Below, in pieces: positions 1 through 64,000 of a stretch of DNA of 64,000 nucleotides (the stretch's first letter is position 1; each line of letters starts with the position of its first letter). The DNA is from Caballeronia sp. SL2Y3 (GTDB taxonomy: Bacteria; Pseudomonadota; Gammaproteobacteria; Burkholderiales; Burkholderiaceae), in NCBI RefSeq assembly GCF_022879575.1, contig NZ_CP084263.1, positions 372,001 through 436,000 on the forward strand. Direction: 5' to 3'. The notes beneath the pieces are model-generated. The model ran no database searches and was not told where the DNA came from. It worked only from the letters and a program-made list of their open reading frames with translations. Position numbers and translations under genes: made by a program.

Positions 1-541
1 GATCGAGAAAGCGCCACACGAGCGCGCCGGCCACGAGCCAGATCACCGCCACGGTCGGCACGCCCGCGAGCGTTCGGCCGGCGAGCGCGGCGAGCGCCGG
101 GCTCGCCGCCGTGTTCACGTGCATCACCGATGACCACACGATCAGGCCGCCATCCACGAGACTCGCCATTGCGAGCGTCATGACGAGCGGCGGTATCCGC
201 AAGAGCGTGATGCCGACGCCGTTCACCGCGCCCACCAGCGCGCCGCTCGCGGCAGCAGCGGCGAAGGCCGCGCCCAGACCCGGCGACGCGGGCCCGAGCA
301 GCGCAGCGCCGAGAATGCCGCCGAGCGTGGCCGCCGCGCCGACCGACAGGTCCAGCCCCTGTTCGCCCGCGATCATCACGAGCGATTGCGCGATGCCGAA
401 TAGACCGAGAAACGTCGCGATCTTCAATTGATTGGCGACTTGCCCCGGACTCGCGAAACCCGGCACGGCGAACTGCCCGCCGACGAGCACGATGATCGCG
501 AGCACGAGAAGAAAGAGTCGGCGCGATTGCGTATTCATCAT
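1..541 (-). CDS. Sugar-type ABC transporter permease (partial, runs off left edge)
   Basis: Inner-membrane permease of the BPD_transp_2 (RbsC/XylH) family. The visible N-terminal ~180 residues begin MMNTQSRRLFLL, give several hydrophobic segments and carry the GLDLSVGA loop typical of this family (about residues 60-67). The ATG at 541 shares its A with the TGA stop of the upstream permease (TGATG), indicating translational coupling; a second in-frame ATG lies at 538. It is the last visible gene of the operon that starts at 7348, so the importer has two permease genes. The C-terminus is outside the window and the substrate is unknown. Confidence 0.85.
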   Translation of the reverse strand, partial: MMNTQSRRLFLLVLAIIVLVGGQFAVPGFASPGQVANQLKIATFLGLFGIAQSLVMIAGEQGLDLSVGAAATLGGILGAALLGPASPGLGAAFAAAAASGALVGAVNGVGITLLRIPPLVMTLAMASLVDGGLIVWSSVMHVNTAASPALAALAGRTLAGVPTVAVIWLVAGALVWRFLD

Positions 542-1548
542 CAAGCTCTCCTTTTCGCGCCGACGAACGTGAAGCCGAGCGCAATCACGATCACCGCGCC
601 CTTGAACACTTCCTGATAGTTGCTCGGAATGCCCGCGAAGTAGACGACGTTGCCGATCAGCGCGAGCACGAGCGAGCCGCAGATTGCGCCGAGCATGGAG
701 CCGCGCCCGCCCGCGAGCGAGATGCCGCCGATGACCACGGCGGCCACCGAGTTCAGCGTGTACGGCAGGCCGAGGCGCGCATCGCCGGATGCGGTCTGCG
801 CCGACAGGCACACCGCCGCCGCGAACACGAAGAGCCACGCGAGCATATAGCCGAGCAGTTTGACGAGCCGCACGTCGACGCCGACCTTGAACATGGCGTC
901 GGCGTTGCTGCCAGTTGCGATCAGCCGCCGCCCGAAGCGGTGCCGTTGCAGCACGGCCCAGATCACGACAGCCGCGAGCACGGGCAGCGCCGCGAGCGGC
1001 ACCACGCCGATGCGCGCCGCGAACCATTCGCCGAGCGCGTCGGGAACGGTGCCGCCCGGCTGCGGCATCAAGAGCAGCGCGCAGCCGAACCACACCGCGC
1101 CTGTCGCGAACGTGGCGATGAGCGCGCTCTGCCTCGCATAGCCGACGAGAAAGCCGTTGCACGCACCGGCCGCGAGCGCGGCGACCAATGCAGCGAGACA
1201 CGTCGCGCCCGTGCCCCAGCCCATGAGACCGGGCGCGGCGGCGAGCACGCAATTGACGAGCGAAATGCCCGCGCCCACCGACAGATCCAGCTCGCCCATC
1301 AACACGACGACCGCCTGCGCCATGCAGACGAGAATCACCGGCGCGGCGTTCTGCATGTTGCTCGCGAGCGAATCGAGCGTCAGAAAGTCGGGCTGAAGCC
1401 ACGCGTTGCACACGGTCACGGCGAGCAGCATGACGAGCGCCGGCAATGCGCTCGCGGTGCGCGCAAGCGTCGCTTTCAACGCAGTGCCGGTGCTTTTCAT
1501 CGGCACGGCTTTCGTGCCGGGAAGCCCTTCGCTCAAGTGCGCTTTCAT
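541..1548 (-). CDS. Sugar-type ABC transporter permease
   Basis: 335-residue inner-membrane permease of the RbsC/BPD_transp_2 family, normal length. It begins MKAHLSEGLPG, has 8-10 hydrophobic stretches and the family signature GELDLSVGAG, plus a C-terminal VVIGGISLAGGRGSMLGA glycine-rich loop that contacts the ATPase. The ATG at 1548 overlaps the stop of the ATPase gene (ATGA), which is why this start is preferred over the ATG 16 codons downstream (MKSTGT). With the adjacent second permease it probably forms a heterodimeric channel. Substrate not determinable from sequence. Confidence 0.88.
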   Translation of the reverse strand: MKAHLSEGLPGTKAVPMKSTGTALKATLARTASALPALVMLLAVTVCNAWLQPDFLTLDSLASNMQNAAPVILVCMAQAVVVLMGELDLSVGAGISLVNCVLAAAPGLMGWGTGATCLAALVAALAAGACNGFLVGYARQSALIATFATGAVWFGCALLLMPQPGGTVPDALGEWFAARIGVVPLAALPVLAAVVIWAVLQRHRFGRRLIATGSNADAMFKVGVDVRLVKLLGYMLAWLFVFAAAVCLSAQTASGDARLGLPYTLNSVAAVVIGGISLAGGRGSMLGAICGSLVLALIGNVVYFAGIPSNYQEVFKGAVIVIALGFTFVGAKRRA

Positions 1549-3089
1549 GCCGCGCTCCTTCCGAAGAGCGCGCTGGTCACGCGCGATCCGTTCATCTCTT
1601 CTCCTTCCAGCAGCGCGACGATCCGCCCTTCGTACATCACGACGAGCCGGTCGCACACTGCGAGCAATTCTTCGGTGTCCGAAGCATAAACGAGCACAGC
1701 GGTTCCTGCCGCAGCGAGCGCGCCGATCGCTTCGTAAATGTCCTTGCGGGCGATGACATCCACGCCCTTGGTGGGATCGCTGAGAAGCAGCACATCGACC
1801 TGACGGTTCAGCCAGCGGCCGATGACCACCTTCTGCTGATTCCCGCCCGACAGATCGCGCACCGGCTGCCGCGCGTCGGATGTCTTGATGCGCAGGCGCT
1901 TCACTACATCGTCGACGAAGCGGCGAATCGGCGCGCGATGCAGCCGCCACGGGCTCTGCGCGAAGTTCACGCCGACCTGCGCAAGGTTGAATTCGACCGA
2001 ATGATCGAGCCACAAGCCCTGACGATGCCGGTCGTTCGGCACGAGGCAGACGCCCGCCGCGATCATCTGGCGCGGCGAGCGCGGTTCGACCGTCTTCGCG
2101 CCGTGCGGTCCAGCGAGCGTCACCGTGCCGCCATCCGGCACGCGGAAACCGGCGAGCGCGTCGAGCAGTTCTTCCTGGCCGTGGCCCTGCAATCCCGCGA
2201 TGCCGAGAATCTCGCCACGCTTCAACTCCAGATCGACGCCGCGCAGCCGCGCGCCCGCTCGCAGGCCGCGCACCGTCATCGCGACCGATGCGCCGTTGCG
2301 CGACACGCGGTCCGTTTGCGCCGTTTCGCGCGCGCCATCGTGCAGATGCGCGGCGGCCGCGCCGCCCGCCACGCCGCCCATCAGTTCGAGCACGCGCGGC
2401 TCATCCAGATGGCCGCGCACCGGCAACTCGCCGACCGCGCGGCCGTTGCACAGCACCATCACGCGATCGCACAGCGACTCGATCTCCGCCATGCGATGCG
2501 AGATGAAGACGACCGCCGTGCCGCGCGCCGTCAGGCCGCGCACGGCGCGCATCAGGCTTTCGACTTCGGCTGCGGCGAGCGCAGCGGTCGGTTCGTCGAG
2601 AATCAGCACGCGCGGCGCGAGCGCGAGTGCCCGCGCGATCTCGACCAGTTGCTGATCTGCGGCGGTCAGGCTGCCCGCAGCGGCATCGACGTTCCAGCCC
2701 GGCCGCAGGCTTTCGAGCAATTGCAGCGCGCGCTCGCGAGTGCGCGGCTGATTCAGAAAGCGCGCCGCGCGGCACAGCTCCGCGCCGAGGAACACGTTCT
2801 CCCAGGCCGGCAAGTCGGGTGCGAGCCCCGGATGCTGATGCGCGATGGCGATGCCCGCCGCCCGCGCTGCCTTCGGCGACCCGATGGCGAGCGGCACGCC
2901 GTCGAGTTCGATGGAACCGTGGTCCGGCATCCTGTCGCCCGCGAGAATGCTGGAAAGCGTCGATTTCCCCGAGCCATTCGCGCCGAGCAAGCCGAGCACT
3001 TCGCCGGCTTCGAGGGTGAGGCTCGCGTCGTCGAGTGCCAGTACGCCGCCGTAGCGTTTCGTGAGTCCCTTCGCGATCAAGAGAGACAT
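1545..3089 (-). CDS. Sugar-type ABC transporter ATP-binding protein (two nucleotide-binding domains)
   Basis: 514-residue cytoplasmic ATPase of the RbsA/MglA class with two fused ABC domains. Domain 1 has Walker A GANGSGKST (about residues 35-43), Walker B ILDEPTAAL and a switch His (FISHRM). Domain 2 starts near residue 260, has the degenerate P-loop GLQGHGQEE typical of the class, then LSGGNQQK and LLLSDPTKGVDV. It lies between the binding protein (10-nt gap) and the permease (4-nt overlap) in one operon. Family assignment is firm; the transported solute is not known. Confidence 0.93.
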   Translation of the reverse strand: MSLLIAKGLTKRYGGVLALDDASLTLEAGEVLGLLGANGSGKSTLSSILAGDRMPDHGSIELDGVPLAIGSPKAARAAGIAIAHQHPGLAPDLPAWENVFLGAELCRAARFLNQPRTRERALQLLESLRPGWNVDAAAGSLTAADQQLVEIARALALAPRVLILDEPTAALAAAEVESLMRAVRGLTARGTAVVFISHRMAEIESLCDRVMVLCNGRAVGELPVRGHLDEPRVLELMGGVAGGAAAAHLHDGARETAQTDRVSRNGASVAMTVRGLRAGARLRGVDLELKRGEILGIAGLQGHGQEELLDALAGFRVPDGGTVTLAGPHGAKTVEPRSPRQMIAAGVCLVPNDRHRQGLWLDHSVEFNLAQVGVNFAQSPWRLHRAPIRRFVDDVVKRLRIKTSDARQPVRDLSGGNQQKVVIGRWLNRQVDVLLLSDPTKGVDVIARKDIYEAIGALAAAGTAVLVYASDTEELLAVCDRLVVMYEGRIVALLEGEEMNGSRVTSALFGRSAA

Positions 3090-3099
3090 GGTGCCGCCG

Positions 3100-4119
3100 T
3101 CACTGCGCGAAGAGCGCGTCGAGCTCGGCTTCTGTGAGCCATTGCCCGAGGAAGTAGCTGTCCGGCTTGCCGTCCATCGAGGCGAGCGTGGCGTCGAGCG
3201 TCTCGCTCGTCACCGTCTTCGTGATGGGGAAATAGTACGTGTTGTCCGGCAGCGCTTTGAGCTTGCGTCCCTGCGCGAGCCGCACCGCGATGCCGAGCGC
3301 CGTGCGGCTGATATCGGGCGGATTCACTTGCACGAAGACCTTCATTGGATTGCCCGCGTCGCGCTGCTTCTTCCATTCGGTGAGAAAGCCCTTCTGCGCC
3401 TCGCCGGTCATGATCGCCACGCGGCGGTTCGCGTTCTCGAAGGCGCGCAGCACGCCGAGCGCCATCGCGTCTTCGGTGAACACGGCGTCGATCTTCGGCT
3501 GCGCGGCGATGACCGTCGCCATCACGGACTGCGCCTTCGCCTCGTCCCATTCGCCGTAGCCGGACCACACGACCTTGATGCCGGGATACTTCGCGAACGT
3601 ATCGAGCGCGGCCTTCTTGCGCGCTTCGGCCGCCGGGTGCCCGGGAATGCCGTCGAGCACCACGACGTTGCCCGTGCCGTGCAATTGCTCCGCGATCCAC
3701 TCGGCGTAGCGCTGGCCCCACTTGTAATGATCGACCGTCACGTTGGTCGCATAGCGATTCGACACGGCCTGATCGAACGAGACGACCGGAATCTTGCTGC
3801 GCTCCGCTTCGTTGATGACGCCGTTGAGCGCGGTCGCGGAATTCGCATCGACCATGATCGCGCCGACTTTCTGGCGGATCATGTTGCGCATGTCCTGAAT
3901 CTGCTGGCCGGTGTTCGCGCCCGACTGCTGGATGACCAGCTTGTCGGCCATGCCCTTCGCCTTATAGGTCTCGAATTGCTGGTTCGCGCCGTCGATCATC
4001 TGGTTGCGCCATTCGGTGCCGAAGTAGCCGTTGGACAGCCCGATGGTCGGCGCGGCGGCGAACGCGGATGCGCACGCGAGGCCGGTCGCCAGCGCGGCGA
4101 GCAAAGTGCGCGGTTTCAT
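3100..4119 (-). CDS. Periplasmic sugar-type substrate-binding protein
   Basis: 339-residue type-1 periplasmic binding protein (Peripla_BP_4, RbsB-like). The start at 4119 gives a classic signal peptide, MKPRTLLAALATGLACASAF, cleaved after AFA. The mature protein begins APTIGLSNGYFGTEWRNQM and follows the two-lobe fold. It supplies solute to the ATPase and permeases encoded immediately downstream. A strong hairpin (4150-4178) separates it from the amidohydrolase gene upstream in the same orientation. A longer reading frame back to 4203 would bury the signal peptide and is not preferred. Confidence 0.9.
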   Translation of the reverse strand: MKPRTLLAALATGLACASAFAAAPTIGLSNGYFGTEWRNQMIDGANQQFETYKAKGMADKLVIQQSGANTGQQIQDMRNMIRQKVGAIMVDANSATALNGVINEAERSKIPVVSFDQAVSNRYATNVTVDHYKWGQRYAEWIAEQLHGTGNVVVLDGIPGHPAAEARKKAALDTFAKYPGIKVVWSGYGEWDEAKAQSVMATVIAAQPKIDAVFTEDAMALGVLRAFENANRRVAIMTGEAQKGFLTEWKKQRDAGNPMKVFVQVNPPDISRTALGIAVRLAQGRKLKALPDNTYYFPITKTVTSETLDATLASMDGKPDSYFLGQWLTEAELDALFAQ

Positions 4120-4149
4120 GTGGTCGTCTCCTGATTTTTCGTAAGCGAA

Positions 4150-4178
4150 GGCGCCGGCCGCAAGGAACGGCCGGCGCC
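4150..4178 (-). terminator. Intra-operon GC-rich hairpin
   Basis: Perfect 11-bp inverted repeat, GGCGCCGGCCG with a 7-nt loop (caaggaa) and CGGCCGGCGCC. It sits in the 80-nt gap after the amidohydrolase stop and before the binding-protein start. No T-run follows, so it may act as an mRNA-stabilising or attenuating hairpin rather than a full terminator; it would let the transporter and enzyme genes be expressed at different levels. Confidence 0.55.
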
Positions 4179-4199
4179 ACGCACCGCGTCTGCAAGCGT

Positions 4200-5537
4200 T
4201 CAATGCACCGGCGCGGGCGCCGCTTGCTCGACGCCTGCATCGGCCGGCAGCGGCGTGCCGATATGCAGTTCCCCGCGCGGCGGCAGGGAGTCATGCGTCG
4301 TCTTGAAGATGTCGCCGTCTTTCATCACGAGCGTGATCTTCTTCGGGTCCTGCAAGATGGTCAGGTCCGCGAGCGGATTGCCGTCCACGAGGATGATGTC
4401 GGCGAGATAGCCCTCGCGAATCTGGCCCAGCTCGTCGGGCATCATCATCAGTTCGCCGCCGTAGCGCGTCGCCGAAACGAGCACTTCGATCGGCGTCATG
4501 CCGATGTAATCGACGAAGTACTGAAGGTCGCGCGCGTTGGTGCCGTGCGGCATCCACGCGAAGCCGTAATCGCCGCCCGGCAGAACGCGAATGCCGCGCT
4601 TGTGCATCTTGCGCAGCGTTTCAGCGGCGGTTTCCAGCTCGCGCTTGTAGCCCATCTTCGTCGCCATTTCCTCCGTGATGCCCCACTTCTCCGCGTGATG
4701 CAGCGTGCTGATGAGCCAGCCGATGCCCGGCGCGACGAAGTGCTTCTCCTTGTTGGCTTCGAGCATGTCGAGCGCTTCCTCGTCGGCGAAGCTCGCGTGG
4801 AAGATCAGTTCGAGTCCGTGCCGCACGCATTGCTTGACCGATTCGCTGGAGCGCGCATGCGCCGCCACGCGCTTGCCGGCGCGCTTGGCTTCGGCCGCGA
4901 GCATGGCGATTTCTTCTTCCGAGAACGGCGACGATTCCGCCGAAATGCCCGCGATGTACTCACCCGACAGATTGATCTTCAGGTGATCGACGCCATACTT
5001 GACGAACATGCGCGTGGTCGCGCGCATCTCTTCCGGGCCGCTCACGACCGCGCCGAAGTTCAGCTCCTTGAACGGCATGTGCGGCAGCGTGTTATCGGCG
5101 AGGCCGCCGAGAATCGTGATTTCCTGACTGCCCGCGAGATAGCGCGGCCCCGGAAACTCGCCGGCATTCACGGCATTGCGCAGCACGACATCGAGCCGCG
5201 GCTTTGCGGCGGCCGCGCCGAGCGCGGACGTCCAGCCCATTTCGAGGTAGCGCTTCGCCACGCGCACGCACCAGAGCATGTGCTCTTCGGGCGGCATGAA
5301 CTGGATCGCGGATAGCGAAGGCTGGTCGTTCCACGAGAAATGCGTGTGCGCCTCGGTCATGCCGGGCATCAGGAACGCGCCGCGGCCGTCGATGCGCCGC
5401 GCGTCGGGCGCGCTGATCGGCGCTTCCTCGCGCGCCACGCGCACGATGCGGCGGCCATCGACGAGCACCTGGCCCTTGAACGGCTGCGCGCCGCTGCCAT
5501 CGAAAATGGATACGTTGTCGAACAGGATCGAACTCAT
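4200..5537 (-). CDS. Amidohydrolase family protein (imidazolonepropionase/prolidase-like)
   Basis: 445-residue metal-dependent hydrolase of the amidohydrolase superfamily (COG1228-like). It starts MSSILFDNVSIFDGSG at 5537, preceded by GGAGG-like sequence. Visible metal-site elements are EAHTHF (about residues 60-65), the lysine in HLKINLS, histidines in AAHARS and IFHASF, and the catalytic Asp in GGDYGF. The usual C-terminal tail EGYLADIILVDGNPLADL is present. The enzymes of this class cleave amide or lactone bonds in cyclic or peptide substrates. It sits between the hydrolase genes and the importer genes, so it probably processes the imported compound; the true substrate is unknown. Confidence 0.85.
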   Translation of the reverse strand: MSSILFDNVSIFDGSGAQPFKGQVLVDGRRIVRVAREEAPISAPDARRIDGRGAFLMPGMTEAHTHFSWNDQPSLSAIQFMPPEEHMLWCVRVAKRYLEMGWTSALGAAAAKPRLDVVLRNAVNAGEFPGPRYLAGSQEITILGGLADNTLPHMPFKELNFGAVVSGPEEMRATTRMFVKYGVDHLKINLSGEYIAGISAESSPFSEEEIAMLAAEAKRAGKRVAAHARSSESVKQCVRHGLELIFHASFADEEALDMLEANKEKHFVAPGIGWLISTLHHAEKWGITEEMATKMGYKRELETAAETLRKMHKRGIRVLPGGDYGFAWMPHGTNARDLQYFVDYIGMTPIEVLVSATRYGGELMMMPDELGQIREGYLADIILVDGNPLADLTILQDPKKITLVMKDGDIFKTTHDSLPPRGELHIGTPLPADAGVEQAAPAPVH

Positions 5538-5681
5538 GTCTGTCTCCTCCACGCGGACCCGCCGCATTCGCGCGCGGGCCGCCGGTTGATTACGGTCTGA
5601 CCTGATTGGTGTTCTTCCGGCGCCGGTCGTTGCCGTCTCTGCGGCGTTCAATGACGTGGCGTGCCGGCCTCGTTCAGTTCC

Positions 5682-6473
5682 TCACTGCGCCGCCTCGTAG
5701 AAGCGCTTGAGTTCCGCCGTCGATTCGGCGGGCTTCTCGAACGTCGTCCAGTGGCCGCAGCCGTTCAGCACGACGACCTTCGCGCCTTTGATGCGCTCGG
5801 CCATCGCCTTCACGGCATCCGGCTTGCCGACGCCGTCCTGATCGCCGGTGACGAGCAGCGTCGGCACTTCGATGCGCTCGATCTCGGCGGCCTGCGCGCC
5901 CGCGAGCGCCTCGCAGCTTTGCGCGTAGCCTTCGGGCGACTGCCGCATCACGCTTTCGCGCACGAGCGCGAGCGTCACCGGCCGCTGCGATTTCGTCTCG
6001 TCGCTGGTCGCGCCCTTCACGATGGCATCGGCAATCTCCTGCACGCCCGGCACGCCCTTCTCGCGCGCGATTCCGGCGCGCTGGCGCATGCCTTCGCGGC
6101 CCGCATCCGGCGGCGCGACGAGCGGCCCGAAGAGCGCGAGGCTCTTCACCAGTTCCGGATGCTTCACGGCCAGATGCTGCGCGACGATGGTGCCCATCGA
6201 ATGCGCGACGACATCGGCCTTCGTCACTTGCATCTCGCGCAGGACCGAAGCGATCGTGTCCACGTACAGATCGATCGACAGCTTCCCTTCAGGCAACGGC
6301 GAACGCGCGCTGCCCGGCAGGTCGATGCGAATGACCTGCTTGCCCTCGAATGCCGGCAGCACCGGCGTCCAGTTGTTCGACGATCCGCCGAGACCGTGGA
6401 TGCACACGACCGGCGCGCCTTCGCCCTCGGTCTCGATGAATACGCCCTGCACTTCTCTCGTTGCCATGTTCAC
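5682..6473 (-). CDS. Alpha/beta-fold hydrolase
   Basis: 263-residue alpha/beta hydrolase. It shows the oxyanion motif VCIHGLGGSSNNW (about residues 22-34), the nucleophile elbow AHSMGT, an acid Asp in LLVTGDQDG and the catalytic His in NGCGHWTTFEKP. Similar proteins act as esterases, lactonases or C-C hydrolases in catabolic operons. The GTG at 6473 overlaps the stop of the preceding FAH-family gene (GTGA); an ATG two codons in, at 6467, is the alternative start. Placement beside an FAH-family enzyme and an amidohydrolase suggests sequential ring or lactone hydrolysis (inference). Confidence 0.87.
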   Translation of the reverse strand: MNMATREVQGVFIETEGEGAPVVCIHGLGGSSNNWTPVLPAFEGKQVIRIDLPGSARSPLPEGKLSIDLYVDTIASVLREMQVTKADVVAHSMGTIVAQHLAVKHPELVKSLALFGPLVAPPDAGREGMRQRAGIAREKGVPGVQEIADAIVKGATSDETKSQRPVTLALVRESVMRQSPEGYAQSCEALAGAQAAEIERIEVPTLLVTGDQDGVGKPDAVKAMAERIKGAKVVVLNGCGHWTTFEKPAESTAELKRFYEAAQ

Positions 6474-7348
6474 GCCACCTCGTTTTCAAGAATGCCGATG
6501 CCCGGAATCTCCATGCGCACGACGTCGCCGCTTTGCAGGAATTTCGGAGGATTGAAGCCGATGCCCACGCCCGCGGGCGTGCCCGTCGAGATGACGTCGC
6601 CCGGCTGAAGCTCCATGCCGGCCGAAAGCGTTTCGATGATCGTCGGGATATCGAAGATCAGTAGCTTCGAGTTCGATTCCTGACGCAGTTCGCCGTTGAT
6701 CCAGCAGCGCACGTCGATGTTCTCTGCGTCGATCTCGTCCGCCGTGACGAGAAACGGGCCCATCGGGCAGAAGCCGTCGAGCGACTTGCCGATGAACCAT
6801 TGGCGATGCAGTTTTTGCAGATCGCGCGCGGTCACGTCGTTGATGATGGTGTAGCCGAAGACGTGGTTCATCGCGTCGGCCTTCTTGATGCCGCGCCCCG
6901 CCTTGCCGATCACCACGCCGATCTCCACTTCGTAGTCCATCTGCTGCGTCACGTCGGCGTGGCGCGGAATGCGCTCGCCCGTCGCGATGATCGTCGAGAC
7001 GGGCTTGGTGAACACGACCGGCGCTTCCGGAATGTGCTCGCCCGCCTGCGCGCTCTTGTCGAAGCCCGACTTGCTGAACTCCTCGGCGTGGTCGTGATAG
7101 TTCTTGCCGACACAGAACACGTTGCGGCGCGGCTGGTCGATCGGCGCGAGCACTTGCGCCGACGCGAGCGGCTTGCCTTCGCCACGCGGATGTAGCGTTT
7201 CGCGCAGGTCGGTGAACAGTTGAACCAATTGGACCATATCGCCGGAGAAGCCGTCGCAAAGTTCGGAAACCGGCCAGTACTTGCCGCCTTCCGAATCCAC
7301 GACAGCGACGGTTTTCGCGCCATCTACCCGCAAAGTTGCTAATTTCAT
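6470..7348 (-). CDS. Fumarylacetoacetate hydrolase family protein
   Basis: 292-residue FAH-family enzyme. An N-terminal beta-rich part is followed by the catalytic fold with CVGKNYHDHAEE (about residues 79-90) and the metal-binding DYEVEIGVVIG (Glu-x-Glu) near residues 138-148. The C-terminal GDVISTGTPAGVG loop is present. Members hydrolyse, hydrate, decarboxylate or dehydrate 2-oxo acids such as ketodeoxy sugar acids. It is the first gene of the operon and faces the GntR regulator at 7474 across a 125-bp promoter region. The exact reaction cannot be told from sequence. Confidence 0.9.
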   Translation of the reverse strand: MKLATLRVDGAKTVAVVDSEGGKYWPVSELCDGFSGDMVQLVQLFTDLRETLHPRGEGKPLASAQVLAPIDQPRRNVFCVGKNYHDHAEEFSKSGFDKSAQAGEHIPEAPVVFTKPVSTIIATGERIPRHADVTQQMDYEVEIGVVIGKAGRGIKKADAMNHVFGYTIINDVTARDLQKLHRQWFIGKSLDGFCPMGPFLVTADEIDAENIDVRCWINGELRQESNSKLLIFDIPTIIETLSAGMELQPGDVISTGTPAGVGIGFNPPKFLQSGDVVRMEIPGIGILENEVA

Positions 7349-7439
7349 GGTGGGCCTTTAATCTAGACTTGTCGGTGAATCTGGAGCCACTCTAGGACCA
7401 AAAAAGGACAAAGAGAACTAGGGTTAACCAATCTCCGAT

Positions 7440-7449
7440 ACCAATTGGT
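7440..7449. promoter_or_regulatory. Candidate GntR operator palindrome
   Basis: The intergenic region between the divergent FAH-family and GntR genes contains the perfect 10-bp palindrome ACCAATTGGT 25 bp before the GntR ATG. A half-site-like GTTAACCAAT lies just upstream at 7423-7432. FadR-subfamily regulators bind TGGT/ACCA-type inverted repeats, so autoregulation plus control of the operon is plausible (inference). Confidence 0.5.
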
Positions 7450-7473
7450 CTAATAGGACGAGCAGAAAAAGTC

Positions 7474-8226
7474 ATGGGCAGCGTCGACGAAATCAGGCTG
7501 ACAGTCAGGTCAAAAGGAGCGCGCGAGCTCGCCCACTATCTCGAAGAGGCAATCCGCAGCGGCCGGCTGGGCGTGGGCGTGCGTCTGCCGCCGGAGCGCG
7601 AGTTAAGCGAGGAGTTCGGCGCGTCGCGCGGCGCGGTCCGTCGCGTGCTCGCGGATCTCAAAGAGCGCGGGCTCATTCGCCAGGCAGTCGGCAGCGGCAC
7701 GTTCGTGATGCCGGGCGGGATGTCGACGAGCCCCGTGGCACCGCTAACGCCGCTAACGCCGCTAACACCGTCCGAGCCGCAACCGGAGCCAAAGACCGAC
7801 GCCGTACAGACGAGTCCCGCCGAACTGATGGAAGCGCGGCTCCTGATCGAACCGCTGATGCCGGGCTTGATCGTGCGCTATGCGACGGTCGCCGACTTCA
7901 CGCACATGACCGAGTGCATCGAGCGTTCGGAAGCGGCGTCGAACATCGAAGAATTCGAACACTGGGACGGCGAATTGCATCGCGCGTTCGCGGTGGCGAC
8001 GCATAACAGCTTCTTTCTGCGCGTGCTGGAATTGACGAACGAAGTGCGCGAACAAGGCGAATGGGGACGCCTGAAGCGCAAGTCGCTCACGCCCGAGCGT
8101 CGCAGTCAGTACGAAGCGCAGCACCGCGCCATCGTCGATGCGCTTCGGGATCGCGACGCCGAGCTGGCTTGCGAGCTACTGACGGGGCATCTGCTGCAGA
8201 TTCGCGAGAACCTTTTCGGGCGTTAG
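7474..8226 (+). CDS. GntR/FadR-family transcriptional regulator (FCD domain)
   Basis: 250-residue repressor-type regulator. Residues ~15-75 are the winged helix-turn-helix (LPPERELSEEFGASRGAVRR, then GLIRQAVGSGTFV). A Pro/Thr linker follows, and residues ~110-245 are the FCD effector domain, with likely metal ligands in HWDGELHRAF, the His of AQHRAI and the His of TGHLLQ. Such regulators usually sense a carboxylic acid or sugar acid. It is divergent from the FAH/hydrolase/amidohydrolase/ABC operon and is its probable regulator. The linker is encoded by three near-identical 9-bp repeats (around 7741-7769). Confidence 0.92.
   Translation: MGSVDEIRLTVRSKGARELAHYLEEAIRSGRLGVGVRLPPERELSEEFGASRGAVRRVLADLKERGLIRQAVGSGTFVMPGGMSTSPVAPLTPLTPLTPSEPQPEPKTDAVQTSPAELMEARLLIEPLMPGLIVRYATVADFTHMTECIERSEAASNIEEFEHWDGELHRAFAVATHNSFFLRVLELTNEVREQGEWGRLKRKSLTPERRSQYEAQHRAIVDALRDRDAELACELLTGHLLQIRENLFGR
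7741..7769 (+). repeat. 9-bp tandem repeat inside the GntR coding region
   Basis: Three copies of ccgctaacg (the last degenerate, ccgctaaca) in frame, encoding PLTPLTPLTP in the linker between the DNA-binding and effector domains. The 9-bp unit preserves frame, so copy-number changes would alter only linker length. Confidence 0.8.
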
Positions 8227-8623
8227 AGCAGGCACGTTCCGCCGCCCGCATCGCACACTTTTCGCGGACTCATTCACCGCATGCGTCCGTGCGTGCGTTT
8301 CATCGGGAAAGCTCTAATCGAAGCGCCGAAAATACCTGCATATAGTGGCTCTGTTCTTTTTCCCGCCTGTGCGCTGCATAAACCAAACTATGAGACAACC
8401 GCGCGATTGCGATTCAGTGCGTCATGCCCGCCGCGATTCCCGTTTCTGAGCGCCAAGACGCGAATAAATAAGCATTGAGCTTTATCGAAACGCATCGAAA
8501 CAAAATCATCATCGACGTCTTTCCAATGTGAAAGCCGCTCCGAAGTGATGAGCAAGCGATCACCCATTATCTGGACGCAATCGACGACACGTCGACTCGC
8601 ATCGACCAAGAACGGAGGTGGAC
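8227..8623 (+). promoter_or_regulatory. Intergenic region and likely promoter of the second ABC importer
   Basis: A 397-bp gene-free stretch between the GntR gene and the binding-protein gene. It becomes AT-richer toward 8460-8530. Two direct copies of atcgaaac (8484-8491 and 8494-8501) are spaced 10 bp apart, one helical turn, and may be a regulator site. The ribosome binding site AACGGAGG ends 5 nt before the ATG at 8624. No ORF here looks coding. Confidence 0.45.
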
Positions 8624-9727
8624 ATGACGCAGAACCGGGACACGAAAGACGATAACAACGGCATCAGCACCGCAAGGCGCGGCCTGATGCAGGGCGCGGG
8701 GCTCGGCGCGGCGCTCTCGCTGCTCGGCGGCGCTGCGGGCGCGGGCGGTCTCATTTCGAGCGCCCAGGCCGCCGAATCCGCATTCCCGCAGCACAAGAAA
8801 TGGAAGATCGTGTTCGTCAATCACGTCACCACGAATCCGTTCTTCGTGCCGACGCAATACGGCATACAGGACGCATGCTCGCTCTTCGGCATGGACTATC
8901 AGTGGACCGGCTCGGCCACGTCCGATGCCGGTGAAATGGTGCGCGCCGTGAACTCCGCGATCGCCGCGAAAGCCGATGCCATCGCCGTGCCGATCGTCGA
9001 TCCGACTGCATTCGACAAACCGATTCAAGCCGCGCTCGATGCCGGCATTCCGGTGTTCGCCTATAACGCCGACGCGCCGCGCGGCAAGACGAGTCCGCGT
9101 CTCGCGTATATTGGGCAGGAACTGTATCTCTCCGGTTATCAGATGGGCGAGCGCATTGCGAGTCTCGTCGATAGCGGCATGGTGGCGCTTTTCATCTCGA
9201 CGCCGGGTCAGCTGAACATCCAGCCGCGTCTGGACGGCGCGAGCGACGCCATCAAGAAGTCCGGCAAGAAGATCGACATTCAGACCGTGGCGACGGGCGC
9301 GACGGTCAACGAGGAACTGTCCAAGATCAAGTCGTTCTATCTGGGACACCAGAACCTCAAGGGCATGTTCGCCGTCGATGCAGGCAGCACGCAAGGCATC
9401 GCGCAAGTGATGAAGGAATCGAACCTGCCGTCGAAGGGCGTGCATGGCGGCGGCTTCGACCTGTTGCCGCAGACCGTTCAGCTGATCCACGAAGGCTTCC
9501 TCGATTTCACCATCGACCAGCAGCCGTATGTGCAGGGCTTCTATACCGTGGTGGAAGCGTTCACGTTCCTCGCGTCGGGCGGACTCGTCGGACCGGCGAA
9601 CATCAACACGGGTCTCAAGTTCGTGACCAAGGCGACCGTCGAGCCGTACCTCAATACGTCGACGCGTTATGAAGGCAAGACCACCAAGCCGCAAATCGTT
9701 CCGATGAACGGCGCGATCAAGTCCTGA
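8624..9727 (+). CDS. Periplasmic sugar-type substrate-binding protein (Tat-like signal)
   Basis: 367-residue type-1 periplasmic binding protein (RbsB/FrcB-like). The N-terminus contains a twin-arginine-like signal, STARRGLMQGAGLGAALSLL, ending SAQAAE, so export may be by Tat. The mature part opens KWKIVFVNHVTTNPFFVPTQ, as in ribose/fructose-type binders. The ATG at 8624 is chosen because the strong AACGGAGG site is correctly spaced; a GTG at 8618 lies inside it. The stop overlaps the permease start (TGATG). The nearest recognisable system layout is FrcBCA (fructose), but substrate is unproven. Confidence 0.9.
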   Translation: MTQNRDTKDDNNGISTARRGLMQGAGLGAALSLLGGAAGAGGLISSAQAAESAFPQHKKWKIVFVNHVTTNPFFVPTQYGIQDACSLFGMDYQWTGSATSDAGEMVRAVNSAIAAKADAIAVPIVDPTAFDKPIQAALDAGIPVFAYNADAPRGKTSPRLAYIGQELYLSGYQMGERIASLVDSGMVALFISTPGQLNIQPRLDGASDAIKKSGKKIDIQTVATGATVNEELSKIKSFYLGHQNLKGMFAVDAGSTQGIAQVMKESNLPSKGVHGGGFDLLPQTVQLIHEGFLDFTIDQQPYVQGFYTVVEAFTFLASGGLVGPANINTGLKFVTKATVEPYLNTSTRYEGKTTKPQIVPMNGAIKS

Positions 9728-10737
9728 TGAATACGCTGAACGAGCCGGGCAAAACACACGGCGCCGCGCCGGTCGCGAGACCGCGCGGCGCGCTCTTCGC
9801 CCAATGGGCGCCCGAGTTGCGGATACTGCTCGTCGCGGTGCTGCTCGCCGCATACTTTCAGATCGTCAACCACGACTTCCTGCTCTCCAACGCGAGTCTC
9901 GTCAACCTGTCGCAGTTCATCGCGCCGGTGGCGATCATCGCGCTCGGCGAGATCATGTTGATGATCGGCGGCGATATCGATCTGTCGGCGGGCATGGTGT
10001 TCGCGTTCGCGCCGTTCATGATGGTCTTCGCCAACGATGCCGGCGCGCCCATGTGGCTCGCCGTGATCGCGGGCCTCGTCGCGGCGGCCATCATCGGCTT
10101 CGTGAACGGCGCGGTGACGGTGTATCTGCGCCTGCCCTCCTTCGTCACGACGCTCGGCACGCTGTTCCTCATCAACGGCATCACGCTCACGGTTTCGCGC
10201 GGCACGCCGGTCGCGACGCCCGGCTCGCCGGGGTTCGCCGCTGCGATGGGCGCGTGGGGTTACAGCGAGATCATCTGGACGGTCGGGCTCGCGATCATCA
10301 TGCATGTGCTGTTGCGGCACACGCGCTGGGGCCTGCATACGCAGGCGGCGGGCGCGAACCCGCTCGGCGCAGGCGAGGCCGGCATTCTCGTGAGCCGGCT
10401 GCGTCTGGGTAATTTCGTTCTTGCTGCGGTGCTCGCGGGTCTCACGGGCATACTCGAAGGCTTTCGCATCACGTCGATCGATCCGCAAGCGGGCGGCAAT
10501 CAGATCATGTTTCTCGCGGTCGCGGCAGCGGTGATCGGCGGCACGCCGTTGACGGGCGGCTCGGGCACGATCGTCGGCGGCCTGATCGGCGCGGCGGTGC
10601 TCGGCATTCTGAACGACGGCTTCACGCTCATCGGCATCAACGCGTTCACGTTCAACATCATTCTCGGCGCCGCGATTCTCGCCGCAATGATCTTCAACAT
10701 TCACGTCGGGCGCATTCGCCGCAAGGGAGCACGGTGA
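9727..10737 (+). CDS. Sugar-type ABC transporter permease
   Basis: 336-residue inner-membrane permease of the RbsC/FrcC family. It shows ~8-10 hydrophobic segments, the family signature GGDIDLSAGM (about residues 80-89) and the C-terminal AVIGGTPLTGGSGTIVGG loop. Start and stop both overlap neighbours by TGATG, giving a tightly coupled binding protein-permease-ATPase operon. Only one permease gene is present, so the channel should be a homodimer, unlike the first importer in this window. Confidence 0.9.
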   Translation: MNTLNEPGKTHGAAPVARPRGALFAQWAPELRILLVAVLLAAYFQIVNHDFLLSNASLVNLSQFIAPVAIIALGEIMLMIGGDIDLSAGMVFAFAPFMMVFANDAGAPMWLAVIAGLVAAAIIGFVNGAVTVYLRLPSFVTTLGTLFLINGITLTVSRGTPVATPGSPGFAAAMGAWGYSEIIWTVGLAIIMHVLLRHTRWGLHTQAAGANPLGAGEAGILVSRLRLGNFVLAAVLAGLTGILEGFRITSIDPQAGGNQIMFLAVAAAVIGGTPLTGGSGTIVGGLIGAAVLGILNDGFTLIGINAFTFNIILGAAILAAMIFNIHVGRIRRKGAR

Positions 10738-11534
10738 TGGCTGAAGCGCAAACCGCCGCGCCCGATCTCGCGTTGCGCGGCGACAATCTCGTGAAACGCT
10801 TCGGCGCGGTGACCGCGCTCGACGGCGTCTCGCTCACGCTCGGCAAGGGCGAAATTCTCGGCGTGCTCGGCGACAACGGCGCGGGCAAGTCCACGCTCGT
10901 CAAGATTCTCACGGGCTTTCATCAGCAGACGAGCGGCACGCTGCAGGTGCACGGTCAGGAAACGCTGATCCGTTCCGTCGATCATGCGCGGTCGCTCGGC
11001 ATCGAATGCGTGTATCAGGACCTCGCGCTCGCGAATTCGCTCAGCATCTACCACAACATGTTTCTGAACCGCGAGATCGTGCGGCGCGGGCCGCTCAGTC
11101 TCATGCGGCTCGTGGATCACAAGCAGATGCGCGAGCGCGCGGCGCAATGTCTCGACGATATCGGCGTGCATGTGCCGTCCGTCGATTTGCCGGTGGAGCG
11201 TCTGTCGGGCGGTCAGCGTCAGGCGATTGCCGTGGCGCGCGCCGTCAATTCGAACGCGCGCATTCTGCTGCTCGACGAACCGCTGGCCGCAATGGGCGCG
11301 CGCGAAGCGGGGCTCATCATCGACCTCGTGCTGCGGCTGAAGGAGAAAGGCGGGCTGTCGATCATCATGATCATGCACAACTACGCGCAGACGCTCGACA
11401 TAGCGGATCGCATCATGTTGATGCAGCGCGGCCGCGTCACGTATGAGCAGCGCAGCGCGAATACGTCGGTGGCCGAGCTGATGGATATCGTGCGGCGTGA
11501 ATATCGCGCGATGCGGGCAGCCACGGCGCATTGA
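10737..11534 (+). CDS. Sugar-type ABC transporter ATP-binding protein, half-size
   Basis: 265-residue ATPase with a single ABC domain: Walker A GDNGAGKST (about residues 42-50), signature LSGGQRQA, Walker B LLLDEPLAAMG and switch His in MIMHNY. Half-size ATPases of this type occur in Frc-like systems, in contrast to the double-domain RbsA class. ATG 10737 overlaps the permease stop; the GTG one codon earlier is not needed. Note ALAAMGAREAG replaces the more usual TAALG after Walker B. Confidence 0.9.
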   Translation: MAEAQTAAPDLALRGDNLVKRFGAVTALDGVSLTLGKGEILGVLGDNGAGKSTLVKILTGFHQQTSGTLQVHGQETLIRSVDHARSLGIECVYQDLALANSLSIYHNMFLNREIVRRGPLSLMRLVDHKQMRERAAQCLDDIGVHVPSVDLPVERLSGGQRQAIAVARAVNSNARILLLDEPLAAMGAREAGLIIDLVLRLKEKGGLSIIMIMHNYAQTLDIADRIMLMQRGRVTYEQRSANTSVAELMDIVRREYRAMRAATAH

Positions 11535-11536
11535 AC

Positions 11537-11566
11537 GCGCTTGGCCGCGCTTGGCCGCGCTTGGCC
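11537..11566 (+). repeat. Short tandem repeat after the importer operon
   Basis: Three head-to-tail copies of the 10-bp unit gcgcttggcc directly after the ATPase stop codon (11532-11534). No function is evident; it might be slippage-derived or part of 3' end processing. Confidence 0.7.
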
Positions 11567-11607
11567 GAAGCGCGAGCGTTACTCGACTTCCCGCCCCGCC
11601 GATAAAA

Positions 11608-11644
11608 CCGATGCCGCGAGCATGATGCAAGCCCGCGGCATCGG
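11608..11644. terminator. Terminator-like hairpin between convergent genes
   Basis: Perfect 11-bp inverted repeat CCGATGCCGCG / CGCGGCATCGG with a 15-nt loop, centred between the importer operon (ends 11534) and the convergent esterase gene (ends 11659). Its position suits a bidirectional terminator; there is no T-run. Confidence 0.6.
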
Positions 11645-11658
11645 CCATCACAATGCCA

Positions 11659-13401
11659 TTACTGCGCCGCGCACGTGAAGCTCGACGCGACGTTCACATC
11701 GCCCGAACCGTTATAGCGCGGGAAGGTCGGGTATTCGCAGAGCGGGCGCGTGCGGCCCGGCACGCCCGTCTTGTCCGCGACGATCTGCGCAGGCGGCGTT
11801 ACGCCCTTCTCGACCCAGTTCTCCAGCGTCGTCAGCGAGTCCCATCCCGCGTTGAAGATGCTGCTGGTCGAGTGCCCGTAGCCGGGAATCTCGTAATAGC
11901 GCACGAAATTGCTGACCGTCGACGCGCCCATCGTCTGACGCAAACGCTGGTAATACTGCTCCGTGGCCTGCGTGCTGACGAGTGCATCGGACATGCCGTG
12001 CGCCATCAGGATCTTGCCGCCCTTTGCATTGAACGCGGACAGGTCCGTCTTGTTCACGTCCTGCTCGGCCGTCAGCGCACTGATGCGCGCCTGATACGCG
12101 CCCGGGTTTTGCGGATCGACCGTGAGCGAGTTGACGCTCGGATCGCGCGCCACGAAGTAGCGAATCCACTGGTCCCAGAAGACGCTGAAGTAAGGCGCGG
12201 TGGCAGGCATCGGACTCGCCGGCTGCACCAGATTCAACGCGAGGGCAATGACGGTCGGCTGCACTGTCGATGCATTGACCACGCCCAGGTCCGCGCCCCA
12301 CACGTTGAAGCCGGGATACTGCGTCTCTCCGCTTGCGAGCGGGTAACTGAACGTGATCGGCGTCGCGTAGACCTTGAGCGCCGCGATCTGCGCATCGGAG
12401 AGGCACGTATCGCCCGTGTCCGCGCCGTTCGCGCATCGCAGCGGCGTGCCGTTCACCGTCGCGGTCGCCGGATCGAAGCTCGCATTGCAGGCGGCCATGT
12501 TGCTGATGAGGCCGTCCGCTACGCCGTCGAGCGCATCGCAGGCGGACAGCGCGGCATCGAGCAGCACCTTGCGCTTCGCCTGATTCGGATACGCGCCCGG
12601 CTGCGCGAGCGCGCGCGTGATGCGGCCGAACTGCAGGTCCAGCGTTGCCGCATTCCATGCCGGATACAGCACGATGGAGCCGTCCCAGTCCTGCGGCCAA
12701 CGCTGCACGACCGCCAGCGCCTCGCGTCCGCCGGAGGAACCGCCCGCGAAGTACGCGCGCTTGGGCTTGTCCACCGCATAACGCTTGCCGATCAGATAGA
12801 CCGCTGCATCCCGCGTTTTCTTGAGCGCATCGCCGGAGAAGTTGGCGACGGCTTCGTCGTTGGTGCCGAACGAACCGTCGCGGCTGCCGAGCGCGCCGGC
12901 CTGATGGCCCGAATCGCTCCCGAACACCGCATAGCCGCGAGCAAGCGGCGCCGGCTGTGTCGTCGGGCCGGCGGGGACGTTGCCGGTCACGGCGGGTACA
13001 GTGCCGTCGTAGCCGCCGCCACCGAACATCATCGCCTTGCTGTTCCACTGCGTCGGCATCGCGACCTGGAAGTTGATCTTCGGTGCCGTCTGATCGACGG
13101 GCGCAATCGACCCGCTCACGAGGCAATACTCGGGCGTGGCCGTGACGCCCGTTCCCGAAGCCGGCACGATCGCGGCGGCGGCTACGGTCGCGCCCGTCGT
13201 CGGCAAACCGATTGCGCTTGCAGGCACGCTCATTCCCGCGAGTTGCGCACAACTGAGCGCAGCAGTCGGCGGCGTGCCGTTGTTGTTGTCGTCGTTTCCG
13301 CCATGACACGCGGCAAGCGCCAGCGCGGCAAACGGCGCAGCCGCTACCGCTGCCTTGTTGACGTATCGGATAGTGCGAGGCCTGCAAAGTGCTTCGGGCA
13401 T
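11659..13401 (-). CDS. Tannase/feruloyl esterase family lipoprotein
   Basis: 580-residue secreted esterase of the tannase/feruloyl-esterase family. The start at 13401 has a strong GGAGGAAGGAG site and yields a signal ending in the lipobox-like ALAAC followed by HGGND, so the protein is probably lipid-anchored. The serine nucleophile lies in YFAGGSSGGREAL, where classical members have CSTGG. C-terminal acid/base elements are KILMAHGMSDALV and GYGHSTSS. The length is typical for the family (~520-600). It would release phenolic acids from plant esters; the natural substrate is unknown. Several Cys suggest disulfides. Confidence 0.82.
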   Translation of the reverse strand: MPEALCRPRTIRYVNKAAVAAAPFAALALAACHGGNDDNNNGTPPTAALSCAQLAGMSVPASAIGLPTTGATVAAAAIVPASGTGVTATPEYCLVSGSIAPVDQTAPKINFQVAMPTQWNSKAMMFGGGGYDGTVPAVTGNVPAGPTTQPAPLARGYAVFGSDSGHQAGALGSRDGSFGTNDEAVANFSGDALKKTRDAAVYLIGKRYAVDKPKRAYFAGGSSGGREALAVVQRWPQDWDGSIVLYPAWNAATLDLQFGRITRALAQPGAYPNQAKRKVLLDAALSACDALDGVADGLISNMAACNASFDPATATVNGTPLRCANGADTGDTCLSDAQIAALKVYATPITFSYPLASGETQYPGFNVWGADLGVVNASTVQPTVIALALNLVQPASPMPATAPYFSVFWDQWIRYFVARDPSVNSLTVDPQNPGAYQARISALTAEQDVNKTDLSAFNAKGGKILMAHGMSDALVSTQATEQYYQRLRQTMGASTVSNFVRYYEIPGYGHSTSSIFNAGWDSLTTLENWVEKGVTPPAQIVADKTGVPGRTRPLCEYPTFPRYNGSGDVNVASSFTCAAQ

Positions 13402-13834
13402 GTCTCCTTCCTCCTGGCAATTGAATCGCTCTCGTGAACGGCTCTCGTGAACGGCGTTCTCGTGCCGCGTCGTGCGGTGCGCTTCTTTGCGTCCGCGTAA
13501 GAATCGTTGACGGCGGCGCAATGGAAGTCAAGCGGGGCGTGTACCGACGCGTGGGCTGCCAATCAATTCAAATAAGACTTACTGCCTCGGCGGGAATAGG
13601 AGAGAGTTGCGAAGGTAGGCTTTACCTCGCCGATGCGCGGCTCATCGGCTCGCGTTCGCTTTGAATTGCCTTTGCGAGTGGCGGAAGGCCGTATGCGTGC
13701 CTTCCTTCGCATGAGTTGGCCGATTGGCCCGATGATTGATTGCTCGCCATCGAAGGCGAGCGATTAGCACGCTTCTTTGCGGTGCTTGAAGAAGCGCCGG
13801 AGTCATTGACATGACGAACCGGCGCTTGCATCAC
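13402..13834. other. Gene-free region between esterase and H-NS genes
   Basis: About 430 bp without a convincing gene. It holds the promoter of the esterase (minus strand), a tandem duplication of ctctcgtgaacgg near 13428-13455, and the hairpin GCTCGCC-atcgaa-GGCGAGC (13742-13761), which may end the H-NS transcript. Confidence 0.5.
13742..13761 (-). terminator. Hairpin downstream of the H-NS gene
   Basis: Perfect 7-bp stem GCTCGCC/GGCGAGC with a 6-nt loop, 74 nt past the H-NS stop codon. The trailing sequence on the minus strand is only weakly T-rich, so terminator function is tentative. Confidence 0.4.
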
Positions 13835-14530
13835 TTAACTGGCCTCGGCTGTGTTCGCGCTGCCGTTTTGCGCTGCCTCGGACACCGAAGCGCGCTTGGC
13901 GGAAGCCTTCTTTGCAGCCTTCTTCGTCGCCGTTTTCTTTGTCGCGGCCTGGGCTTTCTTTGCGACTTTCTTCGTGGCCGCCTTCTTGGTCGCAGTCTTT
14001 TTCTCGGACGCGCCGTTTGCCGCCGTCGCATCGATCAGGAACCTGGTCCTGTCCTTCGCGGACGCGAGCCACGCCGGCGCCTTGCCTCGGCCACTCCATT
14101 CCGCGCCCGTCTTCGGATCGCGATACTTAGGCGGCTGCGGACCCCGCACATAATTGCCGCGAGGCTTTGCCGGTTTCGCATCGACGGCAGATGCCGTGCT
14201 TGCGTCCGCGTCGATAAGGAACCGGTTACGGTTCTTCGCGTTGGCAATCCAGCCGGGCGCGCGGCCGTGACCGCTCCATGTCGCCCCGCTCTTCGGATCG
14301 CGATATTTCGCATTCGACGCGCCGCCTTTCTGCGAACCGGTGCTTGCGCCACGTTTCACGCCACTGCCTTTTCCCGCCCCGTGCGCACGCAGGTCGTCGA
14401 CAGTCAAACCGTATTCGTCCATCAACGAATGAATTCGGGCGATGGCACCCGCCGACTCTTTCTTCGCTATTGCTTCGGCTTGCGCCTGTAGTTTGGCTAT
14501 CTTCGTCTGAATGTCTTTGAGCGTTGCCAT
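13835..14530 (-). CDS. H-NS-family nucleoid protein with duplicated DNA-binding domain and H1-like tail
   Basis: 231-residue protein, about twice the usual H-NS/Bv3F length. Residues 1-50 form the oligomerisation coiled coil (MATLKDIQTKIAKLQAQAEA...). The H-NS C-terminal DNA-binding motif occurs twice: residues 75-107 (KYRDPKSGATWSGHGRAPGW) and 135-167 (KYRDPKTGAEWSGRGKAPAW). Residues 177-214 are a Lys/Ala/Thr-rich tail (KKTATKKAATKKVAKKAQ) like bacterial histone-H1 tails. It probably binds AT-rich or bent DNA and bridges it as xenogeneic silencer. The two modules would raise avidity (inference). Monocistronic. Confidence 0.9.
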   Translation of the reverse strand: MATLKDIQTKIAKLQAQAEAIAKKESAGAIARIHSLMDEYGLTVDDLRAHGAGKGSGVKRGASTGSQKGGASNAKYRDPKSGATWSGHGRAPGWIANAKNRNRFLIDADASTASAVDAKPAKPRGNYVRGPQPPKYRDPKTGAEWSGRGKAPAWLASAKDRTRFLIDATAANGASEKKTATKKAATKKVAKKAQAATKKTATKKAAKKASAKRASVSEAAQNGSANTAEAS

Positions 14531-14655
14531 AGGACTCCCCTTTTCGATTGCAATGCCGAACTATGCCATATGCGTTGCCCGCGAAGCACATTCATCGCGT
14601 GACACAATGGCCGACATCGATCGAAGCAAACGCAATTCAAGCGGCCAGAGTCAGA

Positions 14656-15057
14656 CTATCTGGAGAAACGCGCCCAAATTTTACAAATACGGCGAGCTCG
14701 ATCCTCGAACAGAAACGAAGCGATGAGCGCGAAGATTCCTGAAACCACGCCTGTGAGAATATGTTCGACGTACGGATTGGAGTAGCGACTCGCGTGTGAA
14801 TAGGCATCGCCTAACGCGGTCAGCAAGCCGACCAGCAATGCATTGCCGTATCGGTTGCCATAGAGTTTCATCGCCGGCGTGAAAGTCAGCAGCACCGCCA
14901 GAAGTCCGGTCAAGAGTCCGGTTTTAAATGCGATGATCCAATGCGCGAGACTCATGACGTTGCTCCAGCTACCCGGCATGCAGGTCATGCATGCACTCGT
15001 CGGCTGCCAGAAACGCTGCACGAACAATCGGACGCGACGCTTCCACTCGGTTGACAT
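14656..15057 (-). CDS. Small membrane protein of unknown function
   Basis: 133 residues starting MSTEWKRRVRLFVQ at 15057. Two or three hydrophobic segments are visible: about residues 36-62 (WIIAFKTGLLTGLLAVLLTF), a weaker one around 72-85 and about 100-118 (LTGVVSGIFALIASFLF). The C-terminus is basic (RARRICKIWARFSR). I do not recognise the family. A region between LYGNRYGNALLVGLLTALGD and SHASRYSNPYVEH could be a conserved re-entrant loop. No operon partner. Confidence 0.6.
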   Translation of the reverse strand: MSTEWKRRVRLFVQRFWQPTSACMTCMPGSWSNVMSLAHWIIAFKTGLLTGLLAVLLTFTPAMKLYGNRYGNALLVGLLTALGDAYSHASRYSNPYVEHILTGVVSGIFALIASFLFEDRARRICKIWARFSR

Positions 15058-15147
15058 GATCGTTGCCCTCGGCAATCGCGACGCCGGATAACTCACGTTA
15101 CGACGACGAGCGGCTAAGCGCAATCCCTGTGTGGTTGCGTCTCTCGT

Positions 15148-16113
15148 TCAAGACTCGACGCAGCGCAGACCCACGAGCGTCGCTTCGATTGCATCGTCGA
15201 GCGGCGTATGCGGCTCATGGCCGAGCACTTCGACAAGCCGCGTGTTGATCATGCGCACCGGCGTTCGCCATAAATAGCCCATTTCGCGCATCTCGCGAAA
15301 GGTCGCGTTAAAGGGCGATGCGAGCGTGAGCAGCCACCACGGAAAAGCGCCGATCGAAGGCGCTCGCCCCGTTTGTCGCGCGACCACGCGTTGAATGGCC
15401 GCAGCGAATTGCGTGCCGTCCTCGTCCCAATGACCGCGCATATGAAAGCGCGCGAACCGATCCAGCGTATCGCGGCGCGCGAGCAATTCGACCATGGTGC
15501 GTGCCACGTCCGGCAGATATGACCATGCGTGTCCGACACCCGCCGTCCCCGGATAGACGATTCTTTGGACCGGCTTTCCCGGCTTGACGAGCCCTTGCGA
15601 GAACCAGTTGTTGCCCCCTTTCGGCCCAAAGAAATCGCCCGCACGTACGATCAGCGTCTGCACGCCTTCGCGGCTTGCACGTTCCAGCCGCGCTTCCATC
15701 TCCACGCGAATCGCTCCTTTCTTCGTGACTGGATTTTGCGGCGCATCTTCGGCGATCGCGGGAAACGCGTCCGGTCCGAAGTTGTACACCGTGCCCGGCA
15801 GCACGATGGTCGCGCGCTCGGTCTTCGCTGCCGCAATCGTGTTGTCGAGCATCGGCAGCACGAAATCGGCCCACCGCTTGTAGCCCGGCGGATTCACCGC
15901 ATGCACGATGACCGTCGCTCCCTTCGCCGCGCGTGTCACGTCCGCGCGATTCATCGCATCGCCATGAATCCATTCGATGCCGTCCGTTTGCTCGCTCGCC
16001 GCAACGGAACGCCGCAGTCCGCGCACATGCCAGCCCGCATCGCGCAACTGCCGCGCGACCTCGCCGCCGATGCCGCCGGTTGCGCCAAGCACCAAAGCCG
16101 TTTCCCGAGTCAT
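15148..16113 (-). CDS. NAD(P)-dependent epimerase/reductase family protein
   Basis: 321-residue extended SDR/NAD-dependent epimerase. It has the Rossmann glycine motif VLGATGGIGG (about residues 7-16) and a classical chain through LPGTVYNFGPD (Tyr) and RAGDFFGPKGGNNWF. Such proteins reduce or epimerise nucleotide-activated or small carbonyl substrates. Start at 16113 follows a GGAG-like site; a longer frame to 16323 is not needed. It is divergent from the LysR gene at 16207, the probable regulator. Exact substrate unknown. Confidence 0.82.
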   Translation of the reverse strand: MTRETALVLGATGGIGGEVARQLRDAGWHVRGLRRSVAASEQTDGIEWIHGDAMNRADVTRAAKGATVIVHAVNPPGYKRWADFVLPMLDNTIAAAKTERATIVLPGTVYNFGPDAFPAIAEDAPQNPVTKKGAIRVEMEARLERASREGVQTLIVRAGDFFGPKGGNNWFSQGLVKPGKPVQRIVYPGTAGVGHAWSYLPDVARTMVELLARRDTLDRFARFHMRGHWDEDGTQFAAAIQRVVARQTGRAPSIGAFPWWLLTLASPFNATFREMREMGYLWRTPVRMINTRLVEVLGHEPHTPLDDAIEATLVGLRCVES

Positions 16114-16206
16114 GCCCCGCTCCTTGTTATGTCGATTGGATGATTCTGCGCGAGACACGGCTGCAATAGAATTGCCGAACAACGTAGAGCGGATATACAT
16201 ATTTGC

Positions 16207-17100
16207 ATGGCGGACAACATAGGCTGGGAACTGTATCGCACGCTGTTGGCGGTGCTTCAGGAAGGGTCGCTGTCGGCGGCGGCGCGCGCATTGGGTATCA
16301 CGCAGCCGACCGCGGGCCGTCACATCGAAGCGCTCGAACGGGCGTTAAACGCGAGCCTTTTCACGCGTTCGCAAACCGGCTTGCAGCCGACCGACCTGGC
16401 GCTCAGCCTGCGCGCTCATGCTGAGGCGATGCAGAGCACGGCTCTATCGCTGGAACGCGCGGCGAGCGGGCACGGCAATGGCGGCGACGTGCGAGGCGTA
16501 GTGCGCGTATCGGCGAGCGAAGTGGTCGGCGTCGAAGTGCTGCCGCCCATCATCGCGGCGCTGCGGCAACGGCACCCGCATCTCGTCGTGGAACTGGTGC
16601 TGTCCAATCGCGTGCAGGACCTGCTGAGGCGCGAAGCCGATATCGCCGTGCGCATGGTGCGGCCGAAGCAGACGCAACTCGTCGCGCGGCGTATCGGCAG
16701 CATCGAACTCGGGCTGCATGCGCATCGCGACTACCTCGCGATGCATGGCACGCCCAGGAACGCGGCGGCGCTGTGGAAACACGCGATCATCGGCTACGAT
16801 CAATGGACGGCCTTCGTCCGCGAGGCGAGCAAGGCATTTCCCGGCTACTCGCGCGGCGCGCTCTCGCTACGCACCGACAGCGATGTCGCGCAATTCGCGC
16901 TGATTCGCGCAGGCGCGGGCATCGGCGTGTGTCAGGTGCCGCTCGCCCGCCGCGACGCGGCGCTCGTCCGCGTGCTGCCCAAGCTCGTCGCGCTGCAACT
17001 GGAAACGTGGGTGACCACGCATGAGGATCTGCGCGCGTCGCCGCCTTGCCGCGCGACTTTCGATGCGCTCGTGCAGGGGCTTCTGGACTATGTGCGGTAA
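16207..17100 (+). CDS. LysR-family transcriptional regulator
   Basis: 297-residue LysR protein. The N-terminal winged helix is visible at residues ~8-65 (GSLSAAARALGITQPTAGRH), followed by a linker helix and a substrate-binding effector domain (GVVRVSASEVVGVEVLPPII). It lies 93 bp from and divergent to the SDR/epimerase gene, the normal arrangement for a LysR and its target. Its inducer is unknown. Confidence 0.9.
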   Translation: MADNIGWELYRTLLAVLQEGSLSAAARALGITQPTAGRHIEALERALNASLFTRSQTGLQPTDLALSLRAHAEAMQSTALSLERAASGHGNGGDVRGVVRVSASEVVGVEVLPPIIAALRQRHPHLVVELVLSNRVQDLLRREADIAVRMVRPKQTQLVARRIGSIELGLHAHRDYLAMHGTPRNAAALWKHAIIGYDQWTAFVREASKAFPGYSRGALSLRTDSDVAQFALIRAGAGIGVCQVPLARRDAALVRVLPKLVALQLETWVTTHEDLRASPPCRATFDALVQGLLDYVR

Positions 17101-17188
17101 TACAGCCACGCTTCGGGCGCGCGTGAAACGACTGTGCGAAGGCGGGTGAGACAATCAACCATCGAGCGTCAACCATCGGGAGCACATC

Positions 17189-18013
17189 ATGTCACGCAGC
17201 GTCGCAGAGAAACGCGCGGCCTTTCGCGCATTGCATGAGTCCGGTTGCTTCATGTTGCCGAACCCTTGGGACGCGGGCAGCGCGCGTTATCTCGCGAGCC
17301 TCGGCTTTCAGGCGCTTGCGACCACGAGTTCCGGCTTTGCCTGGTCCACCGGACACGCCGACAATCACGTCACGCGCGATCTCGTCATCGCGCATTTGCG
17401 CACGATGGTGGACGCCACCGATCTGCCTGTGAACGCCGACTTCGAAAACGGCTTCGGCGCGACGCCGGCAGAAGTTGCCGCAAGCGTCGAGCTGGCGGTC
17501 GCGACCGGCGTGGCAGGCTTGTCGATCGAAGATTCCACCGGCGATGCGTCCGCGCCGCTCTTTCCGCTCGATGTCGCGGTCGCGCGCCTGCAAGCCGCGC
17601 GCCGCGCCATCGACGCGAATGGCGGCGACACGCTCTTGATCGGCCGCGCGGAAAACTTCTTTGCCGGAACGCCTGATCTGAGCGACACGCTCGCGCGCCT
17701 CACGGCTTATGCGGCGGCGGGTGCGGACTGCCTCTACGCGCCCGGCATTCACACTCGCGAGCAGATCGAGGCCGTGGTCGCCGCCGTCGCGCCCAAGCCG
17801 GTCAACGTGCTGATCGGCGGGCCGTCGGCGTTCACGTTGAGCGACCTCGCCGCGCTCGGCGTGCGGCGGGTGAGCGTCGGCGGCGCGCTGGCGCGGGCCG
17901 CGTGGGGCGGGTTCATGCGTGCGGCCGCGACGCTTGCCGACGGACGCTTCGACGGCTTCGAAGGCGCGGCATCCGGCGCGCAATTCAACGCGCTGTTCTC
18001 AGGCAACGCGTGA
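17189..18013 (+). CDS. Isocitrate lyase/PEP mutase family protein
   Basis: 274-residue TIM-barrel enzyme of the PEP mutase/isocitrate lyase superfamily. It shows PNPWDAGSARYLASLGF (residues ~25-41), the Mg-binding NADFENGFG and GLSIEDSTG. The classical isocitrate-lyase KKCGH motif is absent, so it is not the glyoxylate-cycle enzyme; similar proteins are 2-methylisocitrate-lyase-like or oxaloacetate-decarboxylase-like. An RBS-like GGGAG precedes the ATG. A RidA-family gene starts 17 nt downstream, suggesting a two-gene operon. Confidence 0.87.
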   Translation: MSRSVAEKRAAFRALHESGCFMLPNPWDAGSARYLASLGFQALATTSSGFAWSTGHADNHVTRDLVIAHLRTMVDATDLPVNADFENGFGATPAEVAASVELAVATGVAGLSIEDSTGDASAPLFPLDVAVARLQAARRAIDANGGDTLLIGRAENFFAGTPDLSDTLARLTAYAAAGADCLYAPGIHTREQIEAVVAAVAPKPVNVLIGGPSAFTLSDLAALGVRRVSVGGALARAAWGGFMRAAATLADGRFDGFEGAASGAQFNALFSGNA

Positions 18014-18030
18014 CTTCGAAGGAGCGTGTG

Positions 18031-18429
18031 ATGGCTCGTGAAATCATTCGCGTGGAACCGCTTTCCAGTTGGCTCGAACGAAGGAAGGCGCCGGTATCGG
18101 TCGTCACGCGTCATCGCGACACGGTGTATGTCTCAGGTCTTCCGCCCTTCGATCCCGAGACCGGCGAGGTACTCGATGCGCCTATCGAGCAGCAGACGCA
18201 ACGCGTGCTCGAGCAATTGAGGCTGTGCGTGGAGACGGCGGGATCGTCGCTCGATGAAGTGTTGAAGTGCAATGTCTACTGCACGTCGGTGGAGATGTTT
18301 TCGGTCGTAAACGAAATCTATGCGCGCTTCTTCGGGCGTGAGCCGCCAGCCCGCATCTTCGTGAATGTGCCCGCGTGGCCGGGACGCTTCGACATCGAGA
18401 TCGACTGCGTGGCGGCGGTGTCACGGTAA
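18031..18429 (+). CDS. RidA/YjgF family protein
   Basis: 132-residue Rid-family protein starting MAREIIRVEPLSSWLERR at 18031, behind GGAGCG. Rid proteins hydrolyse reactive enamine/imine intermediates from PLP enzymes. The family features YVSGLPPFDPETG, IEQQTQRVLEQL and CNVYCTS are visible. The C-terminal FVNVPAWPGRFDIEIDCVA shows Pro-Gly-Arg where the canonical Arg of RidA lies, so the active-site Arg may be retained at PGRF. It belongs with the preceding PEP-mutase-family gene. Confidence 0.88.
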   Translation: MAREIIRVEPLSSWLERRKAPVSVVTRHRDTVYVSGLPPFDPETGEVLDAPIEQQTQRVLEQLRLCVETAGSSLDEVLKCNVYCTSVEMFSVVNEIYARFFGREPPARIFVNVPAWPGRFDIEIDCVAAVSR

Positions 18430-18445
18430 GTCAGCAAGAGCCGCA

Positions 18446-19573
18446 TCATTCCGGCGTCTGCGCGCCGCGCCATACGCGGCATTGCTGGCGCACGACTTCA
18501 TGCAGCGAATCGTGCGCGCCGTAGATGCGGCGCAGCCACATCGCATCGGTCATTCCCTGCGTCACGGTGCGCCTGATCGCGTCGAGCGCTTCGTCAGCGG
18601 CGAGAGCATGGGCGTGCGGCGCGATGGCATCGAGCGTGGCGAGAATGTCTTCGCGAATCGGGCGGCGCTGCCCTGTCTCTGGATTCACGCATACGCCGTC
18701 CAGTCCGAAGCGGCAGGCCATGAAGCGGTTCGCCCGATAGACTTCGTAGTCGCGCTCGCTAAGGCGCAAAGGCAGATCGGTCAGCAGATAGCGCGCGAGC
18801 GACTGAATATAGGCGGCAATGGCCGCAGCCCATTCGACGCGCAGCGGCGTATCCATTACGCGCACTTCGATGGTGCCGTATCCCGGACTCGGACGAATGT
18901 CCCAATAGAAGTCTTTCAGGCTTTTGACGAGACCCGTTTGCGTCATGCGATCGAAGTACGCTTCGAACTCACTCCATTTCGTTACGAACGGCGCTTGGCC
19001 AGACAACGGAAACGGCGCGACAGAATTGAGCCGGGCGCATTGAAATTGCGTATCGCTGCCCTGCACGAACGGAGAAGACGCGGCGAGCGCAATGAAATGC
19101 GGGACGTAACGCGAAAGCGAGTGCAACAGAACGAGCGCCGAATCGGCGTCCGCGCAGCCGACATGCACGTGCTGGCCGAAAATCGTGAACTGCTGATAGA
19201 GCGCGCCATAAAGGCTCATCAGATATTCCGAGCGCTCGCGTCCGTCGGAACGCTGGTCGTACCAGTTCTGGAAGAAATTCGTTCCTCCGCCGCACACGCC
19301 GACATTGAGAAAGTCGCCTGCCCGAACGAGCGTATCGCGCAGCACCTGCAATTCGCTTTTCGCCTGATCGAAGTTCTTGCAGATGCCCGTCGACAACTCG
19401 ATCATGCCTTCGGTTGTCTCCGGGTTGATCGCGCCTTCGAAACGCTCTTCTCTCACGCGATTCAGGAGTTCCGTCGTCGCCTTCGTCAGGTTGTAGTCGT
19501 GCGTATTGACGACCTGAACTTCCAGTTCGACTCCGATCGTGAACGGCTCTGACGACGCAAATGGCTGGAGCAT
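18446..19573 (-). CDS. ybdK: YbdK family carboxylate-amine ligase (weak glutamate-cysteine ligase)
   Basis: 375-residue GCS2-family enzyme. It begins [20 protein letters not shown] (ATP/Glu site GVELEVQ) and contains [13 protein letters not shown] and [13 protein letters not shown], typical of YbdK. The family shows weak gamma-glutamyl-cysteine ligase activity in vitro and is often found outside the main gshA/gshB pathway. The ATG at 19573 is used; an upstream in-frame start at 19618 is possible. It ends 17 nt from the convergent RidA gene. Confidence 0.9.
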
Positions 19574-19794
19574 GGAGTGTCCTGTTTCGCGGGAGACGAG
19601 ACGAAGCGGCCAGTTCATTCTACGCGACGAGCGGGGCTTGACGGTCAGCCCTTCGGCTCGAAGTCGAACGATCGATCGTAATGCGCACAGAGTAGCGAGA
19701 AGAATGGCGTTGCGATGCCAGCCTCGTTGTCCGAGACACCGTCTGTCCTATTCAGCAGGCATATTCACTATCAAGGTTCCAACGCATCCTGACC

Positions 19795-20280
19795 ATGTCC
19801 ACTTCAAACAAGCACGCGCCCTACGACCCGCCGCACGACGCCGAATCGCTCGTTCTCACATGGATAAGGCGCGCCCGCGAAGCGCAAATCCGTCACTACG
19901 CGATGGCCGACCGCCTGAGCGCCTGCGCGCGATACCTGGGGCTCGCGGTCATCGCCATCACCGCGCTCACGGGCACATCGGCGTTCGTGTCGCTCGTGAC
20001 GCTGGCCGTGTCGCCGGGATTGCGCGTGGTCGTCGGACTCACGAGCATGAGCGCTGCGGTGCTTGCGTCGTTGCAGACCTTCCTGCGCTATAGCGAGCGC
20101 GCGGAGTTGCATCGCAATGCGGCCGCGCGCTATGGCGCGGTGCGCCGGCGACTCGAGACGATTCACGTCGACGGTGCGCGCGAAGAAGCGATGTTCAGCA
20201 TCGATGTCGTGCGCGACGAACTCGACGATATCGCGCAAAACGCGCCGCATGTGCCGCGTCGGGTTATGCGAACGCCTTAG
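19795..20280 (+). CDS. SLATT-domain (DUF4231-like) two-TM membrane protein
   Basis: 161-residue protein. An N-terminal amphipathic part (LVLTWIRRAREAQIRHYAMA) is followed by two adjacent transmembrane segments at about residues 45-66 and 74-94 (LGLAVIAITALTGTSAFVSL; VVVGLTSMSAAVLASLQTFL). Then comes the hallmark RYSERAELHRNAAARYGAVRR. This pattern is that of SLATT domains, predicted pore-forming effectors in nucleotide-signalling conflict systems. No SMODS, SLOG or nuclease partner is adjacent, so this is a solo copy and its role is open. Confidence 0.8.
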   Translation: MSTSNKHAPYDPPHDAESLVLTWIRRAREAQIRHYAMADRLSACARYLGLAVIAITALTGTSAFVSLVTLAVSPGLRVVVGLTSMSAAVLASLQTFLRYSERAELHRNAAARYGAVRRRLETIHVDGAREEAMFSIDVVRDELDDIAQNAPHVPRRVMRTP

Positions 20281-20962
20281 CGCCCGACGGGCTATCCCGG
20301 CATTAATCAGATGCTGCCCTGATAGAAATGTCTACGCCAGTGTGGCGTCAGCCTTCGCATGGCGAATCCGAGCATAACGGCAGTGGCGGCGGCAAGGAGG
20401 GCTGACTCATTGACGTTTCTTGGCCTGAGCCGATACGTCAAAGGACTCCGACTAGACATTAGTGATATGCGCAAGTCCAACATTTCGGCTTAGCCGCGAT
20501 AGCGCGATGCTCCCTTTCGCGACATTCGTTTAATAACAGCGCACAGTTCGCCAACTCCTTGAGAACAAGGCGAAAACTGAATCTGGAAGCGAAGTAAGTT
20601 CCTTAGAGCCTCTGAAGATTCTTTCCAATTACTTACATATAATTATCTAGAACGTATGTAGAAGATTGTCATAGTCAATACTTATCATTCTGATAAATTC
20701 AAGCCAGTGCTACCATCACGGCTCTGCTAACATGAGTGATGCATCGGCAGACCATGAATAGGAGAGGATTCAGGTTAGTTGATCGGCTGTTCCACTGCTT
20801 AAAACGCTGGATTGCTTTAGCCCCTCAACATCAGGCGTCGAATAATCGAGCAATCTCAGAAGATCACAACACTCACCTTGCAGGGATGAAACGAAGACTC
20901 CAACCGCTGCTTATAGACCTTATGACATCATCAGATACCTCGAGGACAGCGAGATCGAATTA
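20281..20962. other. Gene-free stretch at the edge of an AT-rich islet
   Basis: About 680 bp with no convincing complete gene. The composition drops from GC-rich to AT-rich after ~20,450, for example around 20,620-20,700. The minus strand at 20,311-20,400 reads a short hydrophobic tail ending HWRRHFYQGS, which may be a gene remnant. Short open frames at 20,736-21,005 have no recognisable domain. Confidence 0.4.
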
Positions 20963-21406
20963 TTGCAGTCTGAACCGTACATCTTCCAGTCAGGCAAGAA
21001 CGTAGATATTCACAAGCAGCGTGAGCAATTGGTTCTCTCGTCATGCAATGGCGAATTGCACGTGAGTATGGATTTCCGGATAGATTCGGTTGTTGGCGAA
21101 CGGATGATTGAAAGGTCAGATCGCGGCGCTCGTGTCCTGGAGAAGATGAGGGCCCTAGTTGCGGAAGCTTTGCCGATTCATTCTGTCCCTGACACCGGAA
21201 CATATTTCATTGTCTCAAACAGAAAGCTTCTACACGCTCGATCTGTGCTAAGCAGTCTTGATAAGACAAAATTCGTCTCTGCGACCAGCTTCGACTTCTC
21301 CCATGTGCCACGCTTGCTGTATAGAAGCAAAGGCGGCCGAAAGAGGATATCACTGCAGGAGCAGTATGCAGAGTATCTCCCGTCCGATGACTTGGCGATG
21401 GCATGA
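20963..21406 (+). CDS. Hypothetical protein in AT-rich islet
   Basis: 147 residues from a TTG at 20963; the open frame extends upstream to about 20,846 without an ATG, so the N-terminus is uncertain. The upstream in-frame sequence YRPYDIIRYLEDSEIELL loosely resembles the start of addiction-module antidote proteins, but the rest (SCNGELHVSMDFRIDSVV, TGTYFIVSNRKLLHARSV) matches nothing I know. Codon use is AT-richer than the neighbours, consistent with acquired DNA. May be a decayed gene. Confidence 0.35.
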   Translation: MQSEPYIFQSGKNVDIHKQREQLVLSSCNGELHVSMDFRIDSVVGERMIERSDRGARVLEKMRALVAEALPIHSVPDTGTYFIVSNRKLLHARSVLSSLDKTKFVSATSFDFSHVPRLLYRSKGGRKRISLQEQYAEYLPSDDLAMA

Positions 21407-21479
21407 CATCTCAGAGTTCGGTTCCGCCCGCACGTGATTCTTTCATTCAATAATTCAGGATAACTAACACGCGCATGAC

Positions 21480-21508
21480 CTGCGGACCTCGTGCAGTGAG
21501 GTCCGCAG
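21480..21508. terminator. Terminator-like hairpin
   Basis: Perfect 11-bp inverted repeat CTGCGGACCTC / GAGGTCCGCAG with a 7-nt loop, lying between the hypothetical gene (ends 21406) and the AzlC-like gene (starts 21596). Confidence 0.65.
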
Positions 21509-21595
21509 ACGCATCGACTCTCGGATAGGAAGAAGTTCCCATGTGCGACAGGCAGTATTCCCCAAGATCGATAATGTTTAAAGGAGTGGCTATAG

Positions 21596-22300
21596 ATGCA
21601 TATGGCATCAACGAGTGAATGGCGAGAAGGATTGAAAGATTCAATTGGTTTTGGCGCGGCATTCATTCCACTGTATTTGGCAATCGGGCTCGTGGGCCAG
21701 CAGTCGACTCACACGTTTGCAGAGACCATGGGAATGACTCTCTTCCTGTTCTCTACTCCATTGCAATTTGCGCTAACCCAAAATCACAGTGGGTTCTTTG
21801 TTCTTGCACCGCTTATCTTAATGATGAATGCAAGATTTATCCTGCTTTCCGCCAATCTTTCGCCTTTTTTGGGAAGAACGCGTTTCTATAAATTAATTGT
21901 CTCGTCGATACTACTGTGCCCGTCCGTTTTTAGCGGCTGCATGGCGCGATTCAAGCAGCCAATTGAGCGGCCTTTTCTTTACTTCTTAGGCCTAGGGCTT
22001 CCTATATGGGGCATTTCGATCCTTTGCACGGCGATTGGCTTTGTACTCGCGGGCAAGGCGATGTCGCCGTTCTGGACACTCCTGATTAAGTTGATACTGC
22101 CGTTTCAATTTACCATGCTGGCGGCCAAGCATTGGGACGAACGCTTTTCAGTGGCTAGTTATGTATTGGGCTTTATTGCCGCACCAGTCCTCTTTGGGAT
22201 TCTCCACGAACTGAGCCCCCTTTTTACTCCTTTGATTGTCGGGTTTTTCATGGCGATTTTGGAAGATTTCCTCAAACCTACTCCAGCAGGTAAGAACTGA
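21596..22300 (+). CDS. AzlC-family amino-acid exporter large subunit (divergent)
   Basis: 234-residue membrane protein with about six hydrophobic segments. The N-terminal IGFGAAFIPLYLAIGLVGQQ and LILMMNARFILLSANLSPFL fit the AzlC family (branched-chain amino-acid or azaleucine export, partner AzlD), though similarity to textbook AzlC looks distant. AAGGAG precedes the ATG at 21596; a second ATG two codons later is possible. The AzlD-like gene follows after 2 nt. Low GC suggests horizontal acquisition. Confidence 0.75.
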   Translation: MHMASTSEWREGLKDSIGFGAAFIPLYLAIGLVGQQSTHTFAETMGMTLFLFSTPLQFALTQNHSGFFVLAPLILMMNARFILLSANLSPFLGRTRFYKLIVSSILLCPSVFSGCMARFKQPIERPFLYFLGLGLPIWGISILCTAIGFVLAGKAMSPFWTLLIKLILPFQFTMLAAKHWDERFSVASYVLGFIAAPVLFGILHELSPLFTPLIVGFFMAILEDFLKPTPAGKN

Positions 22301-22302
22301 TA

Positions 22303-22638
22303 ATGTGGTATGTCATCTTGTTCGCATCATGCACGGCGCTTATCTTCCGCGTTTTTCCGTTCGCATTCCATCGCAGCGCTTTATTGAATTCGAAGGATAG
22401 CAAGTTCTATAGAGTCTTGAACTACAGCTGCCAGGCCATGATGGGGTGTATCGTGTTCGACTCTTCGTTTGGCCAACAGGATATTGTCACATGGGCGAGA
22501 GATTTCCGTGGTTTTCAGCTACTTGAACTAACGCTGCTGATACTTTGTTTTTTCTGGGTCGTGTACACCAAGCGCCTCCTAAGTGGTTTGCTGCTGTTCA
22601 TGGGTCTCTATGCTATCGGGATTTGGGCATTGGGCTGA
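22303..22638 (+). CDS. AzlD-family small membrane subunit
   Basis: 111-residue, four-segment hydrophobic protein (MWYVILFASCTALIFRVFPF ... SGLLLFMGLYAIGIWALG). Size, topology and position immediately after an AzlC-like gene identify it as the AzlD-type partner needed for export. It begins 2 nt after the AzlC stop, so the two are co-translated. Base composition matches the islet rather than the flanking genes. Confidence 0.72.
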   Translation: MWYVILFASCTALIFRVFPFAFHRSALLNSKDSKFYRVLNYSCQAMMGCIVFDSSFGQQDIVTWARDFRGFQLLELTLLILCFFWVVYTKRLLSGLLLFMGLYAIGIWALG

Positions 22639-22871
22639 AGCCTTCCAATAATCATTCCCCTTCATTTCCCAGGGCGCCGCATCTACATAGACCGGGCGCT
22701 CGCATTCGTTCGGCTCGCTTTTCTCGCTTCGCCAGACAAGCCTCGACGGGAAACGGTACGCCCTGGAGGATGAGCCTCGCCAAGTCGAAATGCCCTCGCG
22801 GTGATGACTCGGTAAAACGAGGGGATTTGCTAAGCGCCGGGCGGCGTCGCGTATTTCGGTGGCTAAGCTCG

Positions 22872-24284
22872 TCATCGCTTATACCCATCGTTCAGCGTAT
22901 GAAGAAACGCGACGATATCGTGAATATCCTCTTGCGTCATCGCAGGCCCATCGCCGGGCTTGCGATCGAACGGCGCGTCCTTGTCGTCCACGTTCGCGTG
23001 AAATTGCAGCGGCAGGTCGTCGTATTTGCGCACGGCACCCTTGGCGTCCTTCGGATAAAACTTCTGCGGCGCGGTGTTGCGCTCGTTGTAGAACGCCATC
23101 ACGTCGTCCAGTGAACGATAGATGCCGTTATGAAAGAACGCGTGCCGCGTCGCGACGTTGCGCAGCGTGGGCGTGAGAAACATGCCGCAATACTGCGTCT
23201 GTTCGCGCAGGTCTTCGCGGAACGGGCCGCACACGCCCATGTCGTAGAACGTCGGATCGCGATTGATCGCGAGCGCGTTATTGCGCGGCACGCCGAGCGA
23301 TTCGTACTGGAAGTCGGTGAACATCGGCGGCAGACCGTCGGGGCTCGGCTTCGACACATGGCAGCCCGCGCAATTCGCCTTGTCGGGATCGTTGAAGAGG
23401 CGCAACCCGTGCAGTTCCGCCTGCGTCAGCCGCGCCTTGCCTTCGAGCCAGTAGTCGTATTTACTCGCGTACGGATGAAACGCCTGCTCTTCCACCTGAT
23501 AGCGGGCCACGGCGAACATTGCCTCCGATACCGCCAGATCGCCGCTACTGAAAATACGCGGCCCAAAGAGCTTTTCGAATTCCCCCTTGTACGGCGTATG
23601 CGCGAGCTTCTGCGCGACTTGCGCGAGGCTCGCGTTCGCCATTTCGACCGGATTGACCATCGGCCCGCTCGCTTGCGCCTGCAACGTATCCGCGCGGCCG
23701 TCCCAGAAGAGGCCGCCTTGCGGCACCATCGCCGGGGCGGCGGGCGCCACGCCCGCGCTTTTCTGCGCGCGCGCCGTGCCGCTCGCCTGCGCGGCGAGTT
23801 TCGCGAGATCCGGCGCTTCGTCGGCATCGCCCTGATCGGGACCGATGCTGAATGCCGGCTGCCGATACAGATACATGAGCGACGGCGGCGGCCGATATCC
23901 CGGCAGCGTCAGATGCGGCCCGCCCTGCTGCACGGCGAGGTCGTTCGGCGGGCCGAACGCATGCGCCGGATCGTGGCACGAGGCGCACGACTGCTGGCCC
24001 GACGCCGAAAGACTCCGGTCGAAGAAGATGCGCTTGCCGAGTTGCGCGACGGCGCTCAGTTGCACCGCCGGCGGACGCTGCAACACAACAGGATGCGCGT
24101 TCGCGCCCGTCAGATTCTCGACGATATCGCCGATAGCCGCGGGCACGCGCGACGGCGCGACGACGGCATATACGCCGAACGCGCCCGCCGCGACGATGAG
24201 CAGAGCGGTCACACGAAGCGCGCGGCGCTTCCAGTTCGGCATATCACTGGACTGGCGAAGAGCCGGATCGACGGTAGTGGACAT
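22872..24284 (-). CDS. Di-haem cytochrome c peroxidase family protein
   Basis: 470-residue periplasmic protein of the MauG/CcpA peroxidase family. An N-terminal membrane anchor (RALRVTALLIVAAGAFGVYA, residues ~20-40) is followed by haem sites CASCH (about residue 115) and CAGCH (about 300). It reduces peroxide with electrons from c-type cytochromes. At 470 residues it is longer than the ~330-residue classical CcpA; the insertion around residues 150-200 is Ala/Pro-rich. It lies downstream of the phosphoesterase in the same orientation but two hairpins intervene. Confidence 0.87.
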   Translation of the reverse strand: MSTTVDPALRQSSDMPNWKRRALRVTALLIVAAGAFGVYAVVAPSRVPAAIGDIVENLTGANAHPVVLQRPPAVQLSAVAQLGKRIFFDRSLSASGQQSCASCHDPAHAFGPPNDLAVQQGGPHLTLPGYRPPPSLMYLYRQPAFSIGPDQGDADEAPDLAKLAAQASGTARAQKSAGVAPAAPAMVPQGGLFWDGRADTLQAQASGPMVNPVEMANASLAQVAQKLAHTPYKGEFEKLFGPRIFSSGDLAVSEAMFAVARYQVEEQAFHPYASKYDYWLEGKARLTQAELHGLRLFNDPDKANCAGCHVSKPSPDGLPPMFTDFQYESLGVPRNNALAINRDPTFYDMGVCGPFREDLREQTQYCGMFLTPTLRNVATRHAFFHNGIYRSLDDVMAFYNERNTAPQKFYPKDAKGAVRKYDDLPLQFHANVDDKDAPFDRKPGDGPAMTQEDIHDIVAFLHTLNDGYKR

Positions 24285-24317
24285 GGACTGATGAATACGA
24301 GAGCTTCGATGAAAACG

Positions 24318-24344
24318 CGTTGTCGCCGGCAAGCGGCGACAACG
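24318..24344 (-). terminator. Hairpin between phosphoesterase and peroxidase genes
   Basis: Perfect 11-bp stem CGTTGTCGCCG / CGGCGACAACG with a 5-nt loop. It is the second of two adjacent hairpins downstream of the phosphoesterase stop (minus strand). Confidence 0.6.
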
Positions 24345-24361
24345 GAAAACGTGAAGGCGTA

Positions 24362-24388
24362 AGCACGCACGGACGCGCCGTGCGTGCT
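24362..24388 (-). terminator. Hairpin directly after the phosphoesterase gene
   Basis: Perfect 11-bp stem AGCACGCACGG / CCGTGCGTGCT with a 5-nt loop, 17 nt past the phosphoesterase stop codon. Together with the hairpin at 24318-24344 it should limit read-through into the peroxidase gene. Confidence 0.65.
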
Positions 24389-24404
24389 CGTGTGCATGGC
24401 GAGC

Positions 24405-26081
24405 TTAGATTGCCGGCACGGAAGCCACCGGCGAGCCGAGGTTCGGATCGACGAAGAGCTTCGCGTTGTTGCCCTTGCCGCTGAAGTCGAACATGCCCAT
24501 CATGCTGCCCGCGGTCGCATCGAACGAGCCGCCGCCCAGACGCGCCGAGCCGAGCCAGTTGTCTTCGATAAAGCGCACCACGGAAGCCTGGCTGATCGGC
24601 GTGTGATCGACGTAGTTCACCTTCGCCCACGGCGAGATCACGAGGAACGGAATGCGCGTGCCGGGACCGCAGCGGCCATTCACCGCGCCGCCGTTCACGC
24701 CGATGGGCGCCGCGCCCGAGCCGCACTTGCCCGCGCCGTTCAGCTGGTCGGCCTGCGCGTCGAACGAAGACGCAGTCGGCGCGGCGTACGCGTGGTCGTA
24801 CCAGCCGTCCGAGTCGTCCCATGCGACGATCACGGCGGTGCTGTTCCAGTCCGGCTGCTGCTGCAGGAAGTTCACCACCTTCGCCGTGAACGCCTGTTCG
24901 TCGAGGGGGTCCGAGTAGCCCGCATGGCCGTCCTGGAACGCGGGCGCCTTCACGAAGCTCACCGACGGATAGTTGCCCGCCTTCACCGCCGCGAAGAAAT
25001 CGTCGCTGTCGTACTGATGGTTCGCGGGCTCCGGCGTCTTGCCGTCCGCTTCCACGGACGAGCCGATGGCCGCCGTCGAGCTCGGGCGCAAGTGCTGCGG
25101 ATTGGCCGTCGACGCGTAGTACTGGAACCAGTTGTGATGCGGGATATAGTCGGCCGTCGCCTGTCCGACCACCTGCGACACGGTGCTGCGCTTGCAGCCC
25201 GTCGTGCCGTTGCCGTTCACGGTCGCGAGGTTGAAGCCGCCCATGAAGCCGCCCCACGTGATGTTCTTCGCGTTGAGCAGATCGCCGATGTTCTTCGAGG
25301 TCATCATCGCCTGGTCGGTCGTGCTCGAGCAGACGTCATAGCCGGGATCGACGTCGTTGATCATCGAGTAGCCGCCCTGGCCGTCCGCGACATAGTAGGA
25401 ACCGGACGCCGTCGTCATATTGAACACGGGCTTGCTCGCCTTGACGATCTGCATGCCGTTGTTCTGGCCGGACACCACTTCGAGCGCGCCCGGCGTCGAC
25501 GGGCCGTAGGTGTCGGTGTAGGCGTTGTCGCTCATCGCGAACTTCTGCGCGTAGTTCCAGAGCGCGGTGACCGTGTTGCCGTCGAAATAGCCCATCACCT
25601 GCCCGGCCGTGCCGAACGAACCCGCGCCGCCGCTCGAACCCTTACCCGTGTACTTCGGAAACAGGTCCGCTGCGCCGTTGTTGTAGGCCTGCTGTTCGGC
25701 CGTGTACGCGTGATTCTGGTCGGCGGTGGCCGCCTGCGTCCGGTCGAGGCGGAACGGATTGGCCGCCGCCGCGCCGTTCAGCGTATTCGTGAAGTTCGGG
25801 TTGGCGGTGAGCAGCGTGCCGCTCAGGCCGTTGACTGCCGGGGTGCCCGACGCCGCCGTGAAGGCCGGTTCGCCGGCCGGATTCGTGGCGTTCGGGTAGG
25901 TCGCGAAATAGTGATCGAACGAGACGTTCTCGTTGAAGATCACGACGAGATGCTTGATCGGCGTCGCCGTGGCGAGCTTGTTCTGCGCGCTTTGAGGGGT
26001 GTCGTTATGGTCGCTGCCGCAGGCGTACATGCCGATTGCGGCGGCGGCCGATGCGCCAACCATGAGGGCTCGACGAAACAT
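24405..26081 (-). CDS. Phosphoesterase family protein (phospholipase C/AcpA-like)
   Basis: 558-residue secreted phosphoesterase of the phospholipase C/acid phosphatase AcpA family. The N-terminus MFRRALMVGASAAAAIGMYA followed by CGSDHND suggests a lipoprotein signal. The metal-site opening KHLVVIFNENVSFDHYFATY (about residues 43-62) is the family hallmark, and VIVAWDDSDGWYDH and RIPFLVISPWAKVNYVDHT are the conserved C-terminal blocks. It would hydrolyse phosphate mono- or diesters outside the cytoplasm. Asn instead of the usual Ser/Thr nucleophile-region residues (FNENVSFDH) is normal for this group. Confidence 0.87.
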   Translation of the reverse strand: MFRRALMVGASAAAAIGMYACGSDHNDTPQSAQNKLATATPIKHLVVIFNENVSFDHYFATYPNATNPAGEPAFTAASGTPAVNGLSGTLLTANPNFTNTLNGAAAANPFRLDRTQAATADQNHAYTAEQQAYNNGAADLFPKYTGKGSSGGAGSFGTAGQVMGYFDGNTVTALWNYAQKFAMSDNAYTDTYGPSTPGALEVVSGQNNGMQIVKASKPVFNMTTASGSYYVADGQGGYSMINDVDPGYDVCSSTTDQAMMTSKNIGDLLNAKNITWGGFMGGFNLATVNGNGTTGCKRSTVSQVVGQATADYIPHHNWFQYYASTANPQHLRPSSTAAIGSSVEADGKTPEPANHQYDSDDFFAAVKAGNYPSVSFVKAPAFQDGHAGYSDPLDEQAFTAKVVNFLQQQPDWNSTAVIVAWDDSDGWYDHAYAAPTASSFDAQADQLNGAGKCGSGAAPIGVNGGAVNGRCGPGTRIPFLVISPWAKVNYVDHTPISQASVVRFIEDNWLGSARLGGGSFDATAGSMMGMFDFSGKGNNAKLFVDPNLGSPVASVPAI

Positions 26082-26515
26082 GAAGGGGACTCCGGTGTCG
26101 TTTTGATTGTGGTTCGTTCGTTCGCGCTTTCAGGCGCCGCGAAAGCGAGGGCGCGCGCTTTGCACGCGCGACGGATTTAAGCATCCGCTGATGGCCTCAT
26201 TAAGACAGTGCGCTTCCGGCCGACTTACCCCGAGTTGACGATTCGTCGCGGCGGACTTTCGAAAGCGTTACGCGCCGACGCGTATGGACAAAAAGTGAGC
26301 GGCATCCTGCGGGTAAATGCGCGGTTCGTCGTGCTAAAGCATCGCATCCGCGCGACGTAGACCAGCTATCGCCTTGCTTCTCAGACCCATGTTTCGTCAC
26401 CTTCCATCGATCACCCGCCGCATCGTCGCCCGTCGCGGCGATGCGCCGGACACGCTCGGGTGCGGACATGGGTTCGCGCATCGCGCAAGCGTTGCATCGA
26501 CCGAGGGCCGCCGCC
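26082..26515. other. Intergenic region between divergent phosphoesterase and GGDEF genes
   Basis: 434 bp containing both promoters. A GC-rich near-palindrome (cgcgcgctttgcacgcgcg, about 26152-26170) lies on the phosphoesterase side. No convincing ORF, although in-frame ATGs at 26441 and 26468 could extend the GGDEF protein. Confidence 0.4.
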
Positions 26516-27622
26516 ATGAACTCGGTTGATGCGTCGCATGTCGCATCCAACGCGCGCCCGGCGACGCATCGGCGCGGCGCCGGTTTCGCCCGGCGTTCCT
26601 ACGGGCTGCGCTGCATCGGCCTCGCGATGGGCTTCGTGCTCGTTCAAACGGTGCTGTGGATGCAGCATGCATCGGCCGGCGAGCGGCTATTCGTATTGGC
26701 GTATTGCTTCGGCTGGCCGCATCTGGCGTTTGTGCTCGCGCGCACCGGCGCCTACCCGGATCGCAGCGAGCGGCGCAATATCTACGTCGACAACCTCGCG
26801 GGCGCGATGATCGTCGTCGCGATGAAGTTCGCGTGGCTGCCGTCCACGCTCGTCCTCTTGATGTTCATGATGAACAACGTGGCGGCGGGCGGCGCGCGCC
26901 TGCTCGCTCGCGGCTTGCTCTTTTGTCTCGCGGGCTTTGCGCTCGGCGCGCTCGTGTTCGGCGTCGCATTCGACTGGGGCAGCGTGTCGGCGAGCACCAT
27001 CGCCAGCGCGCCGATGCTGATCGTCTATCCGTTGTCGCTCGGCATCGTCACGCACCGCACGGCGATAAAGCTCGCCGAGCGCTCCCGCGCGCTCAAGCAT
27101 CTGAACGAACGCGACGTGCTCACCGGCCTCCTGAACCGCGCGACGCTCGCGCGGCGTCTGGACGACACGCTCGCGCGGGCGCGGGCGGACCGCACGCGCG
27201 TGAGCGTGCTGTTCATCGATCTGGACGAATTCAAAGTGGTGAACGATTCGCTCGGCCATCATCTCGGCGACGAACTGCTGGCCACGGTGGCGGCGCGGCT
27301 CATGGCAACGGCTGGCGTCACGGAGCAGACCGGGCGATACGGCGGCGACGAATTCGTGATGGTGTCGACACTGCCCGCGCTGGAAGCGGTGAAGTCGCTG
27401 GCGGCGCGGCTCATCGACGCGGTGAACGCGCCGGTGCGGCTCGGCAGCGACACGGTCGGTCCGCGGCTGAGCGTGGGCATCAGCACGTGCCCCGAGGACG
27501 GCGACGAAGCGCAGCCGCTCCTCAACAAGGCCGACGCGGCGATGTATGCGGCCAAGCACGGGGGAAGAAACCGGTGGGTCGTGTTTGAGGAAGGGTTGGC
27601 GGAGGCTGAGGTGTACGCGTAG
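26516..27622 (+). CDS. MASE2-GGDEF diguanylate cyclase
   Basis: 368-residue membrane-bound cyclase making c-di-GMP from two GTP. Residues ~25-175 are a MASE2 sensor with five hydrophobic segments (LRCIGLAMGFVLVQTVLWMQ; FMMNNVAAGGARLLARGLLF). Residues ~195-355 are GGDEF, with the active-site RYGGDEF and IDLDEFKVVNDSLGHHLGDE. The inhibitory I-site RxxD normally 5 residues before GGDEF is absent (GVTE), so product feedback is probably lost. Start chosen at MNSVDASHV; upstream in-frame ATGs exist at 26441 and 26468. Single gene. Confidence 0.9.
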   Translation: MNSVDASHVASNARPATHRRGAGFARRSYGLRCIGLAMGFVLVQTVLWMQHASAGERLFVLAYCFGWPHLAFVLARTGAYPDRSERRNIYVDNLAGAMIVVAMKFAWLPSTLVLLMFMMNNVAAGGARLLARGLLFCLAGFALGALVFGVAFDWGSVSASTIASAPMLIVYPLSLGIVTHRTAIKLAERSRALKHLNERDVLTGLLNRATLARRLDDTLARARADRTRVSVLFIDLDEFKVVNDSLGHHLGDELLATVAARLMATAGVTEQTGRYGGDEFVMVSTLPALEAVKSLAARLIDAVNAPVRLGSDTVGPRLSVGISTCPEDGDEAQPLLNKADAAMYAAKHGGRNRWVVFEEGLAEAEVYA

Positions 27623-27689
27623 GTCGGCGACTGATATTCGATAGAGGGCAAGGTTCGCCGTCAGCAATAGGCGCGGCGTCGTGCATCCA

Positions 27690-27870
27690 GGAATCGCGCT
27701 TCAACGTGTTCGGCGACCGCCCGTGTCTTCGACCATCTTCGCCTTCGGCTCGAACCGATCCTCGATGCCGAGCTTCGCGAACATTTCGTTCTTGATGTAC
27801 ACGCCGCTCGCGCTGTCCGAATACGCGATGAATCTGGCCTTCCATGCCGATGCAAGAGCCAGGCATCACC
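27690..27870 (-). pseudogene. Remnant of a ModA-like solute-binding protein
   Basis: On the minus strand this gap encodes ARFIAYSDSASGVYIKNEMF followed by AKLGIEDRFEPKAKMVED, which matches the internal region of molybdate-type (ModA-like) substrate-binding proteins. The frame is broken by a stop shortly after, and continuation (VAEHVEARFLDA) is only found in another frame. Neither a start nor a C-terminus is present, so it is a gene fragment. The surrounding 27623-27987 holds nothing else recognisable. Confidence 0.5.
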
Positions 27871-27987
27871 GCCTTACGCGATATGCGATGGTGGAAGGAT
27901 TGAAGCCGCCGTCATCGCGCGGCGGAACGCGACTGAGGGCATCTAGTATGTGCATTCGATCGACCAAACCGCCTCGCGCCACACCCC

Positions 27988-28299
27988 CTACTTCCCCCCC
28001 ACCCCCGACGCCCCACCCGCCTTCCCCTGCTGCCGCGCGGTTTCCTCGCGCTTCAGTTCGGCCGGCGGCGTGCCGGTTTGCGTCGCGGCGCCCTGACCGC
28101 CCTGCGGACTCGCGCCTTGCCCGCTCTGCCCCGTCTGCCCGCCGCGCACGCCCATGCCTTCGTTGCGCTGCTGATTGCCCGGCGTCGCCTGCGCGAGCAG
28201 GAGCGCGGAGCCGCCAGCGTCGTTCGCCGAGGCGGGCGTCGCTGCGATTACCGCAGTGGTGAGCACCAGACCCAATGCCGCTGTGTACTTGCCCGTCAT
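27988..28299 (-). CDS. Small secreted low-complexity protein
   Basis: 103 residues starting MTGKYTAALGLVLTTAVIAA at 28299, behind AAGGAGAATG-like sequence. It has a Sec signal peptide (cleavage near ASA-ND), then a Gly/Gln/Ala/Thr-rich tail (GGQTGQSGQGASPQGGQGAA). No domain known. Small secreted Gln/Gly-rich proteins like this are common in Burkholderiales and unassigned. The stop lies in a C-rich tract (G-run on the coding strand). Confidence 0.6.
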   Translation of the reverse strand: MTGKYTAALGLVLTTAVIAATPASANDAGGSALLLAQATPGNQQRNEGMGVRGGQTGQSGQGASPQGGQGAATQTGTPPAELKREETARQQGKAGGASGVGGK

Positions 28300-28367
28300 T
28301 GCATTCTCCTTCGAATTATTCGACCAGCATCCGTGCAATGCGCATGCCACGCGCGGCATCGAAGCTC

Positions 28368-29381
28368 CTACCACTCGACGCAGATCTTCCCCAGATGCGC
28401 CGCGCTTTGCTGATAACGGAAGGCATCCGCGAGCGCATCGAAGTCGAAAGTCCGGTCGATGACAGGCCGCACGCCGCTCTGTTGCAGCGCGCGCACATAC
28501 TCCTGCTGTTGCCGCCGGCTGCCGACGATCAGCCCCTGCAAGCGCGCCTGCCGCGCCATCAAAAGCGACGTCGGCACCGTGCCTTCGCGCCCCGTCAGCA
28601 CGCCGATCAGTGAGATATGCCCGCCCACGCGCACCGCCTCGATGGACTGCGCGAGCGTGCCCGGCCCGCCTACTTCGATCACGTGATCGACGCCTCGTCC
28701 GCCGGTCAGCTCACGCACTTGCGCCGCCCATTTCTCGTGTTCGCGGTAGTTGACGACCTCGTCCGCGCCGAGCGCCTTCGCGCGCTCGAGCTTCTCGTCG
28801 GACGACGACGTGACGATGACTCGCGCGCCCATCATCTTGCCGATCTGCAACGCCGCGATCGACACGCCGCCGGTGCCGAGCGCCAGCACGGTATCGCCGG
28901 CCTTCAGCGCCCCGTCCTCCACGAGCGCGCGCCACGCGGTGAGGCCCGCTGTCGTGATGGTCGCGGCTTCGGCGTGACGCCAGCCGCGCGGCGCGTGAGT
29001 GAAGGCGGTCGCCGCGCGCACCACGTGCATCGCCGCCATGCCGTCGATGCCGTCGCCCGGCGTGCCCGCGAAGTTGCCCACCTCGGCTTGCGCGGCGCCG
29101 TCGAGCCATTGCGGAAAGAAGCACGACATCACAGATTCGCCCACGGCGAACTCGGTCACGCCCTCGCCGAGCGCCTCCACGACGCCCGCGCCGTCCGCCA
29201 TCGGCACGCGGCCATCGGCGGCCGGGCTCTTGCCGCTCACCACGAGCAGGTCGTGGAAATTGAGCGATGTCGCATGTATCGCAACGCGGATCTGTCCAGG
29301 CCCCGGCTCGCCCGGATCGGCGATGTCGCGAACTTCCAGCTTGTCCAGTCCGCCCGGCGCGCGGACGACGTATGCCTTCAT
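28368..29381 (-). CDS. NAD(P)-dependent alcohol dehydrogenase (MDR/quinone-oxidoreductase-like)
   Basis: 337-residue medium-chain dehydrogenase/reductase. The N-terminal GroES-like domain opens MKAYVVRAPGGLDKLEVRDI. The Rossmann motif is LALGTGGVSIAALQIGKMMG (about residues 168-187). The catalytic Cys/His zinc ligands of classical ADH are not evident (LNFHDLLVV replaces the GxCxxD region), so it is probably a zinc-independent reductase of the QOR/enoyl-reductase type. It is 101 nt downstream of the aldo/keto reductase, likely one operon controlled by the LysR at 30615. Confidence 0.86.
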   Translation of the reverse strand: MKAYVVRAPGGLDKLEVRDIADPGEPGPGQIRVAIHATSLNFHDLLVVSGKSPAADGRVPMADGAGVVEALGEGVTEFAVGESVMSCFFPQWLDGAAQAEVGNFAGTPGDGIDGMAAMHVVRAATAFTHAPRGWRHAEAATITTAGLTAWRALVEDGALKAGDTVLALGTGGVSIAALQIGKMMGARVIVTSSSDEKLERAKALGADEVVNYREHEKWAAQVRELTGGRGVDHVIEVGGPGTLAQSIEAVRVGGHISLIGVLTGREGTVPTSLLMARQARLQGLIVGSRRQQQEYVRALQQSGVRPVIDRTFDFDALADAFRYQQSAAHLGKICVEW

Positions 29382-29482
29382 CAGAATCTCCTTGGCCGCG
29401 CTGCGGCAGTGAATCGGTCGCGCGATGAAAAGCGCGCGCGATTCACGTCGCAACTCGTGGACCCGCTCAGTCATGCGCGCGG

Positions 29483-30487
29483 TCAGCCTTTCTCGCTGTC
29501 GAGATGCGCCATCTGCACCGCCGCATAGCGGTCTCCGGCGGCCGCGCCCTTCGGCACCGCGGCCTCGATGGCGGCGATATCGTCCGCGTTCAGCGAGACG
29601 TCCATTGCGCCCAGCGATTCGACGAGCCGCTCTCGCGTGCGCGCGCCGATGACCGGCACGATGTCCTCGCCCTGCGCGAGCACCCATGCAATCGCGATCT
29701 GCGCCACGCTCACGCCCTTCTTCTGCGCGATCTGCGCGAGCGCATCGACGAGCGCGAGGTTGCGCTCGACGTTGCCTTCCTGAAACCGCGGGCTGTGCGC
29801 GCGCCAGTCGCCCGCTTGCGCCGATGCCTTCGTCCAGTGGCCGCTGATGAGTCCGCGCGACAGCACGCCGTACGCCGTGATGCCGATGCCGAGTTCGCGG
29901 CACGCCGGCAGAATCGCGTCCTCGATGCCGCGCGAGATCAGCGAGTATTCGATTTGCAGATCGCAGACCGGATGCACGGCGGCGGCCTTGCGGATCGTCG
30001 CCGCGCCCACTTCGGACAGTCCGACGTGGCGCACATAGCCGGCCTGGATCATGTCCGCGATCGCGCCCACGGTGTCTTCGATCGGCACCTTGGGATCGAG
30101 CCGCGCGGGGCGGTAAATGTCGATATGGTCTACTTGCAGGCGCTGCAACGTGTAGGCGAGAAAGTTCTTCACCGCATTGGGCCGCGCGTCGTAGTCGGTC
30201 CAGTTGCCCGACGGCTCGCGCATGCCGCCGAACTTCACGCTGATGATCGCCGAATCGCGGCGCGACGGCGGCGCGCTCTTCAGCGCCTCCGCGATCAGCA
30301 TTTCGTTGTGGCCCATGCCGTAGAAGTCGCCGGTATCGAGCAGCGTGACGCCGGCTTCGAGCGCGGCGTGAATCGTCGCGATGCTTTCCGCGCGGTCGGA
30401 CGGGCCGTACATGCCGGACATGCCCATGCACCCGAGACCGAGGGCGGACGACTGCGGTCCCGTCTTGCCGAGTTGACGCACTTTCAT
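29483..30487 (-). CDS. Aldo/keto reductase
   Basis: 334-residue AKR of the YghZ/AKR13-like group. It begins [20 protein letters not shown]. The catalytic tetrad region is visible as [14 protein letters not shown] (Asp, Tyr), the Lys of ISVKFGG and the His in HIDIYRPAR. It reduces aldehydes or ketones with NADPH. It is divergent from the LysR gene (127-bp spacer) and precedes the MDR gene. Confidence 0.92.
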
Positions 30488-30614
30488 GTTGATTCTCCGA
30501 ACGAGATAGTCAGACGATGGAGCCCGCGAACCCGGGCTTGCGATGCATTATCCGAGCAAACCTCGCGTGCGATAATCCGCCTCAATTCGAATGGGCTGTG
30601 CGCCGAGGCGAACA

Positions 30615-31526
30615 ATGAGCGAACCGGATCTGTCGGACCTGCATGCGTATCTCGCGGTGGCGCGCTCACGCGGCTTCCGTCAGGCGGCGCTGTTGCGCGG
30701 CGTGTCCGCTTCGTCTCTGAGCGACGCCATTCGCCGTCTCGAAGCGCGGCTCGGAGTACGTCTTCTGAACCGCACGACGCGCAGCGTCACGCCGACGGAA
30801 GCCGGGCAGCGTCTGATCGAGCGGCTCACGCCCGCATTCGCGGAGATCGCCGGCGCACTCGACGCCGTCAACGTCTTTCGCGACAGTCCCACGGGCACGC
30901 TGCGTCTCAATGTGCCGACGATCGCCTCGCGGGAAATTCTGCCGTCCATCATTCCGCGCTTCTTAGCAGCGCATCCGGGCATCTCGCTCGAAGTCAGCGC
31001 AACCGACAACTTCATCGACGTGCTCGCCGCGGGTTTCGACGCCGGCATCCGCTACGACGAAAGCATCGAGCGCGACATGATCGCCGTGCCGATCGGACCG
31101 CGCACGCAACGCTTCGTCGCGGCGGCCGCGCCTGCGTATCTCGAAGCGCATGGCGAGCCGAAGCATCCGCGCGAACTCGTGAATCACGCGTGCATCGGGC
31201 ATCGCTTTGAAAGCGGCGTGCTCGCGTCGTGGGAATTCAAGCGCGGCGGCAAGACAGTGCGCATTACGCCGCGCGGGCCGCTTGCCACGACATCGATTGA
31301 ACTGAGCCGCAGCGCCGCGCTCGCCGGACTCGGCCTGACCTACACCTTCGAAGAATTCGTCCGCGCGGAAATCGAGCGCGGCACGCTGGTTCCCGTGCTC
31401 AAGCCGTGGTGGCAGAGCTTTCCGGGGCCGTCCCTCTACTACCCGAGTCGCGCGCATATGCCCGGGCCGCTGCGCGCATTCGTCGACTTCCTTCGGGCGC
31501 AGAACGCGTCGCGCGTCGAGAAGTAA
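30615..31526 (+). CDS. LysR-family transcriptional regulator
   Basis: 303-residue LysR regulator starting MSEPDLSDLHAYLAVARSRG. HTH at residues ~16-60 (GFRQAALLRGVSASSLSDAI), effector domain from ~90 (GTLRLNVPTIASREILPSII). Its group (HTH with ASSLSDAIRRLEARLGVRLL) commonly controls divergently encoded oxidoreductases; here the neighbour is the aldo/keto reductase and MDR pair. The upstream in-frame ATG at 30591 is a weaker start candidate. Confidence 0.9.
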   Translation: MSEPDLSDLHAYLAVARSRGFRQAALLRGVSASSLSDAIRRLEARLGVRLLNRTTRSVTPTEAGQRLIERLTPAFAEIAGALDAVNVFRDSPTGTLRLNVPTIASREILPSIIPRFLAAHPGISLEVSATDNFIDVLAAGFDAGIRYDESIERDMIAVPIGPRTQRFVAAAAPAYLEAHGEPKHPRELVNHACIGHRFESGVLASWEFKRGGKTVRITPRGPLATTSIELSRSAALAGLGLTYTFEEFVRAEIERGTLVPVLKPWWQSFPGPSLYYPSRAHMPGPLRAFVDFLRAQNASRVEK

Positions 31527-31892
31527 CTTATACCGTTGCCAGAATTGTCCCAGTAAATTTGTTAGACGAAAGCTAAAGTTGGTCTAGCGAGGGACGTTAA
31601 ACAAGCAAGAAGAGCAACAACTGGTTACAAACACGGTAAGTTCTTCCTAAAGCGACTCGGCTGCAAACGTTTGCACCGCATGCACTTCCGTCCCTGAAAC
31701 ACATGGAGGCACGCAAGCGCACGCGCTCGGCATCCGACTCGGAGTTACGCAGCTTTGCCCGCCCGCAGGGATACGCGGGACCCTGGCCCGTTGCCGACCC
31801 GCCCCTGAAACGGCGCTCCGGACAGCACGCCTCTTCTTGACGATGCACGCTTGTCTATCAGTACTACTTACCATACTAACCAACAAAAAGTC
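31527..31892 (+). promoter_or_regulatory. Long leader/promoter region of the glycoside hydrolase gene
   Basis: 366 bp without a gene. It is AT-rich at 31,530-31,660 (probable promoter), then strongly structured and GC-rich. Segments such as ccgcagggatacgcggg (31770s) and multiple C-runs could form a folded 5' UTR. No known riboswitch consensus is recognised. The operator-like palindrome at 31662-31675 sits here. Confidence 0.45.
31662..31675. promoter_or_regulatory. LacI-family-like operator palindrome
   Basis: Perfect 14-bp palindrome TGCAAACGTTTGCA, with the central CAAACGTTTG core characteristic of PurR/RbsR/FruR-type LacI-family operators. It lies ~218 bp before the ATG of the glycoside-hydrolase-like gene. 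No LacI-family gene is in the window, so the regulator would be encoded elsewhere. Confidence 0.55.
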
Positions 31893-32966
31893 ATGACCCA
31901 GACCACCACACGACGCCTCTTCGCGCGCAAGGCCGCCCTCGCCGCCGCACTGACCACCGGATTGCTGCTCGCCGCTTGCGGCGGTGGCAGCGCCGCCGAC
32001 TCCGCTTTCGATACAGCCGCCACCGCGAAGGTCACGACCGTGCCGGGCAGCATTTTCTACGGCATCAACGGGCATAACAACGAAGGCGGCGCGTACGACA
32101 TCTCGACGCCCACGCTTCAGCTTCAGCAGGTGAAGGACCTCGGCGCCACCATGTACCGCAACGAGGTGTACAACCTCGGCTCGGCGACCAAGCTCGCCGG
32201 TATTGCAAAGACGGCGGCTGCAGCGGGCGTGACGGTTTATCCCGTGCTGCTGATCGGTGTGAGCAGCTTCACGAACGAAACTGACGCCTACAACGCGGGC
32301 TTCACGCTCGGCCAGCAAACGGCGACGGCATACAAGTACCCGTACTACGAAGTCAGCAACGAGCTGGACAGCAGCCTTCTGACCGGCAATGTGGACGGCG
32401 TGTACCCGCAGCAGTTCGTCAACGCCAAGTTCCAGATCGCGCGCGGCATCGTGCGCGGCATGATCGCGGGCATCAAGTCGGTGGATACGAACGGCAAGAT
32501 CATCATCGGCGGCGGCGCGTGGATGCACTACGGCTTCGACCAGATGCTGTGGAACGGCACGCAGCCGGACGGCACGTCGGGCTATCCGAAGGTGACGTGG
32601 GACATCACGGCATGGCACTGGTATTCGGATCAGGGCGACATCACGCATGCTTGCGGCGGCACCGGCTGTCACGACATCCTCGCGACGCTGCAACAGTTCG
32701 GCAAGCCGATCTGGATCAACGAGTTCGGCGTGCGGCCGTGGCTCGGCACGGATGACCAGATCGCGTCGTACCTCGTGGGCAACAAGATGATGGCGCAGTT
32801 CGTCTCGATCGCGTCCAAGTACAACATCCAGTCGATCCAGGCGTATCAGCTGTATGACGACCCCGTTGGCGGCGAAGGCAACTACGGTCTCTTGAAGAAC
32901 GACGGCAAGACGGTCAAGGCGGCCTACAGCGCGTTCAAGAACTTCGTGGCGACTAACCCGAAGTAA
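31893..32966 (+). CDS. Secreted glycoside-hydrolase-like lipoprotein
   Basis: 357 residues. The start at 31893 gives MTQTTTRRLFARKAALAAAL, with lipobox LLAAC followed by GGGS, hence probably lipid-anchored. The mature part reads as a (beta/alpha)8 clan-A hydrolase: the acid/base NE pair in YYEVSNELD (about residue 166) and the nucleophile-like WINEFGV (about residue 270). FYGINGHNNEGG near the N-terminus also fits GH39/GH5-like enzymes that trim exopolysaccharide. Substrate unknown. It is monocistronic, followed by terminator hairpins. Confidence 0.75.
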   Translation: MTQTTTRRLFARKAALAAALTTGLLLAACGGGSAADSAFDTAATAKVTTVPGSIFYGINGHNNEGGAYDISTPTLQLQQVKDLGATMYRNEVYNLGSATKLAGIAKTAAAAGVTVYPVLLIGVSSFTNETDAYNAGFTLGQQTATAYKYPYYEVSNELDSSLLTGNVDGVYPQQFVNAKFQIARGIVRGMIAGIKSVDTNGKIIIGGGAWMHYGFDQMLWNGTQPDGTSGYPKVTWDITAWHWYSDQGDITHACGGTGCHDILATLQQFGKPIWINEFGVRPWLGTDDQIASYLVGNKMMAQFVSIASKYNIQSIQAYQLYDDPVGGEGNYGLLKNDGKTVKAAYSAFKNFVATNPK

Positions 32967-32973
32967 GCAGTAC

Positions 32974-33003
32974 GCGGGCAGATCGACGTGGCGGTCTGCC
33001 CGC
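32974..33003 (+). terminator. Terminator-like hairpin after the hydrolase gene
   Basis: 9-bp inverted repeat GCGGGCAGA / TCTGCCCGC with a 12-nt spacer, starting 8 nt after the stop codon at 32964-32966. Followed by mixed sequence rather than a T-run. Confidence 0.6.
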
Positions 33004-33032
33004 AAAGCTCGCACGAATCATCGACGAATGCT

Positions 33033-33071
33033 GGACGACGACGCGCTCCGTGATGAAGCGCGTCGTCGTCC
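33033..33071. terminator. Long perfect hairpin upstream of the catalase gene
   Basis: 15-bp perfect inverted repeat GGACGACGACGCGCT / AGCGCGTCGTCGTCC with a 9-nt loop, followed by attgtattg. It could terminate the hydrolase transcript (second hairpin in tandem) or be part of the catalase promoter region; the stem is among the longest in the window. Confidence 0.6.
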
Positions 33072-33185
33072 ATTGTATTGTCGATCGGTATGCGCGTTGC
33101 TACGATGAGGCGAACCGGCGGACAAGAAGCATGCCGCCGGCTCGACCACTCACCTGTGACTCTGGCACAGAGCAAGGAGCGCGCT

Positions 33186-34760
33186 ATGAGCGACAAGGCA
33201 TTTCTCACCACGCGACAGGGACATCCTGTTCCCGACAATCAGAGCATGCGCACCGTCGGCGAACGCGGCCCGGCGACGCTGGAAAATTATCCGTTCATCG
33301 AAAAGATTACTCACTTCGATCGCGAACGCATTCCCGAGCGCGTCGTGCATGCGCGCGGCACTGCGGCTCACGGCTACTTCGAGGCCTACGGCAAGATCGG
33401 CAATGAGCCGGCTTCCAAGTACACACGCGCCAAGGTCCTGACGCAAAGCGGCGTCAAGACGCCCGTTTTCCTGCGCTTTTCCACGGTGATCGGCGGCAAG
33501 GAGTCGCCCGAGACGGCACGCGATCCGCGCGGCTTCGCCATCAAGTTCTATACGGAAGACGGCAACTGGGACCTCGTCGGCAACAACCTCAAGATTTTCT
33601 TCATTCGCGATGCGATCAAGTTCCCGGACATGATCCACGCGTTCAAGCCCGATCCTGTCTCGAACCGGCAGGAGCCGTGGCGCTTCTACGATTTCATCGC
33701 GCATCATCCGGAATCGCTGCACATGGTGACGTGGGTCAAGAGTCCGTGGGGCATTCCCGCCGACTACCGCCACATGCAGGGTTCGAGCGTCAACACGTAC
33801 AAGCTCGTGAACGATCAGGGCGAAGCGGTGCTCGTCAAGTTCTCGTTCGAGCCGAAAGCGGGCGTCAGGAATCTGACCTCGCAGCAGGCGTCCGAGATTC
33901 AGGCGAAGGACGTGGGCCATGCCACGCGCGACCTGTACGATGCGATCGAACGCGGCGAGTTTCCCGAGTGGGAAATGTGCGTGCAGATCATGTCGGACGA
34001 TGAGCATCCCGAACTCGACTTCGATCCGCTCGACGACACGAAACGCTGGCCCGAGGACAAGTTTCCGCTCCTGCCGGTGGGACGTCTCGTGCTCGACCAG
34101 AATCCGAAGAACGTATTCGCCGAAACGGAGCAGTCCGCGTTCGGCACCGGCGTGCTGGTGGACGGCATCGACTTCTCCGACGACAAGATGCTGCAAGGAC
34201 GCACGCTCTCGTATTCGGATACGCAGCGGTATCGCGTTGGCCCCAACTATCTGCAACTGCCGGTCAATGCGCCGAAGAACGGCGCGCGCACGAATCAGCG
34301 CGACGGGCAGATGGCGTATTACGTCGATCAGGCGGGCGAGAACCCGCACGTCAACTATGAGCCGAGCATGATGGGTGGCCTGAAAGAAGCGCCGAAGAAG
34401 GAGCACGACTACCACCAGTGGGTCGAAGGGCATCTCGGACGCTATCAGACCTCACGCACGCAGGACGACTACAAGCAGGCCGGCGAGCGGTATCGTACGT
34501 TCGAGGATTGGGAGCGCGATGATCTGGTCGCGAACCTTGTGGAAGACATGAAGGCGTGCCCGAAGCCGATCGCGCTGCGCATGGTGTGGCACTTCTGGCA
34601 TTGCGATCCGGACTACGGAACGCGCGTCGCGCAGGGCGCGGGCATCGACCTGGAAGAAGCCAGGAAGCTGCCGCCGCTGGAAGGCAAGCCGCTTCCGGGC
34701 GAAGGCCGCGACACGCCGGCCTACACGACCAACGAGCCGGAAGAAGAAGCGGCGCGTTGA
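33186..34760 (+). CDS. Catalase (monofunctional, haem)
   Basis: 524-residue small-subunit (clade 3-like) catalase: 2 H2O2 to 2 H2O + O2. The catalytic His is in [14 protein letters not shown] (about residue 56), the Asn in [18 protein letters not shown], and the haem Tyr in [15 protein letters not shown] (about residue 340). AAGGAG precedes ATG 33186. The C-terminal tail is slightly extended ([16 protein letters not shown]). Regulation by OxyR is usual but no clear site was identified. Confidence 0.95.
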
Positions 34761-34812
34761 TCGACGAACGGTTCGGGGCGCATGGCGCGAGCGCTTCGAA
34801 CCGTGCGCGTGG

Positions 34813-35142
34813 CTAGAAGAATCGCGGCGCGAGAAAGATGGTCAGCGCCGCGATCAGCCATGCCGCGAGTCCACCGAGAATCGCCAGCCGGTAGTCCACG
34901 AAATGCACGAGCACGTAGCATGTGCCCAGAAACACGAGGTAGGCGGGAATGGTGCGCGCGCCGGAGAGGCATGCGGTCCTGAAACCGGTCGCATCGCCCT
35001 TGGCGCCGACCACGAGCAGCGCCATGATCGCGAACGTGGGCGCAAGAGGCAGAATGCCGGGGAGCACGTTGCCCCGTTTGGATGCCATCGCGATCAGCGC
35101 GGTGACGAGACCGCCGAGCAGACCCTTCCACAATACGTCCAT
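34813..35142 (-). CDS. GlpM-like small membrane protein
   Basis: 109-residue hydrophobic protein with four predicted segments (KGLLGGLVTALIAMASKRGN; GILPLAPTFAIMALLVVGAK; TIPAYLVFLGTCYVLVHFV; LGGLAAWLIAALTIFLA). The length and the LPLAPTFA motif match the GlpM family, first noted in Pseudomonas, where it affects alginate. Actual function unknown. It is convergent with the catalase gene. Confidence 0.75.
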   Translation of the reverse strand: MDVLWKGLLGGLVTALIAMASKRGNVLPGILPLAPTFAIMALLVVGAKGDATGFRTACLSGARTIPAYLVFLGTCYVLVHFVDYRLAILGGLAAWLIAALTIFLAPRFF

Positions 35143-35224
35143 CGAATTTCCGTTGATGCAGGTGCGAAGCGGGGATTATAGGGAGAGTGGGACGGGCGTG
35201 GGCAGACCGAATGCAATCGCGCGC

Positions 35225-35602
35225 CTACTGATCCCGATATACCTCCACTGAATCAAACTCGATGAGCGCGTCGGCGCCAATGGACGCGTCGATAGAGGCG
35301 ATAAGCCTGGGCGGGTCATCTTTTCCCCACGGATATGAATCGTCGAGAGCGGAGCGAGCCTGCTTGAATTGCTGAGACTCGAAATCCGATAGGACAGTCA
35401 TCGACGAGATGATGTTTTGAATCAGGAAGTCTTTGACTAGACATCGCGTCGCCCCTCTGAAGACGACGCGGACCCGATCCTTTCGGTTATCGAACAAGAG
35501 TCTGAGTTCGACGACGGCCCCGAACATATCTGCCGAAATTGCGCACAAGTACCAATCGTGAAAAGCGTGATACTGCGCGATAACGCTCGAATTGTTTTCC
35601 AT
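35225..35602 (-). CDS. Candidate immunity protein
   Basis: 125 residues starting MENNSSVIAQYHAFHDWYLC at 35602. The ATG begins one nucleotide after the stop of the toxin-like gene (TGA-C-ATG), so translation is coupled. The composition is distinctly AT-richer than the flanking genes. It contains no enzyme motifs: an alpha/beta pattern with FDNRKDRVRVVFRGATRCLV. The arrangement toxin then small acidic partner is standard for polymorphic toxin systems. The family is not recognised. Confidence 0.55.
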   Translation of the reverse strand: MENNSSVIAQYHAFHDWYLCAISADMFGAVVELRLLFDNRKDRVRVVFRGATRCLVKDFLIQNIISSMTVLSDFESQQFKQARSALDDSYPWGKDDPPRLIASIDASIGADALIEFDSVEVYRDQ

Positions 35603-35603
35603 G

Positions 35604-36428
35604 TCAGGGATTCCAAGGGCTAAAAGGAACAACGCCGTCGCCACCGTCTCTGACGCCGTCATTCCAATTGTGAGCATGCGGGCGGAGACCGCTGTGCACA
35701 TGGTCGAAATCGAGGTCGATCACTGGCGCACCTGTGTCTCCGTATAAGCGCATCTGACCGCTGCCGGGATTCGTGTACCACGCCCATGCGTCGCCCGTGT
35801 TTGGCGTTTTTGTTTCCTGCGATGCGATGTCGAAGGCATCGGTATAGGCCGAATCCGGCTGATACTCGAAAGGCGCTGCCTGCGCGAGAGAATCGTCATC
35901 GACATTCCGTAGACTCTGGAACATTGAACCGCCTCTCGTCCCGATGGCGGTCGCTATTCTGCCATCGGGAAGCACATCCCCGGGCCTGGCAAGCCACGCG
36001 GCCATGCAGTCGTCAGCGAAGAGCCTTATGGGTGCAGGGCGGTCGAAAGAGCCGGCGCTCGATATGCGCGGCGCGCCCCTGAAAAGTTGCGATGGCGTGT
36101 AAGTCACCGAGCGCGGCTTCGGCATATCGATGCCGTGACTACCACAGGCGCCGCTGCTGCGCCGTAGGTCGGGTATCGTCACGATCTCGCCTGTCTCAAT
36201 GGCGCGCTGGATTTTCCAGCGTGCGTTGGCAGTGTCGGTCTCCTCGATGCCCAGTAGCGCCTTCAGCTTCGCCATGATCGCCTGATCGTGCATCCAATGA
36301 GAAGCGTCAGCCAGAAACCTGCGCCTGCTCTCGGCCGCGCGCTGTTTCTCGTCTGTGCTGACGAAACACCTGTCGCGCCTGAGGTACAACGTGAGCGACC
36401 ACTTGTCGGCTCTGATTCCGCTTGGCAA
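35604..36428 (-). CDS. Candidate polymorphic toxin (C-terminal His-rich nuclease-like domain)
   Basis: 274 residues from a TTG at 36428 (the open frame reaches 36447; no ATG near). The C-terminus has YGDTGAPVIDLDFDHVHSGL followed by RPHAHNWNDGV: a D-x-D-x-x-H...P-H-x-H-x-W pattern that resembles toxin tips of Rhs/CDI/T6SS polymorphic toxins (HxHxW-type). The N-terminal ~100 residues (LRRDRCFVSTDEKQRAAESR ...) carry no recognised delivery domain such as PAAR or Rhs repeats. It is followed by a coupled candidate immunity gene. The lower GC than neighbours supports acquisition. Confidence 0.6.
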   Translation of the reverse strand: MPSGIRADKWSLTLYLRRDRCFVSTDEKQRAAESRRRFLADASHWMHDQAIMAKLKALLGIEETDTANARWKIQRAIETGEIVTIPDLRRSSGACGSHGIDMPKPRSVTYTPSQLFRGAPRISSAGSFDRPAPIRLFADDCMAAWLARPGDVLPDGRIATAIGTRGGSMFQSLRNVDDDSLAQAAPFEYQPDSAYTDAFDIASQETKTPNTGDAWAWYTNPGSGQMRLYGDTGAPVIDLDFDHVHSGLRPHAHNWNDGVRDGGDGVVPFSPWNP

Positions 36429-36541
36429 TTGTGCGTCCTCTCCGATTCAATCAGAGAGAGTTACCACGCCGCAGCAAGCGGACGGTAGTGCGTTATTCCG
36501 AAAGTTATAGCAGTGGCGGCACGATCGCGTACCGTGCCCGC

Positions 36542-37732
36542 TCAAACCACCTCCTCCCCACACCGCGCCTCGCCCCACTGCGGGAGGCGTCCCACTTCCA
36601 CCCGATTCCCGCCGCCCGCCTTCGCCGCATACAAGGCCCGGTCCGCCGCGCCGAGCACATCGGCGAGCGCGCTCGCGGGCGTGCCGGATCGCGCGAGGCC
36701 GATGCTCACCGTCGCCCGCAACTCGGCGCCGTTTGCACCGCGAGAGGTCGTCGCGGCGAAGCGTCTGACGACGTCCTCCGCGAGCTCTTTCGCGCGATCG
36801 CCATGCGGCCCGGCGAGCACCGCCGCGAACTCTTCGCCGCCGATGCGCGCGAGAACCGCATCCGGTCCCAGCACCTTTCGCGCGATGAGCGCGAACGTCT
36901 TCAGCACTTCGTCGCCGGCCTGATGGCCGTAGCGGTCATTGATGGTCTTGAAGTGGTCGAGGTCGATGGCGAGCACCGATACGTCGCGCCCGGCGGCCAC
37001 GCGCCCGCCTTCTTCGAAAAACGAGCGGCGATTGCCGAGTCCGGTCAGATAGTCGGTCTGCGATTGACGCAAAAGCTGCGCGTGAGCTTCGTCGCGGACG
37101 AGCCGCAGCAGCGTCATCGGCAAGAGGACGGAATAGAGGATGCCCTCGTACATCGTGATCTTGGCGATCAGCATCAAAAGCGGCGTGCCGAGCGCCGCCA
37201 TCCATGGAAGAACGCACGCGCGCGCGGCATAGAGAAGCGCATGCGCGCCGCAGACAATCACCGCGATGCGCCGCGCCTGTCCCCAGTGCATGCGGTCGCT
37301 CTGCAGGAGTTCGCGCGAGGTCATCGCGGCCGCGGCGGCGATGGGAAGCGCGCTCGCATAGCTCCACACGGTCTCCTGCCAGCGCACGCCGCCGATCGCC
37401 CAGGCGAGCGCCCACGCAAGCGCCTGCACGGCAAAGAGGCCGATGGAGAACGCGCGATAACGCCGCCCGTTCAACGCCGCGACGCCGTGCAGGAGCAACA
37501 GATACCCCGCCTCGATGACGAGGTTGCTCAACGCCGAGCCGAACACGCCCGGCACCGCGTGGCGGAACGACGCCGCCGCGCAGCCGATGGCGAGCGTGCC
37601 GTATCCCGCCGCGAGGATTTTGAGTTCCCTGCTGCGCCCGGGGTTCGTGCGATGCTCCCAGAACGTCATCCCGCAACTGACGAGAAGCGTTCCGACGACT
37701 AGGACGTAGAAGGTGATGAGGTCGACACGCAT
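36542..37732 (-). CDS. Membrane-bound GGDEF protein (diguanylate cyclase)
   Basis: 396 residues. Six to seven hydrophobic segments occupy ~1-215 (LITFYVLVVGTLLVSCGMTF; ALAWALAWAIGGVRW). A GGDEF domain fills ~220-380, with LTGLGNRRSFF, IDLDHFKTINDRYGHQAGDE and active-site RIGGEEF (the GGEEF form is active). The I-site RxxD is not present at the usual place (PDAV). Start MRVDLITF at 37732 chosen because upstream residues lack membrane character. Ends before the toxin locus. Confidence 0.88.
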   Translation of the reverse strand: MRVDLITFYVLVVGTLLVSCGMTFWEHRTNPGRSRELKILAAGYGTLAIGCAAASFRHAVPGVFGSALSNLVIEAGYLLLLHGVAALNGRRYRAFSIGLFAVQALAWALAWAIGGVRWQETVWSYASALPIAAAAAMTSRELLQSDRMHWGQARRIAVIVCGAHALLYAARACVLPWMAALGTPLLMLIAKITMYEGILYSVLLPMTLLRLVRDEAHAQLLRQSQTDYLTGLGNRRSFFEEGGRVAAGRDVSVLAIDLDHFKTINDRYGHQAGDEVLKTFALIARKVLGPDAVLARIGGEEFAAVLAGPHGDRAKELAEDVVRRFAATTSRGANGAELRATVSIGLARSGTPASALADVLGAADRALYAAKAGGGNRVEVGRLPQWGEARCGEEVV

Positions 37733-37884
37733 GCGCTCGCTTGCCTGATATCTGCCGGAAATGACGATTCCATACGACGGAGTTAACGGCTCGACGCAGC
37801 GAATGCTGAAGGGTGCGTCGAACCGCGATGCGCCGCCCGGCGGTACCATGTCCGTTTCGCCGCCCGGCTGTGCACGCCTGTCAC

Positions 37885-38802
37885 ATGGAACTGAAGCAGA
37901 TCCAGTACTTCATCGCGCTATTCGAGGAAGGCACCGTCACGCGGGCGGCCAAGCGCCTCAATATCGCGCAGCCTGCGTTGAGCATGCAGATCGCGAAGCT
38001 CGAAACCGAGCTGCGGCAGACGCTCTTTGAACGCGGGCCGCACGGCATGGCGCCGACCGAAGCCGCGCGCCTCATGTACCGGCTATATACGCCGATCATG
38101 CGCGATATCGGCCATGCGCGCGAGCAGTTGAGCCGGCGCGATGTCATCGTGACAGGGCGCGTGTCGCTCGGCATGGTGTCGTCGGAGGCGCAGAGCGTCT
38201 TGCCCGAATCGCTCGCGCGCTTCGACGCCCTCTTTCCGCAAGTGGAAGTGTCGGTGGCGGACGGCTTCAGCGCGCAACTCATCGACGCCGTGGAATCGGG
38301 CCGGCTCGATGCCGCGATCATCAACAAGCCGCGCGGCCGACTCGCGCTCGACGTCGAGCCGCTACTCGTGGAAGAGATGGTGCTCGTGACGAGCGCCGCG
38401 CACGGGCCGGATCTGCCGGAGACGATCGACCTCGTCGCGCAGTCCGATATCGAACTCGTGCTGCCCACGCGGCGCAACGGCCTGCGCGGCGCACTCGACG
38501 CCGCGCTCATGGCCGCCGATATCGTCATCAAGCCGAAGTTCGAAATCGACCTTCTCAGCACGATCGTGCAGTTCGTCGAGCAGAGCAGCGTCGCGACGAT
38601 TCTGCCGCGCGTCGTCGTGCAGTCGAAAGTGGACGAAGGGCGGCTGCGCGTGCGCACCATCGACAAGCCGCCCATCGTGCGTCACATCATTCAGGTCACG
38701 CATCCGAAGCGGCCCATCGGGCCGGCGGCGCAGGCGCTTATCGCCATCATCACCGAGGAGATCCGGCGCGTGACCACGGGCGCGCCGGCTCCTTCTGCAT
38801 GA
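37885..38802 (+). CDS. LysR regulator at the right-hand end of the furan cluster
   Basis: 305 residues, starting MELKQIQYFIALFEEGTVTR. HTH at ~16-55, effector domain from ~90. It is strongly similar throughout to the LysR at 51982 (same N-terminal 40 residues apart from a few conservative changes, same C-terminal HPKRPIG.AAQALIAII-type motif). In Cupriavidus basilensis hmf clusters two LysR genes (hmfR1/R2) occur; this is a candidate counterpart. It is convergent with the hydroxylase gene, 6 bp apart. Confidence 0.87.
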   Translation: MELKQIQYFIALFEEGTVTRAAKRLNIAQPALSMQIAKLETELRQTLFERGPHGMAPTEAARLMYRLYTPIMRDIGHAREQLSRRDVIVTGRVSLGMVSSEAQSVLPESLARFDALFPQVEVSVADGFSAQLIDAVESGRLDAAIINKPRGRLALDVEPLLVEEMVLVTSAAHGPDLPETIDLVAQSDIELVLPTRRNGLRGALDAALMAADIVIKPKFEIDLLSTIVQFVEQSSVATILPRVVVQSKVDEGRLRVRTIDKPPIVRHIIQVTHPKRPIGPAAQALIAIITEEIRRVTTGAPAPSA

Positions 38803-38808
38803 TGCGAA

Positions 38809-39507
38809 TCAGCCGCGGCGCGCAGTCGTTGGCACCGTGCGCGGCGCATCGCTGCGCGTTCCGAACAGCGTGTCGCAGATCGGGAAGGTGAGATTGAAGT
38901 TCTGCGTCGCCATCTGCTCGGGATCGTGATGCGTCACATGCAGGCGGCGCACCGTGTTGACGAACGGCAGGCGGTCGAGAAACGGACTGTCCGTGACGTG
39001 CGAAAGCGTGTGCAGCCCTTCGTACATCAGGTAGTACGCGGCCATCGTCAGGAGTGCGATGTATCCTGCATTGCGCGTGAACACGAAGCCGATCAGCAAC
39101 GCGAGCGGCGCGGCCGCGAGCACGAACGCGACCGGCGCGAACGGCGGAAACAGCAGCGCGCGCCAGTGCTTGTGGCCCTTGTACTCCAGCGTCACATGCG
39201 TGAAGAAGCGATGATGCACCGCGCAGTGCCGCTTGTAGACCATGCTGAAATACTTCGTCGGCCGATGCAGCACATAGCGGTGCGCGGCCCATTCCGCCCA
39301 GTTGCCGAAGAGAAAGAGCGGCACGACCGCGAGCCATTCCGCGAACGTGGGCGTGTGAAGCTGCATGGCGCAATACACGATCACCGCCGTCGTGAAGACG
39401 AGCGTAAAGCCCAGATGCATCTCTCCGCGATACCACTTCGGCGTCGCTTCCACGTATTCGTCGCGAAACTTGTACGAGCGCGCGCGAACGTCCTCGTCAT
39501 ATTTCAT
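38809..39507 (-). CDS. Sterol desaturase/fatty acid hydroxylase family membrane protein
   Basis: 232-residue membrane protein of the fatty-acid-hydroxylase superfamily. The di-iron ligand boxes are HRYVLH (about residue 77), HHRFFTH (about 97) and HVTHHDPEQ (about 190), separated by hydrophobic spans (LGFTLVFTTAVIVYCAMQL). It would catalyse O2-dependent hydroxylation or desaturation at the inner membrane. It is the last gene of the hmf-type transcription unit, 69 nt after the MFS gene. This gene is not part of the classical hmf set, so the link to furan oxidation is positional only. Confidence 0.82.
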   Translation of the reverse strand: MKYDEDVRARSYKFRDEYVEATPKWYRGEMHLGFTLVFTTAVIVYCAMQLHTPTFAEWLAVVPLFLFGNWAEWAAHRYVLHRPTKYFSMVYKRHCAVHHRFFTHVTLEYKGHKHWRALLFPPFAPVAFVLAAAPLALLIGFVFTRNAGYIALLTMAAYYLMYEGLHTLSHVTDSPFLDRLPFVNTVRRLHVTHHDPEQMATQNFNLTFPICDTLFGTRSDAPRTVPTTARRG

Positions 39508-39576
39508 GATGAGCGTCTCCGGTTTCTTGTGTTAGAGGATGCGGGCGCGTGCGTCGCGCGCCCGCAAGGACATGCT

Positions 39577-40953
39577 TCAGGACGGATTACGCGCCGCGCT
39601 GTTGTCCAGCTTGCCGAGCGTCTCCGGCACGACGAACGCGCCGACGAGGAAGATGATGCTGATCGCGCCGACGAAGATCGCGAGCGTCGACGGCAACTGG
39701 CTCGCGTCCTTCGCGACGAGCGAAACGAAGGTCGGCATCATCCCGCCGATGGCGAAGCCGATGTTCCACGAAAGGCCCGTTCCGGTCGCGCGGATTGCGG
39801 TCGGGAAGCGTTCGTTCAGGAAGATCAGAATCGGCGCATAGCCTGCGCTGCCGAGTGCGGAAAGCAGCACCGCGTAGACGCCGATCATCGTGATGCTCTG
39901 CGCCGTCGGCAACAACAGGAAAAGCCCCGGCAGCGCGACCAGCCGAATGAGGCCGATCCACACGAACGCGCTCTTGCGCCCGATGAACGTCGAGAGATGC
40001 CCCGCCGCGATCGATGCGATCACTACCGCGACGCTGCAGATCATCAGAATCGCGGCGGCCGCGCCGTTCGGCGCATGGCTCACGACCTTGAGGAACGTCG
40101 GCAGATAGCCCGAGGTGAGGTAATAGCCGCTGCCGCCGCCGATGGTGAGCAGCAGGTTCACGAACAGCACTCCGCGATACTCGCGCGAAAACAGCGTGCG
40201 AATGGGCGAGCGCACGACTTCGACGGGTCCCGTCTTGACTTGCGCCGCCGCCTTGGCCGCTTTCTCCGCCGCGAGCTTCTTCCAGAGCGGCGATTCTTCG
40301 AGGCTGTTGAACACGAAGAGCCCGAGCACCGAACTCACGATGCCGGTGAAGAACATGCAGCGCCAGCCCCACGCATCGAAGAGTTCGCCCGGAAAGATGG
40401 ACGACATCGCCAGATACGTGAGCGAGGCGAGCAACGCCCCGAGGCCCGCGCCGCCGCCGCCGATCAGCCCCGACACCGCGCCGCGATACTTCGGCGCGAC
40501 CGATTCGGTGCCGATGGTATGCGTCGATGCCACCACGCCGCCGACGAACACGCCCTGCACGAGACGCAGCAGCAGGAACAGGATCGGCGCGACGAGGCCC
40601 GCCTGCGCGACGGTCGGCAGCACGCCGAACGCCGCCGTCGAGATGCCGACGCCGACCACCGCGAAGATCATCGCGCCCTTGCGGCCGTGACGGTCCGCGT
40701 ACGAGCCGAAGAGCGCCGAGCCGAGCGGACGCATGAGCAGCGTCACCGCGAACGACGCATAGACTGCCGCGAGCGACAGCATCGCGTGTTCGGAGGGGAA
40801 GAAGAGACGCCCGACCACCGGCGCGACGTACAACAACACGAAGAGGTCGAACAGATCGAGCGCCCAGCCCATGCACGAGGCCACCACCGCGCCCATGATC
40901 TGCCGCTGATTCACCGGAAGCGCGGCGGCCCCGTCTTGTGCAGCTACGGACAT
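39577..40953 (-). CDS. MFS transporter of the furan cluster
   Basis: 458-residue, 12-TM major facilitator, metabolite:H+ symporter type. Signatures: MGWALDLFDLFVLLYVAPVV in TM1, loop 2-3 motif GSYADRHGRKGAM, and RLVQGVFVGGVVASTHT. The start MSVAAQDGAA at 40953 is preceded by GGAGATAC. HmfT-type MFS transporters accompany hmf genes and this one lies 110 nt after hmfH in the same direction, so it probably imports furanic or aromatic acids (inference). Confidence 0.87.
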   Translation of the reverse strand: MSVAAQDGAAALPVNQRQIMGAVVASCMGWALDLFDLFVLLYVAPVVGRLFFPSEHAMLSLAAVYASFAVTLLMRPLGSALFGSYADRHGRKGAMIFAVVGVGISTAAFGVLPTVAQAGLVAPILFLLLRLVQGVFVGGVVASTHTIGTESVAPKYRGAVSGLIGGGGAGLGALLASLTYLAMSSIFPGELFDAWGWRCMFFTGIVSSVLGLFVFNSLEESPLWKKLAAEKAAKAAAQVKTGPVEVVRSPIRTLFSREYRGVLFVNLLLTIGGGSGYYLTSGYLPTFLKVVSHAPNGAAAAILMICSVAVVIASIAAGHLSTFIGRKSAFVWIGLIRLVALPGLFLLLPTAQSITMIGVYAVLLSALGSAGYAPILIFLNERFPTAIRATGTGLSWNIGFAIGGMMPTFVSLVAKDASQLPSTLAIFVGAISIIFLVGAFVVPETLGKLDNSAARNPS

Positions 40954-41063
40954 GTGTATCTCCTGGTTTGTCACTGGGCGGTCTTTCGATCGCCCCGGTT
41001 TCGCAGGCACGTTTCTTATTGCGTGCTCTTGTCGAGGTTAAAAAAATCGTTATTGAATAATCG

Positions 41064-42803
41064 TTAGTGGGCGGCGGCGAGCGGCGGCGAACCCGAGACG
41101 TCGAGTTCCGCGCGTTCGCGCCGCGCCGCGACCATCGCGTCGGCGATCTTCTCGGCGATCATGATGGTCGGTATGTTCGTATTGGCCGATGGCAGCTTCG
41201 GCATCAGCGATGCATCCACCACGCGCAAGCCTCGCGCGCCATGCACGCGCCCTTGGCCGTCCGTGACGGCATCGCGGTCGTTTGCGCCGCCCATGCGGCA
41301 GGTGCCGCTCGCGTGCCACACGCCGAACACGTTCGCGCGAATGAAGTCCGCGAGCGCGCGGTCGTCGGCGAGCAGCGCGTTCATCTTCAGGCCGCGCGTG
41401 AAGAAGCGTTCGATCAGCATCCGGCGCACGGGCGCAGGCGTGTCCAGCAGAATCCCGAGCGCGGACGTGAGAAGCGCGTTGCCCTCGCCGACCTGGCTCA
41501 ACGCCTTCACGCGCGGCGAGAACGCCGCCGGAAAGAAGTCGCGTCCATCACGGCTCAGACCCGACGCTTCGACGATGCGCGCCAGCATCCGCACGCCGAC
41601 AGCGAGCCGCTCTACATCGCGTTCGTCGTCGAGCAGATTGAGATCGACGCGCGGCGCGGCGGCGGCATCGGCGGAAAGGAGCTGCACGCGGCCACGCGAA
41701 TACGGCCGGTTGCACCACAGAAAGAACAGCCCGAGCCGGTTGCCGAGCGCATGCCATGCGGCGCGTGTCGCGCTCGACAGATACAGGTCCGACTCGTCGC
41801 AGCCCGCGACGCCCGAACTCAGGCGCGCAGCCATCATGCTGGCGCGGCGTCGCGTAAGCGGCATGCGAAAGCGCGGCTCCAGGAAATGACAGAACGTGAG
41901 CGACGGATGATCCTGCAGATTGCGTCCGACGCCCGGCAGGTTCACCGCGCACGTAATGCCGAGCGCCGCGAGTTCGCGCGCATCGCCGATGCCGGCGCGC
42001 ATCAGAAGCGCAGGCGATTGCAGCGCGCCCGCGCTCAGAATCACTTCGCCCGCATCGAAGCGCAGGCGCTCGCCGTCTTCGTCCACCGCGATCACGCCGC
42101 GCGCGGTCGCGCCTTGCATCACGATCCGCTCGACGCGCAGCTTCGAATACACCCTGAGATTGGGGCGCTTGCGCGTCGCGTCGTCCAGATAGGCGATGGC
42201 CGTGGACACGCGCTTGTCGTCCTCGTTCGAAAACGCGCCGGGAAAGAAGCCGTCGCCGAACTCGCCGTTTTGATCCTTCAGTTCCGCGACGCCCTGCGCG
42301 CGCAAGCCCTTGCCGAACGCATGACAGAACGCGGGCCAGTCCTTCGGCATGATGCGGCGGATCGGCACGGGGCCGTCGCCGCCGTGCAGTTCGCCGCCGG
42401 GAAAGTCGAGGTCGCGCTCCAGCTTGCGGAAGTACGGCAGCACGTCGCGCCACGCCCAGCCATCGGCGCCTGTCGCGGCCCAGTCGTCGTAATCGCGCGG
42501 CAAGCCGCGATTAGCCGACTGCACGTTGATGCTCGACCCGCCGCCCATCACGCGGCCCTGCTCGTACACGCGCGGCGCGGCCTGCTTCGTGGCCTGCGCC
42601 TTCAGGTCCGGCCAGATGTACGTGTCGCCGCAAAACACCGGCATCGGATAGCTGTCGAGAATGGCCTCGGGCACCGCGCCCGGCGGCGTGTCCGCGCCCG
42701 CCTCGATCAACGCGACGCGCAGCGACGGCAACGCCGACAGCCGATGCGCAAGCACGCATCCCGCCGAACCGCCGCCTACGATCACGTAATCGAAGCGTCT
42801 CAT
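41064..42803 (-). CDS. hmfH: GMC oxidoreductase, HmfH-like HMF/furfuryl alcohol oxidase
   Basis: 579-residue FAD enzyme of the glucose-methanol-choline family. N-terminal dinucleotide motif FDYVIVGGGSAGCVLAHRLS, second GMC signature GEVILSAGALQSPALLM, and active-site His/Asn in GVWHASGTCRM (about residue 510) and LPSANTNIPT. HmfH oxidises 5-hydroxymethylfurfural and its alcohol/aldehyde intermediates to FDCA. Length agrees with HmfH of Cupriavidus basilensis (~570). Identity as HmfH rests mainly on cluster context; choline-dehydrogenase-like alternatives exist. Confidence 0.82.
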   Translation of the reverse strand: MRRFDYVIVGGGSAGCVLAHRLSALPSLRVALIEAGADTPPGAVPEAILDSYPMPVFCGDTYIWPDLKAQATKQAAPRVYEQGRVMGGGSSINVQSANRGLPRDYDDWAATGADGWAWRDVLPYFRKLERDLDFPGGELHGGDGPVPIRRIMPKDWPAFCHAFGKGLRAQGVAELKDQNGEFGDGFFPGAFSNEDDKRVSTAIAYLDDATRKRPNLRVYSKLRVERIVMQGATARGVIAVDEDGERLRFDAGEVILSAGALQSPALLMRAGIGDARELAALGITCAVNLPGVGRNLQDHPSLTFCHFLEPRFRMPLTRRRASMMAARLSSGVAGCDESDLYLSSATRAAWHALGNRLGLFFLWCNRPYSRGRVQLLSADAAAAPRVDLNLLDDERDVERLAVGVRMLARIVEASGLSRDGRDFFPAAFSPRVKALSQVGEGNALLTSALGILLDTPAPVRRMLIERFFTRGLKMNALLADDRALADFIRANVFGVWHASGTCRMGGANDRDAVTDGQGRVHGARGLRVVDASLMPKLPSANTNIPTIMIAEKIADAMVAARRERAELDVSGSPPLAAAH

Positions 42804-42826
42804 GTCGTCTTCCTTTGTCTGCGTTG

Positions 42827-43633
42827 TCAGAAGCCGCGGAACACCGGCTTGCGCTTGCCGTGGAACGCCTCGACGCCTTCGCGGAAGTCGTCCGACGAGC
42901 GCAGGCGGCTATAGCAATGCCCTTCCAGTTCGATCGCGATGGAAAGCGGCGCGTCTTCCGAATCGTTCAGGAGCTTCTTCGCGGTGCGCTGCGCGAGCGG
43001 CGAGAACGCGCGCAGTTCGTCGACGAGCGCGTCCGTCGCGGCCTCGAGTTCGGCATCCGGCACGCAGTCCACCGCGATGCCCCACTCGTACGCCTGCTTG
43101 CCGGGGATGCGGCGCGAGCGCATCACGATGTCCTTGGTCCGGCCGATGCCGACCATCGCCTGCAAGCGCGCCGAGCCGCCGGAGCCGGGAATCTGGCCGA
43201 GCTTCTGTTCGGGCAGCGCGTAGAACGTGGTGTCGGTGACGATGCGGAAGTCGCACGCGAGCGACAACTCGAAGCCCACGCCGAAGCAGAATCCGCGATT
43301 GGCCGCGATCACCGGCTTCGAGCAGCGCGCGGGCGCCGCGATGTTCCAGGCGAGCTTCGACACGTGTTCCGGCGATGCTTCGAGAAAGCCCTTGATGTCG
43401 CCGCCGCTCGAAAAGTGCTCGCCGTTCGCGCGCACGACGATCACGCGCACGCGCTCATCGTCGTCCAGTGCTTCGAATGCGGCGCGCAACTGATCGCGCG
43501 CGTGCATCGAAATGACGTTGAAGGGCGGCCGGTGCAGGATGATGTCGGCGCGTTCGCGTTCGGCGTCGATCTCGACCGAGAAGCCGTCGAGGTCTTGCAG
43601 CAGCGTCTGGCCGCGGTGGTTCAGGTCGGTCAT
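42827..43633 (-). CDS. hmfE: Enoyl-CoA hydratase family, HmfE-like 2-oxoglutaroyl-CoA hydrolase
   Basis: 268-residue crotonase-fold protein. The CoA/oxyanion elements are HRPPFNVISMHARDQL and ANGEHFSSGGDIKGF (about residues 66-80), then FCFGVGFELSLACDFRI and the second motif KLGQIPGSGGSARLQ. In the hmf pathway HmfE hydrolyses the CoA thioester after 5-hydroxyfuroyl-CoA tautomerises, releasing 2-oxoglutarate. Gene is 6 nt after hmfD and before hmfH, matching known gene content. Confidence 0.83.
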   Translation of the reverse strand: MTDLNHRGQTLLQDLDGFSVEIDAERERADIILHRPPFNVISMHARDQLRAAFEALDDDERVRVIVVRANGEHFSSGGDIKGFLEASPEHVSKLAWNIAAPARCSKPVIAANRGFCFGVGFELSLACDFRIVTDTTFYALPEQKLGQIPGSGGSARLQAMVGIGRTKDIVMRSRRIPGKQAYEWGIAVDCVPDAELEAATDALVDELRAFSPLAQRTAKKLLNDSEDAPLSIAIELEGHCYSRLRSSDDFREGVEAFHGKRKPVFRGF

Positions 43634-43639
43634 GTCGGG

Positions 43640-45220
43640 TTACTCCTTCGTGGTTTCTGTATGTTGTGCAAGGGGTGCGTCGTCGGGCACGTACTCGCCC
43701 GCTGAGAGCTTGCGGCGCAGGATCTTGCCGACCGGCGACTTCGGAATGTCATCGACGAACACGTAGTCGCGCGGGCGCTTGAAGTTGACGAGGTCGGACT
43801 GGCGGCACCACGCGTCGAGCCCTTCGGCATCCACATATTCGCGGCGCTTGATGAACGCGACCACGCGCTGGCCCCAGCGCTCGTCTTTCACGCCCGCGAC
43901 GGCGACTTCATCGACGGCGGGATGCAGCGAGAGCACCGACTCGATATCCACGGGCGAAATGTTCTCGCCGCCGCTGATGATCATGTCGTCCACGCGGCCG
44001 GTCACGTAGAGATCGCCGTCTGCGTCGAAATAGCCGGTGTCGCCGGTGAAGTACCAGCCGTCGCGCAAGGACTTCGCGTTCGCGTCCGGGCGATTCCAGT
44101 AGCCTTCGAATGCTTCGTCGCCGAGCAGGTCCGCGATGATCTGCCCTTCCTCGCCGACGGCCGCCGTCTCGTCGGGCGACACCGCGTCGAGCTTCACCAC
44201 GCGCAGCCGCGTGTTGATGCCCGCGCGCCCCGCGCTGCCCGGCTTCTTCGTCGCGTCCTGATCGATGCTGAACGTGTAGACCTCGGACGAGCCGTAGTGA
44301 TTGACGAACAGCTCCGGCTCGAACGCAGCCGAAAGGCGCTTGAGCAGACCGTCGTTCATCGGCGCGCCCGCGAAGCCGAGCTTTCTGACCGACGACGTAT
44401 CCGTGCTCGCGAAACCGCTGTCGGCGAGCAGGTCGTGATAGAGCGTCGGCACGAGATAAAGGCACGTCAGCCGGTGCCGTGCGATGGATTCGAGCGCGAG
44501 CTTCGCGTTCCAGCGGCGCACGCAGACGAAGACGCCATCGACGAGCGCCATCGCAAGCAGCGAGCGCACGCCCATCGTGTGATAGAGCGGCATCACGCCG
44601 AGCGTGCGTTCGCCGCGCCGGTACAGGTTCTGCGCGACGTGCGCAAGCGCGCCCGCGCGTTCGTGGCGGTGACGGCGCGGCACGCCCTTCGGCTTGCCGG
44701 TGGTGCCGGACGTGTACAGGATCAGTGAGATGTCGTCGGCGGTGGCTTGCGTGCTTTCGGTTGCGCAGTCGCCCGCGCATTCCGGCGTGCGCTCCGCGGT
44801 CAGCGCGTCGAATGTCAGCGTGCCGCCGGATACGTCGTCGAGCCCGATGCGCGGCAGGTTCTGCGCCGACGCGCTCTGCATCACGGCATCGGCGGAAACG
44901 GGTTCGTAGACGATGGCCTTCACGCCCGCATCCGTCACGCAGTATTCGACTTCCTCCGGCTTCGCGCGCCAGTTGAGCGGCACGATCACGATGCCCGCGA
45001 ACTGCCCCGCCCAATGCAGCGTCGCCATTTCCCAGCGATTTTGCAGCACGACGAGCAGCCGGTCGCCGCGTCGCACGCCGAGCGCGCGCAGGCCATCGGC
45101 GACATTCAGGATCACGCGATGCCACGCCGCGTACGTGAGTTGCAGATCACCGTCGACGAGCGCGAGCGCGTTCGGGCTGCGCTCGACGCTTTGCAGGAAA
45201 GTGCGGCCGAGATCAAGCAT
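43640..45220 (-). CDS. hmfD: AMP-forming acyl-CoA synthetase, HmfD-like 2-furoyl-CoA synthetase
   Basis: 526-residue ANL-family ligase converting 2-furoate, ATP and CoA to furoyl-CoA. P-loop LILYTSGTTGKPKGVPRR (about residues 165-182), adenylate motif GYWNRPDANAKS, hinge YFTGDTGYFDADGDLYVTGR, and catalytic Lys in PKSPVGKILRR near the C-terminus. It overlaps hmfC by 8 nt, showing tight coupling with the furoyl-CoA dehydrogenase genes. Substrate specificity assigned from context. Confidence 0.85.
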   Translation of the reverse strand: MLDLGRTFLQSVERSPNALALVDGDLQLTYAAWHRVILNVADGLRALGVRRGDRLLVVLQNRWEMATLHWAGQFAGIVIVPLNWRAKPEEVEYCVTDAGVKAIVYEPVSADAVMQSASAQNLPRIGLDDVSGGTLTFDALTAERTPECAGDCATESTQATADDISLILYTSGTTGKPKGVPRRHRHERAGALAHVAQNLYRRGERTLGVMPLYHTMGVRSLLAMALVDGVFVCVRRWNAKLALESIARHRLTCLYLVPTLYHDLLADSGFASTDTSSVRKLGFAGAPMNDGLLKRLSAAFEPELFVNHYGSSEVYTFSIDQDATKKPGSAGRAGINTRLRVVKLDAVSPDETAAVGEEGQIIADLLGDEAFEGYWNRPDANAKSLRDGWYFTGDTGYFDADGDLYVTGRVDDMIISGGENISPVDIESVLSLHPAVDEVAVAGVKDERWGQRVVAFIKRREYVDAEGLDAWCRQSDLVNFKRPRDYVFVDDIPKSPVGKILRRKLSAGEYVPDDAPLAQHTETTKE

Positions 45221-45749
45221 GTTCGGACTCCTTCGTATTTGCTTTTTCCTGACGGCGCGCGGCGACGTCGAGCACAGCCGCGACGATCGGCGTATAGCCC
45301 GTGCAGCGGCAGATGTGGCCCGACAGCATCTCGCGCACTTGCTCTTCGCTCGGGTCCGGTACGCGTTGCAGATAATCCGCGCACGACATCAGAATGCCCG
45401 CCGTGCAAAAGCCGCACTGCAACGCGTGATGGCGCTGAAAGGCCTGTTGCAAGTCGCCGAGCGTCTGCTCCGGCGCGAGGCCTTCGACGGTATCAATGCG
45501 CCGTCCGTCCGCCTGCACCGCGAGCATCAGGCACGACCGTGCCGCGATGCCGTCGACATGCACCGTGCATGCGCCGCAGACGCCGTGCTCGCAGCCCACG
45601 TGCGTGCCCGTCGCGCCGAGTTGGTGCCGGATGAAATCCGACAGCAGTTCGCGCGGCTCGCAATAGCCGCTGCGTTCGCGGCCGTTGAGCGTCAGCGTGA
45701 TGCGCTGCTCTTCGCCGTGCCGCATGATGTTGTCCGCCGTGTTGCTCAC
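45213..45749 (-). CDS. hmfC: [2Fe-2S] subunit of molybdenum furoyl-CoA dehydrogenase, HmfC-like
   Basis: 178-residue small subunit of the xanthine-dehydrogenase family. The plant-type cluster is CEHGVCGACTVHVDG with a fourth Cys in RSC (residues ~53-77); the second cluster is CGFCTAGILMSC and CRCTGYTP (~115-155). It passes electrons from Mo to FAD. The GTG at 45749 overlaps the hmfB stop (GTGA), favouring it over the internal ATG at 45725. Confidence 0.88.
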   Translation of the reverse strand: MSNTADNIMRHGEEQRITLTLNGRERSGYCEPRELLSDFIRHQLGATGTHVGCEHGVCGACTVHVDGIAARSCLMLAVQADGRRIDTVEGLAPEQTLGDLQQAFQRHHALQCGFCTAGILMSCADYLQRVPDPSEEQVREMLSGHICRCTGYTPIVAAVLDVAARRQEKANTKESEHA

Positions 45750-46567
45750 TTCGCCTCCTCGATCACGCGCCATCCCAGTTGCCGGACCAGATTCCGGCGA
45801 TACTTCGCGCTGATGTGCGCGTCGTCCTGCGCGTTCAGTTTCCAGCTCAGGTCGTTCAATGCGCCGCGCAGGTCGTCGCCTGTCAGACGCGGCCAGGTCT
45901 CGGCCACCGGCCGGTCCGCGACGCCGCCTACCGCGATGCGAATGGCGTCGTCGGTCACGACCGCCGCGCACGCGACCACCGCGAAATCGCCGTGCCGCGC
46001 CGAGAACTCGGCGAACGCATGGCGCTCGCCGGACTTCCTCAACGGAAAGCGCACGGCTTCGACCAGTTCGTCGGGCTCGCGCGCCGTCATCAGCATTCCC
46101 TGAAAGAAGTCCTGCGCGGCGAGCGCGCGGCGCTTCTTCTTCGAGCGCAGCATGACGTCGCCGCCGAGCGCGGCCAGCACGAGCGGCAGTTCCGCGCTCG
46201 GATCGGCATGCGCGATGGAACCGCACACCGTCCCGCGATTGCGGATCTGAAAATGCGAGATGTTCGGAAAGGCCATCGCGAGCAACGGCACTTCGTCGCG
46301 CAACGAGCGGCGCCACTCGACGCTGCCTTGCGTCGCCGCCGCGCTCACGACGAGATGCCCCGCCCCGTTATCGACGCGCACGGCGTCCAGCTCGGCGGTG
46401 CGCGAGATATCGACGAGCACGCGCGGCTGCGCGAGCCGCATGTTGAGCACCGCCATCAGCGACTGCCCGCCTGCCAGCACGCGCGCGTCCTCGCCGTGTT
46501 GCGCCAGCGCGTCGAGCGCGTGTTGCGTCGTCATCGCGCGCAGATAATCGAACGGCGCGGGTTTCAT
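45746..46567 (-). CDS. hmfB: FAD-binding subunit of molybdenum furoyl-CoA dehydrogenase, HmfB-like
   Basis: 273-residue CoxM/XdhB-type flavin subunit. The FAD loops are VLAGGQSLMAVLNMRLAQP (about residues 30-48) and RNRGTVCGSIAHADPSAELP (about 100-120). It receives electrons from the 2Fe-2S subunit. ATG 46567 overlaps the hmfA stop by 4 nt and hmfC overlaps its own end, so the three subunit genes form a coupled cassette. Confidence 0.9.
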   Translation of the reverse strand: MKPAPFDYLRAMTTQHALDALAQHGEDARVLAGGQSLMAVLNMRLAQPRVLVDISRTAELDAVRVDNGAGHLVVSAAATQGSVEWRRSLRDEVPLLAMAFPNISHFQIRNRGTVCGSIAHADPSAELPLVLAALGGDVMLRSKKKRRALAAQDFFQGMLMTAREPDELVEAVRFPLRKSGERHAFAEFSARHGDFAVVACAAVVTDDAIRIAVGGVADRPVAETWPRLTGDDLRGALNDLSWKLNAQDDAHISAKYRRNLVRQLGWRVIEEAK

Positions 46568-49500
46568 GCATGCCTCCTGAAACGGCCGAGCAGCCGCGCG
46601 ATCCATGATCGGCGCTCTGCCACCGGCTTGCCCGCCGCCTGCCGGCCGAGCGATTCGAACAATTGCCTGAGCACCACCTTCGCCGCGCCTTCGAGCATGC
46701 GTCCGCCGACCGCCGCGACCTTGCCCGAGACCTGCGCTTCGTAGTCGTACGCGAGGCGCGTGCCGTTACCGTGCGGCGTCAGTTCGACGAGACCGTTGCC
46801 GCGCGCGCTGCCGAGCGGCGAGATGCCCGCGCCCGCGAGACGAAGGCGGCGCGGCGCGTCGATCTCCGACAAGCCGATGCGCGCTTCGAAACGCGCCTTG
46901 ATGATGCCGACGCCCACGGTCACGTCCGCGCGATACTGGTTCGGCGCGGTCTCGTCCAGCGCGTGACAGCCGGGGATGACGTTGGCGAGCGCCTCCGGAT
47001 CGAGCAGCACGGCGAACACGGCTTCGGGCGTCGCGGGCAGATCGACCGTGCCTTGCGCCGTCAATGCCTTGCCGCCGCCCGGCGTCGCGGGCTTCGTCGC
47101 GGCTGCTTCGCGGTACTCGGGGCGCGACGGTTCTGGGTCGTCGATGCCGATCAGCGCCATCACCTTTTGCGGCGTGAGCGGCAGGCGAATGTCGTCGACG
47201 CCGAGCGCATCCGCCACCGCATTCGCGATGCACGGCGGCGTGCTCATGTTGTTGCCTTCGCCGAGCCCTTTCGCGCCGAGCGGCGTGAACGGCGACGGCG
47301 TTTCCAGATGAACGATCACCGGATCGGGCACTTCGCAGGTCGTCGGCATCAGATAGTCGGCGAGCGTGCCCGACTGGAAGCTGCCGTCCGCGCCGTAGCG
47401 GAACTCTTCCATCAGAGCAGCGCCGAGTCCTTGCGCGAACGCGCCGCGAATCTGGCCGTCCGCGAGCGCGGGATTCAGCAGCGTGCCGGCGTCGTGCGCG
47501 GTCACGTAGCGGTCGATGCGCACGCGTCCCGTCGCGCGATCCACTTCGACGGCACACATGTCGAACGCGAAGCCATACGCCGCCGATGTGTTGATGCGGT
47601 CCTCTTCATCGGGCGCGTCCATGTGCGGCGGCGACCAGAACACAGTCTCGCGCAAGCCTGGCTCTTCGCCTTCGGGCAGCAGCGCGGGCGCCCAGTGCGG
47701 CGCGTTGCTCGCCGCGCGCGCGAACGGCAGCGCGCGGTCTTCGGCATCCTTCGGGAAAATGCGCGCGCGCTCGAAGCGCACGTCATCCACTGCACAGCCG
47801 AACTGCTTCGCGAGAATGCGCGAGAGCTTGTCGCGCACGCGCGTCGCGGCGAGATGCACCGTGCCGGCCACCGCGCCCGCGAAGCGGCTCGAATAGTTGC
47901 CCGCCGCGACGGACCACGCGTCCTTGTGCGTGTCGAATTCCACGTTCACGACGATGTCCTTCGGGTCCAGCCCGAGCACATCCGCGACGACTTGCGCGCA
48001 CACCGTCATGTGGCCCTGTCCCGCCGGCGTCGATGCAATCGTGACGACCACGCCGCCGAGCAGATCCACGCTCACGGTCGCGCTGGCTATCGCGCCGTTC
48101 TTCGGGCCGGCCTTCTTGCGCGCGTCGGGCGGCATGACGGTCGTGATATAGCCCATGTTCGATACGGACGGTTCGACGATCGCCGCAAAGCCGATGCCGT
48201 AGAGACGCCCTTCCTTGCGGGCCGCGTCGCGCCGCGCGACGAGTTCTTCGTAGCCGCCCTCGACGTTCGAAAGGCGCAGCGCCTCCTGATAGTTGCCCGA
48301 ATCGAGCAGCGCGCCTGCTGCCGCGCGATACGGGAACGCATCGGCGGGAACGAAGTTGCGGCGGTACACGTCGAGCACATCGAGCTTCAGTTCGATGGCG
48401 ATGCGCTGAATCAGCCGCTCCAGCGCGAAATACACTTGCGGTCCGCCGAAGCCGCGCACGAGGCCGGTCGGCGTCTTGTTGGTCAGCACCACGCGGTTGC
48501 GCACGGCGAGGTTCGGGATCGCATATGCGCCCGTCAGACAGCCGTGCATCCGGTAGAAGGTCGCGGGCTCGGGCGCGCGCACGTAGCCGCCCACGTCTTC
48601 CAGTTGATCGTACGAGAGCGCGAGAATGCGGCCGTCGCTTTCCACGGCGGCTTCGAGGGTGGACAGGCGCGCGGTCGCGGAGGTCGCGGCGCTCAGGTGT
48701 TCGAGCCGGTCCTCGACCCATTTCACCGGCGCGCCCGCCTTGCGCGAGGCGAGGCACATCAAGACGACATACGGAAACACCGCCTGCTTCACGCCGAAGC
48801 TGCCGCCGGAATCGCGCGGAGCCTTATGACGCAGACGGTTCGCGGGAACGTTGAGCGCCATCGCCATCACGGCGTGCAGCGAGAACGGCCCCATGAAATT
48901 CGACGTGACGTCGTAGCCTTCGTCGCCCGACAGGTATTCGGCAATCACCACGCCGCATTCGATCGGCGCGCACGTATTGCGCGGATAGTGCGCGACGAGC
49001 TTCACGCGATGCGGCGCGCGCTCGAACGCGGCTTGCGGATCGCCATAGCTGAAATGCCGGTCGCTGATCACGTTGCTGCCGACGCGCTCGTGCAGTACGG
49101 GCGAATCGTCCTGCACCGCCTGATCGATGGACGTGACCGCATCGCGCAGCGCGTACTCGACCTTGATGAGGTCCATCGCATCTTCGGCAATGGCGCGCGA
49201 TTCCGCCATCACGACTGCAACCGGCTCGCCGACATAGCGCACGCGGTCCATCGCGAGCGCCCACTGCTCCATCGGCGACTTCACGCCGACGACGAACGGC
49301 CGCGACCACGGACGCAAGTCGTCGCGCGTGAGAATGGCGCGCACGCCGTGCAGCTTCGATGCGGCTTCGGTGTCGATGGACACGATATCCGCGTGCGCAT
49401 GCGGCGAGCGCAGAATCGCGGCTTGCAGCGTGCCCGGCTTCACGGCGAGGTCGTCGCCGTAGCGGCCTCGGCCCGTCAGAATCGCCGGGTCTTCGAAACG

Positions 49501-49596
49501 CGGCATCGGACGGCCGACGTGGCGCTCGGGCGCGGCGGCAGCGTTGTCAGCGACGCGTGCGTTGATATCCGCGAATCCTGTGTCGCGCTGGTTCAT
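46564..49596 (-). CDS. hmfA: Molybdopterin subunit of furoyl-CoA dehydrogenase fused to a CoxG-like domain, HmfA-like
   Basis: 1010-residue large subunit (usual XDH/CoxL large subunits are ~770-800). Residues ~25-815 are the molybdopterin hydroxylase: GRPMPRFEDPAILTGRGRY, VRGFGGPQVYFALERLIQRI, STPAGQGHMTVCAQ and the catalytic-Glu loop GAKGLGEGNNMSTPPC. Residues ~842-1010 are an SRPBCC/CoxG domain (GKALTAQGTVDLPATPEAVF; GLVELTPHGNGTRLAYDYEA) that in Cox systems is a separate membrane-recruitment protein. It hydroxylates 2-furoyl-CoA at C5 with water. Fusion would anchor the enzyme; see findings. Confidence 0.88.
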   Translation of the reverse strand: MNQRDTGFADINARVADNAAAAPERHVGRPMPRFEDPAILTGRGRYGDDLAVKPGTLQAAILRSPHAHADIVSIDTEAASKLHGVRAILTRDDLRPWSRPFVVGVKSPMEQWALAMDRVRYVGEPVAVVMAESRAIAEDAMDLIKVEYALRDAVTSIDQAVQDDSPVLHERVGSNVISDRHFSYGDPQAAFERAPHRVKLVAHYPRNTCAPIECGVVIAEYLSGDEGYDVTSNFMGPFSLHAVMAMALNVPANRLRHKAPRDSGGSFGVKQAVFPYVVLMCLASRKAGAPVKWVEDRLEHLSAATSATARLSTLEAAVESDGRILALSYDQLEDVGGYVRAPEPATFYRMHGCLTGAYAIPNLAVRNRVVLTNKTPTGLVRGFGGPQVYFALERLIQRIAIELKLDVLDVYRRNFVPADAFPYRAAAGALLDSGNYQEALRLSNVEGGYEELVARRDAARKEGRLYGIGFAAIVEPSVSNMGYITTVMPPDARKKAGPKNGAIASATVSVDLLGGVVVTIASTPAGQGHMTVCAQVVADVLGLDPKDIVVNVEFDTHKDAWSVAAGNYSSRFAGAVAGTVHLAATRVRDKLSRILAKQFGCAVDDVRFERARIFPKDAEDRALPFARAASNAPHWAPALLPEGEEPGLRETVFWSPPHMDAPDEEDRINTSAAYGFAFDMCAVEVDRATGRVRIDRYVTAHDAGTLLNPALADGQIRGAFAQGLGAALMEEFRYGADGSFQSGTLADYLMPTTCEVPDPVIVHLETPSPFTPLGAKGLGEGNNMSTPPCIANAVADALGVDDIRLPLTPQKVMALIGIDDPEPSRPEYREAAATKPATPGGGKALTAQGTVDLPATPEAVFAVLLDPEALANVIPGCHALDETAPNQYRADVTVGVGIIKARFEARIGLSEIDAPRRLRLAGAGISPLGSARGNGLVELTPHGNGTRLAYDYEAQVSGKVAAVGGRMLEGAAKVVLRQLFESLGRQAAGKPVAERRSWIARLLGRFRRHA

Positions 49597-49600
49597 GGCG

Positions 49601-50215
49601 TCACTCCTTGCTCTCGGCGCGGCTGCCGAATTCATCGGCGAGACCGCTCCAGCGGCGCGCGATCTCGCCGTGCTCGATGCCGAACAAATCCAGAATGCGC
49701 CCGACCGTGTGATCGACCACATCGTCGATGGTCTGCGGATGCGCGTAAAACGCGGGCACGGGCGGCATCACGATGGCGCCCATTTCGGTCGCGAGCGTCA
49801 TGTTGCGCAGATGCGCGAGGTTGAGCGGCGTCTCGCGCGCGACCAGCACGAGGCGGCGGCGCTCTTTGAGCATGACGTCGGCGGCGCGCGTCAGCAGGTT
49901 GTCGGCGAAGCCGTTCGCGACCGCGGCGAGCGTCTTCATCGAACACGGCGCAATCACCATGCCGTCGCTCAGGAACGAACCGCTCGCCACCGCCGCGCCG
50001 ATATCGCGCACGTTGTGCACGACGTCAGCCAGCGAATCGAGGTCGGCGCGCGCGAGGCCGAGTTCCTGCGCCGCCGTGACCGCGCCCGATGCCGAGACGA
50101 TCAGATGCGTCTCGTGCGTGCCGAGCCGGCGCAGCGCGGCGATGAGACGCACGCCGATGACCGCGCCGCTCGCGCCCGAGATGCCGACGACGATGCGCTT
50201 CTTTCGCTCAGCCAT
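49601..50215 (-). CDS. hmfG: UbiX-type flavin prenyltransferase, HmfG-like
   Basis: 204-residue UbiX/Pad1 enzyme that makes prenylated FMN for the partner UbiD decarboxylase. Motifs: GISGASGAVIGVRL (residues ~10-23), VIAPCSMKTLAAVANGFADN, LKERRRLVLVARETPLNLAH and MPPVPAFY, all canonical for UbiX. Start at 50215 overlaps the UbiD gene by 8 nt. Ends 4 nt before hmfA, so decarboxylase and dehydrogenase genes form one unit. Confidence 0.93.
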   Translation of the reverse strand: MAERKKRIVVGISGASGAVIGVRLIAALRRLGTHETHLIVSASGAVTAAQELGLARADLDSLADVVHNVRDIGAAVASGSFLSDGMVIAPCSMKTLAAVANGFADNLLTRAADVMLKERRRLVLVARETPLNLAHLRNMTLATEMGAIVMPPVPAFYAHPQTIDDVVDHTVGRILDLFGIEHGEIARRWSGLADEFGSRAESKE

Positions 50216-51701
50216 GATCGCGCGTGAGGTAGGCGTCGAGCGCGCTGTTGTCATTCGCGACGAGCGCATCCAGATCGACGGTGTCTTGTCCCGGAATCCG
50301 CACGCGCGTGAAGACGTGCGCCGGATAAACGACCGGGCGCGTGGCGTCGAGGCCCATCTTCGCGCTCACGCCTTGCAGATGCGCGGGCGCGTCGTCGGGC
50401 AGGCCGACCGTCGTCGAAGGATCGAGCGGCGAGCCTTGCGCGCCCGCCACCACGACGAGATCGCGGTCGGCCTGAAAGCGCGTGGCAATCGCCCATTCGA
50501 TTTCGGCGGGATCATGCACGTCCACATCGGTATCCACGACGACGACCTGCTTGATGTCGTAGTGCGCGCCGAACGCGCAGAGAATCACATTCTTCGCCTC
50601 GCCTTCGCGCTTCTTGTCGAACTGCACCCACAGGTGATAGCGGCACACGCCGCCCACCGAAAGATGCACGTCCTTGACCGAAGGATGGCTGCGCTGAAGA
50701 TGCGCGAGCAGCGTGGCTTCGCGCGGGATCCCGCCGAGCAGCAGATGCTCCATCTCGGCCGGCACGATCGTATGAAAGATCGGGTCGCGCCGATGCGTGA
50801 CCGCCGTCACTTCGATGACTTCGCGCGATTCCTTCGCGCTGTAGTACTTCGGGAACTCGCCGAAGGGGCCTTCGGGTTCGCGCACGTTCGGCAGAATGCG
50901 CCCTTCGATGATGATCTCCGCGAACGCCGGCACATGCACGCCGTTCGTCACGCACGACACGACAGGCAGCGGCGCGCCGTGCAGCGCGCCCGCGATTTCC
51001 AGCTCGTCGTGATCGATCGGCGTGATGGCTTGCGACGCGAGCATCGTCAGCGGGTCGACGCCGATGGCGACGGCCACGTCGAGCGCATCGCCCGCTTCTT
51101 CGGCGGCGCGCTGGAATGCGTACAGATGGCGCGGCAGCAGCAGAATCGCCATGCGGTCGCGGCCATGCACCTGAATACGGTTGATGGACACGTTCTGCAC
51201 GCCCGTGCGCGGATTGCGCGCGATCACGAGACCCGCCGTGATGTACGGGCCGTTGTCGTGCTCGCTGTGCGTGGGAATCGGCAATAGCGCGTGCAGGTCG
51301 ATGCCGTTCGTATGCACCACTTGCTGGCACGGCGCGTCGTCACGCTCGACCACTTTCGACGCGAGCGGCGCGGCGGCCGCAGCCGAAAATCGCGCGAGCA
51401 GCCCGGCTTCTTCGACGCCCATTGCTTCGGCAATCCATGCGCGCTTCGCCATGAAGCCGCTCACGACCGGCACCGAATGGCCGCCCGGACGCGTGAAGAA
51501 GGCTGCTCGCGTGCCGTCGAGCCGTTTGGCGATGGCCGCGAGTTCATGTTCGAGCGCGACGGGCTTGTCGATGGTCGCGACGCGTCCGGTCTTCGCGAGA
51601 TGCGCGAGCCAGTCGCGCAGCGAGAGCGAGGCCGCGTCAACGTCTTCGGGGGCCCACGCCAGTGAGGAAATGCCGTTCGTTGCGGCATCGCGTGTGTTCA
51701 T
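50208..51701 (-). CDS. hmfF: UbiD-type decarboxylase, HmfF-like 2,5-furandicarboxylate decarboxylase
   Basis: 497-residue prFMN-dependent decarboxylase. Conserved blocks: NVSINRIQVHGRDRMAILLL (about residues 170-190), EPEGPFGEFPKYY (about 290) and SVGGVCRYHLWVQFDKKREG. It converts FDCA to 2-furoate, with prFMN from HmfG. Start chosen at MNTRDAATNG; an ATG 4 codons upstream (51713) is possible. It is the first gene of the transcription unit and is divergent from the LysR at 51982. Confidence 0.9.
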   Translation of the reverse strand: MNTRDAATNGISSLAWAPEDVDAASLSLRDWLAHLAKTGRVATIDKPVALEHELAAIAKRLDGTRAAFFTRPGGHSVPVVSGFMAKRAWIAEAMGVEEAGLLARFSAAAAAPLASKVVERDDAPCQQVVHTNGIDLHALLPIPTHSEHDNGPYITAGLVIARNPRTGVQNVSINRIQVHGRDRMAILLLPRHLYAFQRAAEEAGDALDVAVAIGVDPLTMLASQAITPIDHDELEIAGALHGAPLPVVSCVTNGVHVPAFAEIIIEGRILPNVREPEGPFGEFPKYYSAKESREVIEVTAVTHRRDPIFHTIVPAEMEHLLLGGIPREATLLAHLQRSHPSVKDVHLSVGGVCRYHLWVQFDKKREGEAKNVILCAFGAHYDIKQVVVVDTDVDVHDPAEIEWAIATRFQADRDLVVVAGAQGSPLDPSTTVGLPDDAPAHLQGVSAKMGLDATRPVVYPAHVFTRVRIPGQDTVDLDALVANDNSALDAYLTRDHG

Positions 51702-51981
51702 TGGTGTCTCCATCCATTGCCTGCCGTTGATCGGAAATGCCGCAGCAAGCGCATGGTTGAAGCGTAGCGAGATCACTCCATAAGTTCTAATACTGTTTTC
51801 TGATGCGCCGAATCATCGCGTCTTATATCCGTGTTAGCCCCGATGACAGCGTTCTTACAGTTCCGTATCAATGGATGCCTTCGATACGCCGCCCAGTCGG
51901 GCGCAACTCGACGGGCCGCGTTTGACGCATAGTGATGACCCGGCGCAAACCCATTAGCGTTGCTGATGACGATGGGATCAG
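51702..51981. promoter_or_regulatory. Divergent promoter of hmfF operon and LysR gene
   Basis: A 280-bp region, AT-richer at 51,770-51,860. It must contain the start sites for the 10-gene furan operon (minus) and the LysR (plus). Several T-N11-A-like and ATAAG/CTTAT inverted elements can be drawn (for example cataagttctaatactg around 51,780), but no one site stands out enough to be called. Confidence 0.5.
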
Positions 51982-52905
51982 ATGGACCTCAAGCAAATCC
52001 AGTACTTCATCGCGCTTTTCGAAGACGGCTCCGTCACGCGTGCGGCCAAGCGCCTGAACATCGTGCAGCCCGCGTTGAGCATGCAGATCGCCAAGCTCGA
52101 AGACGAACTGCATCAGCAACTCTTCGAACGGGGCGCGCACGGCATGGCGCCGACCGCGGCGGGGCGGCTCATGTATCGCCTCTTTCTGCCGATCATGCGC
52201 GACCTCGCGCACGCGCGGCAGCAACTCGTGCAGCGCGATGAAGTCGTGACGGGACACGTGGGCATCGGGCTGATCGCGTCGGTCACGGAGAGCGTGCTCG
52301 CGGACTCGCTTTCGCGTTTTCATGCGCGCTATCCGGATGTCGAAGTGACCGTCGCCGATGGCTACAGCGCGACCTTCATCGACTGGGTGGCGGGCGGCCA
52401 ACTGGATGCGGCGATCATCAACAAGCCGCGCGCGCGCCTTTCGCTCGATTCGCGCCCGCTGCTCGACGAAGAGATGGTGCTCGCAACCAGCGCCGCGCAC
52501 GGCCCCGACTTGCCCCACGCGATAGAACTGGCGCAGTTGCCGGAGCTCGAACTCGTCTTGCCGACCAAGCGCCACGGTCTGCGCGGCGTGCTCGACAGCG
52601 CCGCGCAACACGAAGACGTGCTGCTCGCGCCGCGCTTCGAAATCGACGTGCTCTCCACCATTCTCAAGCTCGTCGAGCACACGCGCTTTGCGACGATTCT
52701 TCCGCGCATCGTGGTCGAACGCGCCGCGCGGCACGGCACCTTGCGCGCGTGCCCCATTCTCGCGCCGCGCATCGTGCGCCATATCGTGTGCGTGAGTCAT
52801 CCGCGCCGGCCGCTGAGCGCGGCAGCGGAGGCGCTCATCGCGATCATCGGCGACGAACTGCATCAAGCATCTAATATTTCGGTGTCCGATACATCACCCC
52901 AATGA
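51982..52905 (+). CDS. LysR regulator of the furan cluster (divergent from hmfF)
   Basis: 307 residues: MDLKQIQYFIALFEDGSVTR, HTH at ~16-55 (AAKRLNIVQPALSMQIAKLE), effector domain (VGIGLIASVTESVLADSL; EIDVLSTILKLVEHTRFATI). It sits divergently 280 bp from hmfF, the classical LysR arrangement, so it is the probable activator in response to furoate or furoyl-CoA. Paralogous to the LysR at 37885 on the other end of the cluster. The ALDH gene starts 13 nt after it, suggesting co-transcription. Confidence 0.88.
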   Translation: MDLKQIQYFIALFEDGSVTRAAKRLNIVQPALSMQIAKLEDELHQQLFERGAHGMAPTAAGRLMYRLFLPIMRDLAHARQQLVQRDEVVTGHVGIGLIASVTESVLADSLSRFHARYPDVEVTVADGYSATFIDWVAGGQLDAAIINKPRARLSLDSRPLLDEEMVLATSAAHGPDLPHAIELAQLPELELVLPTKRHGLRGVLDSAAQHEDVLLAPRFEIDVLSTILKLVEHTRFATILPRIVVERAARHGTLRACPILAPRIVRHIVCVSHPRRPLSAAAEALIAIIGDELHQASNISVSDTSPQ

Positions 52906-52918
52906 AGGAACGAACACG

Positions 52919-54358
52919 ATGAACGCATTGCACTGGATAGGCGGCGAATGGGCCGGCACGCCGACGCTCGACAGCATCGACCCCGCGACGGGCGAAGCCA
53001 TCGGCCAATACGCCGACGGCGGCGCGCACGAAGCGGACGCCGCCATTGCCGCCGCGCGCCATGTGTTCCACCGCACGACGTGGGCGCAGGACGCGCGTTT
53101 GCGCCAGGACGTGCTGCTTGCGTGGGCCGCGGCGCTCGAACAGCAGCGCGATGCGCTGGCGACGCTGCTCACGCGCGAAAATGGCAAGGCGATTGCGCAA
53201 TCGCGCGGCGAGATTGCGGGCGCCATATCGGAGGTGCGCTATTACGCGGGGCTCGCGCGGCATATCGCGGGTCACGTCCTCGAACCGGAACCCGGCACCA
53301 TTTCCACGATGCTGCGCGAAGCCGCGGGCGTCGCGGCGATCATCGTGCCGTGGAACGCGCCGGCCGTGCTGCTCGTGCGCTCGCTCGCGCCCGCGCTCGC
53401 GGCAGGCTGCACGGCGGTCGTGAAACCGGCCGCGCAGACCTCGCTCGTCACGGCCGCGATGCTGCGCTGCTTCGAGCACACCGCGTTGCCTAAGGGCGCA
53501 GTCAACCTCGTGAACGAACAGGCGCACGCCGCCAGTCAACGGCTCGCCGATTCGCACGACGTCGACGTGGTGAGCTTCACGGGATCGACCGCGACCGGCA
53601 AGAAGATCATGGCCGCGGCGGCGGACAGCATGAAGAAGCTCTCGCTCGAACTCGGCGGCAAGTCGTGCTGCCTCGTGTTCGACGATGCCGATATCGCCGC
53701 CATCGCGCCGCGTCTCGCGCGCGCCGCGACCATCATCTCCGGTCAGCAATGCACGGCCGCGCGTCGCGTGCTGGTGCATGCGTCGCGCGCGGCCGAAATG
53801 CGCGAGCATCTCGCGGGCGCGCTCGCCGCGCTGAAAGTGCGACCGGGCATCGAGCCGGCGACGGATATTGGCGCGCTCGTCGATGCGCCCACGCGCGATG
53901 CAGTGGACTGCACCATCGAACGCGCATGCGACATGGCGGATCGCGTGCTGTTGCGCGGCGCGCGCTCGGGCCACGCGTTCCTTTCGCCGACGCTGGTGGA
54001 GCATGACGACCCGAAGGCGTTCTTCTGCCAGGACGAAATCTTCGGGCCGTTCGTCACGCTGGAAGTATTCGAGAGCGAGCAGGAAGCCCTCGCGAAGGCC
54101 AATGACACGGTCTTCGGCCTGTCGGCCAGCGTATGGACGCACGACGGCCCGCGCGCCTTTCGCATGGCGCGTGCGCTGCGTAACGGCACGGTCTGGATCA
54201 ACGACCACAACAAGCTCTTCGCGGAAGCGGAAACCGGCGGATACCGGCAAAGCGGCCTCGGGCGTCTGCATGGCTACGACGCGCTCGCCGACTTCACCGA
54301 GATCAAGCATATCTGCATGCCGTCCGGCGTCGCGCAAGGTATCGCTCCGTTGCGCTGA
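52919..54358 (+). CDS. Aldehyde dehydrogenase family protein
   Basis: 479-residue NAD(P)-dependent ALDH. Catalytic Glu region LELGGKSCCLVFDDAD (about residues 243-258), catalytic Cys in ISGQQCTAARR (about 280), cofactor site FTGSTATGKKIM and a PWNAPA motif (PWNAPAVLLV). It follows the LysR of the furan cluster by 13 nt, so it may oxidise furfural or HMF to the acids (inference). The terminal GYRQSGLGRLHGYDALADFT is typical of the ALDH class acting on hydrophobic aldehydes. Confidence 0.92.
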   Translation: MNALHWIGGEWAGTPTLDSIDPATGEAIGQYADGGAHEADAAIAAARHVFHRTTWAQDARLRQDVLLAWAAALEQQRDALATLLTRENGKAIAQSRGEIAGAISEVRYYAGLARHIAGHVLEPEPGTISTMLREAAGVAAIIVPWNAPAVLLVRSLAPALAAGCTAVVKPAAQTSLVTAAMLRCFEHTALPKGAVNLVNEQAHAASQRLADSHDVDVVSFTGSTATGKKIMAAAADSMKKLSLELGGKSCCLVFDDADIAAIAPRLARAATIISGQQCTAARRVLVHASRAAEMREHLAGALAALKVRPGIEPATDIGALVDAPTRDAVDCTIERACDMADRVLLRGARSGHAFLSPTLVEHDDPKAFFCQDEIFGPFVTLEVFESEQEALAKANDTVFGLSASVWTHDGPRAFRMARALRNGTVWINDHNKLFAEAETGGYRQSGLGRLHGYDALADFTEIKHICMPSGVAQGIAPLR

Positions 54359-54718
54359 TACGTTACGGCAGCGAGCGGCGTTCGCGCGCCTGCCCGTTCG
54401 CCGTCACAGTGAAGCCCGGCAAAAGCAGCGATGCCCGCAGGCGATTCATCGCGAGACCGCCGGGAAACCGCGCCGGCCATTGCTCGCTCCAGCCGTACCG
54501 TTCGCGCAGAACCGTCATCGAGCTGTCGATACATTCGACGCCCACAGGACGATCCGATCCACCGCAAGGCGCGACCGCCTGCGCGCCTTCGCGATGACTC
54601 GGTTACGACGACAGCACGCAGCCGCGCCTAGACCAATCGCTTTGCGTCGCTGCCATCCCAAGGCGCGGCACGACGCTTGCGCGCAATGCTCTCGTATGCA
54701 TCCAGTGGGAGATTCGAA
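54359..54718. other. Intergenic gap after the aldehyde dehydrogenase
   Basis: 360 bp between the ALDH and the Gly-rich protein gene. Its only coding-like frame is on the minus strand (54363-54545, listed separately). The right half holds the promoter of the Gly-rich protein gene. Confidence 0.4.
54363..54545 (-). CDS. Possible small hypothetical protein or remnant
   Basis: A 60-residue frame starting with GTG (MGVECIDSSMTVLRERYGWS ... LLLPGFTVTANGQARERRSLP) with GC-rich third positions and natural amino-acid composition. The open frame continues upstream to about 54602 (PSHREGAQAVAPCGGSDRPV). No known domain. It could be a genuine small gene or the C-terminal end of a lost gene, antisense to no other gene. 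Confidence 0.3.
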   Translation of the reverse strand: MGVECIDSSMTVLRERYGWSEQWPARFPGGLAMNRLRASLLLPGFTVTANGQARERRSLP

Positions 54719-55099
54719 ATGAAAGCGAAACTTGCAGTGACTGCGCTTGCGATCGCACTGTCAGGCGGCGTGAATGTGGCCGGCGCGGCGGGCGCGGGTG
54801 GCGGCATGATCGGCGGCGCGGCGGGCGGCGCCGTCGGCGGAACAAGCGGCGCGGGCACAGGGACGAACGGCGTCAACGGACTGTCCGGCGCGACCGGCGC
54901 CAACACATCGGGGCCGAGCAACGGCGCCGGCATGACGCGCGGCGGCGGCATCGGCGGCGCGAACGACGGCACCATGAGCGCAGCGCCGGGCCGGGGCGGC
55001 ATGCAGCCGCCGGGCGCGACGCGCAACATGTCGTCCGGCGTGACGAGCCCGCAGAACACGCCGTCGCCGGGCGGCGGCGGATCGCGCGGCGGATGGTAA
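54719..55099 (+). CDS. Gly-rich secreted protein
   Basis: 126 residues starting MKAKLAVTALAIALSGGVNV at 54719, with a Sec signal peptide ending near AGA. The mature part is Gly/Ala/Thr/Asn-rich (GGAAGGAVGGTSGAGTGTNG) with no recognisable domain. Comparable low-complexity secreted proteins are common in Burkholderia relatives. It is followed by a strong hairpin at 55121-55146. Confidence 0.65.
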   Translation: MKAKLAVTALAIALSGGVNVAGAAGAGGGMIGGAAGGAVGGTSGAGTGTNGVNGLSGATGANTSGPSNGAGMTRGGGIGGANDGTMSAAPGRGGMQPPGATRNMSSGVTSPQNTPSPGGGGSRGGW

Positions 55100-55120
55100 G
55101 GCACGCGTTTCACGCATCAG

Positions 55121-55146
55121 GCCAGCGCGGTTCGAGCCGCGCTGGC
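55121..55146 (+). terminator. Terminator-like hairpin
   Basis: Perfect 10-bp inverted repeat GCCAGCGCGG / CCGCGCTGGC with a 6-nt loop (ttcgag), 21 nt downstream of the Gly-rich gene stop codon. Confidence 0.65.
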
Positions 55147-55253
55147 GTCATGCATGTTCGCTTCATCGGTGTCTCAATAAAGAGCCGTCAGACGGTAGAA
55201 TAGTCTTAAGTTCTCCCGCCCGCCCGGGCATCCGCAAGCCGTTGCCGACACCG

Positions 55254-56189
55254 ATGCTTGTCCCTATTTAGCCTGCGAACGAAAGCGAGCGCATTGCCGC
55301 GCTCCGCGCACTGAATATTCTCGATACCGCGCCCGAAGAGCGCTTCGACCGCCTGACGCGGCTCGCCAAGCGCCTGTTCGACGTGCCCATCGCACTGGTG
55401 AGTCTGGTCGACGAAAATCGCCAGTGGTTCAAGTCATGCACCGGCCTCAAGACGCGTCAAACGTCGCGCGATGTTTCGTTCTGCGCACATGCCATCGGCG
55501 GCAGCGACGTGTTGATCGTGCCCGATGCCCGCGCCGACGCGCGCTTCCACGACAATCCGCTCGTCATCGGCCCGCCGTTCATCCGCTTTTATGCGGGTTA
55601 TCCGCTGAGCCTGTCCAACGGCGCGAAGCTCGGCACGCTATGTCTCATCGACCAGCAGCCGCGCGCATTCGGCGAGGAAGACCGCCGGCTCTTGCGCGAC
55701 CTCGGCCGCATGGCGGAACAGGAAATGGCCGCGCTGCAACTCGCGACCATCGACGAACTTACGTTGCTTTCGAACCGCCGCGGCTTCGAGACCCTCGCGC
55801 AACATACGCTGAACGTCTGCAAGCGGCTCGCGCGCGAGGCCACGCTGCTTCTGATCGACCTGAACGGTTTTCGCGAGATCAACGATACCTATGGCCACGC
55901 CGAAGGCGACCGCGCGTTGCAGACGTTCTCCGACGTGCTGCGCGATGTGCTTGCCGAAAGCGACGTGATCGCGCGGCTGAGTGGCGACGAGTTCGCCGTG
56001 CTGCTCACCGACACGAGCGCCGAAGACGCCGACGATCTGATCGAACGGCTGCGCCACGCGCTGCGTCAGCGCGAAGCGCGCGTGCATCGCGGCTATTCGA
56101 TCGGCTTCAACGCGCGGCAGACGCAGTTCGACCCGGCGCTTCATCACAGCGTGGCGGACCTGCTCGCCGAAAGCGGCTTCGACGATTAG
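55254..56189 (+). pseudogene. GAF-GGDEF protein with an in-frame amber stop near the start
   Basis: From the ATG at 55254 the frame reads MLVPI then TAG (55269-55271), then continues without interruption as PANESERIAALRALNILDTA ... to 56189. The conserved N-terminal part of the GAF family (RIAALRALNILDTAPEERF, then FDVPIALVSLVDENRQWFK) lies after the stop, so a full protein needs suppression, a non-ATG start downstream, or the stop is recent or an error. The next standard start is GTG 55383, inside the GAF domain. GAF about residues 25-155; GGDEF from ~165 with IDLNGFREINDTYGHAEGDR and a degenerate site RLSGDEF. Confidence 0.65.
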
Positions 56190-56203
56190 GCCGCCGCGAG
56201 ATA

Positions 56204-57145
56204 TCAGCCGTTTTGTTTCGTGCCGTTCAACTCGGCAACGACATCGAACATATGCGGTACATATTCGTCGCCGTGGCCGAGGTTGATGCCGAGCACGTAA
56301 ATCTGCCGCACGGCTTCGGCCAGAATGGCGGTCGATGAATACGAAGCCGCAAGCTGGCTATACGAGCGCATGTCCTTCGCGGCATTTCGGATTGCGAACT
56401 GTTGTCCGCTGTCGTCGCCTTCGAGCAGATACGGAATGAGACGATCGAAAGTCTTGCTATGCGCGCCGCTCAGACGGCACACCGCCGCGAACTCATGCAG
56501 GTCCAACTGCGCTTTCGCGGCCGTGCCGAACGCTTCAGCGAGAATCGCACCGTTCGCCTGCGCAATGAAGTTGTGAATGAGCTTCGCGCGATAGCCCGAC
56601 CCGTGCGCGCCCAAATGATGCACCGTCTCCCCGTACGCAGCCATGAGCGGCCGCACGCGGTCGAGCACCGCTGCATCGCCGCCGACCAGCACGTTGAGCC
56701 GGCCCTCGCGCGCTTCCTTCGGCGTGCGGTTCACGGGCGCATCGAGGAACGCCGCGCCCTTCTCGGCGAATGCGCTGGCCGCTTCGGCGGCGAAGTCGGC
56801 ATCGGCCGTCGTGCTGTCTATCACGATCAGACCGTCGTGCGCGCCCGCGAGCAGGCCATCTTCGCGGAACACGGCATCGCGTACGTGCGGCGTGCCCGTG
56901 ACGCATACGATCACCACATCCACGTTGCGCGCGAGTTCGGCGGCGCTGCCGAGTTCGGTCGCGCCTTGCGCGACCAGTTCTTCGAGCGCCTGACGGCTGC
57001 GGTGCCCGACCACCGAGAGCTTGAATCCCTTCTTCATCACCTGCGAGGCGATGGCGCTGCCCATCAGTCCCAGTCCGATCATGCCGACGCGTTCGATGCG
57101 CGCGGCAGATGCCGTTTCGTTCAGGCTCATGTTGTTCGTGTTCAT
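56204..57145 (-). CDS. NAD(P)-dependent beta-hydroxyacid dehydrogenase (3-HIBDH/GarR-like)
   Basis: 313 residues. Rossmann motif VGMIGLGLMGSAIASQVMKK (about residues 19-38), substrate loop DAPVNRTPKEAREGRLNVLV (canonical DAPVSGG is altered to DAPVNRT) and catalytic Lys in GSGYRAKLIHNFIAQANGAI. Such enzymes reduce 2-hydroxy-3-oxopropionate (tartronate semialdehyde) or oxidise beta-hydroxy acids. It is downstream of the MFS gene in the sugar-acid region. Starts at 57145; a shorter version begins MSLNETA at 57130. Confidence 0.88.
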   Translation of the reverse strand: MNTNNMSLNETASAARIERVGMIGLGLMGSAIASQVMKKGFKLSVVGHRSRQALEELVAQGATELGSAAELARNVDVVIVCVTGTPHVRDAVFREDGLLAGAHDGLIVIDSTTADADFAAEAASAFAEKGAAFLDAPVNRTPKEAREGRLNVLVGGDAAVLDRVRPLMAAYGETVHHLGAHGSGYRAKLIHNFIAQANGAILAEAFGTAAKAQLDLHEFAAVCRLSGAHSKTFDRLIPYLLEGDDSGQQFAIRNAAKDMRSYSQLAASYSSTAILAEAVRQIYVLGINLGHGDEYVPHMFDVVAELNGTKQNG

Positions 57146-57240
57146 TGACGTTGCGCTCAGAAAGTGACGGCTTCTGCATCGACTCTGCGTTGCCCGGAGT
57201 CGATGCAGGTACCGCGTACCTATACCTGCTGTACTGTCCG

Positions 57241-58545
57241 TTATACCGGCAGCTTGCGTTGATAGTTGATGTTGAGTACCGACACCACCTGGAACACGGC
57301 CACGGCAACGAAGAACATCAACGCGAGGAAATACGAGCCCGTCGTCTGCACGATATAGCCGATGAAGATCGGCACGAAGATGCCCGCGATATTGCCGACG
57401 AAGTTCATGATGCCGTTGAGCGTGCCAGTGCGCGCGCGCGTCGCGAGCATCGCGGGCGTCGCCCAGTTGCAGCCGCCGTTCCAGCGCAGGAAGAAGAGCG
57501 CAACGCACAGCAGCGTCACGACCAGGAACGGTGTCTTCACGAAGGCGACGCCGAGCATCGACAACGCGACGGCCGCCGCGCCGATGATCATCATCGAGCG
57601 ATACACCAGGTTCGCACTCGCGCCCGACGCCTTCCACTTGTCGGCGAGCTGACCGCCGAGCACTTCGCCCACGAAGCCGCAGAAGAAGATCAGGAACGTC
57701 GCGCCGCCCAGCGACTTGAGATCGAAACCGTGGACCTTGAACAGGTACGTCGGCAGCCAGGTCATCAGCCCGAAGAAAATCAGGTTGGTGCAGGTATGGC
57801 TCAGGCACATGCCCCACACGGACCGGTACGCGAAGAAGCGAAACAGCGACCCGCCCGCCGCGACCTTCGGCTCGTTCGCGTCTTCTTCGGCGTGCGCGCG
57901 CTCGATGTATGCGGCCTCTTCCTCGCTGATCGACGGATGCTCGCGCGGCGTATTGCGGATATACCACCACGCCCACACGCCGCACAGAATGGTGCCGACG
58001 CCCGCGACCACGAAGGCCGCGCGCCACGAGCCGAGCACCGTCATCAGCGTTGCCACGACGATCGCGCCGACGCCCGAGCCGAGCGCGCTGCCGCCGTCGA
58101 GCAGCGCCGCGCCGCGCGTCTTTTCGTTCTGCGTGAGCCACAGTGCGTTCAGCTTGCCGCCGCCCGGATAGATCGGGGCTTCGGTCACGCCGAGTCCGAG
58201 GCGCGTCAACAACAGCAGGAACCAGCCGGTACTCAGCGCGCCGAGCGCCTGAAAGAAGCCCCAGCCGACGGTCGCGGCGGCGATCAATGCGCGCGGCTTC
58301 AGGCGGTCCGCCAGCATGCCCGACGGGACCTGCATGAACAGATAGGTCCAGAAAAAGGAGCTCAAAATGATTCCCTGCCGTTCCGGCGTGAGGCTGAACT
58401 CCTGCGAGATGGCGGGCATCGCGACCGAAAGCGCCGCACGGTCGATGTAATTGATGGACACGAGCATCAGCAGCAGAAGGAAGATCTTCCACCGCACATT
58501 CGTCATCTTCACGGCTTGCGCACGACTACTGCTGGACACATCCAT
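57241..58545 (-). CDS. MFS transporter, anion:cation symporter (glucarate/galactonate-like)
   Basis: 434-residue, 12-TM MFS protein of the ACS group (GudP/DgoT-like). Visible: TM1 LLLMLVSINYIDRAALSVAM, motif A-like GMLADRLKPRAL, VTEAPIYPGGGKLNALWLTQ, and loop-rich WGMCLSHTCTNLIFFGLMTW. It likely takes up a hexarate or aldonate. It sits between a KDA-dehydratase-like gene (hairpin at 58577-58594 between) and the beta-hydroxyacid dehydrogenase gene. Confidence 0.9.
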   Translation of the reverse strand: MDVSSSSRAQAVKMTNVRWKIFLLLLMLVSINYIDRAALSVAMPAISQEFSLTPERQGIILSSFFWTYLFMQVPSGMLADRLKPRALIAAATVGWGFFQALGALSTGWFLLLLTRLGLGVTEAPIYPGGGKLNALWLTQNEKTRGAALLDGGSALGSGVGAIVVATLMTVLGSWRAAFVVAGVGTILCGVWAWWYIRNTPREHPSISEEEAAYIERAHAEEDANEPKVAAGGSLFRFFAYRSVWGMCLSHTCTNLIFFGLMTWLPTYLFKVHGFDLKSLGGATFLIFFCGFVGEVLGGQLADKWKASGASANLVYRSMMIIGAAAVALSMLGVAFVKTPFLVVTLLCVALFFLRWNGGCNWATPAMLATRARTGTLNGIMNFVGNIAGIFVPIFIGYIVQTTGSYFLALMFFVAVAVFQVVSVLNINYQRKLPV

Positions 58546-58576
58546 TGTCCGTCTCCTAACCAGTCTTATAGTTCAG

Positions 58577-58594
58577 GCGAGCGGAATCGCTCGC
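58577..58594 (-). terminator. Short hairpin between DHDPS-family and MFS genes
   Basis: 7-bp stem GCGAGCG / CGCTCGC with a GAAT tetraloop, 19 nt after the DHDPS-family stop on the minus strand; modest terminator or stabilising hairpin. Confidence 0.45.
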
Positions 58595-58612
58595 TCGTCG
58601 TGCATGAGTGCT

Positions 58613-59536
58613 TCAGTGGCCCCAGCGCAGCACCAGCGGATCGAGCCGGCGCGCGACTTCGAGCAAGCCTTCGCGCGTCTTCGGGTGCACGGACGCAAAC
58701 GGGTGACGCACTGCGTCGGAGCCGATTACGCCGCCTTCCTTCATCAGGATCTTGCAGGCCGAGAGTCCGCACTGGCGGTTCTCGTAGTTGATGAGCGGAA
58801 GCCACTGCTGATAGAGCGATGCCGCCTGCTCCTTGTCGCCGCTCGCGTAGGCATCGACGATCTTGCGGATGCCGTCCGGATAGCCGCCGCCGGTCATCGA
58901 GCCGGTCGCGCCCGCTTCGAGGTCGGGCATCAGCGTGATGGCTTCTTCGCCGTCCCACGGGCCCACGACGCTGTCGCCGCCCAGTTCGATCAGCTCGCGC
59001 AGCTTCGAGGCAGCCTGTGCCGTTTCGATCTTGAAGTACGCGACGTTCTCGATCTCGCGCGCCATGCGTGCGAGAAACGGCGCGGACAGCGGTGTGCCCG
59101 CGACCGGCGCGTCCTGAATCATGATCGGAATGCCGATCGCATCCGACACCTTGCCGAAGAACTCGTAGATGCCCTTCTCGGTCACGCGGATGGTCGCCCC
59201 GTGATACGGCGGCATGATCATGACCATCGCCGCGCCCGCATCCTGCGCAGCGCGGCTGCGGCGTGCGCAGACGTCGGTGCTGAAATGCGTCGTCGTGACG
59301 ATCACCGGCACGCGGCCGGCCACGTGTTCGAGCACTACGCGCATCACCGTGTCGCGCTCTTCATCGGACAATGCGAATTGCTCGGAGAAGTTGGCGAGAA
59401 TGCACAGGCCGTTGGAACCGGCATCGATCATGAAGTCGACGCAACGCTTCTGGCCTTCGAGATCGAGTTGTCCCGCCTCGTCGAAGATCGTCGGAACGAC
59501 GGGAAAGACACCGCGGTATGAGGTCGTGTTATTCAT
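58613..59536 (-). CDS. Dihydrodipicolinate synthase family, L-2-keto-3-deoxyarabonate dehydratase-like
   Basis: 307-residue TIM-barrel class I aldolase-fold enzyme. It starts MNNTTSYRGVFPVVPTIFDE and has the Schiff-base Lys in NVAYFKIETAQAAS (about residue 172), preceded by IMPPYHGAT. The sequence pattern (LCILANFSEQFALSDEERD; GSMTGGGYPDGIRKIVDA) matches L-2-keto-3-deoxyarabonate dehydratases, which give 2-oxoglutarate semialdehyde. Neighbouring UxaA-type dehydratase and MFS genes fit a sugar-acid route. A 5-keto-4-deoxyglucarate dehydratase is a less likely alternative. Confidence 0.82.
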   Translation of the reverse strand: MNNTTSYRGVFPVVPTIFDEAGQLDLEGQKRCVDFMIDAGSNGLCILANFSEQFALSDEERDTVMRVVLEHVAGRVPVIVTTTHFSTDVCARRSRAAQDAGAAMVMIMPPYHGATIRVTEKGIYEFFGKVSDAIGIPIMIQDAPVAGTPLSAPFLARMAREIENVAYFKIETAQAASKLRELIELGGDSVVGPWDGEEAITLMPDLEAGATGSMTGGGYPDGIRKIVDAYASGDKEQAASLYQQWLPLINYENRQCGLSACKILMKEGGVIGSDAVRHPFASVHPKTREGLLEVARRLDPLVLRWGH

Positions 59537-59595
59537 AGTTAGGAATGCGATGGTTAAGGGTTGAGTACCGGATGTGACCGGACTTCCATGCGCCT

Positions 59596-61170
59596 TCAGG
59601 TGATCGCGCCGATCTGCCAGGGCACGAATTCATTCTGGCCGTAGCCGTGAATCTCGCTGCGGGTGCGCTCGCCCGATGCCGTGTCGAGCATCAGCTGGAA
59701 GAGGGCTTCGCCCATTTCCTCGATGCTCTTCTCGCCGCTCAGAATCGGGCCGCAGTTCAGGTCCATGTCTTCCTGCTGGCGGTTCCACAGCGCGTCGTTG
59801 GTCGCGATCTTGAGCGAAGGCGACGGCGCGCAGCCGTAGGCCGAGCCGCGTCCCGTCGTGAAGCAGATCAGGTTCGCGCCGCCTGCCACCTGCCCTGTCG
59901 CGGAGATCGGGTCGTAGCCGGGCGTGTCCATGAAGACGAGGCCCTTCGCATCCACGCGCTGCGCGTATTCGTAGACTTCGACGAGATTCGTATTGCCCGC
60001 CTTCGCGATGCCGCCGAGCGACTTTTCGAGCACGGTGGTCAAGCCGCCGGCCTTGTTGCCCGCCGACGGATTGTTGTTCATCGCAGCGCGGTTGCGCGCG
60101 CAATAGTCTTCCCACCAGTGGATGCGCGCCACCAGCTTTTCGCCGACCTCGCGATTGATCGCGCGGCGCGTGAGCAGATGCTCCGCGCCGTAAATCTCGG
60201 GCGTTTCGGAGAGAATCGCGGTACCGCCGTGCGCCACGAGCAGGTCCACGGCTGCGCCGAGCGCGGGATTCGCGGAGATGCCCGAATAGCCATCCGAGCC
60301 GCCGCATTGCAGCCCGACGATCAAATGCGATGCCGGCACCGGCTGGCGCTCCACGCGATTCGCGGAAGCGAGCATGCCCTTCACCACCTCGATGCCGTGC
60401 GCCACCGTCTTCGCGGTGCCGCCGGTTTCCTGAATGCTGAACGTCTGGAGAAACGGCGCTTCGCTGAGGCCCTGCGTTTCCAAAATGCGCGAAATCTGGT
60501 TCGTCTCGCAGCCGAGGCCGATGACGAGGACGCCCGCGAAGTTCGCGTGCGTCGCATAGCCGCCGAGCGTTCGCTGGAGCATCGCGAGCCCCTCGCCTTC
60601 AGGGTCGACCGCGCAGCCCGCGCCGTGCGTCAATGCGACGACGCCGTCCACGTTCGGATAAGCTGCGAGGCTCGCGGGGTTCGTGTCGCGGCGAAAGTGA
60701 TCGGCAATCGCGCGGGCGACGGTCGCCGAGCAGTTCACCGAGGTCAGAATGCCGATGTAATTGCGCGTCGCCACGCGCCCGTCCGGACGCACGATGCCGT
60801 CGAACGTGGCGGGCGTCTTCGCGTACTGCGTGGCGCGGGCGCTTGCGCTGAACGCGTAGTCGCGATCGAATTCACCCATCGCGACGTTATGCGTGTGAAC
60901 GTGCTCGCCCGGCGCAATGGCGCGGCTCGCGAAGCCGATGATCTGGCCGTAGCGCCGCACCGCTTCGCCTTCATGGATGGCGCGCGTCGCGATCTTATGG
61001 CCCGGCGGAATGAGTCCGGATACGGTGATGCCTTCGTCGGGGAGCCGCGCCCCGCCGACCAGTTGCTCCCGCGCGATGACTACGTCGTCGTCACGGTGCA
61101 GGCGAATAACGGGGGATCGTGGCCGGGCTTCGTCGAGCCGGCCAGTTATGTCTTGGCTTGCGTTCTGCAT
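59596..61170 (-). CDS. UxaA/GarD-family sugar-acid dehydratase
   Basis: 524-residue dehydratase. An N-terminal SAF domain (VIRLHRDDDVVIAREQLVGG, residues ~20-110) precedes the UxaA catalytic part: DGRVATRNYIGILTSVNCSA, GLGCETNQISR, SHLIVGLQCGGSDGYSGISA and CFTTGRGSAYGCAPSPSLKI; C-terminal FVPWQIGAIT is usual. Members dehydrate altronate or galactarate with Fe2+. Length is that of GarD rather than short UxaA (~495). The start at 61170 follows a 15-bp palindrome. Which sugar acid is used is not determined. Confidence 0.87.
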   Translation of the reverse strand: MQNASQDITGRLDEARPRSPVIRLHRDDDVVIAREQLVGGARLPDEGITVSGLIPPGHKIATRAIHEGEAVRRYGQIIGFASRAIAPGEHVHTHNVAMGEFDRDYAFSASARATQYAKTPATFDGIVRPDGRVATRNYIGILTSVNCSATVARAIADHFRRDTNPASLAAYPNVDGVVALTHGAGCAVDPEGEGLAMLQRTLGGYATHANFAGVLVIGLGCETNQISRILETQGLSEAPFLQTFSIQETGGTAKTVAHGIEVVKGMLASANRVERQPVPASHLIVGLQCGGSDGYSGISANPALGAAVDLLVAHGGTAILSETPEIYGAEHLLTRRAINREVGEKLVARIHWWEDYCARNRAAMNNNPSAGNKAGGLTTVLEKSLGGIAKAGNTNLVEVYEYAQRVDAKGLVFMDTPGYDPISATGQVAGGANLICFTTGRGSAYGCAPSPSLKIATNDALWNRQQEDMDLNCGPILSGEKSIEEMGEALFQLMLDTASGERTRSEIHGYGQNEFVPWQIGAIT

Positions 61171-61176
61171 GATGTG

Positions 61177-61191
61177 AACCCGTAACGGGTT
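61177..61191. promoter_or_regulatory. Palindrome in the leader of the UxaA-family gene
   Basis: Perfect 15-bp palindrome AACCCGT-A-ACGGGTT ending 6 nt before the ATG at 61170 (minus strand). It could be an operator for the divergent LysR or another regulator, or a small hairpin over the ribosome binding site. No canonical Shine-Dalgarno is otherwise visible there. Confidence 0.5.
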
Positions 61192-61298
61192 TCTCGAGTG
61201 TCGTCTCCGAGACCGACTATACGGTTGCCGGACGCGGCATGTATATTGAATTGTTTCCATCCCCCGATCACTTCTCCTACTTGCCCCGCGACTCGCCG

Positions 61299-62240
61299 AT
61301 GAACACGGTCCAGATGCTGCTGTCGAGACTCAGAATGAAACAGCTTCAATTGCTGATTGCGCTCGACGAACACAAGTCGCTGCACAAGGCCGCAGCGGTG
61401 CTGGCCGTTACGCAATCGGCCGCGAGCAAGGCGTTGCATGAACTGGAGGCGCTATTCGACACGCCCCTCTTCGAGCGCTCGGCGAGCGGCATGCTGCCGA
61501 ATCAGTACGGGCATCGCGTGATTCAATACGCGCGGCTCCTCACCACGGACCTGACGCTCTTGTGTCAGGACATCGCGGAGATTCAGTCGGGGCGCGGCGG
61601 GCGTCTTGCGATCGGCGCGATCATGGGCGCGATACCGGCTGTGGTCGTGCCTGCGCTCGATGCGTTGCACGCGGACCAGCCGCATGTGTCGGTGGAAATC
61701 GTCGAGGACACGAGCGCGCGCATGCTGCTGCAACTCGACGAAGGCGTTCTCGATCTCGTGGTCGGCAGATCGGCGGTCAGCGAACAGCCTTCCAAATACC
61801 GCTACTGGAAGCTCGCCGACGAGCCGCTTTCGGTGGTGGTCGGCTACCGGCACGCGACGAAGTCGCGCAGCCACGTTCAGATGCGCGATCTCGCGCACTG
61901 CCGCTGGGTCACGTACCCGAGCCAGATGCCATTGCGCGAATTGCTGGAACGCGAGATGGACCTCGCGGGCGTCGCCATGCCCGCCAACACGATCTCGACG
62001 GCATCCACGTTCGTCACGGTCGCGCTGCTCAACCAGAGCAAGGACCTCGTGTCCGTGCTGCCCACCGATATCGCCAACTTCTTCGCGCAGCACAAGATGC
62101 TGCGCATTCTTCCGGTGACGTTGCGCTCGCCATCGCAGACGTACGGCATCGTGACGCGCAAGACCGGCGTGCTCTCGCCGATGGCCGAACGCTTCATCGC
62201 GCTTCTGACCAGCCGAACGCGCGTTCAAAACGCCTCATAA
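61299..62240 (+). CDS. LysR regulator of the sugar-acid operon
   Basis: 313 residues starting MNTVQMLLSRLRMKQLQLLI. HTH at ~20-65 (KSLHKAAAVLAVTQSAASKA), effector domain from ~95 (GRLAIGAIMGAIPAVVVPAL). This HTH type resembles GbpR-type galactose-binding-protein regulators. An in-frame start at 61239 (MYIELFPSPDH) is possible. It is divergent from the UxaA-family gene, so it is the likely regulator of that operon. Confidence 0.87.
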   Translation: MNTVQMLLSRLRMKQLQLLIALDEHKSLHKAAAVLAVTQSAASKALHELEALFDTPLFERSASGMLPNQYGHRVIQYARLLTTDLTLLCQDIAEIQSGRGGRLAIGAIMGAIPAVVVPALDALHADQPHVSVEIVEDTSARMLLQLDEGVLDLVVGRSAVSEQPSKYRYWKLADEPLSVVVGYRHATKSRSHVQMRDLAHCRWVTYPSQMPLRELLEREMDLAGVAMPANTISTASTFVTVALLNQSKDLVSVLPTDIANFFAQHKMLRILPVTLRSPSQTYGIVTRKTGVLSPMAERFIALLTSRTRVQNAS

Positions 62241-62308
62241 GACGGCGGCGGGACCGGGGTTTGCTCGACTCGTCCGGGCCACTGTAGACAAGCCAAGGAG
62301 CCCCCGCC

Positions 62309-62791
62309 GTGACGCCCTTTGAGACAGCCATTCTTGTCCGACGTGAAGACCCGTGGTCGCTGGAAGCGCAGGCCCTGCTCGACGAACTGAGCGCCATGCT
62401 CGCCGTGTTCTCCGGCGACGGCGGCCAAAGCCGCTTTTCCCCGGAAGATGCGTGTTCGGCACGCGGCGCATTCGTCGTCGCGCGAACGACGCAGGGTCTC
62501 GCCCTCGGATGCGGCGCGTTCAGGCGCTTCGACTACGGTGTGGCCGAGCTCAAGCGCCTTTACAGCAGGCCAAATACGTGCGGCGTGGGGAAAGCGATTC
62601 TGACGCAGCTCGAAGCGGATGCGGCTGCGGTCGGCTATCACACGCTGCTGCTCGAAACGCGCTCATTCAACCGGCGCGCCATTGCGTTCTATGAGCGTAA
62701 CGGCTTCACGCCGACGGCCCGTTACGGCATCTACGTTCATCAGCCCGACGCCCGCTGCTTCGCGAAAACCATCGGCGTCAAGGCTGATTAG
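62309..62791 (+). CDS. GNAT family N-acetyltransferase
   Basis: 160 residues from GTG 62309, with AAGGAG 8 nt upstream. The acetyl-CoA-binding pattern appears as ELKRLYSRPNTCGVGKAILT (about residues 80-99) although the usual Arg/Gln-rich Q/RxxGxG/A loop is here NTCGVGKA, a moderate deviation. C-terminal NRRAIAFYERNGFTPTARYG is standard. Substrate unknown. It is 68 nt downstream of the LysR gene and may be co-transcribed. Confidence 0.84.
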   Translation: MTPFETAILVRREDPWSLEAQALLDELSAMLAVFSGDGGQSRFSPEDACSARGAFVVARTTQGLALGCGAFRRFDYGVAELKRLYSRPNTCGVGKAILTQLEADAAAVGYHTLLLETRSFNRRAIAFYERNGFTPTARYGIYVHQPDARCFAKTIGVKAD

Positions 62792-62812
62792 TGCGCTGCT
62801 CGGCGAATCCGC

Positions 62813-63229
62813 TTAGACGAGTTTGATTTCGACCTCGATATTGCCGCGCGTCGCTTTCGAATACGGGCAGGTTTCGTGAGCCGCATCGACGAGCGCACGC
62901 GCCACGTCGTGTTCAACGCCGGGCAGGCTCACGTTCAGGCGCGCGCCGAGCAAGTAGGCGTCGCCTGTCATGCCGAGATCCACTTCCGCGTCCACGGACA
63001 AGTCAGGCGGCAGCGTCACCTTCAGCTTGCGCGCCGCGAGTCCCATTGCGCCGATGAAACACGCCGACCAGCCCGCCGCGAAGAGTTGCTCCGGGTTGGT
63101 GCCCTTGCCCGCGCTGCCGGGCGACGACAAGTCGATATCCAGACGGCCGTCGGAGCTGCGCGCGGTGCCGTCGCGCCCGCCGGATGTGTGGGTCTTCGCC
63201 GTGTACAGCACCTTTTCGATCTTGGACAT
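62813..63229 (-). CDS. ohr: Organic hydroperoxide resistance protein Ohr
   Basis: 138-residue OsmC/Ohr thiol peroxidase reducing organic hydroperoxides with a lipoyl partner. The catalytic Cys57 (GWSACFIGAM) and resolving Cys121 (ETCPYSKATRGN), and the conserved Arg19 and Glu47 (NPEQLF) are all present. An inverted repeat that looks like a MarR/OhrR operator lies 34-53 bp upstream of the start (63263-63282). Confidence 0.94.
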   Translation of the reverse strand: MSKIEKVLYTAKTHTSGGRDGTARSSDGRLDIDLSSPGSAGKGTNPEQLFAAGWSACFIGAMGLAARKLKVTLPPDLSVDAEVDLGMTGDAYLLGARLNVSLPGVEHDVARALVDAAHETCPYSKATRGNIEVEIKLV

Positions 63230-63262
63230 GATGTTTTCCTCAATGAATGAAAGGCCGTTTAT

Positions 63263-63282
63263 TTAGATCGCATACGATCTAA
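63263..63282. promoter_or_regulatory. OhrR/MarR-type operator candidate
   Basis: Perfect inverted repeat TTAGATCG-CATA-CGATCTAA, 34 bp upstream of the ohr start codon. MarR-family peroxide regulators such as OhrR bind similar AT-flanked palindromes in ohr promoters. No ohrR gene is in view. Confidence 0.65.
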
Positions 63283-63498
63283 TCGGTTGCGCCATACTGC
63301 TTGATCGGCTCCAGCGTGTCAATTGCTTATGCTTAAGCCGGCGATAGCCGTCTCTTGTTGCTTTTGTTCCTGCCGCGCAATAGTGTTTGTCCGCCGTGGG
63401 TGTTCGCGGCGCGGCGGCGCGCGCCTACAGTGACCCTCCATCGGATCCGTCGATCCGAACGGCAACACAGCCGGCACTCACACCGTCAGAGGCTCATC

Positions 63499-64000
63499 AT
63501 GAACGCAAGCAAAGTGGTCATCGTCACCGGCGCGTCGCAAGGCATTGGCGCCGAAACCGTGAAGGCTTTTCGCGAACGCGGCCATCGTGTCATTGCGACT
63601 TCGCGTTCCATCGGCGAATCGGCCGACGAAAATCTCATCACGATCGCAGGCGATATCGCCGATGCGGGTACTGCCGAGCGCATCGTCGCGGCCGCCATCG
63701 AACGATTCGGCCGCATCGACACGCTGGTCAACAACGCGGGCATTTTCATCGCGAAGCCGTTCACGCAGTACACGGCGCAGGACTACGCAGCCATTCAGCG
63801 CGTGAACGTGGACGGCTTCTTTCACATCACGCAGCGCGTCATCGCGCACATGCAGGAAGCAGGCAGCGGGCATATCGTCACCGTGACGACGAGTCTCGTG
63901 GATCACCCGATCAGCGGCGTGCCTTCGGTGCTCGCTTCGCTCACGAAGGGCGGCCTGAACGCGGCGACGAAATCGCTCGCCATCGAGTACGCTCGTTCGG
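63499..64000 (+). CDS. Short-chain dehydrogenase/reductase (partial, runs off right edge)
   Basis: At least 167 residues of an SDR: Rossmann motif VTGASQGIGAETVKAFRERG (residues ~9-28), NNAG at ~84, and ITVTTSLVDH-type region. In the place of the catalytic YxxxK the sequence is VLASLTKGGLNAATKSLAIE: Lys is present but the Tyr four residues before is Ala. The rest of the fold is intact. The C-terminus is outside the window. Related SDRs with ASLTKGG occur in Burkholderiales; activity is unclear. Confidence 0.85.
   Translation, partial: MNASKVVIVTGASQGIGAETVKAFRERGHRVIATSRSIGESADENLITIAGDIADAGTAERIVAAAIERFGRIDTLVNNAGIFIAKPFTQYTAQDYAAIQRVNVDGFFHITQRVIAHMQEAGSGHIVTVTTSLVDHPISGVPSVLASLTKGGLNAATKSLAIEYARS

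Follow-up and report, generated by a model that had tools for sequence, protein, structure and literature searches.

Ten minus-strand genes of Caballeronia sp. SL2Y3, running from position 51701 to 38809 of the window (the whole 64,000-nt stretch of DNA analyzed, NZ_CP084263.1, 372,001 to 436,000 of the forward strand), very probably form a complete hmf catabolic unit that converts 5-(hydroxymethyl)furfural (HMF) to 2-oxoglutarate; we infer, as an addition to this reading, that a CoxG domain docks one of its enzymes and takes part in handing electrons to quinone. The first eight genes are hmfF-G-A-B-C-D-E-H, and genes for an MFS transporter and a membrane hydroxylase follow. An earlier note on this DNA had claimed these ten genes in this order, on this strand and in these families, all of which was confirmed by the open reading frames and domain matches. 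Its predicted flux, from HMF through FDCA, 2-furoate and furoyl-CoA to 2-oxoglutarate, appears well supported, insofar as gene identity, gene order, domain fusion and conservation can be read from sequence.

The upper part of the pathway is represented by HmfF, its UbiX partner, and the GMC oxidase HmfH. The product of hmfF (50208-51701), a putative prFMN-dependent FDCA decarboxylase with a Pfam UbiD domain, has as its top match among solved structures 6h6v (E 1.5e-137, 462 bits), which is HmfF (PMC8988006, excerpt). In the alignment to 6h6v, its H319 falls on a His (chain position 296) taken as the furan-specificity residue H297. The adjacent hmfG (49601-50215) encodes a UbiX-family flavin prenyltransferase (NCBIfam NF004685, 276 bits against a cut-off of 188). 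The GMC-family protein encoded by hmfH (41064-42803), a predicted HMF/HMFCA oxidase, matches 4udp, an HMF oxidase, first among solved structures and then 6f97, named 5-(hydroxymethyl)furfural oxidase, and its WHASGT and ANTN stretches align to the active site of 4udp. The Asn near the catalytic His in the GMC C-terminal domain is presumably an HMF oxidase active-site residue; excerpted literature on HMF oxidase (HmfH/HMFO) gives the catalytic His as H467. In the proposed route, HmfH and the neighboring aldehyde dehydrogenase would make FDCA by oxidizing HMF and its acid, and 2-furoate by oxidizing furfural; HmfF, using prenyl-FMN from HmfG, would then convert FDCA to 2-furoate. Deletion of hmfF in Pseudomonas umsongensis abolished growth on HMF and FDCA and left growth on furoate intact (PMC12064950, excerpt).

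The lower part is represented by the hmfABCDE families in that order. The 1,010-aa HmfA (46564-49596; Pfam Ald_Xan_dh_C, MoCoBD_1/2, and COXG, and alignment) is the predicted Mo subunit of furoyl-CoA dehydrogenase, with its start taken as the ATG at 49596 because a longer frame of 1,052 aa from 49722 would overlap hmfG. The FAD subunit HmfB (45746-46567; FAD_binding_5, CO_deh_flav_C) and the 2Fe-2S subunit HmfC (45213-45749; Fer2, Fer2_2; GTG start chosen by analogy with Caballeronia sp. M1242) follow, then HmfD (43640-45220; AMP-binding, AMP-binding_C), a putative AMP-forming furoyl-CoA synthetase, and HmfE (42827-43633; ECH_1), a putative crotonase-fold 2-oxoglutaryl-CoA hydrolase encoded by the conserved last gene of ABCDE. 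HmfD has 11 other matches in the genome, all at 26 to 33% identity except two short pieces at 36 to 39%. Mo, FAD, FeS, ligase, and crotonase genes stand in ABCDE order on one strand at 65/80 named loci (the best 80 of 582). With this order, the matches to 6h6v and 4udp/6f97, and the furan-specificity His, the eight Hmf assignments (F, G, A, B, C, D, E, H) made earlier hold. HmfD would convert 2-furoate to 2-furoyl-CoA, which HmfABC would hydroxylate at C5; the lactone would then open and be hydrolyzed to 2-oxoglutarate, with HmfE acting on the final thioester. No extra gene for the lactone-opening step was found within the ten-gene run. Three XdhC_C proteins, for Moco maturation, are encoded elsewhere in the genome.

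The C-terminal part of HmfA (46567-47127) comprises a CoxG domain, a linker, and a basic tail. The domain belongs to the CoxG family by its Pfam COXG match and its fold: a profile search matched PDB profiles 2pcs, 2ns9, and 8uds, and the structural model (pLDDT 88.9) was matched by Foldseek to 2pcs (8e-14). CoxG and the Mo subunit share an open frame at 80/80 loci, a set (the best 80 of 582) that was ranked by the fused HmfA query and so favors fused forms. In Geobacillus, coxG stands as its own gene, flanked by hmfA and hmfB, and residues 2-152 of the encoded protein are identical to PDB 2pcs, which is labeled only "Conserved protein." The net charge of the HmfA tail is at least +2 in 75/78 complete tails from the best 80 of 582 loci, which is suggestive only, and the hydrophobic moment exceeds the 90th percentile of shuffles in about 35% of the 78, a modest fraction. 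By analogy with aerobic CO dehydrogenase, whose CoxG has been proposed to bring the enzyme to the membrane (PMC4240915, excerpt), the furoyl-CoA dehydrogenase is probably docked at the membrane and feeds quinone: the CoxG domain would dock it on the inner membrane and help to pass its electrons on. The domain may be an anchor alone, because the CoxG of Sulfolobus anchors a dehydrogenase and is dispensable for quinone reduction (PMC11962113, excerpt) and coxG mutants of O. carboxidovorans still grow on CO, albeit more slowly (PMC4240915, excerpt). That it is a mere membrane anchor or folding aid, outside electron transfer, is a substantial possibility, against which stands the reported binding of menaquinone and carriage of its electrons by CoxG (Kropp 2025, as cited in PMC13240472, excerpt); in both cases the enzyme would sit at the membrane near quinone.

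The last gene (38809-39507) encodes a sterol-desaturase-family membrane protein. Its His boxes and its score against PF04116 (FA_hydroxylase; 35.7 bits against a cut-off of 31) place it among the membrane di-iron hydroxylases. The ten box histidines (His76, 81, 94, 98, 99, 166, 170, 190, 193, and 194) are conserved at 0.99 to 1.00 in 79 orthologous rows, which include some genes fetched twice, and at 1.00 in 18 distant rows, while His104 and His114 are kept in the hmf-linked clade and are rare or absent in distant homologs. The structural model is poor (mean pLDDT 66.9), and with it Foldseek gave at best a weak match (E 0.05); searching the PDB with a 10-row profile yielded no sequence relative at E up to 10. 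The protein is unnamed in the hmf-cluster papers found, which were screened partly by title or abstract start; the survey of Donoso 2021 may name the hydroxylase or CoxG.

Judged by gene neighborhoods, this hydroxylase clade is tied to the hmf pathway. Genes of the hmf set lie near the orthologue in 34/36 regions, in several layouts, versus 0/20 control regions around distant homologs (32 to 39% identity). Likewise, hmfF is present in 35/37 genomes with the orthologue, whereas the orthologue occurs in 1/24 genomes having hmfE without hmfF. In both orthologue-bearing genomes that lack hmfF, hmfH adjoins the hydroxylase gene (regions L164 and L166); region L164, from genome G559, which has hmfE and the hydroxylase, spans more than 9 kb on the hmfH side, with hmfF absent. 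All of these counts argue against a lipid-modifying or stress gene that lies downstream by mere position. Such a gene is still a reading with a little under an even chance: the FA_hydroxylase family acts mostly on lipids, 26 of the 61 hmfF genomes are without the hydroxylase, and the orthologue stands away from hmf genes in 2/36 regions and also on a plasmid of Caballeronia zhejiangensis, a species that may already account for one of the two exceptions. A more specific role is conceivable but rather unlikely, in which the product of the last gene is a so far unassigned enzyme of bacterial furan catabolism: a membrane di-iron oxygenase hydroxylating a furan ring substituent, such as the methyl of 5-methylfurfural or 5-methyl-2-furoate, to give HMFCA. 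HmfH and HmfF would then lead to furoate, and, alongside this, a quinone shuttle would be built into furoyl-CoA dehydrogenase by fusion. Sterol C4-methyl oxidase, which attacks a methyl group, offers an analogy. Were this so, it would explain why the hydroxylase accompanies the upper-pathway genes hmfF and hmfH but almost never clusters limited to the lower genes, and the furan pathway would extend to methylfurans.

Upstream of hmfF, a divergent plus-strand LysR-type regulator gene (51982-52905; Pfam HTH_1, LysR_substrate), which adjoins hmfF in relatives, reads outward from a shared 280-base intergenic region, and its product probably controls the hmf unit. A block between the two genes (51780-51847) is conserved in an alignment of 12 intergenic regions; it contains TGAT-N7-ATCA at 51801, a repeat present in 19/20 divergent intergenic regions. 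The aldehyde dehydrogenase gene (52919-54358, plus strand; Pfam Aldedh) adjoins the LysR gene in relatives, and its product likely oxidizes furan aldehydes. At the downstream end lies a convergent LysR-type regulator gene (37813-38802, plus strand; Pfam), in the same position in relatives. The MFS transporter (39577-40953; Pfam Sugar_tr, MFS_1) probably takes up a furan acid; its closest NCBIfam model is TIGR00883, a metabolite:H+ symporter, under the cut-off. Its start was set by analogy with strain M1242, and an alternative GTG at 41010 is possible. We infer a single transcript for the run from gene spacing only: F/G and C/D overlap by 8 bases and A/B and B/C by 4, and the gaps are 4 bases at G/A, 6 at D/E, 23 at E/H, 110 at H/MFS, and 69 at MFS/hydroxylase. 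Given the 110-base gap before the MFS gene, a separate promoter may drive the last two genes. A sigma-70 scan of 37500-55000 returned 0 promoters, and terminator-like sites over the same range were at background (14 versus a mean of 11.5).

Two other accounts of the run as a whole are far weaker. A Mo enzyme acting as a hydroxylase of CO, quinoline, nicotinate, or a similar substrate, with the UbiD protein and ligase serving another heteroaromatic acid, such as a pyrrole- or indole-carboxylate, is highly improbable. The ligase and crotonase families are broad, and CO dehydrogenase and quinoline oxidoreductase are the closest solved Mo subunits among the matches listed. The earlier note had named better alignment to a nicotinate, caffeine, or CO dehydrogenase system as the point that would count against it; this applies only formally, to the nearest solved Mo subunits, because furoyl-CoA dehydrogenase was not found among the 45 solved Mo-subunit matches listed, every NCBIfam Mo-hydroxylase model listed for HmfA falls under its own cut-off (the best, for the aerobic CO dehydrogenase large subunit, at 452 bits versus 950), and HmfA homologs within hmf clusters are about 48 to 99% identical. 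The active-site loop of HmfA reads RGFGGPQ in alignment, without the Cys motif that the CO dehydrogenase Mo subunit bears there. The UbiD protein scores far lower with other solved decarboxylases than with HmfF (206 bits for the indole-3-carboxylate enzyme, about 82 for PA0254, and protocatechuate and pyrrole types also far lower), PA0254 aligns an Asn to the furan-specificity His, and the GMC protein matches HMF oxidase. CO dehydrogenase, quinoline, nicotinate, and pyrrole-carboxylate systems were rejected on the scores and the RGFGGPQ loop. A cluster mainly for furfural and 2-furoate, with F, G, and H vestigial or serving another substituted furan, is scarcely credible: neither hmfF nor hmfH occurs in 53/80 loci (the best 80 of 582, in stretches with 10-kb flanks or reaching contig ends), but here F, G, and H are open and conserved in relatives, F and G overlap, and the LysR-hmfF intergenic block is conserved.

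The pathway itself is ordinary, and the cluster adds one member to the known hmf clusters. Furan compounds arise from sugars in heated plant matter, and the hmf pathway clears biomass hydrolysates of inhibitors and uses up FDCA, a monomer for plastics. Two leads emerge: a structural explanation for a possible transfer of electrons from furoyl-CoA dehydrogenase to quinone, with 2pcs as a partner structure already in the PDB, and an oxygenase-like membrane protein, specific to its clade, that is tied to HMF degradation.

Novelty of the joined FG-ABC-D-E-H layout, which the earlier note set against the split operons of Cupriavidus basilensis HMF14, does not stand, since the layout is common to Caballeronia, Burkholderia, and Paraburkholderia relatives: it occurs at 9/80 named loci (the best 80 of 582) and on plasmids of the three genera. 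Bradyrhizobium and Xanthobacter also have the hmf set joined, in a different order. Among the regions compared, the layout of one without annotated features came from tblastn only. The block is not a chance assembly, because it is matched gene for gene, at 97 to 100% identity, on a plasmid of Caballeronia sp. M1242. That plasmid and those of Burkholderia aenigmatica and Paraburkholderia aromaticivorans carry FGABCDEH-MFS with a divergent LysR gene, as here; unlike here, in P. aromaticivorans the membrane hydroxylase is absent at that place and the LysR gene has no adjacent aldehyde dehydrogenase gene, and in B. aenigmatica an XdhC gene adjoins the aldehyde dehydrogenase gene. Cupriavidus basilensis HMF14, compared by description, has the eight enzyme families, the predicted pathway, and the ABCDE order in common with the present cluster, but its genes form two clusters, hmfABCDE and hmfFGH (PMC6604932, excerpt), versus a single run here. 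P. umsongensis GO16 shares hmfABCDE and HmfF, the latter with the deletion evidence above, but has PsfG and PsfA in place of HmfH and a listed gene, hyd, for a putative hydrolase with no counterpart in the present run. Scs7p-type fatty acid hydroxylases and sterol desaturases share the Pfam family and His residues of the last gene, and a weak Foldseek match from a poor model, but the last gene is linked to furan genes. Finally, the CoxG of aerobic CO dehydrogenase resembles the C-terminal domain of HmfA in fold (8uds), and the partner enzymes come from one superfamily; that CoxG and the Geobacillus hmf CoxG are separate small proteins, whereas in HmfA the domain is fused to the Mo subunit.

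The window, which covers bases 372001 to 436000 of contig C4 in a 5.5-Mb genome of five contigs, carries the ten-gene minus-strand run (51701 to 38809) that the earlier note had claimed. Its Pfam families agree with that claim and comprise, in gene order, UbiD, flavoprotein (UbiX), molybdopterin subunit, FAD subunit, 2Fe-2S subunit, AMP-binding ligase, crotonase, GMC oxidase, MFS, and FA_hydroxylase. The start of hmfA (Mo subunit) was placed at 49596 rather than 49722, because hmfG ends at 49601 and relatives use the same start. Genes up to hmfH overlap or are separated by at most 23 bases, followed by gaps of 110 bases ahead of the MFS gene (dependent on a start assigned by analogy) and 69 bases ahead of the membrane hydroxylase gene. 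A plasmid of Caballeronia sp. M1242 matches the block gene for gene at 97 to 100% identity. The hmf pathway is complete and ordinary, with a layout common across its clade.

The UbiD protein was recognized as HmfF by its top solved matches, 6h6v (1.5e-137; presumably from P. thermopropionicum) and 6h6x (2.1e-135), with the next match at 6.9e-60. The 6H6V structure is named HmfF in the consulted part of PMC8988006. Excerpts of PMC7976604 state that the furan specificity of HmfF hinges on H297, where PA0254 carries Asn; in the window protein the corresponding residue is His (6h6v chain position 296 in PDB letters, taken as H297). The proposed identity of the GMC oxidase as HmfH likewise held, as it matched best to 4udp and to 6f97, a structure named 5-(hydroxymethyl)furfural oxidase, and the active-site stretches align to the solved HMF oxidase match. 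Every listed NCBIfam Mo-hydroxylase model scored HmfA under its cut-off (highest, 452 versus 950 bits). The genome holds no second close copy of HmfD, and three XdhC_C proteins for molybdenum cofactor maturation are encoded on a different contig.

Between hmfF and the divergent LysR gene (51982 to 52905, plus strand), an alignment of 12 regions shows a conserved intergenic block whose flanking sequence diverges. Of 20 divergent intergenic regions, 19 contain the inverted repeat TGAT-N7-ATCA, with differing spacers, and Dinoroseobacter (L017) is the exception; four such words occur in the 64-kb window, one at 51801 in this intergenic region. A sigma-70 consensus scan of 37500 to 55000 found no match.

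Other features of the window lie outside the block. A neighboring sugar-acid type cluster (56204 to 61260) encodes an altronate/galactarate dehydratase, a dihydrodipicolinate-synthase-like protein, an MFS protein, and an NAD-binding oxidoreductase; M1242 has an alpha-hydroxy acid oxidase between the last two, for which there is no room here. Two small minus-strand frames (35225 to 36428) separate GGDEF and GlpM genes that are just 78 bases apart in M1242; neither frame has a Pfam match, and we take the end of the larger to resemble a polymorphic-toxin C terminus, with a small partner. AzlC and AzlD branched-chain amino acid exporter genes (20963 to 22638) lie within a perhaps acquired low-GC patch (54.5% for 20001 to 24000 versus 61 to 68% elsewhere).

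Two parts of the block merit an experiment, the first being the CoxG domain at the C-terminal end of HmfA (Pfam COXG, 5e-21). Among the best 80 of 582 loci, CoxG shares the open frame of the Mo subunit in all 80 (with L099 and L065 truncated at contig ends), a count biased upward by ranking on a fused query. A separate CoxG-like gene lies between hmfA and hmfB on Geobacillus kaustophilus pHTA426 (L018:15418-15873); its product is 34% identical to the window domain, and its residues 2 to 152 are letter-identical to PDB 2pcs. The 2pcs structure, labeled only "Conserved protein," represents the CoxG-like protein of the Geobacillus furoate cluster. That cluster also contains XdhC, nucleotidyltransferase, molybdate permease, and moaA genes, which look like its own molybdenum cofactor supply. 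The predicted model of the window domain (pLDDT 88.9, C-terminal helix separate) retrieved 2pcs, 2ns9, and 8uds as top Foldseek matches, 8uds being M. smegmatis CoxG deposited without its lipid-anchoring C terminus. HmfA tails carry a net charge of at least +2 in 75 of 78 complete cases. In the available text of PMC4240915, O. carboxidovorans CoxG is proposed to bring CO dehydrogenase to the membrane, and mutants still use CO for growth, but more slowly. According to passages of PMC13240472 citing Kropp 2025, CoxG binds menaquinone and mediates electron transfer; in those of PMC11962113, Sulfolobus CoxG is an anchor dispensable for quinone reduction. We infer that furoyl-CoA dehydrogenase probably docks at the membrane and reduces quinone, a statement not found in the part of the openly licensed literature covered.

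The second part is the clade-linked membrane hydroxylase (38809 to 39507, minus strand). Orthologues at about 67 to 100% identity occur in 37 of 398 family genomes, this one included, and the remaining 66 among the matches listed reach at most 40%; one orthologue (G318, L169) is broken into two fragments that lie in different frames. Regions from all 36 other genomes, mostly 19 kb each, were compared, and 34 contain hmf genes; the two without (L144 and L153) come from genomes with hmfF on a different contig. One of the 34 (L166) has hmfH as its only hmf enzyme gene, beside MFS genes, a LysR gene, and an aldehyde dehydrogenase gene, and its genome (G423) is below the limit for both hmfF and hmfE. 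By comparison, hmf enzyme genes were found near none of the distant homologues (32 to 39% identity) in 20 regions sampled from the 66 listed matches, among which L187 is just 7.6 kb long and L177 begins near a contig end. Layouts vary, including E-H-MFS-hydroxylase, F-G-H-hydroxylase, hydroxylase adjoining aldehyde dehydrogenase, and F-G plus hydroxylase with hmfH absent from the stretch. The hmfF gene is present in 35 of the 37 orthologue-bearing genomes versus 26 of 361 others, counts whose Fisher values ignore relatedness, and only 1 of 24 genomes with hmfE but without hmfF has the hydroxylase, adjoining hmfH (G559). Against this link stand those 26 hmfF genomes lacking the hydroxylase and a C. 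zhejiangensis orthologue located on a plasmid, in a stretch that has no hmf genes. Di-iron His residues are retained in orthologues and distant homologues, while His104 (1.00 versus 0.11 in distant homologues) and His114 (0.95 versus 0.00) mark the hmf-linked clade. Methyl-group hydroxylation is proposed as the putative reaction.

HmfF is uncommon at large: at an E value of 1e-100 it occurs in 5 of 200 genomes from the order, and at 1e-150 in 61 of 398 from the family. To compare layouts, the best 80 of 582 relatives from a scan of genome contigs were kept, and genes were placed by tblastn with fixed identity limits. Among these 80, A-B-C-D-E is ordered on one strand in 65, hmfF is present in at least 25, and hmfH in at least 17; counts of upper-pathway genes are lower bounds because each stretch extends only 10 kb or to the end of its contig. 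The annotation of Bosea vestrisii hmfA (L021:18010-20935) breaks the gene into two overlapping frames, which may reflect a frameshift. The joined FG-ABC-D-E-H order emphasized by the earlier note is present here but is not special, since at least 9 of the 80 loci also carry it as a single run. Bradyrhizobium and Xanthobacter (L072, L080, and L093) have the order G-F-A-B-C-D-E-MFS-(aldehyde dehydrogenase)-H, and joining therefore occurs in more than one form. The portion of PMC6604932 consulted describes two clusters, hmfABCDE and hmfFGH, with order highly conserved in the first and much less so in the second. In Cupriavidus necator NH9, F-G-(binding protein)-H-hydroxylase and ABCDE-MFS form neighboring units.
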